Assembly: GCF_964204865.1 (NCBI RefSeq) | Contig: NC_135259.1 | Coordinates: 7,822,974 to 7,886,973, forward strand | Direction of reading: 5' to 3' | Length of the DNA stretch: 64,000 nt | Source of the DNA: Styela clava | Lineage: Eukaryota > Chordata > Ascidiacea > Stolidobranchia > Styelidae | Shown: one piece after another, positions 1 through 64,000 of the stretch | Numbering within the stretch: the stretch's first letter is position 1 | How the letters are laid out: each line of letters begins with the position of its first letter | The notes under the pieces: model-generated | What the model was told of the DNA's origin: nothing | Database searches by the model: none | The model's input: the letters and a program-made list of their open reading frames with translations, nothing else | Program-made: the position numbers and the translations under genes

Positions 1-198
1 CCTTCAACAGATTCGCCGTTCACCTTCGAAAATTGAACAAATGGTTGTTTCTAATATAATTGGATTTATATATATATATACGTTTATATATACTTCACTA
101 CATTGCAGAATTGATTGGTGAGTTCTTGTATTCGAATTTTATTTTTTATTTTCATATAGGTAATAAATGAGGCAAAATAGCTCTCACTGGATTAAGTG

Positions 199-1164
199 CA
201 GGGTGTTCATAAAGTCTCTTAACATTTAAGAAACAACATATTAAAAAGGTAAATGATGTGATATTGCAATGAGGGTTGTTCTATGTAAATCGATATTTAA
301 AAAAAAATTGACACTAAAATCATTGTTTTAGATAAAACTTCCCAAATAAAATTTCTTATGTTTAATGATTGAAGTATATGAACGAATTTCTGAGGATGAA
401 GCATTCCTCAAGCGAGTCTGTTTCAGTGATGAGACAACTCTCCATGTCTCAGGAAAGTTAAATAAACACAATTTATGAATTTGGGGATCGCAAAACCCCC
501 ATGCGAGTGAGAACTTCAGCGTGATAGTCCAAAGAGAATGTTCGGTGTTGAATTGTGTGCAATCGAAAAATTAGGCCATTTTTTTCAACAAGGCATCAAT
601 TACTGCAGATGTTTACCTTAACCTTCTCACCGAATATGAATGAATTTCAACCAACCATCATATCCCAGCAAGATGGCGCACCACCCCACTGGGGACTGCA
701 TGTTCGTGAGAACCTCAATGAAACTTTTCCCGACCGATTGATTGGAAGGGATAGGCCGATTCCATAGCCACCACATTAACCAGACATCACTCCCCTGGAA
801 TTATTTTATTGCGGTTATTTAAAGGATATTGTGTATCGAACAAAAGTACCGGACATAACTAACCTAAAACAAAGAATTTCCAATGCCATTGCAACCATTG
901 ATGAGGCTATGCTACAACGAACATTGCAGGAAATTGAGTACCATATAGTCTTACCATCTTCGTGCAACTAATGGTGCCCATATAGAAGTTTAATAAATAG
1001 AGTCATAATATTTTTTGAATAAACGTTCAAAACTGTATTAATTGTGTCAATGAAAACTATATGAAATACTCATTAACATAAAACAACCCGCATTGCGATA
1101 TCTCATCATTTCTCTTCGTAATAGTTTTTTTTTAATTGTAAATGGACTTTAGAGTCATTCTGTA
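199..1164 (+). mobile_element. Degenerate mariner (DD34D-type) element, copy 1
   Basis: The left end CAGGGTGTTCATAAAGTCTC is a typical mariner terminal repeat. A decayed inverted counterpart (gactttagagtcattctgta) lies at about 1143-1162. Inside are transposase pieces in order: FSDETTLHVSGK (first catalytic Asp, ~425-460), QQDGAPPHW (second Asp, ~670) and PDITPLELFYCGYLKDIVY (~780-830), followed by a helical C-terminal tail. Stops and frameshifts break the gene, including a TAA just before PDITPL, so no active transposase is expected. It is inserted in the spacer of the type-A peptide gene, within the first exon or intron of the plus-strand family-2 candidate. Confidence 0.9.
555..767 (+). 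pseudogene. Mariner transposase fragment
   Basis: The open stretch contains QQDGAPPHW and LNETFPDRLIGRDRPIP, which matches the central part of mariner-family transposases (around the second catalytic Asp and the W-I-G-R segment). Only about 70 codons are open, compared with about 340 in an intact transposase. The ATG at 555 is not a genuine start. Confidence 0.85.
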
Positions 1165-1202
1165 TTTTGTATTTTGTTATTTTAGTTTGGACAGGGACGC
1201 AG

Positions 1203-1599
1203 GTGCGTTGTCCCTTGATGTGATAAAATTGCAACTGAAATCAATGGGTGACGAAAAATAACGGAAAACATCGATATCTTCGAATCGAACATCCAGGCGT
1301 TTCCAGGTTCTATAAAAGATATTAGTTTATATCGATAATTTTCCATGACCATCATTTTAAATAAGATGTCAGAAATTGATTGAGGAATACGAACTGATAA
1401 ATCGAGGTCTTTTCAATAATAATTTTTCATAATTTTTACGTATGTTTCTTTTTCTGTCAAATTAATTTTTAGTGAATAAACCTTTCACTTTTTACAATAA
1501 CATAAATCTCCTTCTATTTCTAAATATAATTTCTATTCAGCTTTCTTGTATTCCCTCAAGAACAGTGAACTGAAAATAGTTGTCAATGTGAATATTTAG
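1203..1599 (+). pseudogene. Family-2 exon relics in spacer A1
   Basis: After a CAG acceptor at 1202 the sequence aligns with exon b of the better-preserved copies near 38.9 and 46.1 kb (LDVIKLQLKSMGDEK), then hits a TAA. A 59-nt exon-c homologue at 1541-1599 follows ttctattcag and ends in TAG, with the same length as in the 39.2-kb copy and a related sequence (NSELKIVVNVNI). The upstream mariner separates these pieces from exon a, so this copy looks dead. Whether family 2 is a real gene is itself uncertain. Confidence 0.35.
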
Positions 1600-2462
1600 T
1601 TTTACTTTCGTACCCTCATAATACTTATGATATTTGAACAAATAATTAAATTAAGGGCAATGTCTTTCGACAACATCGTTTTGACCTGGGTCTTATTTTA
1701 TTAATGGTTTGGAGTCAGGCTGAGATGTAGTTATGTTTTATTTGAAGTATTATAAAGATGAAATTCAATTACTGACGTTTATAACTAATCTAAATAATGT
1801 ACAAATTAGTCTACTAAAACATGTTGCTCAAAAATATGCACACAAATATAAACTGTGAATCACAGAAAACAAGGCTTGATTATCATATAGTACTAACTAA
1901 TAAATTACTTGAAACAAATCCGATAAATTATGTTAAAAACGAATAATAAATGATATTACGTTCTTTTTAACACACTAGCATATACAATAATTATTCGAGT
2001 TCAATAGGCGTTTTAGAAATTTTTTTTTCTGATTTTATGCTGATCTATATATAATATATATCAAGTATTTATTTTCTAGAACCGGAGAAGTTTGTTACCC
2101 GGCCTTTGTAAATATCTTCCCGGTGGATTCCAATCAAATGTGCGTGAGCTGGCATCTGAGCAGCGGAAGTACTGTTCAATTTACAAAAAATGATTGACGT
2201 TGCTAACCGAACGTATCACCCACTTTTCAGGAGTCGGTTGGCCGACTGTCGTGGTATGTCGGGTATGATGATGTTTGTAACCTTGCTGATGGTTATGAAT
2301 GATGCCAATCATTTGGTGACATTATGTTGACGAAAACTTTAATATTGTATTTTACCATTCATTGCCGTTGTGACTTGAAGTTGCTCATGTTCCCGGGATT
2401 ATGTATCAAGGTTTAAATTGGTGGCGCTTAAAATTATTTCCTTAATTGGACCAAAATACAAT

Positions 2463-2980
2463 ACGAGAATATCGGTCGGAGACCGAAGACTTATGGATGG
2501 AAACTGCGGTTTTGATTCATGACTCTATAGTGACACCACGACATAATTCATCCAAAATCAATAGGCTTCTGGTCTGAGATATGATGAATGCACATGCAAA
2601 ATTTGGAGCAGATGCAACCTCGCTTCCGTGAGATATCGCGTGCATCTAACAGACAGACAGACAAACAGACAGACAAATACCTATGAACATACTTACCGAT
2701 CTTAAGATTGATAAGTAATTAGAAATAAGAAATAACGAGAGTATCGGTCGGAGACCGAAGACTTATCGATCGAAACTGCGGTTTTGATTCATGACTCTAT
2801 AGTGACACCGCGTGTCCCATTACTAATTAAATATTAACTCGCTAATTATCCACGTGCAAAATTTGGAGCAGATCCAACCACGCCTTCGTGAGATATCGCG
2901 TGCATCTAACAGACAGACAAACATACAGAAAGACAAACACACAAATACCTATCAACATACTTAGCGATCTAGAGATTGCT
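2463..2980. repeat. Two head-to-tail GACA-tailed interspersed repeats
   Basis: Two related ~250-bp copies (about 2463-2720 and 2738-2980) each begin with a segment like gagaatatcggtcggagacc. They contain gagatatcgcgtgcatctaa and end in variable (acag/acaa)n followed by aatacctat-aacatactta. The shared head and simple-sequence tail suggest a SINE or a 3' LINE fragment. The exact family is not recognised. Confidence 0.7.
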
Positions 2981-3496
2981 AGAGATAGCTAGAGATAACT
3001 AGAGATTGCAAGGGCTCAGAGAGTACGTAGTCTAACGTAGTACGGGGATTTGGTTACCGGTTGTAGAGAATTTCATATTTCCAAATATTCGAAATTTTTT
3101 TCACCTTGCGTGATTGCGTGATTGATTTAAATAACACCGGAAAAATATTTAAACTGTTCACAGTTCTAATATGTTACATCGCTTATGGTTAATTGTACAG
3201 GTGTTGAAGACGCATGCATGGATGACACATCCTGATGACAGCTCGTCCTGACGTTGCCCCTGACGACGCCTATGGACGAATTCTTTGGTCTATTGTATTC
3301 CTTAATTTGAAGACTATTTTGTAATCTAGTAGCTATATATCCCTATAATATATATATATTTAAACCAGACCGAACTCCAAACATCGATCGGCTGATGCCC
3401 ATTTTTATTTTAATATTGTACAAAATAACTGTGTTAATTTTATTGTCATTTGTTGATCAAATGCTCTATTTTATTGAAATTGTCTTCTCGATAAGT

Positions 3497-3987
3497 TCAT
3501 CCAGCAAAAGTTCTGCGTCTGCTATTTGGAAGCATCTGAAAACTTCCCCTTCGGCCTGTAAAAACAAAGACAGAGTGAATTGTGTAATACTGCTATGGTT
3601 AGTTGTATATGTCACATTGATAATGGCATTGTCAAACTTTCTTTCAATATCTTGATCGTTTTAAAAATAATAGAAAAGATGAATAAAAATTTATTTTCGT
3701 AAATTACTGAAAATAAATTATTCAAGAAATCGTTTCCAGTCGATAACAGGCTGATTCAAATAACATATGACTCATGGTTAGTAAACAAAACTTTCAGAAC
3801 GATTAGAGTATAATGTTATATGAAGTCTAATTCAATTACGTATAAATAGGTGTTCTGCGTAAGTAATATCGACAAATCGGCGAAAATAAATTTTTTATTT
3901 ATTCGCTTGTAACTTCCTACCTTCAATAGATACAATCCACAGTACCAGCACAATGAGAACGAAAATTTTCCGTGAGATGGGTCCCAT
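3497..3987 (-). CDS. Secreted Arg-rich peptide gene A1 (cationic-peptide family)
   Basis: Two coding exons. Exon 2 (4018-3921) follows the acceptor ttcatcag and has its ATG at 3987. It encodes a 22-residue signal peptide: basic start MGPISRK, hydrophobic core IFVLIVLVLWIV, then SIE. It ends at donor GAAG|GTAGGA in phase 1. Exon 3 starts at 3555 after tttttacag. The split codon gives Gly, followed by RRGSFQM and a tail containing SRRRTFAG, with TGA at 3497-3499. AATAAA (TTTATT on plus) lies 22 bp beyond, at 3470-3475. TATA box and non-coding exon 1 are at 4419-4480. The predicted mature peptide has about 18 residues and charge about +5. The architecture resembles short secreted host-defence peptides, but no named family is recognised. 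An alternative exon-3 frame (AEGEVFRC...) is also open here but does not match the splice phase. Confidence 0.7.
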
Positions 3988-4418
3988 TTCTTTGTCGCAA
4001 TTGCAAGGAACTTTCCAACTGATGAAGCAGACAAAAAAAAAATAATTCAAAACTTTGAAAAATTAAAATGATCATTAGAATATGAAAAGTGATAAAACAC
4101 GCTATCGGAAATATATGCACAAAATCTTGCAAAATGCAAAAATGTCTTTCAAATCGACATGTAGTGTCTATTATGCCCGAAGTATCTCTTTGACATAACA
4201 GCCCATCGGCATTTTTGTCATTTCAAAAACTTGATATTTCATCATTATATTACTGAAATAGGTAGTCTTACCATGTTTTAAGTTAATTGCTCATAATTGT
4301 TATCGTATTAATCACAGAGAAACTAAACCCTTACATATTTTGCATACAAAAATCGCTTACGCTATGCATCTTTGGTTTTCTTAGACATAGCAGATTAAGA
4401 ATAATCTTCAAAACTCAC

Positions 4419-4480
4419 CAATATAGAATATTATGAAGAAGTAATATAATATAAATCATCAGCAATCATCTTTTTATATA
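4419..4480 (-). promoter_or_regulatory. Promoter and non-coding exon 1 of gene A1
   Basis: On the minus strand TATATAA (4480-4474) is followed ~60 bp later by a donor-like GTGAGT at 4418. The short transcribed piece between them would be a 5'-UTR exon spliced to the acceptor at 4019. Confidence 0.65.
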
Positions 4481-4730
4481 GTTTTAATGCTCTATTTTTT
4501 ATGTTTAGATCGGGAAATGACCTCTTAAATAACCGCTTCCGCTGTGCACACATGCTATTAATTTACCCGCCTGTTCATGCGATTAAATATTCATTGAAAG
4601 AAACGGATGCAAACAATTTTGAATGCGGGCGTACAAAAGATTTATTTTCGTCGATTTCCAGAAAAGATCAAACATTAAATCAATTTCATACTTACTCGTG
4701 ATTTTAATCTGTTATTAACTTGCATCCAAT

Positions 4731-5201
4731 GTGGCTAATTCCTCTTACACTATATATCCCCGGGAAATACTTGGTTGGGATAGAAAATTTTTAACAGAAA
4801 ACCTTCTACAGATTCGCCGTTCACCTTCGAAAACAGACGCGCGATGTATCATTTTACCAAGTGGAAGTAAGTATATATACGTTGAGTTTAGCGCGACACT
4901 GCAGTTTAAAAAGTGTTGTTCAATTATTATGCGTTTTATAGTAATTTTTATATTACTTGTATTAGATTATCATTCCATTTTACGTCATGTCTTATGTATT
5001 ACATTAGACAGTCCTATTCCCTTCTTTATTGTTAATGTTGGACTTGCAAAAATAGCAAAGCTTATACAAAACTTATATTTTAGCTTTAAATACAATGACA
5101 TTTTATCAATATTTATCAAAATTTTTAATAGTACAAAGAATTCGAAGCATAATACAGTATTGAATATCATATACACAAATAACTGCTTCGCTCCATTCTA
5201 A
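4731..5201 (+). other. 156-codon open frame, probably not a gene
   Basis: This is one of the longest open frames in the window, but its first third runs through the conserved upstream flank of the peptide-gene promoter. The rest is low-complexity, AT-driven hydrophobic sequence. I see no domain or convincing splice or promoter context. It is duplicated at 18192-18662. Confidence 0.3.
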
Positions 5202-5301
5202 TCATTTCTCCTCTTTGCATAATATCAGAATATTATTAATGTCAAAATAACAAGAATATTAAAGAATAATACACATCACAATTTATATATATACTCTATG
5301 G

Positions 5302-5376
5302 CAGCGATTTTCTCATGATGAATCAAATTGTAGCATAGTCTATGCTACAATTTGATTCATCATGAGAAAATCGCTG
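5302..5376. repeat. Perfect 37-bp-arm hairpin, copy 1
   Basis: Arms 5302-5338 and 5340-5376 are exact reverse complements separated by one T (cagcgattttctcatgatga ... tcatcatgagaaaatcgctg). It could be a terminal hairpin of a foldback element or a hairpin RNA. A one-base loop is unlike a classic microRNA precursor. Confidence 0.95.
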
Positions 5377-5399
5377 ACATTTATACGTTTCTCCAAGTC

Positions 5400-8300
5400 T
5401 TCAGCATGCAGTTCTACAGATTTGTTCGAAATTGTTTGTTGAGAACCACGTGTAATGCTATTCGGTATTATACCCATAATAAAAACTGAATAAAAGTTGG
5501 TTGATTCAATATTTCTACTTTTTTGTGTGTACTGATATCGATTTCTTTTTCAAACTTCATTTCTCGTACACTCCATATACCAAACAGAAAACTAAGTGAC
5601 GTATATCACCTTTATTCTCTAAAACATCGACAAGGGAAAGGTTTAAATATGAATGCTGGGTTCGAATGACGTCAATTCATTAGTCAGCATTTAATATACT
5701 ATTCAATTATAACAAAAATCGATGATCAACAAAATAAGTTAAACGAGCTTCCTTCATTATCTTTATGCGTATTTTACATGCTGCGCGAGCCCGCGATCGC
5801 GTTAGTTAAGAGTTTTTTGATTCGACAAGACTGACCCACGATTATCTAATTGGATCGAAGTAAATTTGATTAAGGATATTTTTTTATTTCATTTTATTCA
5901 TGAATGAATTTATGTACAAATATTTTTCGCTTTGACCAAAATCCATTACATTTCTCTTCAATTCCTGGGTATTATTCTATTTCTATCGCTGGCCATATTG
6001 ACGCAAAATAAGTATGAGAGCGGGATGTTCAGTTTTATTGTACACTATGATGTCTAAAAAAAATTATTACTCAAATTGTTTTGTTGCAATTTTTATAATT
6101 TCAAACGAATCAAAAATAGTCTAATAAAACCTGCGTATTGGGTTTTCTAACAACCCCATTATCAGAACATACGCAACTTTTTCATTTTTCTCATGTCGAT
6201 AAAATATATCACCAAATCCAAAATTAAATTTTAATGAATTTGGAGCACTGACGATTTACATTAATCGAGTCATGGAATCAATAAAATGCGAATCGTCGAA
6301 ATGAATTTGGAATTTGGTAAGTTTCTAAAAATGAACCTTTATACTCTTGAATCCCATCATAGTCCCAATCTATCGATATATGAGACGCACTATACTAATT
6401 TATAGGTATATTTGAATATGACCAAAAACTTTATTTGTTCTACAATATTTTTTCTCATCACTTTTTTTATCATGAAGGATCAGCTTCAATAAATATAAGT
6501 AAGTAAAATTATTTATAAAACACGTAATACTATACCTTAAAAATATATGGTATATTTGTAAACGTTTATCATTAACTATCATGCACTAACTCAAGCTCAT
6601 GCTTGCCTACTCCGATAAGCTGTTACACAAAACTCTGTGTCCAGTTTTATAACTGAATCGGACATTTAATTGCTAAACATAAATGTCAATCAAAATCGTT
6701 GGGAGAAACGATCTAATACCCTGATCAGAAAATCTGAAAACCACAATCATGCATCGGAGAAACGATTTAATACCCATAAATCAGTAAGGATATGCATATT
6801 GGTATTGTATCGGATCGGATCGGGATCGGATGTGTATATCGTCCCACTCTCTTTGACAATTTGTAACATTAGTTGTAAACTAGATATTTATATAACACTT
6901 GAAAACACCGCGTTTTTCTATTTTATTCACAATACCCACTATATCTATATTAATACTCAGTAATGATAATTCAATACGTCACCTATACAAATTGAAAATG
7001 CCACAGACAGCGATATTGTGGTTGGGGATTTTAAATTCATGAAATACCATGCAGAGGTCTTTTTTGAAAATCTGTCAAAAATGGCATTGTCTTTTTAATC
7101 TCATTTGTAAAAATATTTGAATTTAAGCTTTGCAGGAGGATGTGATTTACATTTGAATTGACATCATCCAATTATTTGGCATTTGATTTTGTCCCTGCTA
7201 TATATTGTTAACGAAGATAGATTTCCACAATCACAGTCATTTGTTCGCTATTCACTAGTATTCAAATTCGTTTGTTTTGTGGTATGCTTTCAAAAACAAT
7301 CTGGTCCGAAGCAATCTATATTTTTCCTGAATGTGGGACATTTCTCATTTATAATGCCGCTACAGGAAGGTTTGTCAATTACCAAACGTAAAAGTAAATT
7401 CTCAATTTATCCTAAAAGACAAAATTTAAATTTTTCTATCATTTCATCCATATTCATATTAGTAATTACATGTGGCTGAATTATGAAGGGTGAATAACCT
7501 GAAATAGATCATAAGTAAAAACGAACAAAAAATGACTTCTAAAATATCACCTAAATTAGATGAGATAATAAAATGATTTGTTATTCCGTATCAGATCACA
7601 AAAATTCCCCCCTAAAATTATAAATGTGCTTTAAATTTTAACCACGAAAACTCTTACCACAAAACTTTTACGTCTACGCCATTTTCTTTTAATAACAAAC
7701 ATTTAAAACATAAAAACTACATATTGCATTATGTGGGATATATATTATAACGACCTTATATTATAAAGTTCACTGGGTGGCTTAATAAATATATCTCGCA
7801 GGAACGTGATTTTCAAGTGCAAACGCATAAACGAGTCTAAAATGCATTTAAAAACGCAAAATTTGAATTGAATTTGCATCGGTTACGCCCAAAACTATTG
7901 TTGAACGAATGATAAATCATAAAAATGAAATAAATATATCAACATTATATTCAACTATATGCCCCTATTCACATGACGCATCAAATAATAATTTTCTCAT
8001 TATACTAACGTCAGAAATAGAAACTTTGACGTATAAAATGACAGATAAAAATATCTAGAAGCTGTAAGTTCATATACTAAGTATCACCTTTCACTTTCAT
8101 CTGTGACATTTCATTACCCATTCACGTAAAACCGTAAATGATTTCGAATTTTATCATAGTATCTCACAGTCTGACAACTTTTATAATGAATTCGAAGATA
8201 AAACGTCGATCGATTGTGACAGAAATATATGAGATATCACTGTCCAATACTTGATAAAACATTTTCGTCATCAATTCCAAAGTATTAAATTTTAAAACGG

Positions 8301-10640
8301 CTGCCATCAACAGTACAAAAGATACATTTTGAGACGAAAAAGTCCTATCTCAAAGATAAACATCTTAGGCTGGCATCATGTTAATTTTGCATCCATTATT
8401 CAGTGTCAAGATTTTAGTAGTCGACTGCCCACAAAATGCTTTCGATTTGCTTCATCGGCCATATTATGGATAAGAAAAAATAAAATTTAGATTTTGCGAA
8501 GATAATTGAGTATCTTTTATATTTGTGTTATTTTATTTTATCTTAGTGCTATTTACATATGCATATGTATAAAAATTAAAACCTTGTACCTAATTTTTTC
8601 TTTTAAATTTAACATTTGGCCATCGTCTGCATGCTCAAAACTATTCCGTTAACATGCTATATGCTATTGTGAAAAAAACTTTCGGTATTTTTGAGAAACT
8701 TTTGACTGAGAATACAATTCTATAATGTAATATGACTAGTTCTTTTGCCTTTCGACGAAATTATAGTAACATCTCGCGAAAAAATATTTTCAAATATTCC
8801 CGAAGTACCGTAAATTACATTTTATTTTGCAACATTTTTAATAAGATACTATCTGAAAAAAGCGATGATAATCATATACAGGGAAATAAAAAGATTTCAC
8901 CGTTTCTAAGCAAAAAATATGTTTTTAGGCTACCTGTCCTAATACTCTGATTAAAAATAGTTTACCCCTTTACAGCGGATTTCACACTTTTTTTTCTAAA
9001 TCATTTTCCTCAACAAAGTTACTTGACGCATAAACTTCCAGATTTAATAAAACTCCTTAAATTTGAATACAGTTTATTTAACATATAAATAGCCAGGCAT
9101 AGTGTAAAGTACCATTTTTACAATCGCTTCGTTTGTTGTCGAACTATAACTCTTGTGGATTATCATCCTGCGCTGACCTAGATGACATAGACACAACAAT
9201 TTAACGTGTAACATAGGCACCTCAATTAGTTCAGAATAATAAACAAGATTTTGGCATCGTTAATTACCTTTTCATGACATGACGCTTTGTTTAGTCAGAA
9301 TCAGTGTTCCTGAATATACCAGCTGATGGTCTTGTTAGTCATCAAAATAATTTTACCAATTTCAGTCCAATTGAGGGTCACATTAAACCGAGTTTTTCAA
9401 AGACTGCCTCTGTCCATTTCATATTTGTTTCGTTTGACTTCTTCCCAAATTAATATAAACAAATGTGTAGTGACCTACTTTAGTTCCAAATGAGATGCTT
9501 TTTTAATTGTCAGTGCCCTATGACCTCAAATGCAATAATACATATTGTTTAAAACCATCAGACCAGAACAGTCGGAAACCTACATATAATTACAAACCAA
9601 GGTGATATTTCACGAATATGCAATGGGCTGATTAGACTTGAGTACTAACCATTTCTGTGTGTTCGCCTATCATGAACTTTGGCATACTATATATATGAAG
9701 GGAAGCAGTAAATAAAGTATACATTGAACAAACCTTTTCTCCCACTGTTTTATCGACTATTTCATGTTTTTAAACTAACGTATAACTTATGATGCATGTC
9801 GAATAACTATCATATCATAAACCAACATACCATGTAATCATGCATCAATACAAGGTTTATATACACACATATATATTCAAGATAGCAGTTTCATTCTTTC
9901 CTGAAACGTATTGGACGCTAGTTTTATTGTCAACCATATTCAGATTGTATCCCTCCCTAATCAAAAGAATTATTGAAAATAATGTCCCCATGCACGACAC
10001 TTAGATACTTGTTTTTGATTGCGTAATCCTTTAGTTAGAACTGAAATCTCAGGGGAACTTGACTGTGTTTCGATCTAATGATGCATGCACTGCCCGCAAT
10101 GGCACGTGTAGACGTAGTTACCGCCACAAGTATGTGACGTTGATGGCGTTTCTACCATTTAAACATAACAGTAACTCAGTGGTAGAAAGTGAATCGCCGA
10201 TGAAAGATTGCAAGAGGGATCAAACAATAAAATCCTAAATTCTAACTTAACTAACTCTTAAAAGTAAACAGAATATAAGATGAGGATATATATAAGTTAA
10301 TTAGTTCTTTTGTTTTAGACGTTGGTTCATAGACACGTTTGGAATGTATTAATTCATTGCACTGTGTTGTGGAGAAGTCATGGTTTGAACAAAATAACAG
10401 TGCTCCTTTGTGACATTTCCTCGCTGTATTAATTAACACATCAGCTGGGTCTTTTTTTTACGGATACTAAACTACAAAAACTTGAATAAATCAACACTCC
10501 AGCTGGCATATCGTTTTCTTTAACAATTCAATTGGGTGTACGTAGCCAGCACATTGGGATTGTTTTGTATACGACGTAATCTAGCTTTTACTCTCGTCTT
10601 CCGGTTCAAACAAGGCCTGACAAAGAGCCACTAATATCTA
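5400..10640. other. Long stretch without recognisable genes
   Basis: AT-rich sequence with only short open frames (none above ~98 codons), no domain that I recognise, and no repeat beyond simple AT tracts. The identical counterpart is 18861-23161. The sequence switches from identical to diverged at 9701. Confidence 0.6.
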
Positions 10641-10651
10641 TCAATATCTTA

Positions 10652-10889
10652 AGGAGAATATTGATCAGAGACCGAGGACTTATCGATCAAAAGTTAGGGA
10701 ATCCCCAAAAAAGCGCTCTTACTCCGTAGTGAACCTTGTGTCCCATCACTAATTAATTAATAACTCGCTAATTATACGACAAAATTCGCCCAAAATCGAT
10801 AGGCTTCTGGTCCGAGATATGATGAATGCACATGAAATGCACTTTGAAGCAGATTCAATCTCGTTTTTGTGAGATATCGCGTGCATCTA

Positions 10890-10934
<45 letters not shown>

Positions 10935-10981
10935 AAGACAAATACCTATCAACATACTTACCGATTGAAATCGATAAGTAA
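10652..10981. repeat. GACA-tailed interspersed repeat
   Basis: Starts near gagaatattgatcagagacc, contains gagatatcgcgtgcatctaa, and runs into a long (acag)n tract at about 10888-10935 before aatacctatcaacatactta and a short inverted repeat (ttaccgattgaaatcgataa). Confidence 0.7.
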
Positions 10982-11099
10982 CAACGCTCTCAACAGACTT
11001 TCTTCGCTGTTTAACAAGCACGAAATTCATCTATCTGAGAAGATTCGCTTGTGAGAAAGATTGATAGTTAAAACGTCAGATTAGCCTATAAACGCACAC

Positions 11100-11390
11100 G
11101 AATAGAGCAAAATAGTGTTGAAAAAGATGTATGAGTTTGTGTCTCACTGCAAATGCCGCAAAATTTCTTTTCAAAAAAGCATACGCTTAAAATTTCGGCA
11201 GGGTGGAGAGGGTGCATGCCGCCCAGGCTACATTTCTGACAAGCAAGAGAAAGAGCTGGGTATCATAATGCACCGCTATAAACTATATTACTTCTGTGGA
11301 TATCTCTTTTTCAGTTCACCGGTGATTTTACAGAAGATGTTTCAGTTATTTCTGCGTAATTGCGGCTAATATTACATAAGCAATTTTTTT
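11100..11390 (+). other. Candidate exon pair of unknown gene (B1)
   Basis: An exon-like segment follows atttcggcag (frame GGEGACRPGYISDKQEKELG) and ends at a possible donor ctgg|gtatca. A second follows ctttttcag (FTGDFTEDVSVISA then TAA). The diverged copy near 24.6-24.8 kb keeps both frames (FTGEFTGDVLVISA). The phases of the two pieces do not join cleanly in these frames, so this is weak. Confidence 0.2.
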
Positions 11391-12052
11391 TTATTTCTAC
11401 ACTCAAGGTGCAACAACATTGAGTTTGTTTTTAGCTCAAATGTTACGAAAAATACTTGAGCTTTGCTATGCACTTTTCAAATCATTAATCAGTTCCTATT
11501 TGGATGCTTCAACTGCTTCAATTCTACGTTCACTCAAAATAAGATCGCCCAGAGCCCAGAGAGTACGTAGTCTAACGAAGTACGGGAATTTAGTTACCGG
11601 TAGCAGAGAATTTCATATTTCCAAATATTCGTGATTGTTTTCTTCTTGCGTGATTGCATGTCACGGACGACAGATTGAAATCAGATTTGAATAATATCAG
11701 GAGAATATTTGGGCCATTCACTGTTCTAATATGTTACAACGCTTATGGCTAATTGTACAGGTGTAGAAGAAGCATGCATGGATGACACATCCTAATGACA
11801 GCTCGTCTTGACGTCGCCTCTGACAACGCCGAAGGACGAATTCTTTGATCTATAGTATTCCTTAATTTGAAGACTATTCTGTAATCTAGTAGCTATATAT
11901 CCCTATAATATATATTTAAACCAGACCAAACTCCAAACATTGATCGGCTGATGCTCATTTTTATTTCAATATTGTACAAAATAACTGTGTTAATTTTATT
12001 ATCATTTGTTGATTAAATGATGTATTTCATTGAAATTGTATTCTCGATAAGT

Positions 12053-12618
12053 TCATCCAGCAAAAGTTATGCGTCTGCGATTTGAAATCATCTGAAAACT
12101 TCCCCTTCGGCCTGTAAAGACAATGCAGTATTCGAAATTTTTTAAGAACTGTTGAAACCACTCGAAATAGCTTTTTTCAATCAATAAATGCATATACATA
12201 GACTGGTACAAAGGCAGAGTAAATTGTGTAACACTGCTATAGTTAGCGGTATATGTCACATTAATATTGGCATTGTCATACTTTTTTTCAATATCATGAT
12301 CGTTTTGAAAGGAATAGAAAAGATGAATAAAATACATTTTTATTTTAGTTACTTCAATAGATTGTTCGAAAATTGTTTCCAGTTGATGATAGAAATATGA
12401 CTCTTTGTTTAGTAAACAAAAATTTTATTACGAATGGAGTATAATGTTATATGACGTCTAATTAAATGACGTATAGATAGGTGTTCTACATAAGTAACAT
12501 CGACAAAACAGCAGGAATAAATTTTCTATTTATTTGCTTATAATTTCTTACCTTCAATAGATACAATCCACAGTACCAGCACGATGAAAACGACAATTTT
12601 TCTTAAGAGAGGTCCCAT
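12053..12618 (-). CDS. Secreted Arg-rich peptide gene B1
   Basis: ATG at 12618 starts exon 2 (12649-12552). The signal peptide is MGPLLRKIVVFIVLVLW...SIE, with a better donor than type A (GAAG|GTAAGA). Exon 3 begins at 12111 after gtctttacag and encodes RRGSFQMISNRRR plus ITFAG, with TGA at 12053. In this copy the competing exon-3 frame (AEGEVFR...) is stopped by TGA eight codons in, while the Arg-rich frame is intact. This supports the splice-phase choice. An AATAAA is at 11960-11965. Promoter at 13079-13140. Confidence 0.7.
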
Positions 12619-13078
12619 TTCTTTGACGCAATTGCAATGAACTTTCTAACTGATGAAGCAGACAAAAATAAAAATTTAAAACTTTAAAAATTAAAATGAT
12701 TATTATAATGTAAAAAAGTGATAAAAAACGTTATCGGGAATATATGCACAAAAATCTTGCAAACTGCAAAAATGCCTTTCAAATCTAGATGTGGTGTCTA
12801 TTATGCCCGAGGTATCTCCTTGACATAACAGCCCATCGGCATTTTTGTCATTTCAAAAGCTTGTTATTTCATCATTATATTACTGAAATCGGTAGTCATA
12901 CTCTGTCTTAAAGTTAATTGCCATTCATCATATATATGTATGAAGAACTCATATTTGTTATCGTATTAATCACAGAGAAACTCATTCCTTATATATATTT
13001 TTCATACAAAAATCGCTTACGCTATGCATCTTTGGTTTTCTTAGACATAGCAGATTAAGAATAATCTTCAAAACTCAC

Positions 13079-13140
13079 CTTTATAGAATATTATGAAGAA
13101 GTAACATATTATATATCATCAGCAATCATCTTTTTATATA
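13079..13140 (-). promoter_or_regulatory. Promoter and non-coding exon 1 of gene B1
   Basis: TATATAA at 13140-13134 on the minus strand, with exon-1 donor AAAG|GTGAGT at 13079/13078. The flank upstream of the TATA box is conserved with the other A/B units. Confidence 0.65.
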
Positions 13141-13659
13141 GTTTTAATGCTCTATTTTTTATGTTTAGATCGGGAAATGACCTCTTAAATAACCGCTTCC
13201 GCTGTGCACACATGCTATTAATTTACCCGCCTGTTCATGCGATTAAATATTTATTGAAAGAAACGGATGCAAACAATTTTGAATGCGGGCGGACGAAAGA
13301 TTTATTTTCGTCAATTTCCAGAAAAGATCAAACATAAAATCAATGTCATACTTACTCGGGATTTTAATCTGTTATTAACTTGCATCCAATGTGGCTAATT
13401 CCTCCTACACTATATATCCCCGGGAAATACTTGATTAGGATAGAAAATTTTAAACAAAAAACCTTCAACAGATTCGCCGTTCACCTTCGAAAATTGAACA
13501 AATGGTTGTTTCTAATATAATTGGATTTATATATATATATACGTTTATATATACTTCACTACATTGCAGAATTGATTGGTGAGTTCTTGTATTCGAATTT
13601 TATTTTTTATTTTCATATAGGTAATAAATGAGGCAAAATAGCTCTCACTGGATTAAGTG

Positions 13660-14625
13660 CAGGGTGTTCATAAAGTCTCTTAACATTTAAGAAACAACAT
13701 ATTAAAAAGGTAAATGATGTGATATTGCAATGAGGGTTGTTCTATGTAAATCGATATTTAAAAAAAAATTGACACTAAAATCATTGTTTTAGATAAAACT
13801 TCCCAAATAAAATTTCTTATGTTTAATGATTGAAGTATATGAACGAATTTCTGAGGATGAAGCATTCCTCAAGCGAGTCTGTTTCAGTGATGAGACAACT
13901 CTCCATGTCTCAGGAAAGTTAAATAAACACAATTTATGAATTTGGGGATCGCAAAACCCCCATGCGAGTGAGAACTTCAGCGTGATAGTCCAAAGAGAAT
14001 GTTCGGTGTTGAATTGTGTGCAATCGAAAAATTAGGCCATTTTTTTCAACAAGGCATCAATTACTGCAGATGTTTACCTTAACCTTCTCACCGAATATGA
14101 ATGAATTTCAACCAACCATCATATCCCAGCAAGATGGCGCACCACCCCACTGGGGACTGCATGTTCGTGAGAACCTCAATGAAACTTTTCCCGACCGATT
14201 GATTGGAAGGGATAGGCCGATTCCATAGCCACCACATTAACCAGACATCACTCCCCTGGAATTATTTTATTGCGGTTATTTAAAGGATATTGTGTATCGA
14301 ACAAAAGTACCGGACATAACTAACCTAAAACAAAGAATTTCCAATGCCATTGCAACCATTGATGAGGCTATGCTACAACGAACATTGCAGGAAATTGAGT
14401 ACCATATAGTCTTACCATCTTCGTGCAACTAATGGTGCCCATATAGAAGTTTAATAAATAGAGTCATAATATTTTTTGAATAAACGTTCAAAACTGTATT
14501 AATTGTGTCAATGAAAACTATATGAAATACTCATTAACATAAAACAACCCGCATTGCGATATCTCATCATTTCTCTTCGTAATAGTTTTTTTTTAATTGT
14601 AAATGGACTTTAGAGTCATTCTGTA
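13660..14625 (+). mobile_element. Degenerate mariner element, copy 2
   Basis: Duplicate of the element at 199-1164 with the same terminal repeat, the same QQDGAPPHW fragment (14016-14228) and the same stops. It arrived by segmental duplication, not by a new insertion. Confidence 0.9.
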
Positions 14626-14663
14626 TTTTGTATTTTGTTATTTTAGTTTGGACAGGGACGCAG

Positions 14664-15060
14664 GTGCGTTGTCCCTTGATGTGATAAAATTGCAACTGAA
14701 ATCAATGGGTGACGAAAAATAACGGAAAACATCGATATCTTCGAATCGAACATCCAGGCGTTTCCAGGTTCTATAAAAGATATTAGTTTATATCGATAAT
14801 TTTCCATGACCATCATTTTAAATAAGATGTCAGAAATTGATTGAGGAATACGAACTGATAAATCGAGGTCTTTTCAATAATAATTTTTCATAATTTTTAC
14901 GTATGTTTCTTTTTCTGTCAAATTAATTTTTAGTGAATAAACCTTTCACTTTTTACAATAACATAAATCTCCTTCTATTTCTAAATATAATTTCTATTCA
15001 GCTTTCTTGTATTCCCTCAAGAACAGTGAACTGAAAATAGTTGTCAATGTGAATATTTAG
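14664..15060 (+). pseudogene. Family-2 exon relics in spacer A2
   Basis: Same broken exon-b and exon-c homologues as at 1203-1599, carried along by the tandem duplication. Confidence 0.35.
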
Positions 15061-15923
15061 TTTTACTTTCGTACCCTCATAATACTTATGATATTTGAAC
15101 AAATAATTAAATTAAGGGCAATGTCTTTCGACAACATCGTTTTGACCTGGGTCTTATTTTATTAATGGTTTGGAGTCAGGCTGAGATGTAGTTATGTTTT
15201 ATTTGAAGTATTATAAAGATGAAATTCAATTACTGACGTTTATAACTAATCTAAATAATGTACAAATTAGTCTACTAAAACATGTTGCTCAAAAATATGC
15301 ACACAAATATAAACTGTGAATCACAGAAAACAAGGCTTGATTATCATATAGTACTAACTAATAAATTACTTGAAACAAATCCGATAAATTATGTTAAAAA
15401 CGAATAATAAATGATATTACGTTCTTTTTAACACACTAGCATATACAATAATTATTCGAGTTCAATAGGCGTTTTAGAAATTTTTTTTTCTGATTTTATG
15501 CTGATCTATATATAATATATATCAAGTATTTATTTTCTAGAACCGGAGAAGTTTGTTACCCGGCCTTTGTAAATATCTTCCCGGTGGATTCCAATCAAAT
15601 GTGCGTGAGCTGGCATCTGAGCAGCGGAAGTACTGTTCAATTTACAAAAAATGATTGACGTTGCTAACCGAACGTATCACCCACTTTTCAGGAGTCGGTT
15701 GGCCGACTGTCGTGGTATGTCGGGTATGATGATGTTTGTAACCTTGCTGATGGTTATGAATGATGCCAATCATTTGGTGACATTATGTTGACGAAAACTT
15801 TAATATTGTATTTTACCATTCATTGCCGTTGTGACTTGAAGTTGCTCATGTTCCCGGGATTATGTATCAAGGTTTAAATTGGTGGCGCTTAAAATTATTT
15901 CCTTAATTGGACCAAAATACAAT

Positions 15924-16441
15924 ACGAGAATATCGGTCGGAGACCGAAGACTTATGGATGGAAACTGCGGTTTTGATTCATGACTCTATAGTGACACCAC
16001 GACATAATTCATCCAAAATCAATAGGCTTCTGGTCTGAGATATGATGAATGCACATGCAAAATTTGGAGCAGATGCAACCTCGCTTCCGTGAGATATCGC
16101 GTGCATCTAACAGACAGACAGACAAACAGACAGACAAATACCTATGAACATACTTACCGATCTTAAGATTGATAAGTAATTAGAAATAAGAAATAACGAG
16201 AGTATCGGTCGGAGACCGAAGACTTATCGATCGAAACTGCGGTTTTGATTCATGACTCTATAGTGACACCGCGTGTCCCATTACTAATTAAATATTAACT
16301 CGCTAATTATCCACGTGCAAAATTTGGAGCAGATCCAACCACGCCTTCGTGAGATATCGCGTGCATCTAACAGACAGACAAACATACAGAAAGACAAACA
16401 CACAAATACCTATCAACATACTTAGCGATCTAGAGATTGCT
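15924..16441. repeat. Two GACA-tailed interspersed repeats (duplicate)
   Basis: Copy-2 counterpart of 2463-2980 with the same head segment and acag/acaa tails. Confidence 0.7.
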
Positions 16442-16957
16442 AGAGATAGCTAGAGATAACTAGAGATTGCAAGGGCTCAGAGAGTACGTAGTCTAACGTA
16501 GTACGGGGATTTGGTTACCGGTTGTAGAGAATTTCATATTTCCAAATATTCGAAATTTTTTTCACCTTGCGTGATTGCGTGATTGATTTAAATAACACCG
16601 GAAAAATATTTAAACTGTTCACAGTTCTAATATGTTACATCGCTTATGGTTAATTGTACAGGTGTTGAAGACGCATGCATGGATGACACATCCTGATGAC
16701 AGCTCGTCCTGACGTTGCCCCTGACGACGCCTATGGACGAATTCTTTGGTCTATTGTATTCCTTAATTTGAAGACTATTTTGTAATCTAGTAGCTATATA
16801 TCCCTATAATATATATATATTTAAACCAGACCGAACTCCAAACATCGATCGGCTGATGCCCATTTTTATTTTAATATTGTACAAAATAACTGTGTTAATT
16901 TTATTGTCATTTGTTGATCAAATGCTCTATTTTATTGAAATTGTCTTCTCGATAAGT

Positions 16958-17448
16958 TCATCCAGCAAAAGTTCTGCGTCTGCTATTTGGAAGCATCTGA
17001 AAACTTCCCCTTCGGCCTGTAAAAACAAAGACAGAGTGAATTGTGTAATACTGCTATGGTTAGTTGTATATGTCACATTGATAATGGCATTGTCAAACTT
17101 TCTTTCAATATCTTGATCGTTTTAAAAATAATAGAAAAGATGAATAAAAATTTATTTTCGTAAATTACTGAAAATAAATTATTCAAGAAATCGTTTCCAG
17201 TCGATAACAGGCTGATTCAAATAACATATGACTCATGGTTAGTAAACAAAACTTTCAGAACGATTAGAGTATAATGTTATATGAAGTCTAATTCAATTAC
17301 GTATAAATAGGTGTTCTGCGTAAGTAATATCGACAAATCGGCGAAAATAAATTTTTTATTTATTCGCTTGTAACTTCCTACCTTCAATAGATACAATCCA
17401 CAGTACCAGCACAATGAGAACGAAAATTTTCCGTGAGATGGGTCCCAT
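16958..17448 (-). CDS. Secreted Arg-rich peptide gene A2
   Basis: Duplicate of gene A1 at +13,461 with no difference that I could see. Exon-2 CDS is 17382-17448 (signal peptide MGPISRK...SIE) and exon-3 coding is 16958-17016 (RRGSFQM...SRRRTFAG). AATAAA is at 16931-16936 and the acceptor of exon 2 at 17480. Identical promoter and UTR sequence means A1 and A2 would be indistinguishable in expression data. Confidence 0.7.
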
Positions 17449-17879
17449 TTCTTTGTCGCAATTGCAAGGAACTTTCCAACTGATGAAGCAGACAAAAAAA
17501 AAATAATTCAAAACTTTGAAAAATTAAAATGATCATTAGAATATGAAAAGTGATAAAACACGCTATCGGAAATATATGCACAAAATCTTGCAAAATGCAA
17601 AAATGTCTTTCAAATCGACATGTAGTGTCTATTATGCCCGAAGTATCTCTTTGACATAACAGCCCATCGGCATTTTTGTCATTTCAAAAACTTGATATTT
17701 CATCATTATATTACTGAAATAGGTAGTCTTACCATGTTTTAAGTTAATTGCTCATAATTGTTATCGTATTAATCACAGAGAAACTAAACCCTTACATATT
17801 TTGCATACAAAAATCGCTTACGCTATGCATCTTTGGTTTTCTTAGACATAGCAGATTAAGAATAATCTTCAAAACTCAC

Positions 17880-17941
17880 CAATATAGAATATTATGAAGA
17901 AGTAATATAATATAAATCATCAGCAATCATCTTTTTATATA
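17880..17941 (-). promoter_or_regulatory. Promoter and non-coding exon 1 of gene A2
   Basis: Duplicate of the A1 promoter: TATATAA at 17941-17935 and donor GTGAGT just after 17880. Confidence 0.65.
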
Positions 17942-18762
17942 GTTTTAATGCTCTATTTTTTATGTTTAGATCGGGAAATGACCTCTTAAATAACCGCTTC
18001 CGCTGTGCACACATGCTATTAATTTACCCGCCTGTTCATGCGATTAAATATTCATTGAAAGAAACGGATGCAAACAATTTTGAATGCGGGCGTACAAAAG
18101 ATTTATTTTCGTCGATTTCCAGAAAAGATCAAACATTAAATCAATTTCATACTTACTCGTGATTTTAATCTGTTATTAACTTGCATCCAATGTGGCTAAT
18201 TCCTCTTACACTATATATCCCCGGGAAATACTTGGTTGGGATAGAAAATTTTTAACAGAAAACCTTCTACAGATTCGCCGTTCACCTTCGAAAACAGACG
18301 CGCGATGTATCATTTTACCAAGTGGAAGTAAGTATATATACGTTGAGTTTAGCGCGACACTGCAGTTTAAAAAGTGTTGTTCAATTATTATGCGTTTTAT
18401 AGTAATTTTTATATTACTTGTATTAGATTATCATTCCATTTTACGTCATGTCTTATGTATTACATTAGACAGTCCTATTCCCTTCTTTATTGTTAATGTT
18501 GGACTTGCAAAAATAGCAAAGCTTATACAAAACTTATATTTTAGCTTTAAATACAATGACATTTTATCAATATTTATCAAAATTTTTAATAGTACAAAGA
18601 ATTCGAAGCATAATACAGTATTGAATATCATATACACAAATAACTGCTTCGCTCCATTCTAATCATTTCTCCTCTTTGCATAATATCAGAATATTATTAA
18701 TGTCAAAATAACAAGAATATTAAAGAATAATACACATCACAATTTATATATATACTCTATGG

Positions 18763-18837
18763 CAGCGATTTTCTCATGATGAATCAAATTGTAGCATAGT
18801 CTATGCTACAATTTGATTCATCATGAGAAAATCGCTG
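18763..18837. repeat. Perfect 37-bp-arm hairpin, copy 2
   Basis: Identical to 5302-5376: two exactly complementary 37-nt arms around a single T. Confidence 0.95.
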
Positions 18838-21800
18838 ACATTTATACGTTTCTCCAAGTCTTCAGCATGCAGTTCTACAGATTTGTTCGAAATTGTTTGT
18901 TGAGAACCACGTGTAATGCTATTCGGTATTATACCCATAATAAAAACTGAATAAAAGTTGGTTGATTCAATATTTCTACTTTTTTGTGTGTACTGATATC
19001 GATTTCTTTTTCAAACTTCATTTCTCGTACACTCCATATACCAAACAGAAAACTAAGTGACGTATATCACCTTTATTCTCTAAAACATCGACAAGGGAAA
19101 GGTTTAAATATGAATGCTGGGTTCGAATGACGTCAATTCATTAGTCAGCATTTAATATACTATTCAATTATAACAAAAATCGATGATCAACAAAATAAGT
19201 TAAACGAGCTTCCTTCATTATCTTTATGCGTATTTTACATGCTGCGCGAGCCCGCGATCGCGTTAGTTAAGAGTTTTTTGATTCGACAAGACTGACCCAC
19301 GATTATCTAATTGGATCGAAGTAAATTTGATTAAGGATATTTTTTTATTTCATTTTATTCATGAATGAATTTATGTACAAATATTTTTCGCTTTGACCAA
19401 AATCCATTACATTTCTCTTCAATTCCTGGGTATTATTCTATTTCTATCGCTGGCCATATTGACGCAAAATAAGTATGAGAGCGGGATGTTCAGTTTTATT
19501 GTACACTATGATGTCTAAAAAAAATTATTACTCAAATTGTTTTGTTGCAATTTTTATAATTTCAAACGAATCAAAAATAGTCTAATAAAACCTGCGTATT
19601 GGGTTTTCTAACAACCCCATTATCAGAACATACGCAACTTTTTCATTTTTCTCATGTCGATAAAATATATCACCAAATCCAAAATTAAATTTTAATGAAT
19701 TTGGAGCACTGACGATTTACATTAATCGAGTCATGGAATCAATAAAATGCGAATCGTCGAAATGAATTTGGAATTTGGTAAGTTTCTAAAAATGAACCTT
19801 TATACTCTTGAATCCCATCATAGTCCCAATCTATCGATATATGAGACGCACTATACTAATTTATAGGTATATTTGAATATGACCAAAAACTTTATTTGTT
19901 CTACAATATTTTTTCTCATCACTTTTTTTATCATGAAGGATCAGCTTCAATAAATATAAGTAAGTAAAATTATTTATAAAACACGTAATACTATACCTTA
20001 AAAATATATGGTATATTTGTAAACGTTTATCATTAACTATCATGCACTAACTCAAGCTCATGCTTGCCTACTCCGATAAGCTGTTACACAAAACTCTGTG
20101 TCCAGTTTTATAACTGAATCGGACATTTAATTGCTAAACATAAATGTCAATCAAAATCGTTGGGAGAAACGATCTAATACCCTGATCAGAAAATCTGAAA
20201 ACCACAATCATGCATCGGAGAAACGATTTAATACCCATAAATCAGTAAGGATATGCATATTGGTATTGTATCGGATCGGATCGGGATCGGATGTGTATAT
20301 CGTCCCACTCTCTTTGACAATTTGTAACATTAGTTGTAAACTAGATATTTATATAACACTTGAAAACACCGCGTTTTTCTATTTTATTCACAATACCCAC
20401 TATATCTATATTAATACTCAGTAATGATAATTCAATACGTCACCTATACAAATTGAAAATGCCACAGACAGCGATATTGTGGTTGGGGATTTTAAATTCA
20501 TGAAATACCATGCAGAGGTCTTTTTTGAAAATCTGTCAAAAATGGCATTGTCTTTTTAATCTCATTTGTAAAAATATTTGAATTTAAGCTTTGCAGGAGG
20601 ATGTGATTTACATTTGAATTGACATCATCCAATTATTTGGCATTTGATTTTGTCCCTGCTATATATTGTTAACGAAGATAGATTTCCACAATCACAGTCA
20701 TTTGTTCGCTATTCACTAGTATTCAAATTCGTTTGTTTTGTGGTATGCTTTCAAAAACAATCTGGTCCGAAGCAATCTATATTTTTCCTGAATGTGGGAC
20801 ATTTCTCATTTATAATGCCGCTACAGGAAGGTTTGTCAATTACCAAACGTAAAAGTAAATTCTCAATTTATCCTAAAAGACAAAATTTAAATTTTTCTAT
20901 CATTTCATCCATATTCATATTAGTAATTACATGTGGCTGAATTATGAAGGGTGAATAACCTGAAATAGATCATAAGTAAAAACGAACAAAAAATGACTTC
21001 TAAAATATCACCTAAATTAGATGAGATAATAAAATGATTTGTTATTCCGTATCAGATCACAAAAATTCCCCCCTAAAATTATAAATGTGCTTTAAATTTT
21101 AACCACGAAAACTCTTACCACAAAACTTTTACGTCTACGCCATTTTCTTTTAATAACAAACATTTAAAACATAAAAACTACATATTGCATTATGTGGGAT
21201 ATATATTATAACGACCTTATATTATAAAGTTCACTGGGTGGCTTAATAAATATATCTCGCAGGAACGTGATTTTCAAGTGCAAACGCATAAACGAGTCTA
21301 AAATGCATTTAAAAACGCAAAATTTGAATTGAATTTGCATCGGTTACGCCCAAAACTATTGTTGAACGAATGATAAATCATAAAAATGAAATAAATATAT
21401 CAACATTATATTCAACTATATGCCCCTATTCACATGACGCATCAAATAATAATTTTCTCATTATACTAACGTCAGAAATAGAAACTTTGACGTATAAAAT
21501 GACAGATAAAAATATCTAGAAGCTGTAAGTTCATATACTAAGTATCACCTTTCACTTTCATCTGTGACATTTCATTACCCATTCACGTAAAACCGTAAAT
21601 GATTTCGAATTTTATCATAGTATCTCACAGTCTGACAACTTTTATAATGAATTCGAAGATAAAACGTCGATCGATTGTGACAGAAATATATGAGATATCA
21701 CTGTCCAATACTTGATAAAACATTTTCGTCATCAATTCCAAAGTATTAAATTTTAAAACGGCTGCCATCAACAGTACAAAAGATACATTTTGAGACGAAA

Positions 21801-24122
21801 AAGTCCTATCTCAAAGATAAACATCTTAGGCTGGCATCATGTTAATTTTGCATCCATTATTCAGTGTCAAGATTTTAGTAGTCGACTGCCCACAAAATGC
21901 TTTCGATTTGCTTCATCGGCCATATTATGGATAAGAAAAAATAAAATTTAGATTTTGCGAAGATAATTGAGTATCTTTTATATTTGTGTTATTTTATTTT
22001 ATCTTAGTGCTATTTACATATGCATATGTATAAAAATTAAAACCTTGTACCTAATTTTTTCTTTTAAATTTAACATTTGGCCATCGTCTGCATGCTCAAA
22101 ACTATTCCGTTAACATGCTATATGCTATTGTGAAAAAAACTTTCGGTATTTTTGAGAAACTTTTGACTGAGAATACAATTCTATAATGTAATATGACTAG
22201 TTCTTTTGCCTTTCGACGAAATTATAGTAACATCTCGCGAAAAAATATTTTCAAATATTCCCGAAGTACCGTAAATTACATTTTATTTTGCAACATTTTT
22301 AATAAGATACTATCTGAAAAAAGCGATGATAATCATATACAGGGAAATAAAAAGATTTCACCGTTTCTAAGCAAAAAATATGTTTTTAGGCTACCTGTCC
22401 TAATACTCTGATTAAAAATAGTTTACCCCTTTACAGCGGATTTCACACTTTTTTTTCTAAATCATTTTCCTCAACAAAGTTACTTGACGCATAAACTTCC
22501 AGATTTAATAAAACTCCTTAAATTTGAATACAGTTTATTTAACATATAAATAGCCAGGCATAGTGTAAAGTACCATTTTTACAATCGCTTCGTTTGTTGT
22601 CGAACTATAACTCTTGTGGATTATCATCCTGCGCTGACCTAGATGACATAGACACAACAATTTAACGTGTAACATAGGCACCTCAATTAGTTCAGAATAA
22701 TAAACAAGATTTTGGCATCGTTAATTACCTTTTCATGACATGACGCTTTGTTTAGTCAGAATCAGTGTTCCTGAATATACCAGCTGATGGTCTTGTTAGT
22801 CATCAAAATAATTTTACCAATTTCAGTCCAATTGAGGGTCACATTAAACCGAGTTTTTCAAAGACTGCCTCTGTCCATTTCATATTTGTTTCGTTTGACT
22901 TCTTCCCAAATTAATATAAACAAATGTGTAGTGACCTACTTTAGTTCCAAATGAGATGCTTTTTTAATTGTCAGTGCCCTATGACCTCAAATGCAATAAT
23001 ACATATTGTTTAAAACCATCAGACCAGAACAGTCGGAAACCTACATATAATTACAAACCAAGGTGATATTTCACGAATATGCAATGGGCTGATTAGACTT
23101 GAGTACTAACCATTTCTGTGTGTTCGCCTATCATGAACTTTGGCATACTATATATATGAAGTAAAGCAGTAAATAAAGTATACATGGAACTAACCCTTTC
23201 TCCCACTGTTTTATCGACTATTTCATGTTTTTAACTGACGTATAACTTATGAGGCATGTCGGCTAACTATCATATCATAACCCAACATACCATGTAATCA
23301 TGCATCAATACAAGGTTTATATACACACATATATATTCAAGATAGCAGTTTCATTCTTTCCTGAAACGTATTGGACGCTAGTTTTATTGTCAACCATATT
23401 CAGATTGTATCCCTCCCTAATCAAAAGAACTATTGAAAATATCTTTAATATAAATTGAATGTCCCCATGCACGACACTTAGATACTTGTTTTTGATTGCG
23501 TAATCCTTTAGTTAGAACTGAAATCTCAGGGGAACTTGACTGTGTTTCGATCTAATGATGCATGAACTGCCCGCAATGGCACGTGTAGACGTAGTTACCG
23601 CCACAAGTATGTGACGTTGATGGCGTTTCTACCATTTAAACATAACAGTAACTCAGTGGTAGAAAGTGAATCGCCGATGAAAGATTGCAAGAGGGATCAA
23701 ACAATAAAATCCTAAATTCTAACTTAACTAACTCTTAAAAGTAAACAGAATATAAGATGAGGATATATATAAGTTAATTAATTCTTTTGTTTTAGACGTT
23801 GGTTCATAGACACGTTTGGAATGTATTAATTCATTGCACTGTGTTGTGGAGAAGTCATGGTTTCAACAAAATAACAGTGCTCCTTTGTGACATTACCTTG
23901 CTGTATTAATAAACACATCAGCTGGGTCTTTTTTTTACGGATACTAAACTCCAAAATCTTGAATAAATCAACACTCCAGCTGGCATATCGTTTTCTTTAA
24001 CAATTGGGTGTACGTAGCCAGCACATTGGGATTGTTTTGTATACGACGTAATCTAGCTTTTACTCTCGTCTTCCGGTTCAAACAAGGCCTGACAAAAAGC
24101 CACTAATATCTATCAATATCTT

Positions 24123-24424
24123 AACGAGAATATCGATCAGAGACCGAGGACTTATCGATTAAAAATTAGGTAATCCCCAAAAAAGCGCTCTTACTCCATA
24201 GTGAACCTTGTGTCCCATCACTAATTAATTAATAACTCGCTAATTATACGACATAATTCGCCCAAAATCAATAGGCTTCTGGTCCGAGATATGATGAATG
24301 CACATGAAAAATTTGAAGCAGATTCAATCTCGTTTTTGTGAGATATCGCGTGCATCTAACAGACAGACAGACAGACAGACAGACTAATACCTATCAATAT
24401 ACCTACCGATCAAAATCGATAAGT
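24123..24424. repeat. GACA-tailed interspersed repeat
   Basis: Orthologous to 10652-10981, but its (acag)n tract is shorter (about 24360-24385), as expected for a slipping simple repeat. Confidence 0.7.
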
Positions 24425-25545
24425 AACAACGCTCTCAACAGACTTCCTTCGCTGTTCAACAAGCACGAAATTCATCTATCTGAGAAGATTCGCTAGTGAG
24501 TAAGATTGATAGTTAAAACGTCAGATTAGCCCATAACCGCACACGAATAGAGCAAAATAGTGTTGAAAAAGATGTATGAGTTTGTGTCTCACTGCAAATG
24601 CCGCAAAACTTCTTTTCAAAAAAGCATACGCTGAAAATTTCGGCAGGGTGGAGAGGGTGCATGCCGCCCAGGCTACATTTCTGACAAGCAAGAGAAAGAA
24701 CTGGGTATCATAACGCACCGCTATAAACTATATTACTTCTGTGGATAACTCTTTTTCAGTTCACCGGTGAATTTACAGGAGATGTTTTAGTTATTTCTGC
24801 GTAATTGCGGCTAATATTACATAAGCAATTTTCTTTCATTTCTACATTCAAAGTGCAACAACATTAAGTTTGTTTTTAGCTCAAATGTTACGAAAAATAC
24901 TTGAGCTTTGCTATGCACTTTTCAAATCATTAATCAGTTCCTATTTGGATGCTTCAACTGCTTCAATTCTACGTTCACTCAAAATAAGATCGAAATCACT
25001 AAACAACATTCAAAATTAAGATAAATACCTAGAGATTGCAGGAGCCCAGAGAGTACGTAGTCTAACGTGGTACGGGATTTTAGTTACCTGTGGAGGAGAA
25101 TTTCATATTTCCAAATATTCGTGATTGTTTTCATCTTGCGTGATTGCATGTCACGGACGACAGATTGAAATCAGATTTGAATAATCTCAGAAGAATATTT
25201 GGGCCATTCACAGTTCTAATATGTTACAACGCTTATGGCTAATTGTACAGGTGTAGAAGAAGCATGCATGGATGACACATCCTAATGACAGCTCGTCTTG
25301 ACGTCGCCCCTGACGACGCCGAAGAACGAATTCTTTGATCTATTGTATTCCTTAATTTAAAGACTAGTCTGTAATCTAGTAGCTATATATCCCTATAATA
25401 TATATATTCAAACCAGACCAAACTCCAAACATTGATCGGCTGATGCTCATTTTTATTTTAATATTGTACAAAATAACTGTGTTAATTTTATTATCATTTG
25501 TTGATTAAATGATTTTATTTTATTGAAATTGTATTCTCGATAAGT

Positions 25546-26101
25546 TCATCCAGCAAAAGTTCTGCGTCTGCGATTTGAAATCATCTGAAAACTTCCCCTT
25601 CGGCCTGTAAAGACAATGCAGTATTCGAAATTTTTGAAGAACTGTTGAAACCACTCGAAATAGCTTTTTTCAATCAATAAATGCATATACATAGACTGGT
25701 ACAAAATGAATGCTGTGATATTGTAATAGTTAGCTATATATGTCAAAATAATATTGGCATTGTCATACTTTCTTTCAATATCATGATCGTTTTAAAAGGA
25801 ATAGAAAAGATGAATAAAATACATTTTTATTTCAGTTACTGAAATAGATTGTTCGAAAATTGTTTCCAGTTGATGATAGAAATATGACTCTTTGTTTAGT
25901 AAACAAAAATTTTATTACGAGTGGAGTATAGTGTTATATGAAGTCGAATTGAATGACGTATAGGTGTTCTACATAAGTAACACCGACAAAGCAGCAGGAA
26001 TAATTTTTCTATTTATTTGCTTATAATTTCTTACCATCAATAGATACAATCCACAGTACCAGCACGATAAAAACGACAATTTTTCTTAAGAGAGGTCCCA
26101 T
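25546..26101 (-). CDS. Secreted Arg-rich peptide gene B2
   Basis: ATG at 26101. Exon 2 is 26132-26035, with signal peptide MGPLLRKIVVF...SID. The last codon is GAT, not the GAA of its relatives, but the donor G|GTAAGA is kept. Exon 3 begins at 25604 and encodes RRGSFQM, then NRRRRTFAG, with TGA at 25546. It has one more Arg than B1 (AGA for ATA). The alternative frame is stopped by the same TGA as in B1. AATAAA at 25519-25524. Promoter at 26571-26632. Confidence 0.7.
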
Positions 26102-26570
26102 TTCTTTGACGCAATTGCAATGAACTTTCTAACTGATGAAGCAGACAAAAATCAAAAAAATAAAAATTTAAAACTTTAAAAAATTAAAATGATTATTAAA
26201 ATGTAACAAAGTGATAAAACGCGTTTTCGGAAAATATGCTCAAAAATCTTGCAAAGTGCAAAAATGCCTTTCAAATCTAGATGTGGTGTCTATTATGCCC
26301 GAAGTATCTCCTTGACATAACAGCCCATCGGCATTTTTGTCATTTCAAAAACTTGTTATTTCATCATTATATTACTGAAATAGGTAGTCATACTCTGTCT
26401 TAAAGTTAATTGCCATTCATCATATATATGTATGAAGAACTCATATTTGTTATCGTATTAATCACAGAGAAACTCATTCCTTATATATAATTTTCATACA
26501 AAAATCGCTTACGCTATGCATCTTTGGTTTTCTTAGACATAGCAGATTAAGAATAATCTTCAAAACTCAC

Positions 26571-26632
26571 CTTTATAGAATATTATGAAGAAGTAACATA
26601 TTATATATCAGCAGCAATCATCTTTTTATATA
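26571..26632 (-). promoter_or_regulatory. Promoter and non-coding exon 1 of gene B2
   Basis: TATATAA at 26632-26626 and exon-1 donor AAAG|GTGAGT at 26571/26570. Confidence 0.65.
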
Positions 26633-26953
26633 GTTTTAATGCTCTATTTTTTATGTTTAGATCGGGAAATGACCTCTTAAATAACCGCTTCCGCTGTGCA
26701 CACATGCTATTAATTTACCCGCCTGTTCATGCGATTAAATATTTATTGAAAGAAACGGATGCAAACAATTTTGAATGCGGGCGTACAAAAGATTTATTTT
26801 CGTCAATTTTCAGAAAAGATCAAACATTAAATCAATATCATACTTACTCGGGATTTTAATCTGTTATTAACTTGCATCCAATGTGGCTAATTCCTCTCAC
26901 GCTATATATCCCCGGGAAATACTTGATTAGGATAGAAAATTTTAAACAAAAAA

Positions 26954-27790
26954 CCTTCAACAGATTCGCCGTTCAACCTTCGAAAATTGTTCAAATGGTT
27001 GTTTCTAATATAATTGGATTTATATATATATATATACGTTTATATATTCTTTACTACATTGCAGAATTGATTGGTGAATTCTTGTATTCGAATTTTATTT
27101 TTTATTTTCATAGGGGTAATAAATGAGGCAAAATAGCTCTCACTGGATTAAGTGCAGGGTGTTCATAAAGTCTCTTAACATTTAAGAAACAGTATATTAA
27201 AAAGGTAAATGATGTGATATTGCAATGAGGGTTGTTCTATGTAAATCGATATTTAAAAAAAAATTGACACTAAAATTTATTGTTTTAGATAAACTTCTCA
27301 AATAAAATTTCTTATGTTTAATGATTGAATAAGAACGAATTTCTGAGGATGAAGCATTTCTCAAGCGAGTTTGTTTCACTGATTAGACAACTCTCCATGT
27401 CTCAGGAAAGTTAAACAGACACAATGTATGTATTTGAAGAGCGGAAAACCCCCATGCGAGTGAGAACTTCAGTGTGATAGTCCAAAAGAGAATGTTCGGT
27501 GTTGAATTATGTGCAATCGAATAATTAAGCCATTTTTTTCAACAAGGCATCAATTACTGCAAATGTTTACCTTAACCTTCTCACCAAATATGTTGCACCA
27601 CAACTGAATGAATTTCAACCAACCATCATATTCCAGCAAGATGGTGCACCACCACACTGGGGACTGCATGTTCCTGAGGTCCTCAATGAAACTATTCCCG
27701 ACCAATGGATTGGAAGGGATAGGCCGATTCCATACCCACCACATTCACCAGACATCACTCCTCTCGACTTGTTTTATTGCGGTTATTTAA
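26954..27790. repeat. Tandem duplication, truncated copy 3
   Basis: From ccttcaacagattcgccgtt onward this matches the start of copies 1 and 2 but is clearly diverged. It includes a mariner that is less damaged than those in copies 1 and 2. Homology stops abruptly inside that mariner at about 27790, where unrelated sequence begins. Confidence 0.85.
27155..27790 (+). mobile_element. Truncated mariner element, copy 3
   Basis: Starts with CAGGGTGTTCATAAAGTCTC and keeps parts of the transposase better than copies 1 and 2: QQDGAPPHW-like QQDGAPPHWG around 27640, WIGRDRPIPYPPHSPDI near 27710, and TPLDLFYCGYL without the stop seen in the other two copies. It ends abruptly at 27790, so the C-terminus and right terminal repeat are missing. 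Confidence 0.85.
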
Positions 27791-28274
27791 TATCACGTTA
27801 CCGTCGATATTTAAAAAGATCAGGGTGTTGTGAACAGATTTATTGGCCCTGATGTTTTGTAAACCATTTGCAATGAAGTTGGATAAATAAGCGTTTCAAC
27901 AATGTACAGGGTATTTATAGCAGTTTAGCGTCTAATAGAAGTCTATTTTGCAAAATCTAAACGCAAGACAGCCGTCACGCTTGGCGTATTAAAAACCGTG
28001 TTCACGTAAATAAAATCATTTACAGCGAGATTTTGGATGACATATCACATTTTCTGGGATTCATAAAACATTTAGGATTAATTGAAGCAATAGCCTTCTA
28101 GCGACAACAACAATCTTTAATTACTAAAAATTTCAAAGCAATTGGTTCAATGGTGTAAGAGAACAGCAATTTTTTAAAAACAACAAGAAAATGAACAGGA
28201 ACATTACAAAGAATTCTAAAACAACAACATAAAACGATCTATAAGTCCATTTCGTGTCCAAAAACAGATGTCTC
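27791..28274. other. Unassigned sequence flanking the hAT insertion
   Basis: No recognisable gene. It resumes at 29828 after the hAT element. Together they may form one older repeat, but I see no terminal repeats. Confidence 0.4.
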
Positions 28275-28282
28275 CTGGCATC

Positions 28283-29819
28283 TAGGCTTGCACGTAATTT
28301 ACGGATTTACGGAATTACGGAATTATTTCGAGTTACGGAAGCGAAGTTACGAATTACGTAAATTCGTAAAAAATTAAAGTTTAATAAGTAGAAGAAGTTA
28401 GAGTTCCGGTATTCGCAGCCGTTTTTCTCTCTCTTGTTACGCAGATGGAGAAGGCATAACGCGTTGCCATTTACTAACCTATTATCAACTTATCTAGCAT
28501 GGCAAATGTACATTTAAGCGTAGATATGGGATAGAATTGTGTTGAGACCGATGGACGCCAACACACCTGGTTTCAACTTCTTCGGGTGAAATGACTAAAG
28601 AATGTAAGAGATCAACTTACTAAACATGGTCTATTTGTAAATGCCGTGATAATTAATGTCGCGCTTATCAAACAGCAATATGACGACGGAAGAGAAATTG
28701 CGTAATGAACCAACGCAACTTAGTCTTTTCGGCATCGGTAAAGCGACTCAAACGGCAGAGAAACAACAAAAAGACGGGATTTCCCATGTTTATTCTGCTC
28801 GAGATCCATTTTCTATTACAAAATCTTGATGTTCTGTTACCGGTTTTATCGTTATATATCTGTCCGGACTTGGCCTTGTTTTCACAATGCCTCGCACTAT
28901 TTCGGCCAAATATGTCTTTACAAAATCTTTAAGTCTTTACCAAATGCGGCAACTTATTTTGATTTATCGTCGACTCAAATACCACCGGCACTCGACCAAA
29001 CTTGTGTCAATCTTAGCCGATAGGATTGTCGACTTGAGTTAGAAAAGTAAATTAATATTTTCGTGAGTGCAAAATAAATGTCACAAAATGTATTGTTTTG
29101 CGATATAACTTTGTATTTTCGGAGAAGGCATGTCATATAAGGAAGGTATTTTAAATAATGCGCAAATAATTAATATTTGATCTAAATTTATCGCAAATAA
29201 TGTTATAACATTTAGGCCGCGAAATGATTTAATGTTAAATGAAGCATGGTAATCGGAATATCGTCAATAAGTCGGCATCAATAATTATTATAAAATGCTA
29301 ACTAGGTAGTAAAGTCGGATAATGTAAAAAAACGGTACATAAACAAGTCTTCGTCGCGAGGCAAGCGCAAATATAATCAAACGAGAGAATGCGCTCGTCG
29401 TTGATTTATAAATTAGAAACCCGGAATTTTTATTATACGTTAATACGATTTAAAAAAAAGTCAACTATCGTTTCATAAATATATTACCACTTACCAGTGT
29501 TGGTAATGATAAAATTGATTGCATAAAATTGGGTGATAAAGTTGATAAAGGAAAATCAAAGCTATCACAAAAGATAAAAATCAGAATAAAATTAATTTGA
29601 TATTTGTCTTTAGCATCTGTCGCCGGCGTGTAGTACTGGTGGAAATATGAAAACCAAACTGTCCCAACTGTCGATGTCCCATGCGGAATAGAAGTGGATT
29701 AAATTGGTTGTTATGATAGGTTTAAAAGTGTGAAAAAAAATATCGCAATTACGGGGTCATTACGTAATCGATTTGGCCGTAATTACGGAATTGATTTTTG
29801 TCAATTACGTGCAAGCCTA
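28283..29819. mobile_element. hAT element (1,537 bp) with target-site duplication
   Basis: The ends TAGGCTTGCACGTAATT (28283-28299) and AATTACGTGCAAGCCTA (29803-29819) are perfect 17-bp inverted repeats. They are flanked by identical 8-bp duplications CTGGCATC (28275-28282 and 29820-29827), the length typical of hAT transposons. Subterminal regions are full of ttacgg/ccgtaa repeats, as expected for transposase-binding sites. Internal frames are short (for example MTTEEKLRNEPTQLSLFGIG at 28679), with no recognisable transposase core, so it is probably non-autonomous or decayed. Confidence 0.9.
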
Positions 29820-30584
29820 CTGGCATCAATATAAAATGTTAGAATTTCAGCGATATTTGTTATGACAATACTGCAGGACAAACACTGAGCAATGTGGAAG
29901 TGTCAACATATGTGAGCAGTAATCGAAAGAGAAGTCGTTCGCCAATTTCGATGCTAAAGAAAGTGGGAGTTGTGCGCACCGAAATGCAGCGTCATGGCGC
30001 TGTAAACATATAAGATGTGAATTTTAACAAAGCCCGTCATTGGAAAAATAAAACAATTATACAGAAGAAATTATTGATCTTTATTTTTTTAAATATCATT
30101 AAATATTAAGAAATTATATTCATCTTATCTCATAGTATTATCTAGTATTATATAGACCAACATGCGGAGGAAGAAACTTATTTAGTCCCATTTACTGCTC
30201 GTCCTTTGTTGCTATGAATGCATGTTCTCAATAAACAAATTTAACATTTCATAAGAACTCCGTTTAATGTACCACAATTACTACTTTAATAAATATTTCC
30301 AATGCAGAATGAAATTATAAGATGAAATCTCAGAAACACAATAATAAAAGCTGATGTTCACGACCTACGTAATAAAACTCTCAGCAAAAACTCAACTTTT
30401 TTTTCAATTTTTAATTAAATACGTGAAATTGACAGTTGACACAGTCTCTGACTGGCCCAGGAATATATGCGGATATTTTTCGTCTATATTAAATCCTTCA
30501 CTTGTCTGTCTTGATCAATCATATTGGATGAACCCAATAGATTTTTCTGATAATAAAAGCCAGTCATCCAGATAGTTCAAGTTC

Positions 30585-32550
30585 ACTATAAAAAGTTGAT
30601 GATATTTAGCTATCGAGATTTGAAGAAGATATAAACATTAAGTTTTATGCGCGCATTTGGCTCACAGTGGGTAGTTTTAAAATTGAAAGAACTTGGTTAT
30701 GTAATGTTCTACTCATGTTTCAGAAAGCTTGTGTAAAAATATAAACCAATGAAGTTTGTAATCTTCGTTCTCCTGATTGTTGGGATTTGCGCATACAGAA
30801 AGAAGAAAGAAGTCAATCTTGAAGATTTCGATGCTAAATTCGATCTTGAGGTATGCTGGTATAATTTATATGTTTCGCACTCATACTCAGGTGCTATATT
30901 GAGCAAGACTAAAATAATGAGTATATCACGACGATTATTCAAATTCCACTCCCAGAAAAGTAGCTCTAAAAACTACCATTGATCATTTTCCCATTTAAAT
31001 GCCATTTTCAGATCTTTGTCTACTCTGCAAGAAAAATCGATTTCTCGAAAGAAAAAAGAATCGATTTCAAAAATACTTCAGAATGAGCAGATTTCAAGTG
31101 ATTTGTATTTTATTTAAACATATTCCATATTTTTAATGAACAAGATACATTTCATTTAATTCCTGCGTATTTATTTTAATCATAAATGCATAACCGAATC
31201 GAATATAAATCTTTTGGGATACACATATAGATCAATATACTATCTTCAAAATCTTCACACATAAACAACAACATGTTTTGTATATTAATCATATCATATG
31301 TTTATTTTAAAATTACATTCTGTCAAGAAAAAGGACGATTTCGCTTAGTCAATCTGATATAAGGATAAATTATTTTAACGTTTTTTTGCAACCAATAATG
31401 GAACGATTTCATGCACAGGAAATTTCCGAACCCGAAATATTCACGTCCTGCTCTAAAAGACATCGCTCACAAGGATGACACGGTTTCTGATTGCAAGAAA
31501 GGGAAAGGTATTCAGAAATCCTACAATCCCTCACACTGCAGTTGAATGCAAGTAAGTTGCTGGGTCATTCAATTTTGTAATGTTTGATTCAACCTTATTA
31601 ATAGCATTTTATGAAATTGATATGTGTCGCTTTAAATACACAAAGTTCTCAATGTAAAAATTGTTTATAACAAAACATCTTTGATACTAAAAACTAAAAA
31701 GTTAACGCACGCCAGGGCAACCAATTATTGTGGATATAAATATTTAAAAAGTAACGTTCTCGGGGCATTGAAATTTAGGAAATTTGTCGTAATTGTATTT
31801 TTCATATTAAAATAAACAAGAGAGCCAAACTCAAATATATGGACACATTGCACCACATAATTTTGATGGCGCCATAGCAAAAAATATAGTCGTTACTCAC
31901 TGAAAATTTCAAAACAATTTGTCCAGTAATCAAAGAAAAAAGCGATTTCTTCAAAACGTGTGAAAGAACAAGAATAAGAACAACAACATAATATTGAAAC
32001 GATCGTTAAATGCAAAATATGATGAGAGAATTGAACAATTTTATTGGAAGTTTATTTAAGAATATTTTTCCTATCAAACATATTTTTACCGCCACAAATA
32101 AGCACAGGATGTAAAATGTTTATTTAAGTTTAGTTAAGAATATTTTTCCTATCAAACATATTTTTACCGCCACAAATAAGCACAAGATGTAAAATGTTCA
32201 TTTCTATTATTTCATCCATACGCAATTCTGATTCATAATATTGAAACGATCGTTATGTCCACTACGTGTCCAATTATATTTATGTTTTACGCAACGTATG
32301 AATTTTCATATTTTAAGATACAGTTATATTAACTTGAAATTCCAAAAAATCAATTTCAAGGAAAATGTATGCAAGCTGTAATTTGGTAAAACTCCATGAT
32401 GACAAAGAGTTGTACCCGGAACCTTCAAACGATGGGAAACCACATATGTATCCGGAACCCACGAAAGATGAAGAACCACATCTGTATCCCATGTCAGAGA
32501 AAGATAAAGATGGTGTAGAGATCTCTTGTAAATGCTACACTATATGCCCT
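30585..32550 (+). CDS. Candidate secreted-peptide gene, unrelated to the array family
   Basis: A TATA box (ctataaaaag, ~30585) precedes an exon that follows the acceptor ctcatgtttcag (30723) and has an ATG at 30749. This exon encodes a clear signal peptide (MKFVIFVLLIVGICA) and a charged segment (YRKKKEVNLEDFDAKFDLE), ending at donor GAG|GTATGC. An exon-like block after atgcacag (~31420-31550) is open in two frames. In phase it reads EISEPEIFTSCSKRHRSQG then stop. Out of phase it is a longer cationic frame (KFPNPKYSRPALKDIAHK..., two Cys, ending NPSHCS). A third block at 32365-32550 encodes YPEP repeats. The signal-peptide exon is convincing. The exon chain is not settled. The gene plan (TATA, UTR exon, signal exon, short last exon) resembles the array genes but the sequence does not. 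Confidence 0.5.
32056..32198. repeat. Tandem direct repeat, period 78 bp
   Basis: The ~65-bp core beginning ttaagaatatttttcctatc occurs at 32056 and again at 32134 with a single visible g/a difference. Confidence 0.9.
32365..32550 (+). CDS. Possible exon encoding Tyr-Pro-Glu-Pro repeats
   Basis: The open frame contains three imperfect repeats of an 11-12-residue unit: DDKELYPEPSNDGKP, HMYPEPTKDEEP, HLYPMSEKDKDG, followed by ISCKCYTICP. It runs directly into the start of the repeated peptide-gene flank at about 32550. That junction probably truncates the original exon or gene. It could be the last exon of the gene starting at 30749 or a relic of another. Confidence 0.35.
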
Positions 32551-32752
32551 ATTGTATTCCTTAATTTGAAGACTATTCTGTAATCTAATAGCTATATATC
32601 CCTATGATATATATTTAAACCAGACCAAACTCAAAACATCGATCGACTGATGCTCATTTTTATTTTCAGAACTGTACAAAATAACTGTGTTAATTTTATT
32701 GTCATTTGTTGATTAAAAGCTGTATTTTATTGAAATTGTATTCTCGATAAGT

Positions 32753-33337
32753 TCATCCAGCAAAATATCTGCGTCTGCTATTTGGAAGCATCTGAAAACT
32801 TCCCCTTCGGCCTGTAAAGACAATGTAGTATTTTAAATTATATGAAGAGCTATTGAAACCACTCGTACGTAATAGTTGACTGCTTTATAATCAATGCATA
32901 TACATACCCTGGTACAAAGGCAGCTTGAATTGTGTAATACTGCTATAGCTAGAGGTATATGTCACATTAATATTGGCATTGTTAAACTTTCTTTCAATAT
33001 CTTGATCGTTTTAAAAATAATCGAAAAGATGAATAAAAATTTATTTTCGTAAATTACTGAAAATAAATTATTCAAAAAATCGTTTCCAGTCGATAACAGA
33101 CTGATTCAAATAACATATGACTCATGGTTAGTAAACAAGACTTTCAGAACGATTAGAGTATAATGTTATATGAAGTCTAATTCAATTACGTATAAATAGG
33201 TGTTCTGCGTAAGTAATATCGACAAATCGGCAAAAATAATTTTTTTATTCATTCGCTTGTAACTTCCTACCTTCAATAGATACAATCCACAGTACCAGCA
33301 TAATGAGAACGACAATTTTCCGTAAGATGGGTCCCAT
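32753..33337 (-). CDS. Secreted Arg-rich peptide gene E1
   Basis: ATG at 33337. Exon 2 is 33368-33271, with signal peptide MGPILRKIVVLIMLVLW...SIE and donor GAAG|GTAGGA. Exon 3 starts at 32811 and encodes RRGSFQM, then SRRRYFAG (Tyr where A1 has Thr), with TGA at 32753 and AATAAA at 32726-32731. It is a hybrid of the A type (PNS in exon 3, type-A intron flank) and the B-type location in the right-hand array. Its promoter (33770-33831) is followed to the right by a second, orphan copy of the same promoter. Confidence 0.7.
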
Positions 33338-33769
33338 TTCTTTGTCGCAATTGCAAGGAACTTTCCAACTGATGGAGCAGACAAAAAATATAATTTAAAA
33401 CTTCGAAAAATTAAAATGATTATTAAAATATGAAAAGTGATAAAACACGCTATCGGGAATATATGCACAAAAATCTTGCAAAATGCAAAAATGTCTTTCA
33501 AATCTAGATGTGGTGTCTATTATGCTCGAAGTATCTCCTTGACATAACAGCCCATCGTCTTTTTTGTCATTTCAAAAACTTGATATTTCATCATTATATT
33601 ACTGAAATAGGTAGTCTTACCATGTTTTAAGTTAGTTGCTCATATTTGTTATCGTATTAATTACAGAGAAACTAAATCCTTATACATATTTTGCATACAA
33701 AAATCGCTTACGCTATGCATCTTTGGTTTTTTTAGACATATCAGATTAAGAATAATCTTCAAAACTCAC

Positions 33770-33831
33770 CTTTATAGAATATTATGAAGAAGTAATATAA
33801 TATATATCAGCAGCAATCATCTTTTTATATA
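33770..33831 (-). promoter_or_regulatory. Promoter and non-coding exon 1 of gene E1
   Basis: TATATAA at 33831-33825 and exon-1 donor AAAG|GTGAGT at 33770/33769. Confidence 0.65.
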
Positions 33832-34149
33832 GTTTTATTGCTCTATCTTTTATGTTTAAATCGGGAAGTGACCTCTTACATAACCGCTTTCGCTGAGCAC
33901 ACATGCTATTATTTTACCTGCCTGTTCATGCGATTAAATATTTATTGAAAGAAACGGATGGAAACAATTTCGAATGCGGGCGTACAAAAGATTTATTTTC
34001 GTAAAGTTCCAGAAAAGATCAAACATTAAATCAATGTCATACTTACTCGTGATTTCGATCTGTTATTAACTTGCATCCAATGTGGCTAATTCCTCTTACA
34101 CTATATATCTCCGGGAAATACTTGTATAATTATATAATAATTGTATTTA

Positions 34150-34231
34150 TATACAGGGTCTGCTAAAAAAATGTCACCATTTTATACATTCCGAATGTAC
34201 AAAACGGTAACATTTTTGGCCGACTTTGTAT
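34150..34231. mobile_element. Short palindromic MITE-like element
   Basis: Begins tatacagggtctgc and ends near gactttgtata. The interior is an imperfect palindrome (tgtcaccattttatacattc against gaatgtacaaaacggtaaca). The TA-flanked CAGGG ends suggest a mariner-related MITE. Further copies are at 35184, 42199 and 49164. Confidence 0.65.
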
Positions 34232-34438
34232 ATATATGTCTTTATATATTTGTTACTACATTGCAAAATTTATTGGTGTTCTCAAATTTTAATTTTATTT
34301 TTCCTGTCATAGGCGTAATAAATGATGCAATTTTCACCGAAGCTTCCAATGGATTGAGTATTTTGCATTTTGTTGTTTTAGTTAGGTTAGGGGCGCGGAT
34401 GCGCCCTGATGGGATAAACATGCAACTGAAATCAATAA

Positions 34439-35030
34439 AATCATGCAAAATGCAAAAATGTCTTTCAAATCTCGATGTGGTGTCTATTATGCTCGAAGTA
34501 TCTCCTTGACATAACAGCCCATCGGCTTTTTTGTAATTTCAAAAACTTGATATTTCATCATTATATTACTGAAATAGGTAGTCTTACCATGTTTTAAGTT
34601 AATTGCTCATATTTGTTATCGTATTAATTACAGAGAAACTAAATCCTTATGTATATTTTGCATACAAAAATCGTCTACGCTATGCATCTTTGGTTTTCTT
34701 AGACATAGCAGATTAAGAATAATCTTCAAAACTCACCTTTATAGAATACTATGAAGAAGTAATATAATATATATCAGCAGCAATCATTTTTTTATATAGT
34801 TTTATTGCTCTATTTTTTATGTTTAAATCGGGAAATGACCTCTTAAATAACCGCTTTCGCTGTGCACACATGCTATTATTTCACCTGCATGTTCATGCGA
34901 TTAAATATTTATTGAAAGAAGCGGATGCAAACAATTTTGAATGCGGGCGTACAAAAGATTTATTTTTGTCAATTTCCAGAAAAGATCAAACATTAAATCA
35001 ATGTCATACTTACTCGGGAGTTTAATCTGT
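34439..35030 (-). repeat. Duplicated, gene-less promoter segment
   Basis: This ~590-bp block repeats 33,47x-34,06x (intron 1, exon 1, TATA at 34798-34792 and upstream flank) but has no exon 2 or 3 to its left. Instead it abuts the family-2 spacer at atcaataa|aatcatgcaaaatg. It is an orphan promoter left by unequal recombination between array units. Confidence 0.8.
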
Positions 35031-35183
35031 TATAAACTTGCATCCAATGTGGCTAATTCAGATTACACATTATTTCACGGGAAAATATTTGGTTAGTAGT
35101 TAATAGAAAAATTTTAATATAACCCTGTGAATGTTTTGCCGATCACCTTCGAAAATTAATCAAATGATTGTTTCTAATTTATA

Positions 35184-35262
35184 CACAGGGTCTACAAAAA
35201 ATGTCACCATTTTATACATTCCGAATGTACAAAACGGTAACAATTTTTTGGTCCGCCCTGTA
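35184..35262. mobile_element. Short palindromic MITE-like element
   Basis: Second copy of the 34150 element: cagggtctac at 35186 and gtccgccctg at 35251-35260, with the same palindromic core. Confidence 0.65.
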
Positions 35263-35342
35263 TATATATGTCTTTATATATTTGTTACTACATTGCAAAA
35301 TTTATTGGTGTTCTCATATTTTAATTTTATTTTTCCTGTCAT

Positions 35343-35850
35343 AGGCGTAATAAATGATGCAATTTTCACCGAAGCTCGCACTGGATTGAGTATTTTTCAT
35401 TTTGTTGTTTTAGTTAGGTTAGGGGCGCGGATGCGTCCTGATGTAATGAATATGCTACTGAAATCAATAAGAGATAAACAAAACAGAAATCGTTTAGTTG
35501 AATACAGAAATCGTCCATGATTATCATCCAGACGTTTCCATTTTCTATAAAAGATATTAAATAAATCACTCATGCATTGATAATTTCCAATGATCATCAC
35601 TTCAAACAAGATGTAAGAATATAAGTGAGCAATACCAACTGAGTAATTGTGGTCTTTTCAATCATAATATTTTAATTGCGTGTGTGTTTTTTTGCTCTGC
35701 CAAATTGATTTATAGCGAATAAACAAACCGTTTATTTTTTTACAATAACATGAATCTCCATCTGTTTTCATAAGTATTTTTGTTTTCAGCTTTCATGGAT
35801 CCACACAAGAACAATGAACTGGAAATAGTTGTCAATGTGTATATTTGGTT
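35343..35850 (+). pseudogene. Family-2 exons in spacer X1
   Basis: After tcctgtcatag an exon-a homologue reads GVINDAIFTEA, and exon-c at 35790 follows tgttttcag with FMDPHKNNELEIVVNVYI. Exon b has lost the CTGTTTC bases seen in the intact copies, so the spliced frame would stop early. In exon c the usual terminal TAA is TGG. Confidence 0.3.
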
Positions 35851-36664
35851 TTACTTTCGTTTCTTCATATTACTCACGAATTCAAAATCGGAAATTCTCC
35901 GCGGTTACGCGCTTGTATAAGAAGTCGAGTTTTTCAGCGTATAAAAATTGTTTTCTGTCGCGTAAAATATTCAATCCATGATAACTTCGAGAAATTAAAC
36001 TGTCTTTCTATGTTAAATTAATTGTCGTTGCCGTTGATTTACGACATCATCCCCACGCCAAAAAATACAGCGGCAATATGCGGGCGTAAAAATTTGAGAT
36101 AAACTGCCAGATTATAATTAGTTTAATTTTGTGACCTTGCGATTTTGTTATCCGGAAAGTACAATTTAATTTAGTACATTAAAAATACATGTACAGTATA
36201 TTAGGATATCAAAAACATATATTCATTGCCTCGAAATCCCCGCGGAACGGTTTCTGAAACAATCGCCACGTTCAAGCCACTCATTAGAAGAGTCGACTTT
36301 TTCCCTAGATAATATTATTTTGTTTCTCCGAGTAATCAATCTATGACCGTTACGGGCACATTTGAAATGATTAATTCATTATTAAATTGTGTTCAATGTA
36401 ACTCGCATTTTCATCGACTTGCGGAAAAAATAAATGAATTACTATTCTAAAATGCCATCATAGTAATTCTCGGGCATAAAAATGTGTGCTAAAGTGCAAG
36501 ATTATCTCCTGTTTTGACTCAATTTTGCGAATTTGACGATTTTGAGCAGTTTTTTCATTATCGACTTTGCTCTATCGCAATGCTGGCGACTGAGAATATT
36601 TTTGTTAAGCTATCAAGGTTAGAAAAATCCCCAAATCTATAATGAAATCCTACATAGTGAAATG

Positions 36665-36832
36665 TATAAAAGGTACACAACTGACTGTATGTCGATTTCA
36701 GTGATGGTATGGCTTCCAAAGTCAACCAATCAGAATGTGTGTCACAGGCACACAAATTTTCCATGCCATAAAGGCGTTTTCTTCCGTGCGGGCAACACAA
36801 AATGTATTTATTATCGTCCTACATATGTTTAG
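36665..36832 (+). CDS. Candidate small Cys-pattern ORF with TATA/initiator (X1)
   Basis: A strong TATA box (TATAAAAGG, 36665) and an initiator-like TTCAGT (36697) precede an ATG at 36704. The ORF has 42 codons: MVWLPKSTNQNVC, HTNFPCHK, FFRAGNTKC, then YYRPTYV and TAG at 36830. Copies at 43724 and 50673 keep a C-x7-C-x8-C-x3-C pattern. This copy has Gly for the third Cys. There is no signal peptide. A second frame (MASKVNQSECVS...) is also open, so coding status is uncertain. Confidence 0.3.
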   Translation, partial: YKRYTTDCMSISVMVWLPKSTNQNVCHRHTNFPCHKGVFFRAGNTKCIYYRPTYV

Positions 36833-37463
36833 GGAAATTTCTGGGTTAGGTAGTATAAACACCGACATGAAGATTTTTACGGTCTAAATAACACGTCATG
36901 CCGACAGAAACAACCAGTGATTTTGACGAATGCAATTGCACGAGTTATCAACAATTTTATAATCTTTTGAAAATTTTGAAAAACGAGGTTTTTGAACCCA
37001 TTTCTGGTAGCTCTATCTGATATGGTAAGCTTAATTCTAGCTTCGGCTCTCCAGCTCTGGTCACAAGAGCACAGAGAAAGGGATTATTGTTTGTACTTGT
37101 TTAAGTTGTCTATACGTATTGTTTTTTCACCGATCCGTATAACCTTTCCAACGAACTACGGAAGATTAGTTACGTTATGTAGAGATTTCCATATTTCACA
37201 ACATTCGCTATTATTATCATCAATCCATTACAAAAATTATAAAAAAACTGTACTCCTTAGTTACTGTATTCCTTACTTTGAAGACTATTCTGTAATCTGG
37301 GAGCAATATTTTCCTAGAAACAGTATTTGAATCAAATCGAACTCTAACTATCAATCGGCTGACATTCATGCGCATTTTTATATAAAAATTGTACAAATAA
37401 CTTTGAAAATTTTCTTTTATTGAAGGCTGCATTTCATTAAAAATAGTATTCTTGATGAGTTCA

Positions 37464-38034
37464 TCAAAAGCGACGTCTGTATCTCGAAAGGATTTGAAAC
37501 CTTTTCCTTCGTCCTGTGGAGACAAAACAAAAAAATATTCTGTAAAGTTTCGTCTGCTCAAATTCATATAATAATAATTATTTTTGTCCGACTCTGTTTA
37601 GACGAAATAATGCAGTATTCTAAATTGTATGAAGGGCTGTTGTAGCCCTTTAAAAAAGCCGACTGTTTTTCAATCATGCATATAGGCATAGCTTTGTACA
37701 TAGCTTTGTACATAGAAACAGTAAAAAGTCTATTGCTGTAATAAATAGCTACGTATCACATTGAAATTGTCGTTGTCAAACTTTCTTTCAATATCTTGAT
37801 CGTTTTAATGTTAACAAAAAATGTGAATGAAAATGTATTTTTTCAAATTACCAAAAATTCATTATTCGATCTATGATTAGTAAACTCATTTTTAGAACGA
37901 TTAGAGAATTATGTTATATGAGGTCTAGTTCAATCAATTTTCTATTCATTTGCCCATAATTTCCTACCTTCAATAGATACGATCCACAGTGCCAGCACGA
38001 CGAAAACGACAATTTTTCTTAATATGGGTCCCAT
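37464..38034 (-). CDS. Secreted Arg-rich peptide gene C1
   Basis: ATG at 38034. Exon 2 is 38065-37968, with signal peptide MGPILRKIVVFVVLALW...SIE. Exon 3 begins at 37513 after gtctccacag. The split codon is G|GA (Gly), then RRKRFQILSRYRRRF and TGA at 37464, with AATAAA at 37416-37421. Type C lacks the FAG end of types A/B and is more basic (about +8 over 15 residues). The alternative exon-3 frame (DEGKGFKSFRDTD...DELIK) stays open much further. The exon-1 donor reads ATGAGT instead of GTGAGT, so normal splicing of the leader may be impaired in this copy. Confidence 0.65.
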
Positions 38035-38454
38035 TTCTTTGTCGCAATTGCAATGAAATTTCCAACTGATAAAGCAAACGAGAAGCAAAATGTAGAATAA
38101 TTGAAATTTAAAAGTAATAAACTACGCGATAAGGATATATGCACCATAAATTTGTGTCTTTCAAATCTACGGTGCGGTTTCTATTATGCCTAAAGTATCT
38201 CCTTTACGTAACAGCGCATCGGCTTTCTTATCATTTTAAAAACTTGATAGTATTATCATTATCTTACTGAACTAGGTAGTCATACTCTTTCTTTAAGTTG
38301 TCATTCGTGTTTTGTATGAAGAACTCATATTTGTTATCGAATTTATTACAATTTAACCTTTATATATTGCACTATTTTGTTTACAAATATCGATAACTCC
38401 ATGCGTTACGATTTTCTCAGTCAAAGCACTTTAGGAATAAACTTTAAAACTCAT

Positions 38455-38514
38455 CTTTGTAGAATAATTTGAAGAAGCAATATGATATACTACCGACAAT
38501 CATCTCTTTATATA
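38455..38514 (-). promoter_or_regulatory. Promoter of gene C1 with kB-like upstream site
   Basis: TATATAA at 38514-38508. About 37 bp upstream on the minus strand lies tcgggaaatccggaaatga (gggaaatcc at 38551-38559), close to the Rel/NF-kB consensus and overlapping an Ets-like CCGGAAAT. The expected exon-1 donor GT is AT here. Confidence 0.5.
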
Positions 38515-38842
38515 GTTTTAATGTTCAAATTTTTTCATTACGTTTAAATCGGGAAATCCGGAAATGAATGATTAAATAAAAGCTTCCGACTGTGCATCTC
38601 TTTTTTTACCGACTGTTTTCTATTTACCTCCCTGTTCATGCGATCACATACCTATTGAACGAAACGTATGCATACAATTTCGAGTGCAGGCGTACCAAAG
38701 ATTATTTTCGCATAGTTTCAGATAAGTTCAAACAGTTCAAACTTACCCATGATTTAGATCTGTAATTAACTGGCATCCAAAGAAATACTGATATATATTA
38801 CTTATATTTTTACTATACGACTGTAGTATTATATGAAAGTAA

Positions 38843-39296
38843 AATGATTCGATTTTCAATAAAGCTCTCACTCGATCAAGTATTTAGTTGTTTTAATTTG
38901 GACAGGTGCGCTGTTTCCGGATGTGATTAAAGTGCTGAGATTAATGAGCGATAAACAAAACGGATATCATTTGGTTGCATACAGAAATCTTCCATGTTTA
39001 ATATTCAGAAGTTTCCAGATTTTATAAAGATATGAATTTATATTCATAATTTCCAACGACCATCATTTCAAACAAGATGTAAGAAATGGAATTGAGAGTA
39101 ACACTGATAAACTGAGGCTCTTCCAATCATATTATCTCTTTTCGTATGCGTTTCATTATCTGTCAAAATGTCTTATAGCAAATAAAGCGTTTTTTTTTCA
39201 ATATTTCCCTCTGTTTTCATGAGTATTTTCTTTTCAGCTTTCCCTGAATTACACAAGAATATTGAACTGGAAATAGTTGCAAATGTGTATATTTAA
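38843..39296 (+). CDS. Family-2 candidate gene, spacer C1
   Basis: Three exon-like blocks are open in one consistent frame. Exon a ends at 38879 (NDSIFNKALTRS). Exon b is 38906-39027 after ggacag: ALFPDVIKVLRLMSDKQN, then GYHLVAYRNLPC, with a TAA at 39025. Exon c is 39238-39296 after tttcag: FPELHKNIELEIVANVYI and TAA. The a-b gap would be a 26-nt intron, very short for an animal. No start codon or signal peptide was identified. It lies head-to-head with gene C1. The protein-like composition and recurrence in other copies argue for coding. Function is unknown. Confidence 0.35.
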
Positions 39297-39794
39297 GTTC
39301 TCCTATTGTTTCTTCATATTACTCATGATATTCAAATAAATAATTAAATTGACAGCAACGTCATACGACAACATTGTTTTGACCTGGGTCCTATTTTATC
39401 ATTGGGTAGAAGTCAGGCTGAGTTGCAGTTGTTATAATTTGTTTGAGGTATATTATATAAAGATGAAATGCAGTTAATGGCGTTTTTAGTTATTTTAAAT
39501 AATGTTCAAATAAATAAAACATGTTGCCCGACACAAAAACATACAGTGTTAATTAAACGAAAAGTGCATAGCATACAGTGCTAATAAATTGATCTACATA
39601 AATCCGATAAATCATGTCGAAAACAATATGAAAAATGATATTTTGTTTTTTCCAACACACAAGCACACACATTATAAATTCGATTTCAATGAATGTTTTG
39701 GATTCTCTTTGAATTTTGAAACTGTTCTATGGTCTCTCAAAGCAAGATCTCAATCACTAAATTAGGTTTAAAATTACAAGACGCACCTAGGATC

Positions 39795-39910
39795 ACGGAA
39801 CTAGTTCGAAATAACCGGTACTCCGGGGCCATACGAATTATGGCTTCGGAGCTCCATTTTTCTAATTCGTAGCTGAGCTCCAGCTGTGGCTCTGTAACCA
39901 TTAACGTGTT
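39795..39910. repeat. Interspersed repeat rich in ctccgg/gagctcc
   Basis: The segment cggtactccggggcc ... cttcggagctccattt ... gagctccagctgtggctctg recurs at about 46850, 54490 and 57245. It is probably a small non-autonomous element carried along by the array and also present independently at 57 kb. Confidence 0.5.
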
Positions 39911-40814
39911 TAGGTGTTACCAGTGACACAGCCAGCAGGATTCTCAAAAGAAGGGTGTAATGAATTCCAAAAAATTTCCTCGGTTAATCGCTCGTTTGAA
40001 GATCCGATTTTTCAGTGTATAAGCAATGATTTTACTGCCATATTAATTATTCAATCAATGACAACTACGGAAATTCGAATCATCTATCTATGTTAAATCA
40101 ATTTTTGTCGTCGTGGATTTACGACAACATCATTATTTTAAAATACCCCGGCAATATGCTTGTTTAATTAAACTGCCGCATTATATTTAGTTCTGATAAT
40201 TATTTTTGCGACCTTGCGATTTGTTATTCTGAGTTTACAATTTAATTTAGTACAATAAAAATATATATAAAGTATATCAAAAACATATATTCATCGCCTG
40301 GAAATCCCCGCGAAAAGACTTATGAAACAGTCGCCACGATCACGCGATTCATTAGAAGAGCCGACTTTTTCACCGGATAATGATTTTTTTTGGTTGCCTA
40401 TTTAAAATTCTTGGCATATAATTGACTTGTGTTCAATGTAAACCGCATTTGCATTGACGTGCGGAAAAATAAAAGCATCACGTCTTTAAAATACCATGAC
40501 ATCACGGACATAGAAATGTGTGCTAAAGTACCTTATTATATTTTTTTTTGATTCATATTTGGCGAGATCGACAAATCTGAGCTGTTTTCGCAATATTGGT
40601 CACTCCTTTGGTCTATTGTATTCCTTAATTTGAAGACTATTCTGTAATATAGTAGCTATATATCCCTATAATATATATTTAAACCAGACCAAACTCCAAA
40701 CATCGATCGGCTGATGCTCATTTTTATTTTAGAATTGTACAAAATAACTGTGTTAATTTTATTGTCATTTGTTGATTAAATGATTATTTTAATGAAATTG
40801 TGTTCTCGATAAGT

Positions 40815-41382
40815 TCATCCAGCAAAAGTTCTGTGTCTGCGATTTGAAAGCATCTGAAAACTTCCCCTTCGGCCTGTAAAGACAAAATTTTTGAAGAACT
40901 GTTGAAACCACTCGAAATAGCTTATTTTTTCAATCAATCAATGCATATACATAGACGGGTACAAAATAATTGTTGTAAAACTGTAATAGTTAGCTGTATA
41001 TGTCACAATAATAATGACATTGTCAAACTTTCTGTCAATATATTGATCGTTTTAAAAGTACTAGAAAAGATGAATAAAAATATATTTTCGTAAATTACTG
41101 AAAATAGATCATTCAAAAAATCGTTTCCAGTCGATAACAAGCTGATTCAAATAACATAATCATGACTCATGGTTAGTAAACAAAACTTTCAGAACGATTA
41201 GAGTATAATGTTATATGAAATCTAATTCAATGACGTATAGATAGGTGTTCTGCATAAGTAACATCGACAAATCAGCAGAAATAAATTTTCTATTTATTTG
41301 CTTATAATTTCTTACCTTCAATAGATACAATCCACAGTACCAGCACGATGAAAACGACAATTTTTCTTAAGAGAGGTCCCAT
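40815..41382 (-). CDS. Secreted Arg-rich peptide gene B3
   Basis: ATG at 41382. Exon-2 CDS is 41316-41382, with signal peptide MGPLLRKIVVFIVLVLW...SIE and donor G|GTAAGA. Exon 3 starts at 40873 and encodes RRGSFQM, then NRRHRTFAG, with TGA at 40815. One Arg of the cluster is His (CAC for CGC). The usual exon-2 acceptor (catcag) is deleted. A nearby cttcttag could substitute. Promoter at 41818-41869. Confidence 0.65.
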
Positions 41383-41817
41383 TTTTTTGACGCAGTTGCA
41401 AGGAACTTTCTAAGAAGCAGACAAAAACAAATTTAAAACTTTAAAAAATTAAAATGATTATTGAAATATGAAAAGTGATAAAACACGCTAACGGGAATAT
41501 ATGCACAAAAATCATGCAAAATGCAAAAATGTCTTTCAAATCTCGATGTGGTGTCTATTATGCTCGAAGTATCTCCTTGACATAACAGCCCATCGGCTTC
41601 TTTGTCATTTCAAAAACTTGATATTTCATCATTATATTACTGAAATAGGTAGTCTTACCATGTTTTAAGTTAATTGCTCATATTTGTTATCGTATTAATT
41701 ACAGAGAAACTAAATCCTTATATATATTTTGCATACAAAAATCGCTTACGCTATGCATCTTTGGTTTTCTTAGACATAGTAGATTAAGAATAATCTTCAA
41801 AACTCACTTTTATAGAA

Positions 41818-41869
41818 TACTATGAAGAAGTAATATAATATATATCAGCAGCAATCATCTTTTTATATA
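41818..41869 (-). promoter_or_regulatory. Promoter and non-coding exon 1 of gene B3
   Basis: TATATAA at 41869-41863 and exon-1 donor AAA|GTGAGT. The upstream flank has a small internal duplication (aaatcgggaaattaaatcgg) at about 41895. Confidence 0.6.
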
Positions 41870-42198
41870 GTTTTATTGCTCTATTTTTTATGTTTAAATC
41901 GGGAAATTAAATCGGGAACCTCTTAAATAACCGCTTTCGCTGTGCACACATGCTATTATTTCACCTGCCTGTTCATGCGATTAAATATTTATTGAAAGAA
42001 GCGGATGCAAACAATTTTGAATGCGGGCGGACGAAAGATTTATTTTCGTCAATTTCCAGAAAAGATCAAACATCAAATCAATATCATACTTACTCGTGAT
42101 TTTAATGTGGTATTAACTTGCATCCAACGTGACTAATTCTTCTTACACTATATATCCCCGGGAAATACTTGTATAATTATATAATAATTGTATTTATA

Positions 42199-42280
42199 TA
42201 CAGGGTCTGCTAAAAAAATGTCACCATTCTATACATTGACAGAATAAACAAAACGGTAACATTTTTTGGCCCACCCTGTA
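42199..42280. mobile_element. Short palindromic MITE-like element
   Basis: cagggtctgc at 42201 and ccaccctgta at 42271-42280. One side of the palindrome is partly degraded (acattgacagaataaac). Confidence 0.6.
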
Positions 42281-43684
42281 TATATATGTCTTTATATATT
42301 TGTTACTACACTGCAAAATTTATTGGTGTTCTCATATTTTAATTTTATTTTTCCTGTCATGGGCTTAATAAATGATGCATTTTTTACCGAAGCTCCCAGC
42401 ACTGGATTGAGAGTTTTGCATTTTGTTGTTTTAGTTAGGTTAGGGGCGCAGGTGCTCCCTGATGTGATAAATATGTAACTGAAATCAATAAGCGATAAAC
42501 AAAACAGAAATCATTTGGTTGAATACAGAAATCGTCCATGGTTATCATCCAGACGTTTCCATTTTCTATAAAAGATAATAAATAGCTCATGCATTGATAA
42601 TTTCCATTGATCTCACTTCAAACAACATGTAAGAATATAAGTGAGCAATATCAACTGAGTAATTGAGGTCTTTTCTATCATAATATTTTAATTGCATGTG
42701 TGTTTTTTTTGCTCTGCCAAATGGATTTATAGCGAATAAACAAATCGTTTATTTTTTTTTTACTATAACATGAATCTCCATCTGTTTTCTCCATCTGTAT
42801 TTTTGTTATCAGCTTTCATGGATCCACACAAGAACAATGAACTGAAAATAGTTGTCAATGAGTATATTTGGTTTTACTTTCGTTTCTTCATATTACTCAC
42901 GAATTCAAAATCGGAAATTCTCCGCGGTTAAGCGCTTGTATAAAAAGCCGAGTTTTTCAGCGTATAAAGAATTGTTTTTCTGTCGCGTAAAATATTCAAT
43001 CCAGGATAACTTCGAGAAATTAAACTGTCTTTCTATGTTAAATTAATTGTCGTTGTCGTTGATTTACGACATCATCCCCACGCCAAAATACAGCGGCAAT
43101 ATGCGGGCGTAAAAATTTGAGATAAACTGCCAGATTATAATTAGTTTAATTTTGTGACCTTGCGATTTTGTTATCCGGAAAGTACAATTTAATTTAGTAG
43201 AATAAAAATACATGTAAAATATATTAGGATATCAAAAACATATATTCATCGCCCCGAAATCCCCGCGGAAAGGTTTCTGAAACAGTCGCCACGTTCACGC
43301 CACTCATTAGAAGAGTCGACTTTTTGACTAGATAATAATATTTCGTTGCTCAGAGTAATCAATCTATGACCGATACGGGCACATTTAAAATGGTTGATTC
43401 ATAATTAAATTGTGTTCAATGTAACTCGCACTTTCATCGATTTGGGGAAAAATTAAATGAATTCTATTCTAAAATGCCATGGCAATTCTTGGGCATAAAA
43501 ATGTGTGCTAAAGTGCAAGATTATCTCTTGTTCTGACTCAAATTTTGCAAATTTGACGACCTTCAGCAGTTCTTTCATTATCGACTTTGCTCTATCGCAA
43601 TGCTGGCGACTGAGAATATTTTTGTTAAGCTATCAAGGTTAGAAAAATTTACAAATCTATAACGAAATCCTACATAGTGAAATG

Positions 43685-43849
43685 TATAAAAGGTACACAA
43701 TTGACTGCATGTCGATTTCAGTGATGTGGCTTCTAAATTCAACCAATCAGAATGTGTGTCACAGGCACACAAATTATCCATGCCATAAAAGCGTTTTCTT
43801 TCGTGCGTGCAGCACAAAATGTATTTATTATCGTCCTACATATGTTTAG
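43685..43849 (+). CDS. Candidate small Cys-pattern ORF with TATA/initiator (X2)
   Basis: The best-preserved copy: TATAAAAGG at 43685, then the same initiator, ATG at 43724 and TAG at 43847. Its 41 codons contain MWLLNSTNQNVC, HTNYPCHK, FFRACSTKC and YYRPTYV, with all four Cys at spacing 7-8-3. Compared with X1 there are several replacements and a codon deletion, yet the frame is kept. Confidence 0.35.
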   Translation, partial: YKRYTIDCMSISVMWLLNSTNQNVCHRHTNYPCHKSVFFRACSTKCIYYRPTYV

Positions 43850-44628
43850 GGAAATTTCGACTTAGCTAGTATAAACACCGACGTAAAGATTTTTAAGGTC
43901 TAAATAACCCGTCACGCCGACAGAAACAACCAGCGATTTTGACGAATGCAATCGCACGAGTTATCAACAATTTTATAATCTTTTGAAAATTTTGAAAAAC
44001 GAGAGTTTTGAACCCATTTCTGGTAGCTCTATCTGATATGGTAAGCTTAATTCCAGCTTCGTCTCTCCAGCCCCGGTCACGAAAGCACAGAGAAAGGGAT
44101 TAATGTTCGTACTTGTCTATACGTATTGTTTTTTCATCGATCCGTATAACTTATAAATTCCCAACAAACTACGGAAGATTAATTACGTTATGTAGGGTAT
44201 TTCACAATATTCGCAATTCCACAATATTATTATCACCAATCCATTACAAAAAAATAAAGAAAAAATCTTCTGGCCACCTTTGGCTTGTTGAACCAAAACC
44301 ATCCATCAGGTTAAAGTCTTTTGTTCAATAATCTTAATAATCTGTTCTTAATCTTCAATTCTGAACCCAATTCTAAGAAGAACTAATTATATTGTGCATT
44401 TTTTTTTATAAAAAGTTCTACTGTGTTCCTTACTTCGAAGACTATTCTGTAATCTGGGAGCAATATTTTCCTAGAAACAGTATTGGAATCAAATCGAACT
44501 CTAACTATCGATCGGCTGACATTCATGCGCCTTTTTATATAAAAATCGTACAAATAACTTTGCAAATTTTCTTTTCTTTTATTGAAGGCTATATTTCATT
44601 AATAAAAATAGTATTCTTGATAAGTTCA

Positions 44629-45280
44629 TCAAAAGCGACGTCTGCCGTATCTCGAAAGGATCTGAAACCTTTTCCTTCGTCCTGTGGAGACAAAACAAAG
44701 AAATATTGCGTAAAGTTTCGTCTTCTCAAATTCATTTAATAATAATTATTTTGTCCAATTCTGTTTAGACGAAATAATGCAGTATTCTAAATTGTATGAA
44801 GGGCTGTTGTATTCACTCAAATTAGCCGATTATTTTTTTAATCATGCATATAAGCTACATAGCTTTGTTCAAAGGCACACGAAATAGTGTAATAATGTAA
44901 TAAATAGCTACGTATCACATTAAAATTGTCATTGTCAAACTTTCTTTCAATATCTTAATCCTTTTAATGTGAATAAAAATATATTTTTTAAATTACTAAA
45001 ATTAAATTATTCGAAAAATTGTTTCCAGTCATTAATAGGTTGATTCAAATAGAATATGATCTATGATTAGTAAACTAATTTTTTTTTAGAACGATTAGAG
45101 ATTAATGTTATATGAGGTCTAATTCAATCACGTATATGTTGGTGGTCTGTACAAGTATTATGTACAAAGCACTTAAATATGTTTTCTATTCATTTGCCCA
45201 TAATTCCCTATACCTTCAATAGATACGATCCACAGTGCCAGCACGACGAAAACGACAATTTTTCTTAGTATGGGTCCCAT
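44629..45280 (-). CDS. Secreted Arg-rich peptide gene C2
   Basis: ATG at 45280. Exon 2 is 45311-45214, with signal peptide MGPILRKIVVFVVLALW...SIE and donor G|GTATAG (weaker than in the other copies). Exon 3 starts at 44681: RRKRFQILSRY, then GRRRF, with TGA at 44629 and AATAAA at 44578-44583. A 3-bp in-frame insertion adds Gly before the RRR cluster compared with C1, and the peptide frame is maintained. Promoter at 45625-45686. Confidence 0.65.
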
Positions 45281-45624
45281 TTCTTTGTCGCAATTGCAAT
45301 GAAATTTCCAACTGATAAAGCAAACGAAAAGCAAAATGTAAAATAATTGAAATTTAAAAGTAATAAACCACGCGATAAGGATATATGCACCATAAATTTG
45401 TGTATTCCAAATCTACGGTGCGGTTTCTATTATGCCTAAAGTATCTCCTTTACGTAACAGCGCATCGGTTTTCTTATCATTTTAAAAACTTGATAGTATT
45501 TTCAAACTCATATTTGTTATCGAATTCATGACAATTTAATCTTTATATATTGCACTGTTTTGTTTACTCCATGCGTTACAATTTTCTCAGTCAAAGCACA
45601 TTAGGAATAAACTATAAAACTCAC

Positions 45625-45731
45625 CTTTGTAGAATACTTTGAAGAAGCAATATGATATATACCACCAGCAACCATCTTTTTATATAGTTTTGATGTTCAA
45701 ATTTTTTCATTACGTTTAAATCGGGAAATCC
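45625..45731 (-). promoter_or_regulatory. Promoter of gene C2 with kB-like site
   Basis: TATATAA at 45686-45680, exon-1 donor AAAG|GTGAGT at 45625/45624, and gggaaatcc at 45723-45731 upstream on the minus strand. Confidence 0.6.
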
Positions 45732-46022
45732 GGAAATGAATGATTAAATAAAAGCTTCCGACTGTGCATCCCTTTTTTTACCGACTGTTATTCATTTACC
45801 TTCCTGTTCATGCGATCACATACCTATTGAACGAAACGTATGCATATAATTTCGAATGCAGGCGTACCAAGGATTATTTTCGCCAAGTTTCAGATAAGTT
45901 CAAACGGTATATCAACGTCATACTTTCCGTGATTTAGATCTGTAATTAACTGGCATCCAAAGAAATACTGATATATATTACTTATATTTTTACTATACGA
46001 CTGTAGTATTATATGAAAGTAA

Positions 46023-46475
46023 AATGATTCGATTTTCAATAAAGCTCTCACCCGATCAAGTATTTAGTTGTTTTAATTTGGACAGGTGCGCTGTTTCCGG
46101 ATGTGATTAAAGTGCTGAAATTAATGAGCGATAAACAAAACAGATATCATTTGGTTGCATACAGAAATCTTCCATGTTTAATATTCAGACGTTTCCAGAT
46201 TTTATAAAGATATTAATTTATATTCATAATTTCCAACGACCATCATTTCAAACAAGATGTAAGAAATGGAATTGAGAGTAACACTGATAAACTGAGGCTC
46301 TTCCAATCATATTATCTCTTTTCGTATGCGTTTCATTATCTGCCAAAATGTCTTATAGCAAATAAAGCGTTTTTTTTTCAATATTTCCCTCTGTTTTATG
46401 AGTATTTTCTTTTCAGCTTTTCCTGAACTACACAAGAACATTGAACTGGAAATAGTTGCAAATGTGTATATTTAA
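46023..46475 (+). CDS. Family-2 candidate gene, spacer C2
   Basis: Exon a ends at 46059. Exon b is 46086-46207: ALFPDVIKVLKLMSDKQN, then RYHLVAYRNLPC, and TAA. Exon c is 46417-46475: FPELHKNIELEIVANVYI, TAA. All blocks are intact. The differences from the 38.9-kb copy are few and keep the frame. Confidence 0.35.
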
Positions 46476-47828
46476 GTTTTCCTATTGTTTCTTCATATTA
46501 CTCATGATATTCAAATAAATAATTAAATTGACAGCAACGTCATCCGACAACATTGTTTTGACCTGGGTCCTATTTTATCATTGGGTAGAAGTCAGGCTGA
46601 GTTGCAGTTGTTATAATTTGTTTGAGGTATATTATATAAAGATGAAATGCAGTTAATGGCGTTTTTAGTTATTTTAAATAATGTTCAAATTACTAAAACA
46701 TGTTGCCCGACACAAAAACATAAAGTGTTAATTAAAGGAAAAGTGCATAGCATACAGTGCTAACACACATTATAAATTCGATTTCAATGAATGTTTTGGA
46801 TTCTCTTTGAATTTTGGATCTGTTCTATGGTCTCTCAAAGTAAGATCTCATAGCTTCGAAGCTCCATGTTTTTTTTAATTCGGAGATGAGCTCCAGCTGT
46901 GGCTCTGTAACCATTAACGTGATTAGGTGTTACCAGTGACACAGCCAGGATTCTCAAAAGAGGGGGTGATGAATTCCAAAAAATTTCCGCGGTTACTCGC
47001 TCGTTTGAAGATCCGATTTTTTCAGTGTATAATAAATGATTTTACCGTCACGTATTATTCAATCAATGACAACTACGATTTAAATCATCTATGTCTGTTA
47101 AATCAATTTTTGTCGTCGTGGATTTACGACAACATCATTATTTCATAATACCCCGGCAATATGCTTGCTTAATTGAACTGTCGCATAATATCTAGTTCTG
47201 ATAAGTATTTTTGCGACCTTGCGATTTGTTATCCTGAGTGTACAATTTAATTTAATACAATAAAAAAATATATAAAGTATATTAGGATATCAAAAACATA
47301 TATTCATCGCCTGGAAATCCCCGCGGAAAGACTGATGAAACAGTCGCCACGATCACGCGATTCATTAGAAAAACCCCATTTTACACCGGATAATGATTTT
47401 TTGGTTGCCTATTTAAAATTTATGGCATATAATTGACTTGTGTTCAATGTGAACCGCACTTGCATTGAATTGCGGAAAAAATAAAAGCATCACGTCTTTA
47501 AAATACCATGACAATCCACGGACATAGAATTGTGTGCTAAAGTACCAGATTATATCTTGCTTTGATTCATATTTGGCGAGTTCGACAAATCTGAGCTGTT
47601 CTCGCAATACTGGTCACTCCTTTGGTCTATTGTATTCCTTAATTTGAAGACTATTCTGTAATATAGTAGCTATATATCCCTATAATATATATTTAAACCA
47701 GACCAAACTTCAAACATCGATCGGCTGATGCTCATTTTTATTTTAGAATTGTACAAAATAACTGTGTTAATTTTATTGTCATTTGTTGATTAAATGATTA
47801 TTTTATTGAAATTGTGTTCTCGATAAGT

Positions 47829-48276
47829 TCATCCAGCAAAAGTTCTGCGTCTGCGATTTGAAAGCATCTGAAAACTTCCCCTTCGGCCTGTAAAGACAAA
47901 ATTTTTGAAGAACTGTTGAAACCACTCGAAATAGCTTATTTTTTCAATCAATCAATGCATATACATAGACGGGTACAAAATAATTGTTGTAAAACTGTAA
48001 TAGTTAGCTGTATATGTCACAATAATAATGACATTGTCAAACTTTCTGTCAATATCTTGATCGTTTTAAAAGTACTAGAAAAGATGAATAAAATTTATTT
48101 TCGTAAATTACTGAAAATAGATCATTCAAAAAATCGTTTCCAGTCGATAACAAGCTGATTCAAATAACATAATCATGACTATTCTATTTATTTGCTTATA
48201 ATTTCTTACCTTCAATAGATACAATCCACAGTACCAGCACGATGAAAACGACAATTTTTCTTAAGAGAGGTCCCAT
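47829..48276 (-). CDS. Secreted Arg-rich peptide gene B4
   Basis: ATG at 48276. Exon 2 is 48307-48210, with MGPLLRKIVVFIVLVLW...SIE and donor G|GTAAGA. Exon 3 starts at 47887: RRGSFQM, then NRRRRTFAG, with TGA at 47829 and AATAAA at 47802-47807. The intron between them is about 120 bp shorter than in B3, because the segment around the tttagtaaac motif is missing. All splice signals are intact. Promoter at 48717-48778. Confidence 0.7.
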
Positions 48277-48716
48277 TTTTTTGACGCAGTTGCAAGGAAC
48301 TTTCTAACTGATGAAGCAGACAAAAACAAATTTAAGACTTTAAAAAATTAAAATGATTATTGATGTATGAAAAGTGATAAAACACGCTATCGGGAATATA
48401 TGCACAAAAATCTTGCAAAATGCAAAAATGTCTTTCAAATCTCGATGTGGTGTCTATTATGCTCGAAGTATCTCCTTGACATAACAGCCCATCGGCTTTT
48501 TTGTCATTTCAAAAACTTGATATTTCATCATTATATTACTGAAATAGGTAGTCTTACCATGTTTTAAGTTAGTTGCTCATATTTGTTATCGTATTAATTA
48601 CAGAGAAACTAAATCCTTATATATATTTTGCATACAAAAATCGCTTACGCTATGCATCTTTGGTTTTCTTAAACATAGCAGATTAAGAATAATCTTCAAA
48701 ACTCACCTTTATAGAA

Positions 48717-48778
48717 TACTATGAAGAAGTAATATAATATATATCAGCAGCAATCATCTTTTTATATAGTTTTAATGC
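48717..48778 (-). promoter_or_regulatory. Promoter and non-coding exon 1 of gene B4
   Basis: TATATAA at 48778-48772 and exon-1 donor AAAG|GTGAGT at 48717/48716. Confidence 0.65.
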
Positions 48779-49163
48779 TCTATTTTTTATGTTTAGATCG
48801 GGAAATGACCTCTTAAATAACCGCTTCCGCTGTGCACACATGCTATTATTTTACCTGTCTGTTCATGCGATTAAATATTTATTGAAAGAAACGGATGCAA
48901 ACAATTTTGAATGCGGGCGGACGAAAGATTTATTTTCGTGAATTTCCAGAAAAGATCAAACATAAAATCAATGTCATACTTACTCGGGATTTTAATCTGT
49001 TATTAACTTGCATTCAATGTGGCTAATTCCGATTACACATTATTTCACGGGAAAATATTTGGTCAGTAGTTAATAGAAAAATTTTAATATAACCCTGTGA
49101 ATGTTTTGCCGATCACCTCCGAAAATTAATCAAATGATTGTTTCTATTATAATTTAATTTATA

Positions 49164-49241
49164 TACAGGGTCTACAAAAATATGTCACCATTTTATACAT
49201 TCCGAATGTACAAAACGGTAACATTTTTTGGCCCGCCCTGT
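49164..49241. mobile_element. Short palindromic MITE-like element
   Basis: cagggtctac at 49166, gcccgccctg at 49231-49240, flanked by tata. The core palindrome is intact. Confidence 0.65.
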
Positions 49242-50672
49242 ATATATATGTCTTTATATATTTGTTACTACACTGCAAAATTTATTGGTGTTCTCATATT
49301 TTAATTTTATTTTTCCTGTCATAGGCGTAATAAATGATGCAATTTTCACCGAAGCTCCCACTGGATTGAGTATTTTGCATTTTGTTTTTTTAGATAGGTT
49401 AGGGGCGCAGGTGCGCCCTGATGTAATAAATATGTAACTGAAATCAATAAGCCATAAACAAAACAGAAATCATTTGGTTGAATCCAGAAATCGTTCATGA
49501 TTATCATCCAGACGTTTCAATTTTCTATAAAAGAATAATATAAATAGCTCATGCATTGATATTTCTAATGATCATCACTTCAAACAAGATGTAATAATAT
49601 AAGTGAGCAATACCAACTGAGTAATTGTGGTCTTTTCTATCATAATATTTTAATTGCGTGTGTGTTTTTTTGCTATGCCAAATGGATTTATAGCGAATAA
49701 ACAAACCGTTTATTTTTTTTTATACAATAACATGAATCCATCTGTTTTCATTAGTACTTTTGATTTCAGCTTTCATGGATCCACACAAAAACAATGAACT
49801 GGAAATAGTTGTCAATGTGTATATTTGGTTTTACTTTCGTTCCTTCATATTACTCACGAATTCAAAATCGGAAATTCTCCGCGGTTACGCGCTTGTATAA
49901 AAAGCAGAGTTTTGCAGCGTATAAAGAATGGTTTTTCTGTCGCGTAAAATATTCAATCTATGATAACTACGAGAGTTTATACTGTCTTTCTATGTTAAAT
50001 TAATTGTCGTTGTCGTTGATTTACGACATCATCCTCACGCCAAAATACTGCGACATTATGCGGGCGTAAAAATTTGAGATAAACTGCCAGATTATAATTA
50101 GTTTATTTTTGCGACCTTGCGATTTTGTTATCCGGAAAGTACAATTTAATTTAGTACAATAAAAATACATGTAAAGTATATTAGGATATCAAAAACATAT
50201 ATTCATCGCCTCGAAATCCCCGCGGAAAGGTTTCTGAAACAGTAGCCACGTTCACGCCACCAATTAGAAGAGTCGACTTTTTCACTAGATTTTGTTACTC
50301 AGAGTGATCAATCTATGACCGATACGGGCACATTTAAAATGATTGATTCATTATTAAATTGTGTTCAATGTAACCCGCACTTTCATCGACTTGCGGAAAA
50401 AATAAATGAATTAGTATTCTAAAATGCCATGGCAATTCTCGGGCATAAAAATGTGTGCTAAAGTGCAAGATTATCTCTTGTTTTGACTCATATTTTGCGA
50501 ATTTGACGACTTTGATCAGTTCTTTCATTATCGACTTTGCTCTATCGCAATGCTGGCGATTGAGAATATTTTGTTAAGCTATCAAGGTTAGAAAAATCCC
50601 CAAATCTATATTGAAATCCTACATAGTAAAATGTATAAAAGGTACACAACTGACTGTATGCCGATTTCAGTG

Positions 50673-50801
50673 TTGGTATGGCTTCCAAAGTCAACCAATC
50701 AGAATGTGTGTCAAATGCACACAAATTTGCCATGCCATAAAGGCGTTTTCATTCGTGCGTGCAACACAAAATGTATTTATTATCGTCCTACATATATTTA
50801 G
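50673..50801 (+). pseudogene. Cys-pattern ORF copy X3, start codon lost
   Basis: The frame of the 36704/43724 ORFs continues to TAG at 50799 with all four Cys (NVCQMHTNLPCHK, FIRACNTKC), but the ATG is TTG. A TATA-like tataaaagg (50635) and the initiator remain upstream. Confidence 0.3.
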
Positions 50802-50858
50802 GGAAATTTCTGACTTAGGTAGTATAAACACCGACATAAAGATCTTTACGGTCTAAAT

Positions 50859-51770
50859 CAGTGGTTCTCAACCGCCGGTCCGCCAAATATATTCCAACAT
50901 TATTATAGATTATAAGCAAATTGCAAAATACAAAGTATCGACGACATGTCCATTAATTTTGTGATTATTGATCTTATTATTGAACTCATATTGATTCGTA
51001 GTACCGGTACTGATCTAACAACCAAACTTGGTGACCTGTCTTCTGCCCATTTTAAACCCTGAACGGCTGGACATTTGTTAAGTATATATGACCTCATACC
51101 GACGGCTAAAGTCATAACGGAAGAGTTTGATAGCACATAGTAGTGGTACGGTACCTAATTGAGAACTTCTTCTGTTACCAGAGAACAGAAGGCGTATTTA
51201 CTGTTTATAAGTCAACACCTAAAATATCTACGCATTAGTTTTGGAAAATACTTTCCAAAAAATGAGAATCGTCGTCAGGGAAACTTTTGGATTGTTAATC
51301 CCTTTGCAAAACAAAATTATTTTGTACAATCTTAACACTATTGAGAAAGAATAGATTACTGCGCTCTCCTGCGATACCGCGTTGATGTCCAAGCATGAAG
51401 AGTTGCCACTGTCACAGTTTTGGATATCTCTTGAAAAGGAATATCCCGAGCTCAGTAACAGAGCTATTAAATCACCGCTGTTTTTTTGTTGTTCAAGTTA
51501 CCTTTGTGATAAAAGCTTTTCAACGTTAATTCTCATCAACACCAAACAGAGAAATCGTGTAGAAGTCGACGCTCTACTTCGCCTTGCAGAAACTTCATTA
51601 GAACCGCGCTTAACACGTATATATATATAATATCAAAAAGACAGCGGCAAATTTCTCATTAAATTGTATTTATTGTCTTTTTTTGCACCGTCTACTTTTG
51701 TCGTAAGTGCATTCTTTTGATTATGTTTTGTGTTCATGACATTTTTGGTAAATTTTGATAGTTCACCGGT
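50859..51770 (+). mobile_element. hAT element fragment with transposase C-terminus
   Basis: The left end CAGTGGTTCTCAACC is a classic hAT terminal sequence inserted into the array spacer (gtctaaat|cagtgg). Downstream are frames YFPKNENRR and NFWIVNPFA (~51250-51310), then a clear C-terminal transposase piece (51382-51630): MSKHEELPLSQFW, EYPELSNRAIK, TKQRNRVEVDALLRLA. No matching right end is present, and part of the host spacer is missing, so the element is truncated. Confidence 0.8.
51382..51630 (+). pseudogene. hAT transposase C-terminal fragment (ZBED/SCAND-like)
   Basis: The frame LSQFWISLEKEYPELSNRAI ... YLCDKSFSTLILINTKQRNR ... LRLAETSLEPR matches the dimerisation region at the end of hAT transposases that also gave rise to ZBED5-like genes. 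The upstream part of the transposase is absent apart from short broken frames. Confidence 0.75.
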
Positions 51771-52053
51771 TCATAATCGTCAATTCTGAACTCAATTCTA
51801 AAAAGAACTAATTAAATTCTAATTTTTTTTTATAAAGAGTTCTACTGTATTCCTTACTTCGAAGACTATTTTGTAATCTGGGAGCAAGCAATATTTTCCT
51901 AGAAACAGTATTTGAATCAAATCGAACTCTAACTATCGATCGGCTGACATTCATGCGCCCTTTTATATAAAAATCGTACAAATAACATTGCAAATTTTCT
52001 TTTATTGAAGGCTGTATTTCATTAAAAATAGTATTCTTGATAAGTTCAAAGCG

Positions 52054-52770
52054 TCAGCGACGTCTGTATTTCGAAAGGATCTGAAACCTTTTCCTTCGTC
52101 CTGTGGAGACAAAACAGTAAAATAATAATAATTTCATTATTTCTTAACCTATGCAGCGTATTCTCATGAAAAATATTCTGTAAAGTTTCGTCTTCTCAAG
52201 TTCATATAATAATAATAATTATTTTTGTCCTACTCTGTTTAGACGAAATAATGCAGTATTCTCAAGTGTATAAAGGGCTGTCGTAACTCGTAACCACTCA
52301 AAATAGCCGACTATTTTCCAATCATGCGTATAGGCTACATAGCTTTGTTCAAAGGCACAGTAAATAGTGTATTACTGTAATAAATAGCTACGTATCACAT
52401 TAAAATTGTCATTGTCAAACTTTCTTTCAATATCTTGATCGTTTTAATGTTAACAAAAAATGTGAATGAAAGTCTATTTTTTCAAATTACTAAAAATTAA
52501 TTATTCGAAAAATTGATTCCACTCATTAATAGGTTGATTCAAATAGAATATGGCCTATGATAAGTAAACTAATTTTTTTAGAACGATTAGAGATTAATGT
52601 TATATGAGGTCTAATTCAATCACGTATATGTCGGTGGCCTGTACAAGTATTATGTACAAAGCACTTAAATATGTTTTCTATTCATTTGCCCATAATTTCC
52701 TACCTTCAATAGATACGATCCACAGTGCCAGCACGACGAAAACGACAATTTTTCTTAATATGGGCCCCAT
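52054..52770 (-). CDS. Secreted Arg-rich peptide gene C3
   Basis: ATG at 52770. Exon 2 is 52801-52704, with MGPILRKIVVFVVLALW...SIE and donor G|GTAGGA. Exon 3 starts at 52100: RRKRFQILSKYRRR then TGA at 52054, one residue shorter than C1. AATAAA is at 52001-52006. A local rearrangement just after the stop (tgacgctttgaac) disrupts the alternative exon-3 frame (DELIK lost) but leaves the Arg-rich frame whole. Promoter at 53177-53238. Confidence 0.65.
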
Positions 52771-53176
52771 TTCTTTGTCGCAATTGCAATGAAATTTCCA
52801 ACTGATAAAGCAAACGAAAAGCAAAATGTAAAATAATTAAAATTTAAAAGTAATAAACCACGCGATAAGGTTATACGCACCATAAATTTGTGTATTCCAC
52901 GGTGATCTACGGTGCGGTTTCTATTATGCCTAAAGTATCTCCTTTACGTAACAGCGCATCGGTTTTCTTATCATTTTAAAAACTTGATAGTATTATCATT
53001 ACTGAACTAGGTAGTCATACTCTTCCTTTAAGTTGTCATTCGTGTTTTGTATGGAAAACTCATATTTGTTATCGAATTCATCACAATTTAACCTTTATAT
53101 ATTGCACTATTTTGTTTACTCCATGCGTTACGATTTTCTCAGTCAAAGCACATTAGGAATAAACTTTAAAACTCAC

Positions 53177-53283
53177 CTTTGTAGAATACTTTGAAGAAGC
53201 AATATGATATATACCACCAGCAACCATCTTTTTATATAGTTTTTATGTTCAAATTTTTTCATTACGTTTAAATCGGGAAATCC
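53177..53283 (-). promoter_or_regulatory. Promoter of gene C3 with kB-like site
   Basis: TATATAA at 53238-53232, exon-1 donor GTGAGT after 53177, and gggaaatcc at 53275-53283 upstream. Confidence 0.6.
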
Positions 53284-53573
53284 GGAAATGAATGATTAAA
53301 TAAAAGCTTCCGACTGTGCATCTCTTTTTTACCGACTGTTATTTATTTAACTTCCTGTTCATGCGATCACATACCTATTGAACAAAACGTATGCATATCA
53401 TTTCGAATGCAGGCGTACCAAGGATTATTTTCGCCAAGTTTCAGATAAGTTCAAACGGTATACCAACGTCATACTTTCCTTGATTTAGATCTGTAATTAA
53501 CTGGCATCCAAAGAAATACTGATATATATTACTTATATTTTTACTATACGACTGTAGTATTATATGAAAGTAA

Positions 53574-54032
53574 AATGATTCGATTTTCAATAAAGCTCTC
53601 ACTCGATCAAGTATTTAGTTGTTTTAATTTGGACAGGTGCGCTGTTTCCGGATGTGATTAAAGTGCTGAAATTAATTAATGAGCGATAAACAAAACAGAT
53701 ATCATTTGGTTGCATACAGAAATCTTCCATGTTTAATAATCAGACGTTTCCAGATTTTATAAAGATATTAATTCATATTCATAATTTCCAACGACCATCA
53801 TTTCAAACAAGATGTAAGAAATGGAATTGAGAGTAACACTGATAAACTGAGGCTGTTCCAATCATATTATCTCTTTTCGTATGCGTTTCATTATCTGCCA
53901 AAATGTCTTATAGCAAATAAAGCGTTTTTTTTTTCAATATTTCCCTCTGTTTTCATGAGTATTTTCTTTCCAGCTTTCCCTGAACTACACAAGAACATTG
54001 AACTGGAAATGGTTGCAAATGTGTATATTTAA
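53574..54032 (+). pseudogene. Family-2 copy in spacer C3, frameshifted
   Basis: Exons a, b (from 53637) and c (53974-54032) are all present, but a 4-bp duplication (attaattaatgagcg) in exon b shifts the frame into TAA. Confidence 0.35.
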
Positions 54033-55713
54033 GTTTTCCTATTGTTTCTTCATATTACTCATGATATTCAAATAAATAATTAAATTGACAGCAACGTCAT
54101 CCGACAACATTGTTTTGACCTGGGTCCTATTTTATCATTGGGTAGAAGTCAGGCTGAGTTGCAGTTGTTATAATTTGTTTGAGGTATATTATATAAAGAT
54201 GAAATGCAGTTAATGGCGTTTTTAGTTATTTTAAATAATGTTCAAATTACTAAAACATGTTGCCCGACACAAAAACATAAAGTGTTAATTAAAGGAAAAG
54301 TGCATAGCATACAGTGCTAATAAATTGATCTACATAAATCCGATAAATCATGTCGAAAACAATATGAAAAATGGTATTTTGTTTTTTCCAACACACAAGC
54401 ACACACATTATAAATTCGATTTCAATGAATGTTTTGGATTCTCTTTGAATTTTGGATCTGTTCTATGGTCTCTCAAAGTAAGATCTCATGGCTTCGAAGC
54501 TCCATGTTTTTTTAATTCGGAGATGAGCTCCAGCTGTGGCTCTGTAACCATTAACGTGATTAGGTGTTACCAGTGACACAGCCAGGATTCTCAAAAGAGG
54601 GGGTGATGAATTCCAAAAAATTTCCGCGGTTACTCGCTCGTTTGAAGATCCGATTTTTTCAGTGTATAATAAATGATTTCAATGACAACTACGATTTAAA
54701 TGATCTATCTCTGTTAAATCAATTTTTGTCGTCGTGGATTTACGACAACATCATTATTTCAAAATATCCCGGCAGTATGCTTGCTTAATTAAACTGCCGC
54801 ATAATATCTAGTTCTGATAAGTATTTTTGCGACCTTGCGATTTGTTATCCTGAGTGTACAATTTAATTTAATACAATAAAAATATATATAAAGTATACTA
54901 GGATATCAAAAATATATATTCATCGCCTGGAAATCCCCGCGGAAAGACTGATGAAACAGTCGCCACGATCACGCGATTCATTAGAAAACCCCCATTTTAC
55001 ACCGGATAATGATTTTTTTGGTTGCCTATTTAAAATTTATGGCATATAATTGACTTGTGTTCTATGTGAACCGCACTTGCATTGAATTGCGGAAAAAATA
55101 AAAGCATTACGTCTTTAAAATACCATGACAATCCACGGACATAAAAATGTGCGCTAAAGTACCAGATTATATCTTGTTTTGATTCATATTTGGCGAATTC
55201 GACAAATCTGAGCTGTTCTCGCAATACTGACTTTGCTCTATCGCAATGCTGGCCGCTCATAGTTATTTAAGGTATCACGGTTAGAAAAATCCCCAATTCT
55301 ATAATAAAACCCCATTGAGTACATTTCAAGCCTCGTTGGGCCCTATCGTTAGTTTCGGATAACAAAATAGAACGCGCACACAAGTGACTGTGTTTTGATT
55401 TCAGCGATGGTATTGGTATGGCTTCTAAAGTCAACCAATCCTAATATGTACCATAGGCAAACGATAATTATCGATTTACAATGTCGAAAAAGCGACACTG
55501 TTCTGTCACGGATCCATCAAAACAAAACCTATTGTGTTTTCCGTTTTATTTTAAGTATTTTATATTGTCAGTGTTCAATCGAGAAAATTTAGATTGGTTT
55601 TGGTTGGTTGGGTATTGGCATGCCAATGCCATCAAACGTTATCCCAAATGGAGTGTCATCGGTACTGACCTCAAAACTATCATAAAAGAGTTTCAAAGAT
55701 GATCTTTTGAATA

Positions 55714-55736
55714 TATATATATATATATATATATAT
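55714..55736. repeat. (AT)n microsatellite
   Basis: An uninterrupted at-dinucleotide tract. Confidence 0.9.
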
Positions 55737-56222
55737 TTAACTTAAAATTTGATTCTTTTTATGAGTATTCGAAAATTATAAATTTCAATGAATAACCAGA
55801 TGTTTAGGAGCTAGAGAATCTCAATCCCGATCTGTAACAATTCTAATGAAATAAGGAATTTCAGATACGTCAAGTAGAGATTTTCCTATTTCCAAATATT
55901 CGCAATTGTCTTACTTAGTTCATCACAAAAATAAAGAAAAATTCTACAGATACTCGCGACCTCACAGCTAGAAACGTTCAGCAACTTCAAAAATCAGTAT
56001 ATAAGTTTAATCACAATGTACCTGTATATCGATGGCATGTGAACGTTGACGGTGAACAGTGGCTCAAAAATATATGAACGCGTACGGCAATACGCCGGAA
56101 AAAACGAGAAAAACTCGAGGATTTGATAATACATGAGATGACAATCTCTTAGATCAGAATTTATAACAGTTATTTGGCGAAACATAGACGGAAAAAGTAC
56201 AATTGCTTCTTAATATATAGAA

Positions 56223-56822
56223 CAGGGGTGGGCAATCCCTAGCACGCATGCCAAACCATTTATTCGACACACGAGCGAGGCCTCAGAAACGGGTTCATTT
56301 TCCTTCAGATAGAAAATTTCAAAGACTCTGAAATATCTGTTGAAACTAGATGTTCATTTATTCATATTCGTTTGTTAAAACAATCCGTTATTTATTTAAA
56401 CCCTTTTTGTCTTTTCATGACCTATGGCCACAAATATATTATGACATAACAAATGAGTGAGCTCTCGAGAAATTTTGTCAAAAAGAAAAGCATTCATTTG
56501 ACTACCTTTTACGAAATATAGTTCGTCTGTGCCACCCTCTTTCTTCATTTCTGCTTGATTTATGAAGTCCTACAGCTCATGTTAGTTAGAGTTACTTGCT
56601 TACTTATAAACTGAGTTTGAAAGGAATAGAGGCGATTAGGGAAGGGAATACAAGTGCAGAAAACGAACTATTGCGTGATTGGGATGCCATTCCCGAAAAC
56701 TCATCGTGTCTTAAAAACTGCATTACTCTCCATGTTTTCATCTACATATGCTTGTGAATCTATGTTCTCAGTTGTGAACTTTATTAAGTCTCGTAACAGG
56801 AGTAGCCTGAAACAATTTCAGG
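56223..56822 (+). mobile_element. hAT element fragment, second family
   Basis: Begins CAGGGGTGGGCAATCCCTAG, a typical hAT end. Near 56711-56808 it encodes the transposase C-terminal signature ALLSMFSSTYACESMFS followed by NFIKSRNRSSL. A frameshift separates this from WDAIPENS just upstream. It ends where the array-type spacer resumes (gtataataaagatgaaatgc), without a right terminal repeat. Confidence 0.8.
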
Positions 56823-57244
56823 TATAATAAAGATGAAATGCAATTACTGGCGTTTATAGCCAGTGACATATTACATACATTATAGACATATGATATAGTG
56901 CTAATAAATTGCTTGATATAAATCCGATAAACCCTGTCAAAAACAATACAGTAAATTTATTTCGTATTTTCAAACACACTAGTATAATATACAATATAGG
57001 TTGGTTCGCTAGAAGAAAAAATTAAAGAATCCAAAAATTGCGGTCTCACTGCAATATAGTCTATCAAATGTTACAGCGAATATACTAGAGTTTTTAATAT
57101 ACAAGTTTCAAATCATTAATTAGTGTATTTCTTCCTCATTGCATGCTTCCATTGATTGATCTTATTGGTTGCCTTAAGCAAAATCTCAATCACTAAATTG
57201 GGTTTAAAATTACAATAAACAACTAACTATAGGCACAAGCAGAA

Positions 57245-57365
57245 CTGAGGAGGTGATCCAAAATAACCGGTGCTCCGGTAATATTTGAACTGTGGCTTCG
57301 GCTACGGAGTTCCATTTTTTACGTCAGAGCCTGGCTCCAGCTCCGATTATACACTCATTGAATGT
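57245..57365. repeat. ctccgg/gagctcc interspersed repeat, diverged copy
   Basis: ggtgctccggtaat ... ggcttcggctacggagttcc ... gcctggctccagctccg. It is related to the copies at 39.8, 46.85 and 54.5 kb and is followed by the same ttaaggtgttatcagtgaca segment. Confidence 0.5.
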
Positions 57366-58135
57366 TAAGGTGTTATCAGTGACACGGCCAGGATTTTTAA
57401 ATATGTGGTTGCAAATTCGCAAATTCTCCGCAGTTACGCGCTAGTTTAAAAAGGCCTTTATTCTCATCGTATAATGAATGATTTTTCTGTCGCTTAAAAT
57501 ATTCAATCTAAAACGTATTTGTTACGACCTTGCGATTTTGTTGTCCTGATTGTACAAAAAATACATTCAAAGTATATTAGTATATTAAAACATATAAAAA
57601 TAAAAGCATTACTACTCTAAAATGCCATGACAATTCTAGAACATAAAAATGTGTGCTAAAGTGCAAGGTGTCACTTGTTTTGTTTCATATTTGTGAATTC
57701 GACAAATCTGAGCAGTTCTTTCCTTACTGATTTTCCAGTCAATGCTGGCCGCTTCGTTTGATTTTGTTAAGGTAATACGATTAAAAAAATGCTCAAATCT
57801 TTAATGAAATTTATTTGGTATGTCCTAGAATTAAAATTTAAATATACTTTACATTAATTATCACTGGCCAACAAAAACAAATTTTTTGTCATGGTGCCTA
57901 AGATGTTTTAAACGTTTTTAGCACATTTGAGGGCGCTGATTTCAGAAATGCTTTTACTTTTTCTCTATCAGGTCTAGTTTTTCCTCTATAGTATATCCCT
58001 CTCTGCAGGATGCCGATAGCTACAATAAAGATAGGCAAATGAAGAAACAACATTTTTCTGTAATTTTATTGAACATATTCATGGAATCTCACCAAAATAT
58101 TTACAATTAAAGCTGGAACTTGTAATAAATGCTAA

Positions 58136-59841
58136 CTAATAGATGTCATCGGCTATAAATTGACGTTTTACTGATTTTCTAGAATGAGGGGCCTCGGCAT
58201 CATCGCGCTTGATAGACCAACAGTAGTCTGCAAGCATGGTGGAATCCCAACGACCTTGATAGCGAACTTCCATGTCGCTGATATCTTGATGAAGCGCTCT
58301 CCTTGCTCATCGCTCACATCACCTAGATTTTCTGGAAAACGGGCAAGATGGCTGTGTAAAAAATGTAATTGATGCTCATATTTGCACCCAGTTGACGGAG
58401 ACTTGTAAGTAGTGTTTCAACAAGCTCTTTGTAGTTGGGCGCCTTCGTTTTTCCCAAAAAGAATTTTACTACATTTGTAAACGCCGTCCAAGCTCTCAAT
58501 TCTGTTGGATTCATAAAATTACAGAAAGTTACATCATTCATCAACTTTCGAATCTGGGGTCCATCAAAAATTCCAGCTCTTAATTTCCCTGTGGTTAGAC
58601 CTGGAAATTTCTGGCAAATATATTTGAAACAGTCGCCATCTTTCTCAAGAGCCTTCACAAACTGTTTCATGATGCCAAGCTTTATGTGAAGAGGAGGAAA
58701 CACAATTTTTGAACGGTCGACCAAAGGAGGAGCCAAAACATTGAGAAAGCCAGGAATCAACTCACTGCGCATAGGCCAATCTTTTTTTATCCAATGATCT
58801 GTTCTTGCCCTGCTGTCCCACAAACACAAGAAGCAAGGAAATTTCGTGTAGCCACCTTGTAGCCCAAGGAGAAATCCAACCATTTTCAAATCGACACATA
58901 TGATCCATTGGTACTGTCTGTATGAAATTATTTCCAGTGCAAATTTGATTTCATCATATTTTTCTTTGAGGGTTGTTGAATAACCTAGAGGAACTGATCC
59001 AAATAAGTTTCCATTGTGAAGAAGAACACATTTTAAACATTTTTTGGAACTGTCTATAAAAAGGCGCCAATCTTGAGGATCATAAGCTGGACACCAAGCT
59101 GCCGCAGCAGGCCGGCAACGTTGTTACAATGTACTATGTCTTTTTCCTGAGTGAAATATGACAAGAATTCAATATGGCGTTTTCTATAGAATGTTATGAG
59201 AGTTCCCGGCTGAAGTAGATTTTTTTATTGAGTCTTGAAGCTAGAAGTTCAGAAGATTCTTTGGAAAGGTTGGGATCTCTAGTCAGATCATTAAGTTCTT
59301 TTTGAGAAAAAAGCTGTGGCAGTGAAGAAGAAAGAAACAAGATATCTGAAACAGTGCCCTCACTACTTTCAGTGGAGGTTTGATATTCTTCAGAGCAAGG
59401 CAATTCCAATTCGGGCAAGCCTTCAAACACTGGAACAGGAATTTCATTGCAGTGTGGAATTGGCCTAATTGCAGACTCGAGGTTTGGATAAACCAACGAT
59501 TTCCAGTTCTTCCTATTGATTCCCTTAGTGTTTACTGCACAGAAGTAGCAGTCATCAAAATGATTTTTCGGTTCCCGCCAAACCATTGGAATACCAAAGC
59601 GGAGTGACTTTCTATCCTTTTTTGTCCACTGTCGAAGATGTTCAACACATTGCTTGCATACAATATGGGGTGCCCATACCTTATCTTGATCACCCAGCAT
59701 TACTTTGAAGTAGGCAAGATAAGCACACCTCACAAATTTACTGATCCCTTTCCTGTTGGATTGCAATGTATATTCTCCGCAAATATAGCAAAATACATTT
59801 GGATTGTTTGAACAATGTCGCCTAGAAGAAGATGTAGCCAT
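58136..59841 (-). pseudogene. Repetitive uncharacterised zinc-cluster protein gene, frameshifted
   Basis: The likely start is ATG 59841 (MATSSS...). The N-terminal block has paired cysteines at residues 18/21 (FCYIC), 62/65 (HIVCKQC) and 98/101 (CYFC), suggesting zinc binding. Motifs then continue across frame changes: LLQPGTLITFYRKRHIEF, HCNNVAGLLRQLGV, YDPQDWRLFIDSS, then FPCFLCLWDSRARTDHW and PPLHIKLGIMKQFVKAL in the 188-codon open part (58323-58889, extending upstream to about 59084), and finally DVSDEQGERF and YQGRWDSTMLADYCW, with TAG at 58136. At least four frameshifts are visible: T7 run 59220-59226, ~59086, ~58366 and ~58295. From memory, this is a high-copy hypothetical family in arthropod and cnidarian genomes. 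Its function is unknown and it is probably transposon-linked. Confidence 0.75.
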
Positions 59842-60054
59842 ACTTAATTTTTGCTCTACAAATCTGCAACTCAACCAAAACAATGCAGCCTATTTATTTT
59901 TTGTCTGACTTCTATATATATAAAATTTGACTTCTATAAGGCGTGTGATGTCATAATCGTTTGGCATACATCACAATAAAAACCTACACTTTTAATTATA
60001 ACCCTAAAATCCATATAGAAATACTACTAATCTCAGAAAAAGCCGCGTTGGCCC

Positions 60055-60260
60055 TATAGTTAGTTTTACCATGGATAATAAGGTACACCTCACACACAAT
60101 TGATTGTATGTCGATTTCAGTGATGGTGTGGCTTCTAAAGTCAACCAATCAGAATGATAGGCACACAATTTTTTTGCGATATACAATGTCATAAAAGCGT
60201 TTTCTTTCCCACTTTCACCAAAGCGGAAATATGGTGTTTTCTGTTTTATTTTCGGTATTT
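60055..60260 (+). pseudogene. Decayed X-type spacer segment (Cys-ORF region)
   Basis: The segment tgtcgatttcagtgatggtgtggcttctaaagtcaacc matches the candidate ORF region of 36.7/43.7/50.7 kb. The frame is broken after KSTNQN and the Cys codons are lost. A related broken copy is at about 55380-55700. Confidence 0.5.
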
Positions 60261-60672
60261 TACATTGCATCTTTTCAATCGAAACAATTTGGGTTGCGGA
60301 TTCACTTCTTTATTTATCTTTATAGGACTCCTTTGCCGATGATTATAAATAATAATTCGTTATTCATAGTTTCGTCCAACAATGTAATTATTATCGTCCT
60401 AAATATGCTCAGGGAAATTTTGGCTTAGAGGAATATAAACATCGTTACATCGACATAAAGATTTTACGGTATGAATAACACGTCACACCGACAGCAATCA
60501 GCGATTTTGACCAAATGCAATCGCACACGCTATCAACAACTTTAAGATCTTTTGAAAATTTTAAAAAACGCGGGGAGGTTTAAGTCCTTTGTTCATAATC
60601 TTCCATTCTGAATCTGATTCCAAAAAAGACTAATTCTTTTCTGGAAAACTTTTATAAAGAGTTTTACTGTAT

Positions 60673-60941
60673 GAAGCCAGGAGTCTTTTTTCTGTAACAA
60701 ATTTGTTTATTTTTACTTCAATATTTCATATACTAATCTACATGTATATTGTTCGTCTTATTTCTATTAAACTTGTATCAATGTTAGACTCTTATCACAG
60801 GTGTCGCTGCTCGATAACCAACTTTGGTTTTTCGCGTCACCTTTCACCAGGAAATGTCATTTTCAACTTTTTTTCAGTATCTGTTCACCATGAGTGCATT
60901 TTCATTTTGGTGAAAAATAAACTATTGACTGACTGACTGTA
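60673..60941 (+). mobile_element. Short retroelement 3'-end insertion with (TGAC)n tail
   Basis: Compared with the type-C flank (tactgta-ttcc...ttcgaag), about 270 bp are inserted here, ending in aataaactattgactgactgactg and bounded by short actgta repeats. This looks like a LINE or SINE tail. The family is not recognised. Confidence 0.55.
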
Positions 60942-61143
60942 ATCCCCATTTCGAAGACTATTCTGTAATCTGGGAGCAATATGGTCCTAGAAACAGTATT
61001 TGAATCAATCGAATTCTAAATATTGATCGGCTGTCCCTCATCGCATTTTCATATCAAAAATCGTACAAGTAACTTTGCAAATTTTATTGTCTCACGTTGA
61101 AATCTGTATTTATTAAAAAATAGTATTCTTGATGAGTTCATCC

Positions 61144-61575
61144 TTAGCGACGTCTGCGGCTTGAAAGCATTTGAAATCTTTTCCTTCGGCCTGTAGAGAA
61201 AAACAAAAAAATTTTTTTAATATTTTCATTGGTTCAAAACTTATTTATCGTATTCCCATGGAAAATATTCTGTAATCTTTTGTCTGCCCAAAGTCATGCA
61301 TTGGAGAATTCAAAAGTGTATAAAGGTCATTATTTCCAGTCAATATTAGGCTGATTAAAATGAAATCTGATTCATGGTTAGTAAACTAAATTTTCAGAAC
61401 GATTGGAATATAATGTTATATGAAATCTAATTCAAACACGTATAGATTGGTGTCTTGCACAAGTAATATCTACAAAGCACCAGAAATAAATAATATATAA
61501 TTTCCTACCTTCAATAGATGCAATCCACAGTACCAGCACGACGAAAACGACAATTTTTCTTAAGATAGGTCCCAT
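61144..61575 (-). CDS. Secreted Arg-rich peptide gene D
   Basis: ATG at 61575. Exon 2 is 61605-61509, with signal peptide MGPILRKIVVFVVLVLW...ASIE and donor GAAG|GTAGGA. Exon 3 starts at 61190 after ttctctacag: RRKRFQMLSSRRRR and TAA at 61144. It has the shortest and most Arg-dense tail (about +8 over 14 residues). AATAAA at 61109-61114. It is the most diverged member, mixing a type-B-like FQML core with a type-C RRKR start. The alternative frame (AEGKDFKCFQAAD...DELIK) is also open. Promoter at 61979-62040. Confidence 0.7.
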
Positions 61576-61850
61576 TTTTTGTCGCAATTGCAATGAACTT
61601 TCTATCTGATAAAACAAACAAAAAGCAAAATGTAAAAATATTAAAATTTAAAAGTAATAAAACAATAAACTTGTGTCTTTCAAATCTAGATGTGTTTGGT
61701 GTCTATTATGCCTAATATACCGCCGTGACATAACAGCTCATAGACTTCAGTGTCATTCCAAAAACTTGATATTTCATTTTTATATTACTGAAATAGTTAG
61801 TCATACTTTTTTTTTAAAGTTGACATTCACCATATGTATGAAGAACTCAT

Positions 61851-62603
61851 ATTTGTTATCGAATTCATTACAACTTAGCCCCAATATATTCCAATACTCT
61901 GTGTACAAGAATCGATTACTTCATGCGTTTTTGTTTTCTTAAACAAATCACATTAGAAATACTCTTTAAACAACTCACCTTTGTAGAATAATTTGAAAAA
62001 GCAATATGATATATACCACCAGCAACCATCTTTTTATATAGTTTTGGCGTTCAAATTTCTTCATTATGTTCTGATCAGGAAATGAATGATTAAATAAAAG
62101 CTTCCAGACGTGCATGCATGTTATTTATTTATCTTCCTGTTCGTGCGATCACATATTTATTGAAGGAAACGTATGTAAACAATTTGGAATACAGGCGTAC
62201 CAAACATTCTATTCGCCAAGTTTCAGATAAGTTTAAACGGTATATCAACGTCATACTTACCCATGATTTAGATCTGTAATTAATCTTCCATGGTTAACAT
62301 CTTGACGTTTCCGAGTTCTATAATAGTTTTAATTTATATTGATAACTTCCAATGACAATCATTTCAAAGAAGATGTAAGAAATTGAGTGAGGAATACGAA
62401 CTGATAAGTTGAGGCCTTTTTCAATCATAACATACGTATGTGTTTTATTCTTTGACAAATTGATATATACCGAATGAACAATTTTTTTTACGAGAACATA
62501 AATCCCCTTCTGTATTCACGAGTTTTTTCTTTTCTGTTCCAGTGGATCGCCAAAAGAAAAGTGAACTTGAAATAGATGAAAATGTGTGTATTTTGTTGGG
62601 TGG
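61851..62603. repeat. Left arm of large inverted repeat
   Basis: The reverse complement recurs at 62930-64000. For example, gtggatcgccaaaagaaaag (62542) pairs with cttttcttttggcgatccac (62965), and catatttgttatcgaattca (61851) pairs with the last 20 bases of the window. The left arm lacks about 320 bp found in the right arm, with a junction at about 62283. The arm extends leftward at least as far as the window allows comparison. Confidence 0.9.
61979..62040 (-). promoter_or_regulatory. Promoter and non-coding exon 1 of gene D
   Basis: TATATAA at 62040-62034 and exon-1 donor AAAG|GTGAGT at 61979/61978. Confidence 0.65.
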
Positions 62604-62929
62604 CTGGTAAAGTGTGTCGGATTTTGGGGGTCATTGGTCTCCTGTTGAGAGTTGTCTTCGGTTTCGGGAGCCGTCTTTAATTTTTAGTGTTTTTATTGTA
62701 TATATTGTTTTCTTACATTTTACTTACTTAATAACATATTTGTTATTTTCTTGTATGCTTTCTCTTTCTTTGGAGTATTTAGTTGTATTAAGATTGATAA
62801 TTAATAAATATAGTATAAAATAGCATATATTGAAGTGAATATTGAGAGGATACTTGGCGTCAGATCATATTGGAAGATATTCTGAACTTGGATATTTATT
62901 TTATAGACTGCCAGTACGCTACAAAGATT
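62604..62929. other. Spacer of the inverted repeat
   Basis: About 326 bp including a G-rich start (gggtggctggtaaagtgtgt) and an AT-rich end (gataattaataaatatagta) resembling a LINE 3' tail. No gene is seen. Confidence 0.5.
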
Positions 62930-63224
62930 GAACAAAATACAAAATTTTCAATTATTTCAAGTTCACTTTTCTTTTGGCGATCCACTAAAGCTGATAAGAA
63001 AAAACTCATGAATACAGAAGGAGATTTATGTTATCGTAAAAAAAAAATTATTCATTCGCTATAAATCAATTTGCCAGAGTAAAAAACACATACGTATGTT
63101 ATGATTGAAAAAGGCCTCAACTTATCAGTTCGTATTCCTCACTCAATTTCTTACATCTTCTCTGAAATGATGGTCTTTGGAAATTTTCAATATAAATTGA
63201 AATCTATTATAGAACTCGGAAACG

Positions 63225-63410
63225 TCAAGCTGTTAACCATGGAAGATTTCTGTATCCAACCAAATGTTTTCTGTTCTGTTTATCGCTCAATGATTTCAGT
63301 TGCGATTTTATCACATCAGGAAACAGCTCATCTGTGTAATTGTTTCAACTATAACAACAAAATACTTAATCGAGTGAGAGCTTTATTAAAAATTGCATCA
63401 TTTATTACGC
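63225..63410 (-). CDS. Family-2 candidate, right inverted-repeat arm
   Basis: Exon a is 63410-63366, after agtcacag: GVINDAIFNKALTRL. Then a 34-nt gap bounded by GTATTT and CACAG. Exon b is 63331-63225: ELFPDVIKSQLKSLSDKQN, then RKHLVGYRNLPWLTA, and TGA. It is more diverged than the 38.9/46.1-kb copies but open in the same frame, the best evidence that this segment was under coding constraint. An exon-c homologue begins at 62984 (DRQKKSELEI). Confidence 0.4.
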
Positions 63411-63805
63411 CTGTGACTAGAAAAACAAAATTCAATGAGAATTCACCAACAACTTTTGCATTGTAGTAACAAATATATGAAGACGTATATGAATCAATAT
63501 CATGGATTCATAAAATACGACAATCGTGTAGTAATATATATCAGTATTTCTTTGGATGCCAGATAATTACAGATCTAAACCATAGGTAAGTATGACGTTG
63601 ATAAACCGTTTAAACTTATCTGAAACTTGGCGAAAATAATCTTTGGTACGCCTGCATTTCAAATTGCTTGCATACGTTTCCTCCAATAAATATGTGATCG
63701 CATGAACAAGAAGATAAATAAATAACATGTATGCACGGCTGGAAGCATTTATTTAATCATTCATTTCCTGATCAAAACATAATGAAGAAATTTGAACACC
63801 AAAAC

Positions 63806-63867
63806 TATATAAAAACATGGTTGCTGGTCGTATATATCATATTGCTTCTTCAAATTATTCTACAAAG
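63806..63867 (+). promoter_or_regulatory. Plus-strand promoter of a further peptide-family gene
   Basis: TATATAA at 63806-63812 followed by the exon-1 sequence ttgcttcttcaaattattct and donor AAAG|GTCAGT at 63867/63868. It is the inverted counterpart of the gene D promoter. Coding exons would lie beyond the window. Confidence 0.6.
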
Positions 63868-64000
63868 GTCAGTTTTTTAAAGAGTATTTCTGATGTGCTT
63901 TGTCTAAGAAAACAAAAACGCATGGAGTAATCAATACTTGTAAACATAATATTGGAATATATAAAGGTTTTAAGTTGTAATGAATTCGATAACAAATATG

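Follow-up and report, generated by a model that had tools for sequence, protein, structure and literature searches.

A clustered family of tiny genes for predicted secreted, arginine-rich peptides in Styela clava

A stretch of the Styela clava genome in which a very small gene appears to recur at intervals, always with a conserved signal peptide and a short basic product, raises the question of whether these units are real genes and, if so, what kind of peptide they deliver. The window analysed here is the whole stretch of 64,000 nucleotides (C13:7822974-7886973), for which a sequence-only reading had proposed a family of at least eleven genes. The family is best explained as coding for short secreted, arginine-flanked and mostly cysteine-free peptides, and the view that these are host-defence effectors seems to us the most likely one, held with modest confidence from sequence features.

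Gene anatomy and extent of the family

All eleven copies were recovered where that reading had placed them, all on the minus strand, from the first copy (exon 2 ending at 3921, exon 3 starting at 3555 and the stop ending at 3497) to the last ATG at 61575 (Table 1). The TATA box that they were said to share, TATATAAA, lies 406-531 bases upstream of the ATG in the eleven copies of the window and is present in 14/14 copies of the larger array to which they belong (array A, see below). Upstream of it, a TTCC(C/T)GAT stretch common to the same 14 copies might be an NF-kappa-B-like half site, a lead only, because paralogous copies share such stretches by descent. We infer the transcription start and the untranslated exon 1 from conserved signals only: the first-exon donor GTGAG is present in 10 of the 11 copies, and copy 6 (ATG 38034) has GATGAG at this position, with no GT, so that the untranslated exon claimed earlier keeps its donor in all copies but one. 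With gaps set aside, seven pairs within array A show much the same degree of conservation in intron 1 as in the putative exon 1, and what speaks separately for this exon is thus its donor.

The coding part of the signal exon measures 67 bases (22 codons plus one base) and is followed by a GT donor and a phase-1 intron in every window copy, in agreement with the 22-residue signal and intron phase proposed earlier; its proposed SIE ending occurs in ten copies, copy 4 (26101) ending in SID. Intron 2 is 318-603 bases long with a CAG acceptor in 11/11, and the last exon of each copy encodes an arginine-rich peptide and then an early stop. The run RRR near the C-terminus, also claimed for the family, is found in ten copies, the one at 41382 having RRHR, while the computed net charge of the predicted products, +5 to +8, equals the value first estimated. 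AATAAA follows the stop after 21-52 bases in the eleven window copies and after 21-106 bases in all 19 copies of the family.

Table 1. Positions of family features in the window (window coordinates).
Feature	Position	Strand	Remarks
TATA box, copy 1	4473..4480	-	sequence match to TATATAAA
Putative untranslated exon 1, copy 1	4419..4450	-	start inferred ~30 bases after TATA; donor GT 4418-4417
Signal exon, coding part, copy 1	3921..3987	-	MGPISRKIFVLIVLVLWIVSIE
Last exon, coding part, copy 1	3497..3555	-	(G)RRGSFQMLPNSRRRTFAG stop
Signal exon, copy 2	12552..12618	-	
Last exon, copy 2	12053..12111	-	RRGSFQMISNRRRITFAG
Signal exon, copy 3	17382..17448	-	identical to copy 1
Last exon, copy 3	16958..17016	-	identical to copy 1
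Signal exon, copy 4	26035..26101	-	ends SID
Last exon, copy 4	25546..25604	-	RRGSFQMISNRRRRTFAG
Signal exon, copy 5	33271..33337	-	
Last exon, copy 5	32753..32811	-	RRGSFQMLPNSRRRYFAG
Signal exon, copy 6	37968..38034	-	exon-1 donor region GATGAG
Last exon, copy 6	37464..37513	-	RRKRFQILSRYRRRF
Signal exon, copy 7	41316..41382	-	
Last exon, copy 7	40815..40873	-	RRGSFQMLSNRRHRTFAG
Signal exon, copy 8	45214..45280	-	
Last exon, copy 8	44629..44681	-	RRKRFQILSRYGRRRF
Signal exon, copy 9	48210..48276	-	
Last exon, copy 9	47829..47887	-	RRGSFQMLSNRRRRTFAG
Signal exon, copy 10	52704..52770	-	
Last exon, copy 10	52054..52100	-	RRKRFQILSKYRRR
Signal exon, copy 11	61509..61575	-	
Last exon, copy 11	61144..61190	-	RRKRFQMLSSRRRR
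TATA box of further array copy	63806..63813	+	coding exons past window end (ATG would be 64273)

The array is larger than the window, past which it extends on both sides, so the earlier count of at least eleven was right for this DNA and low for the array. Two signal-peptide queries against the genome (376.6 Mb in 379 contigs) found the same 19 places, all on contig C13, with no other match at E<=10; these 19 copies are a lower bound, as search counts are minimum figures. Fourteen of them form array A, with signal exons between C13 7822053 and 7891254 and the last two copies on the plus strand. The copy just beyond the window (ATG 64273) has a TGA in its signal exon and looks like a pseudogene; reading frames are intact in 18/19 copies. 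At the DNA level, a signal-exon query matched at least 14 places in the genome and a last-exon query at least 10, all of these in array A. Part of the array is exactly repeated in tandem (window positions 1-9700 against 13462-23161, offset 13,461), continuing to the left of the window and carrying peptide genes. Counting runs over 200 bases only, the exactly repeated DNA comes to 12,133 bases in two runs with two copies inside, and reflects either duplication in the very recent past or a fault in the assembly; copies 1 and 3 (ATG 3987 and 17448) have the same sequence in the compared exons because they lie within it.

The remaining five copies form cluster B (three copies, C13 ~10.30-10.31 Mb) and cluster C (two copies, ~13.47-13.48 Mb). 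Their products, GRRSRSWFPHLRRRG, GGRNRSRFPSLRRRG (twice), GRRRPWYRTFCRRM and GRQSLSWSPYFRRRR, have diverged in sequence, and the layout of two coding exons with an arginine-rich product is retained in both clusters. The TATA box TATATAAA was absent from the 700 bases upstream of all five copies. Clusters B and C lie for the most part in opposite orientation, their aligned segments being 79-98% identical, and could mark inversion breakpoints. In these regions (C13 ~10.295-10.317 and 13.466-13.485 Mb, ~3.2 Mb apart) the peptide genes are interleaved with open reading frames that look alike by eye and resemble methyltransferases, one of which was scanned and matched Pfam Methyltransf_11.

Evidence for coding

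Judged by its substitution pattern, the signal exon is evolving as coding sequence, under purifying selection. Across all clusters (14 distinct sequences of 19, the stop-bearing copy included) its pN/pS is 0.27 in the proposed frame, against values of 0.88 and 1.26 when the other two are read; within array A the values are 0.31 in frame against 0.61 and 1.40, within B/C the in-frame ratio is 0.45, and between A and B/C it is 0.24. Fisher p values range from 0.003 to 0.024 in four of four A-versus-B pairs, which share sequences and are not independent, and are 0.07 and 1 for two pairs within A. When gaps are counted in seven within-A pairs, the most conserved segment is the signal exon in five and the 40 bases before the ATG in two. 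When five A copies are compared as DNA with the five B/C copies, little can be aligned apart from the signal exon with its close flanks (and two other repeated stretches at other positions), suggesting that the short cationic last exon was kept while much else changed.

The last exon has to be judged mainly by composition. Both strands of 243.9 kb contain 11,337 YAG sites, 2,070 of them followed by an open phase-1 reading frame of 13-20 residues, and among these short frames 21 have at least five Arg and no Asp or Glu: 19 are the family copies and two are found among the other 2,051. The threshold was chosen after the family was known and paralogues are not independent, although the B and C products count as separate cases because they are different enough from those of array A. 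The arginine-rich last exon is thus beyond chance, and this argument outweighs the one from pN/pS, which is proof neither way. In the latter comparison (A3 and A4, as duplicates, A13, with a stop in the signal, and B17 were omitted), the K-type last exons (first nine codons, four distinct of five) give 0.07. The six distinct G-type sequences vary at 4/3/0 sites of codon positions 1/2/3 over 17 codons, with zero synonymous changes and an undefined ratio in the proposed frame and 0.46 in a shifted one; as third codon positions do not vary at all, no synonymous constraint is demonstrated in this group. For the B-type (three distinct of four) the coding frame has a ratio of 1.53 and the other two frames have 0.59 and 0.49.

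Among G-type and B-type sequences, constraint therefore seems stronger in shifted frames than in the proposed frame. An alternative frame for the last exon was nevertheless rejected, because it contains stops in 3/14 copies of array A and does not join in frame with the signal exon. Seven variable sites in 17 codons are too few for a claim of positive selection on the mature exon. Between array A and cluster B, homology of the last exons is suggested by position, phase and composition, the sequences themselves giving no unambiguous alignment.

Predicted peptides, possible roles and known relatives

The predicted products have 13-18 residues. Arginines cluster at either end, and the short hydrophobic or aromatic middle between them varies among copies (FQML, FQIL, SWFPHL, SRFPSL, PWYRTF). 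The 18 intact signals combine a positive n-region with a hydrophobic core (mean hydropathy 2.6-3.7), as is typical of signal peptides, and after the SIEG junction each of the 19 products is net positive (+5 to +8) with no Asp or Glu. A C-terminal Gly is present in 12/19, and Cys occurs as one residue in one product, none having two. The earlier reading as a gene family with a signal peptide and a cationic product finds support in the gene anatomy, in the two additional clusters and in the purifying selection that acts on the signal exon.

These features suggest a gene with a TATA promoter, a small untranslated exon, a signal exon, a phase-1 intron, a mature-peptide exon and a nearby poly(A) signal, which would be transcribed and spliced from exon 2 to exon 3. 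The product would enter the secretory pathway and, once the signal is cut near SIEG, a mature peptide of 13-18 residues would be released, its arginine clusters flanking the hydrophobic or aromatic middle. Where the C-terminal Gly is present, C-terminal amidation would be possible, RRGSFQMLSNRRRRTFA(-NH2) being an example of the product type expected under the proposed cleavage and amidation. As a host-defence effector, the peptide would most likely bind microbes through their negatively charged surface or their nucleic acid, and the tandem copies would increase its dose and its sequence diversity. The amphipathic moment computed for the peptides is not strong, which leaves an amphipathic-helix explanation without support; for this reason surface or nucleic-acid binding, rather than helix-pore formation, is our guess.

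Conserved signals, variable cationic products and tandem copies are usual in insect immune peptides, although they are equally typical of secreted peptides of exocrine glands (venom, saliva, accessory or seminal gland), made in quantity and aimed at another animal or at gametes. Such a glandular origin would be rather unlikely here, since many hymenopteran venom peptide precursors carry an acidic propeptide, which is absent from these genes, and the Pfam scan of four precursors gave nothing over the cut-off. A family of chemokine-like, neuropeptide-like or hormone-like ligands appears less probable again: the products are short, the C-terminal Gly of 12/19 could be amidated, arginine pairs are possible cleavage sites and there is a sub-threshold Pfam hint to GPR15L (E 0.13), likely due to chance, but the middle, where the core of a ligand would lie, varies among copies, and hormones are not usually encoded by so many near-duplicates.

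Points against the host-defence explanation include the lack of a strong amphipathic moment, the pN/pS pattern of the G-type and B-type last exons, the donor loss in copy 6, the TGA in one signal exon and the absence of TATATAAA in clusters B and C. The donor loss and the TGA, together with some 12.1 kb of exactly repeated DNA, would also fit an array, mostly decayed or non-coding, that spread as a passenger of segmental duplication, a view we consider very improbable given the 18/19 intact frames, the purifying selection on the signal exon and an arginine-rich exon far from chance.

The sequence-only reading recognised no named antimicrobial peptide family, and the searches agree: a Pfam scan of four precursors had no match over the cut-off, a PDB search with one precursor (chains of at least 20 residues) had no match, and 12 peptide strings of the family had none in the full-text literature searched. 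Sub-threshold Pfam hits to GPR15L and CcmD (E 0.026 for the latter) were taken as chance. Literature searches likewise returned no matching family among the matches listed, nor in the passages considered of PMC9312091, PMC3308954 and PMC2853521. The novelty of the family is provisional, since the comparison comprises Pfam, PDB, literature strings and one animal genome.

Apidaecin and abaecin, proline/arginine-rich antimicrobial peptides of Hymenoptera, are linear and cationic. The Styela clava peptides are also cationic and linear, but they are not proline-rich, with 0 or 1 Pro in each of the 19, and four precursors lack a Pfam match over the cut-off. A search of the genome for the abaecin family gave no match, the search controls likewise giving none. 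According to the passages considered of PMC2853521, nasonin-1 and -2 of Nasonia have a phase-1 intron after the signal peptide and nasonin-1 has three disulphide bridges; the present genes share with them this intron and the lack of a propeptide, and differ from nasonins and defensins in having no cysteine framework. TeRu4 of the ant Temnothorax rugatulus, a lysine-rich 30-mer from a 234-residue precursor, is also cationic and was mined by rAMPage from an insect transcriptome; it was rejected as a relative for want of any likeness, by eye, to the sequence printed in the part of PMC9312091 considered.

By analogy, the closest architecture documented here is that of the Drosophila Bomanins as described in passages of PMC4411088: short secreted peptides with a CXXC motif and C-terminal amidation, required in Toll-mediated defence, encoded by ten genes at 55C and two elsewhere, six of the twelve having 16-17 residues. 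Like these, the Styela clava family consists of tiny, here predicted, secreted peptides encoded in a main array with smaller clusters, and 12/19 products end in Gly; unlike Bomanins, which were compared by description, they are arginine-rich and lack CXXC and the 16-residue Bom motif. Because the CXXC motif is absent, the family is not a Bomanin, although it may act in a similar place. More tentatively, and against the odds in our estimate, it could be an undescribed class of fast-turning-over, arginine-bookended mini-peptides (RR, hydrophobic middle, RRR), predicted to have 13-18 residues, to be almost always Cys-free and to lack a propeptide, acting in one lineage as a principal effector of humoral or glandular defence, in a Bomanin-like place.

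Annotation readily overlooks genes whose roughly 40 codons are divided between two coding exons, so that whole families of immune or secretory peptides can stay unseen. If active, this family would offer a compact natural set of arginine-rich peptides of several sequence types for structure-activity work, as well as a test of the independent origin of Bomanin-like clusters.

Neighbouring sequence

A search of the 64-kb window for tRNA genes and Rfam families gave no match. A search for COX1 gave none either, its controls being recovered in 8 of 14 cases. At window positions 32040-32203 there is a 78-bp tandem repeat (2.1 copies, 94% match), and on the plus strand, within dispersed repeats between the peptide genes, repeated ORF-like stretches at 34141-34509 and 35131-35520 are probably mobile-element remnants, their Pfam hits being sub-threshold only. 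Two minus-strand open frames (58323-59123, 266 aa, and 59194-59889, 231 aa), with no Pfam match over the cut-off, resemble by eye a transposon-derived zinc-binding protein. About 40 kb to the left of the array (L009 7607-8968), an open reading frame matches FLYWCH and MULE transposase.
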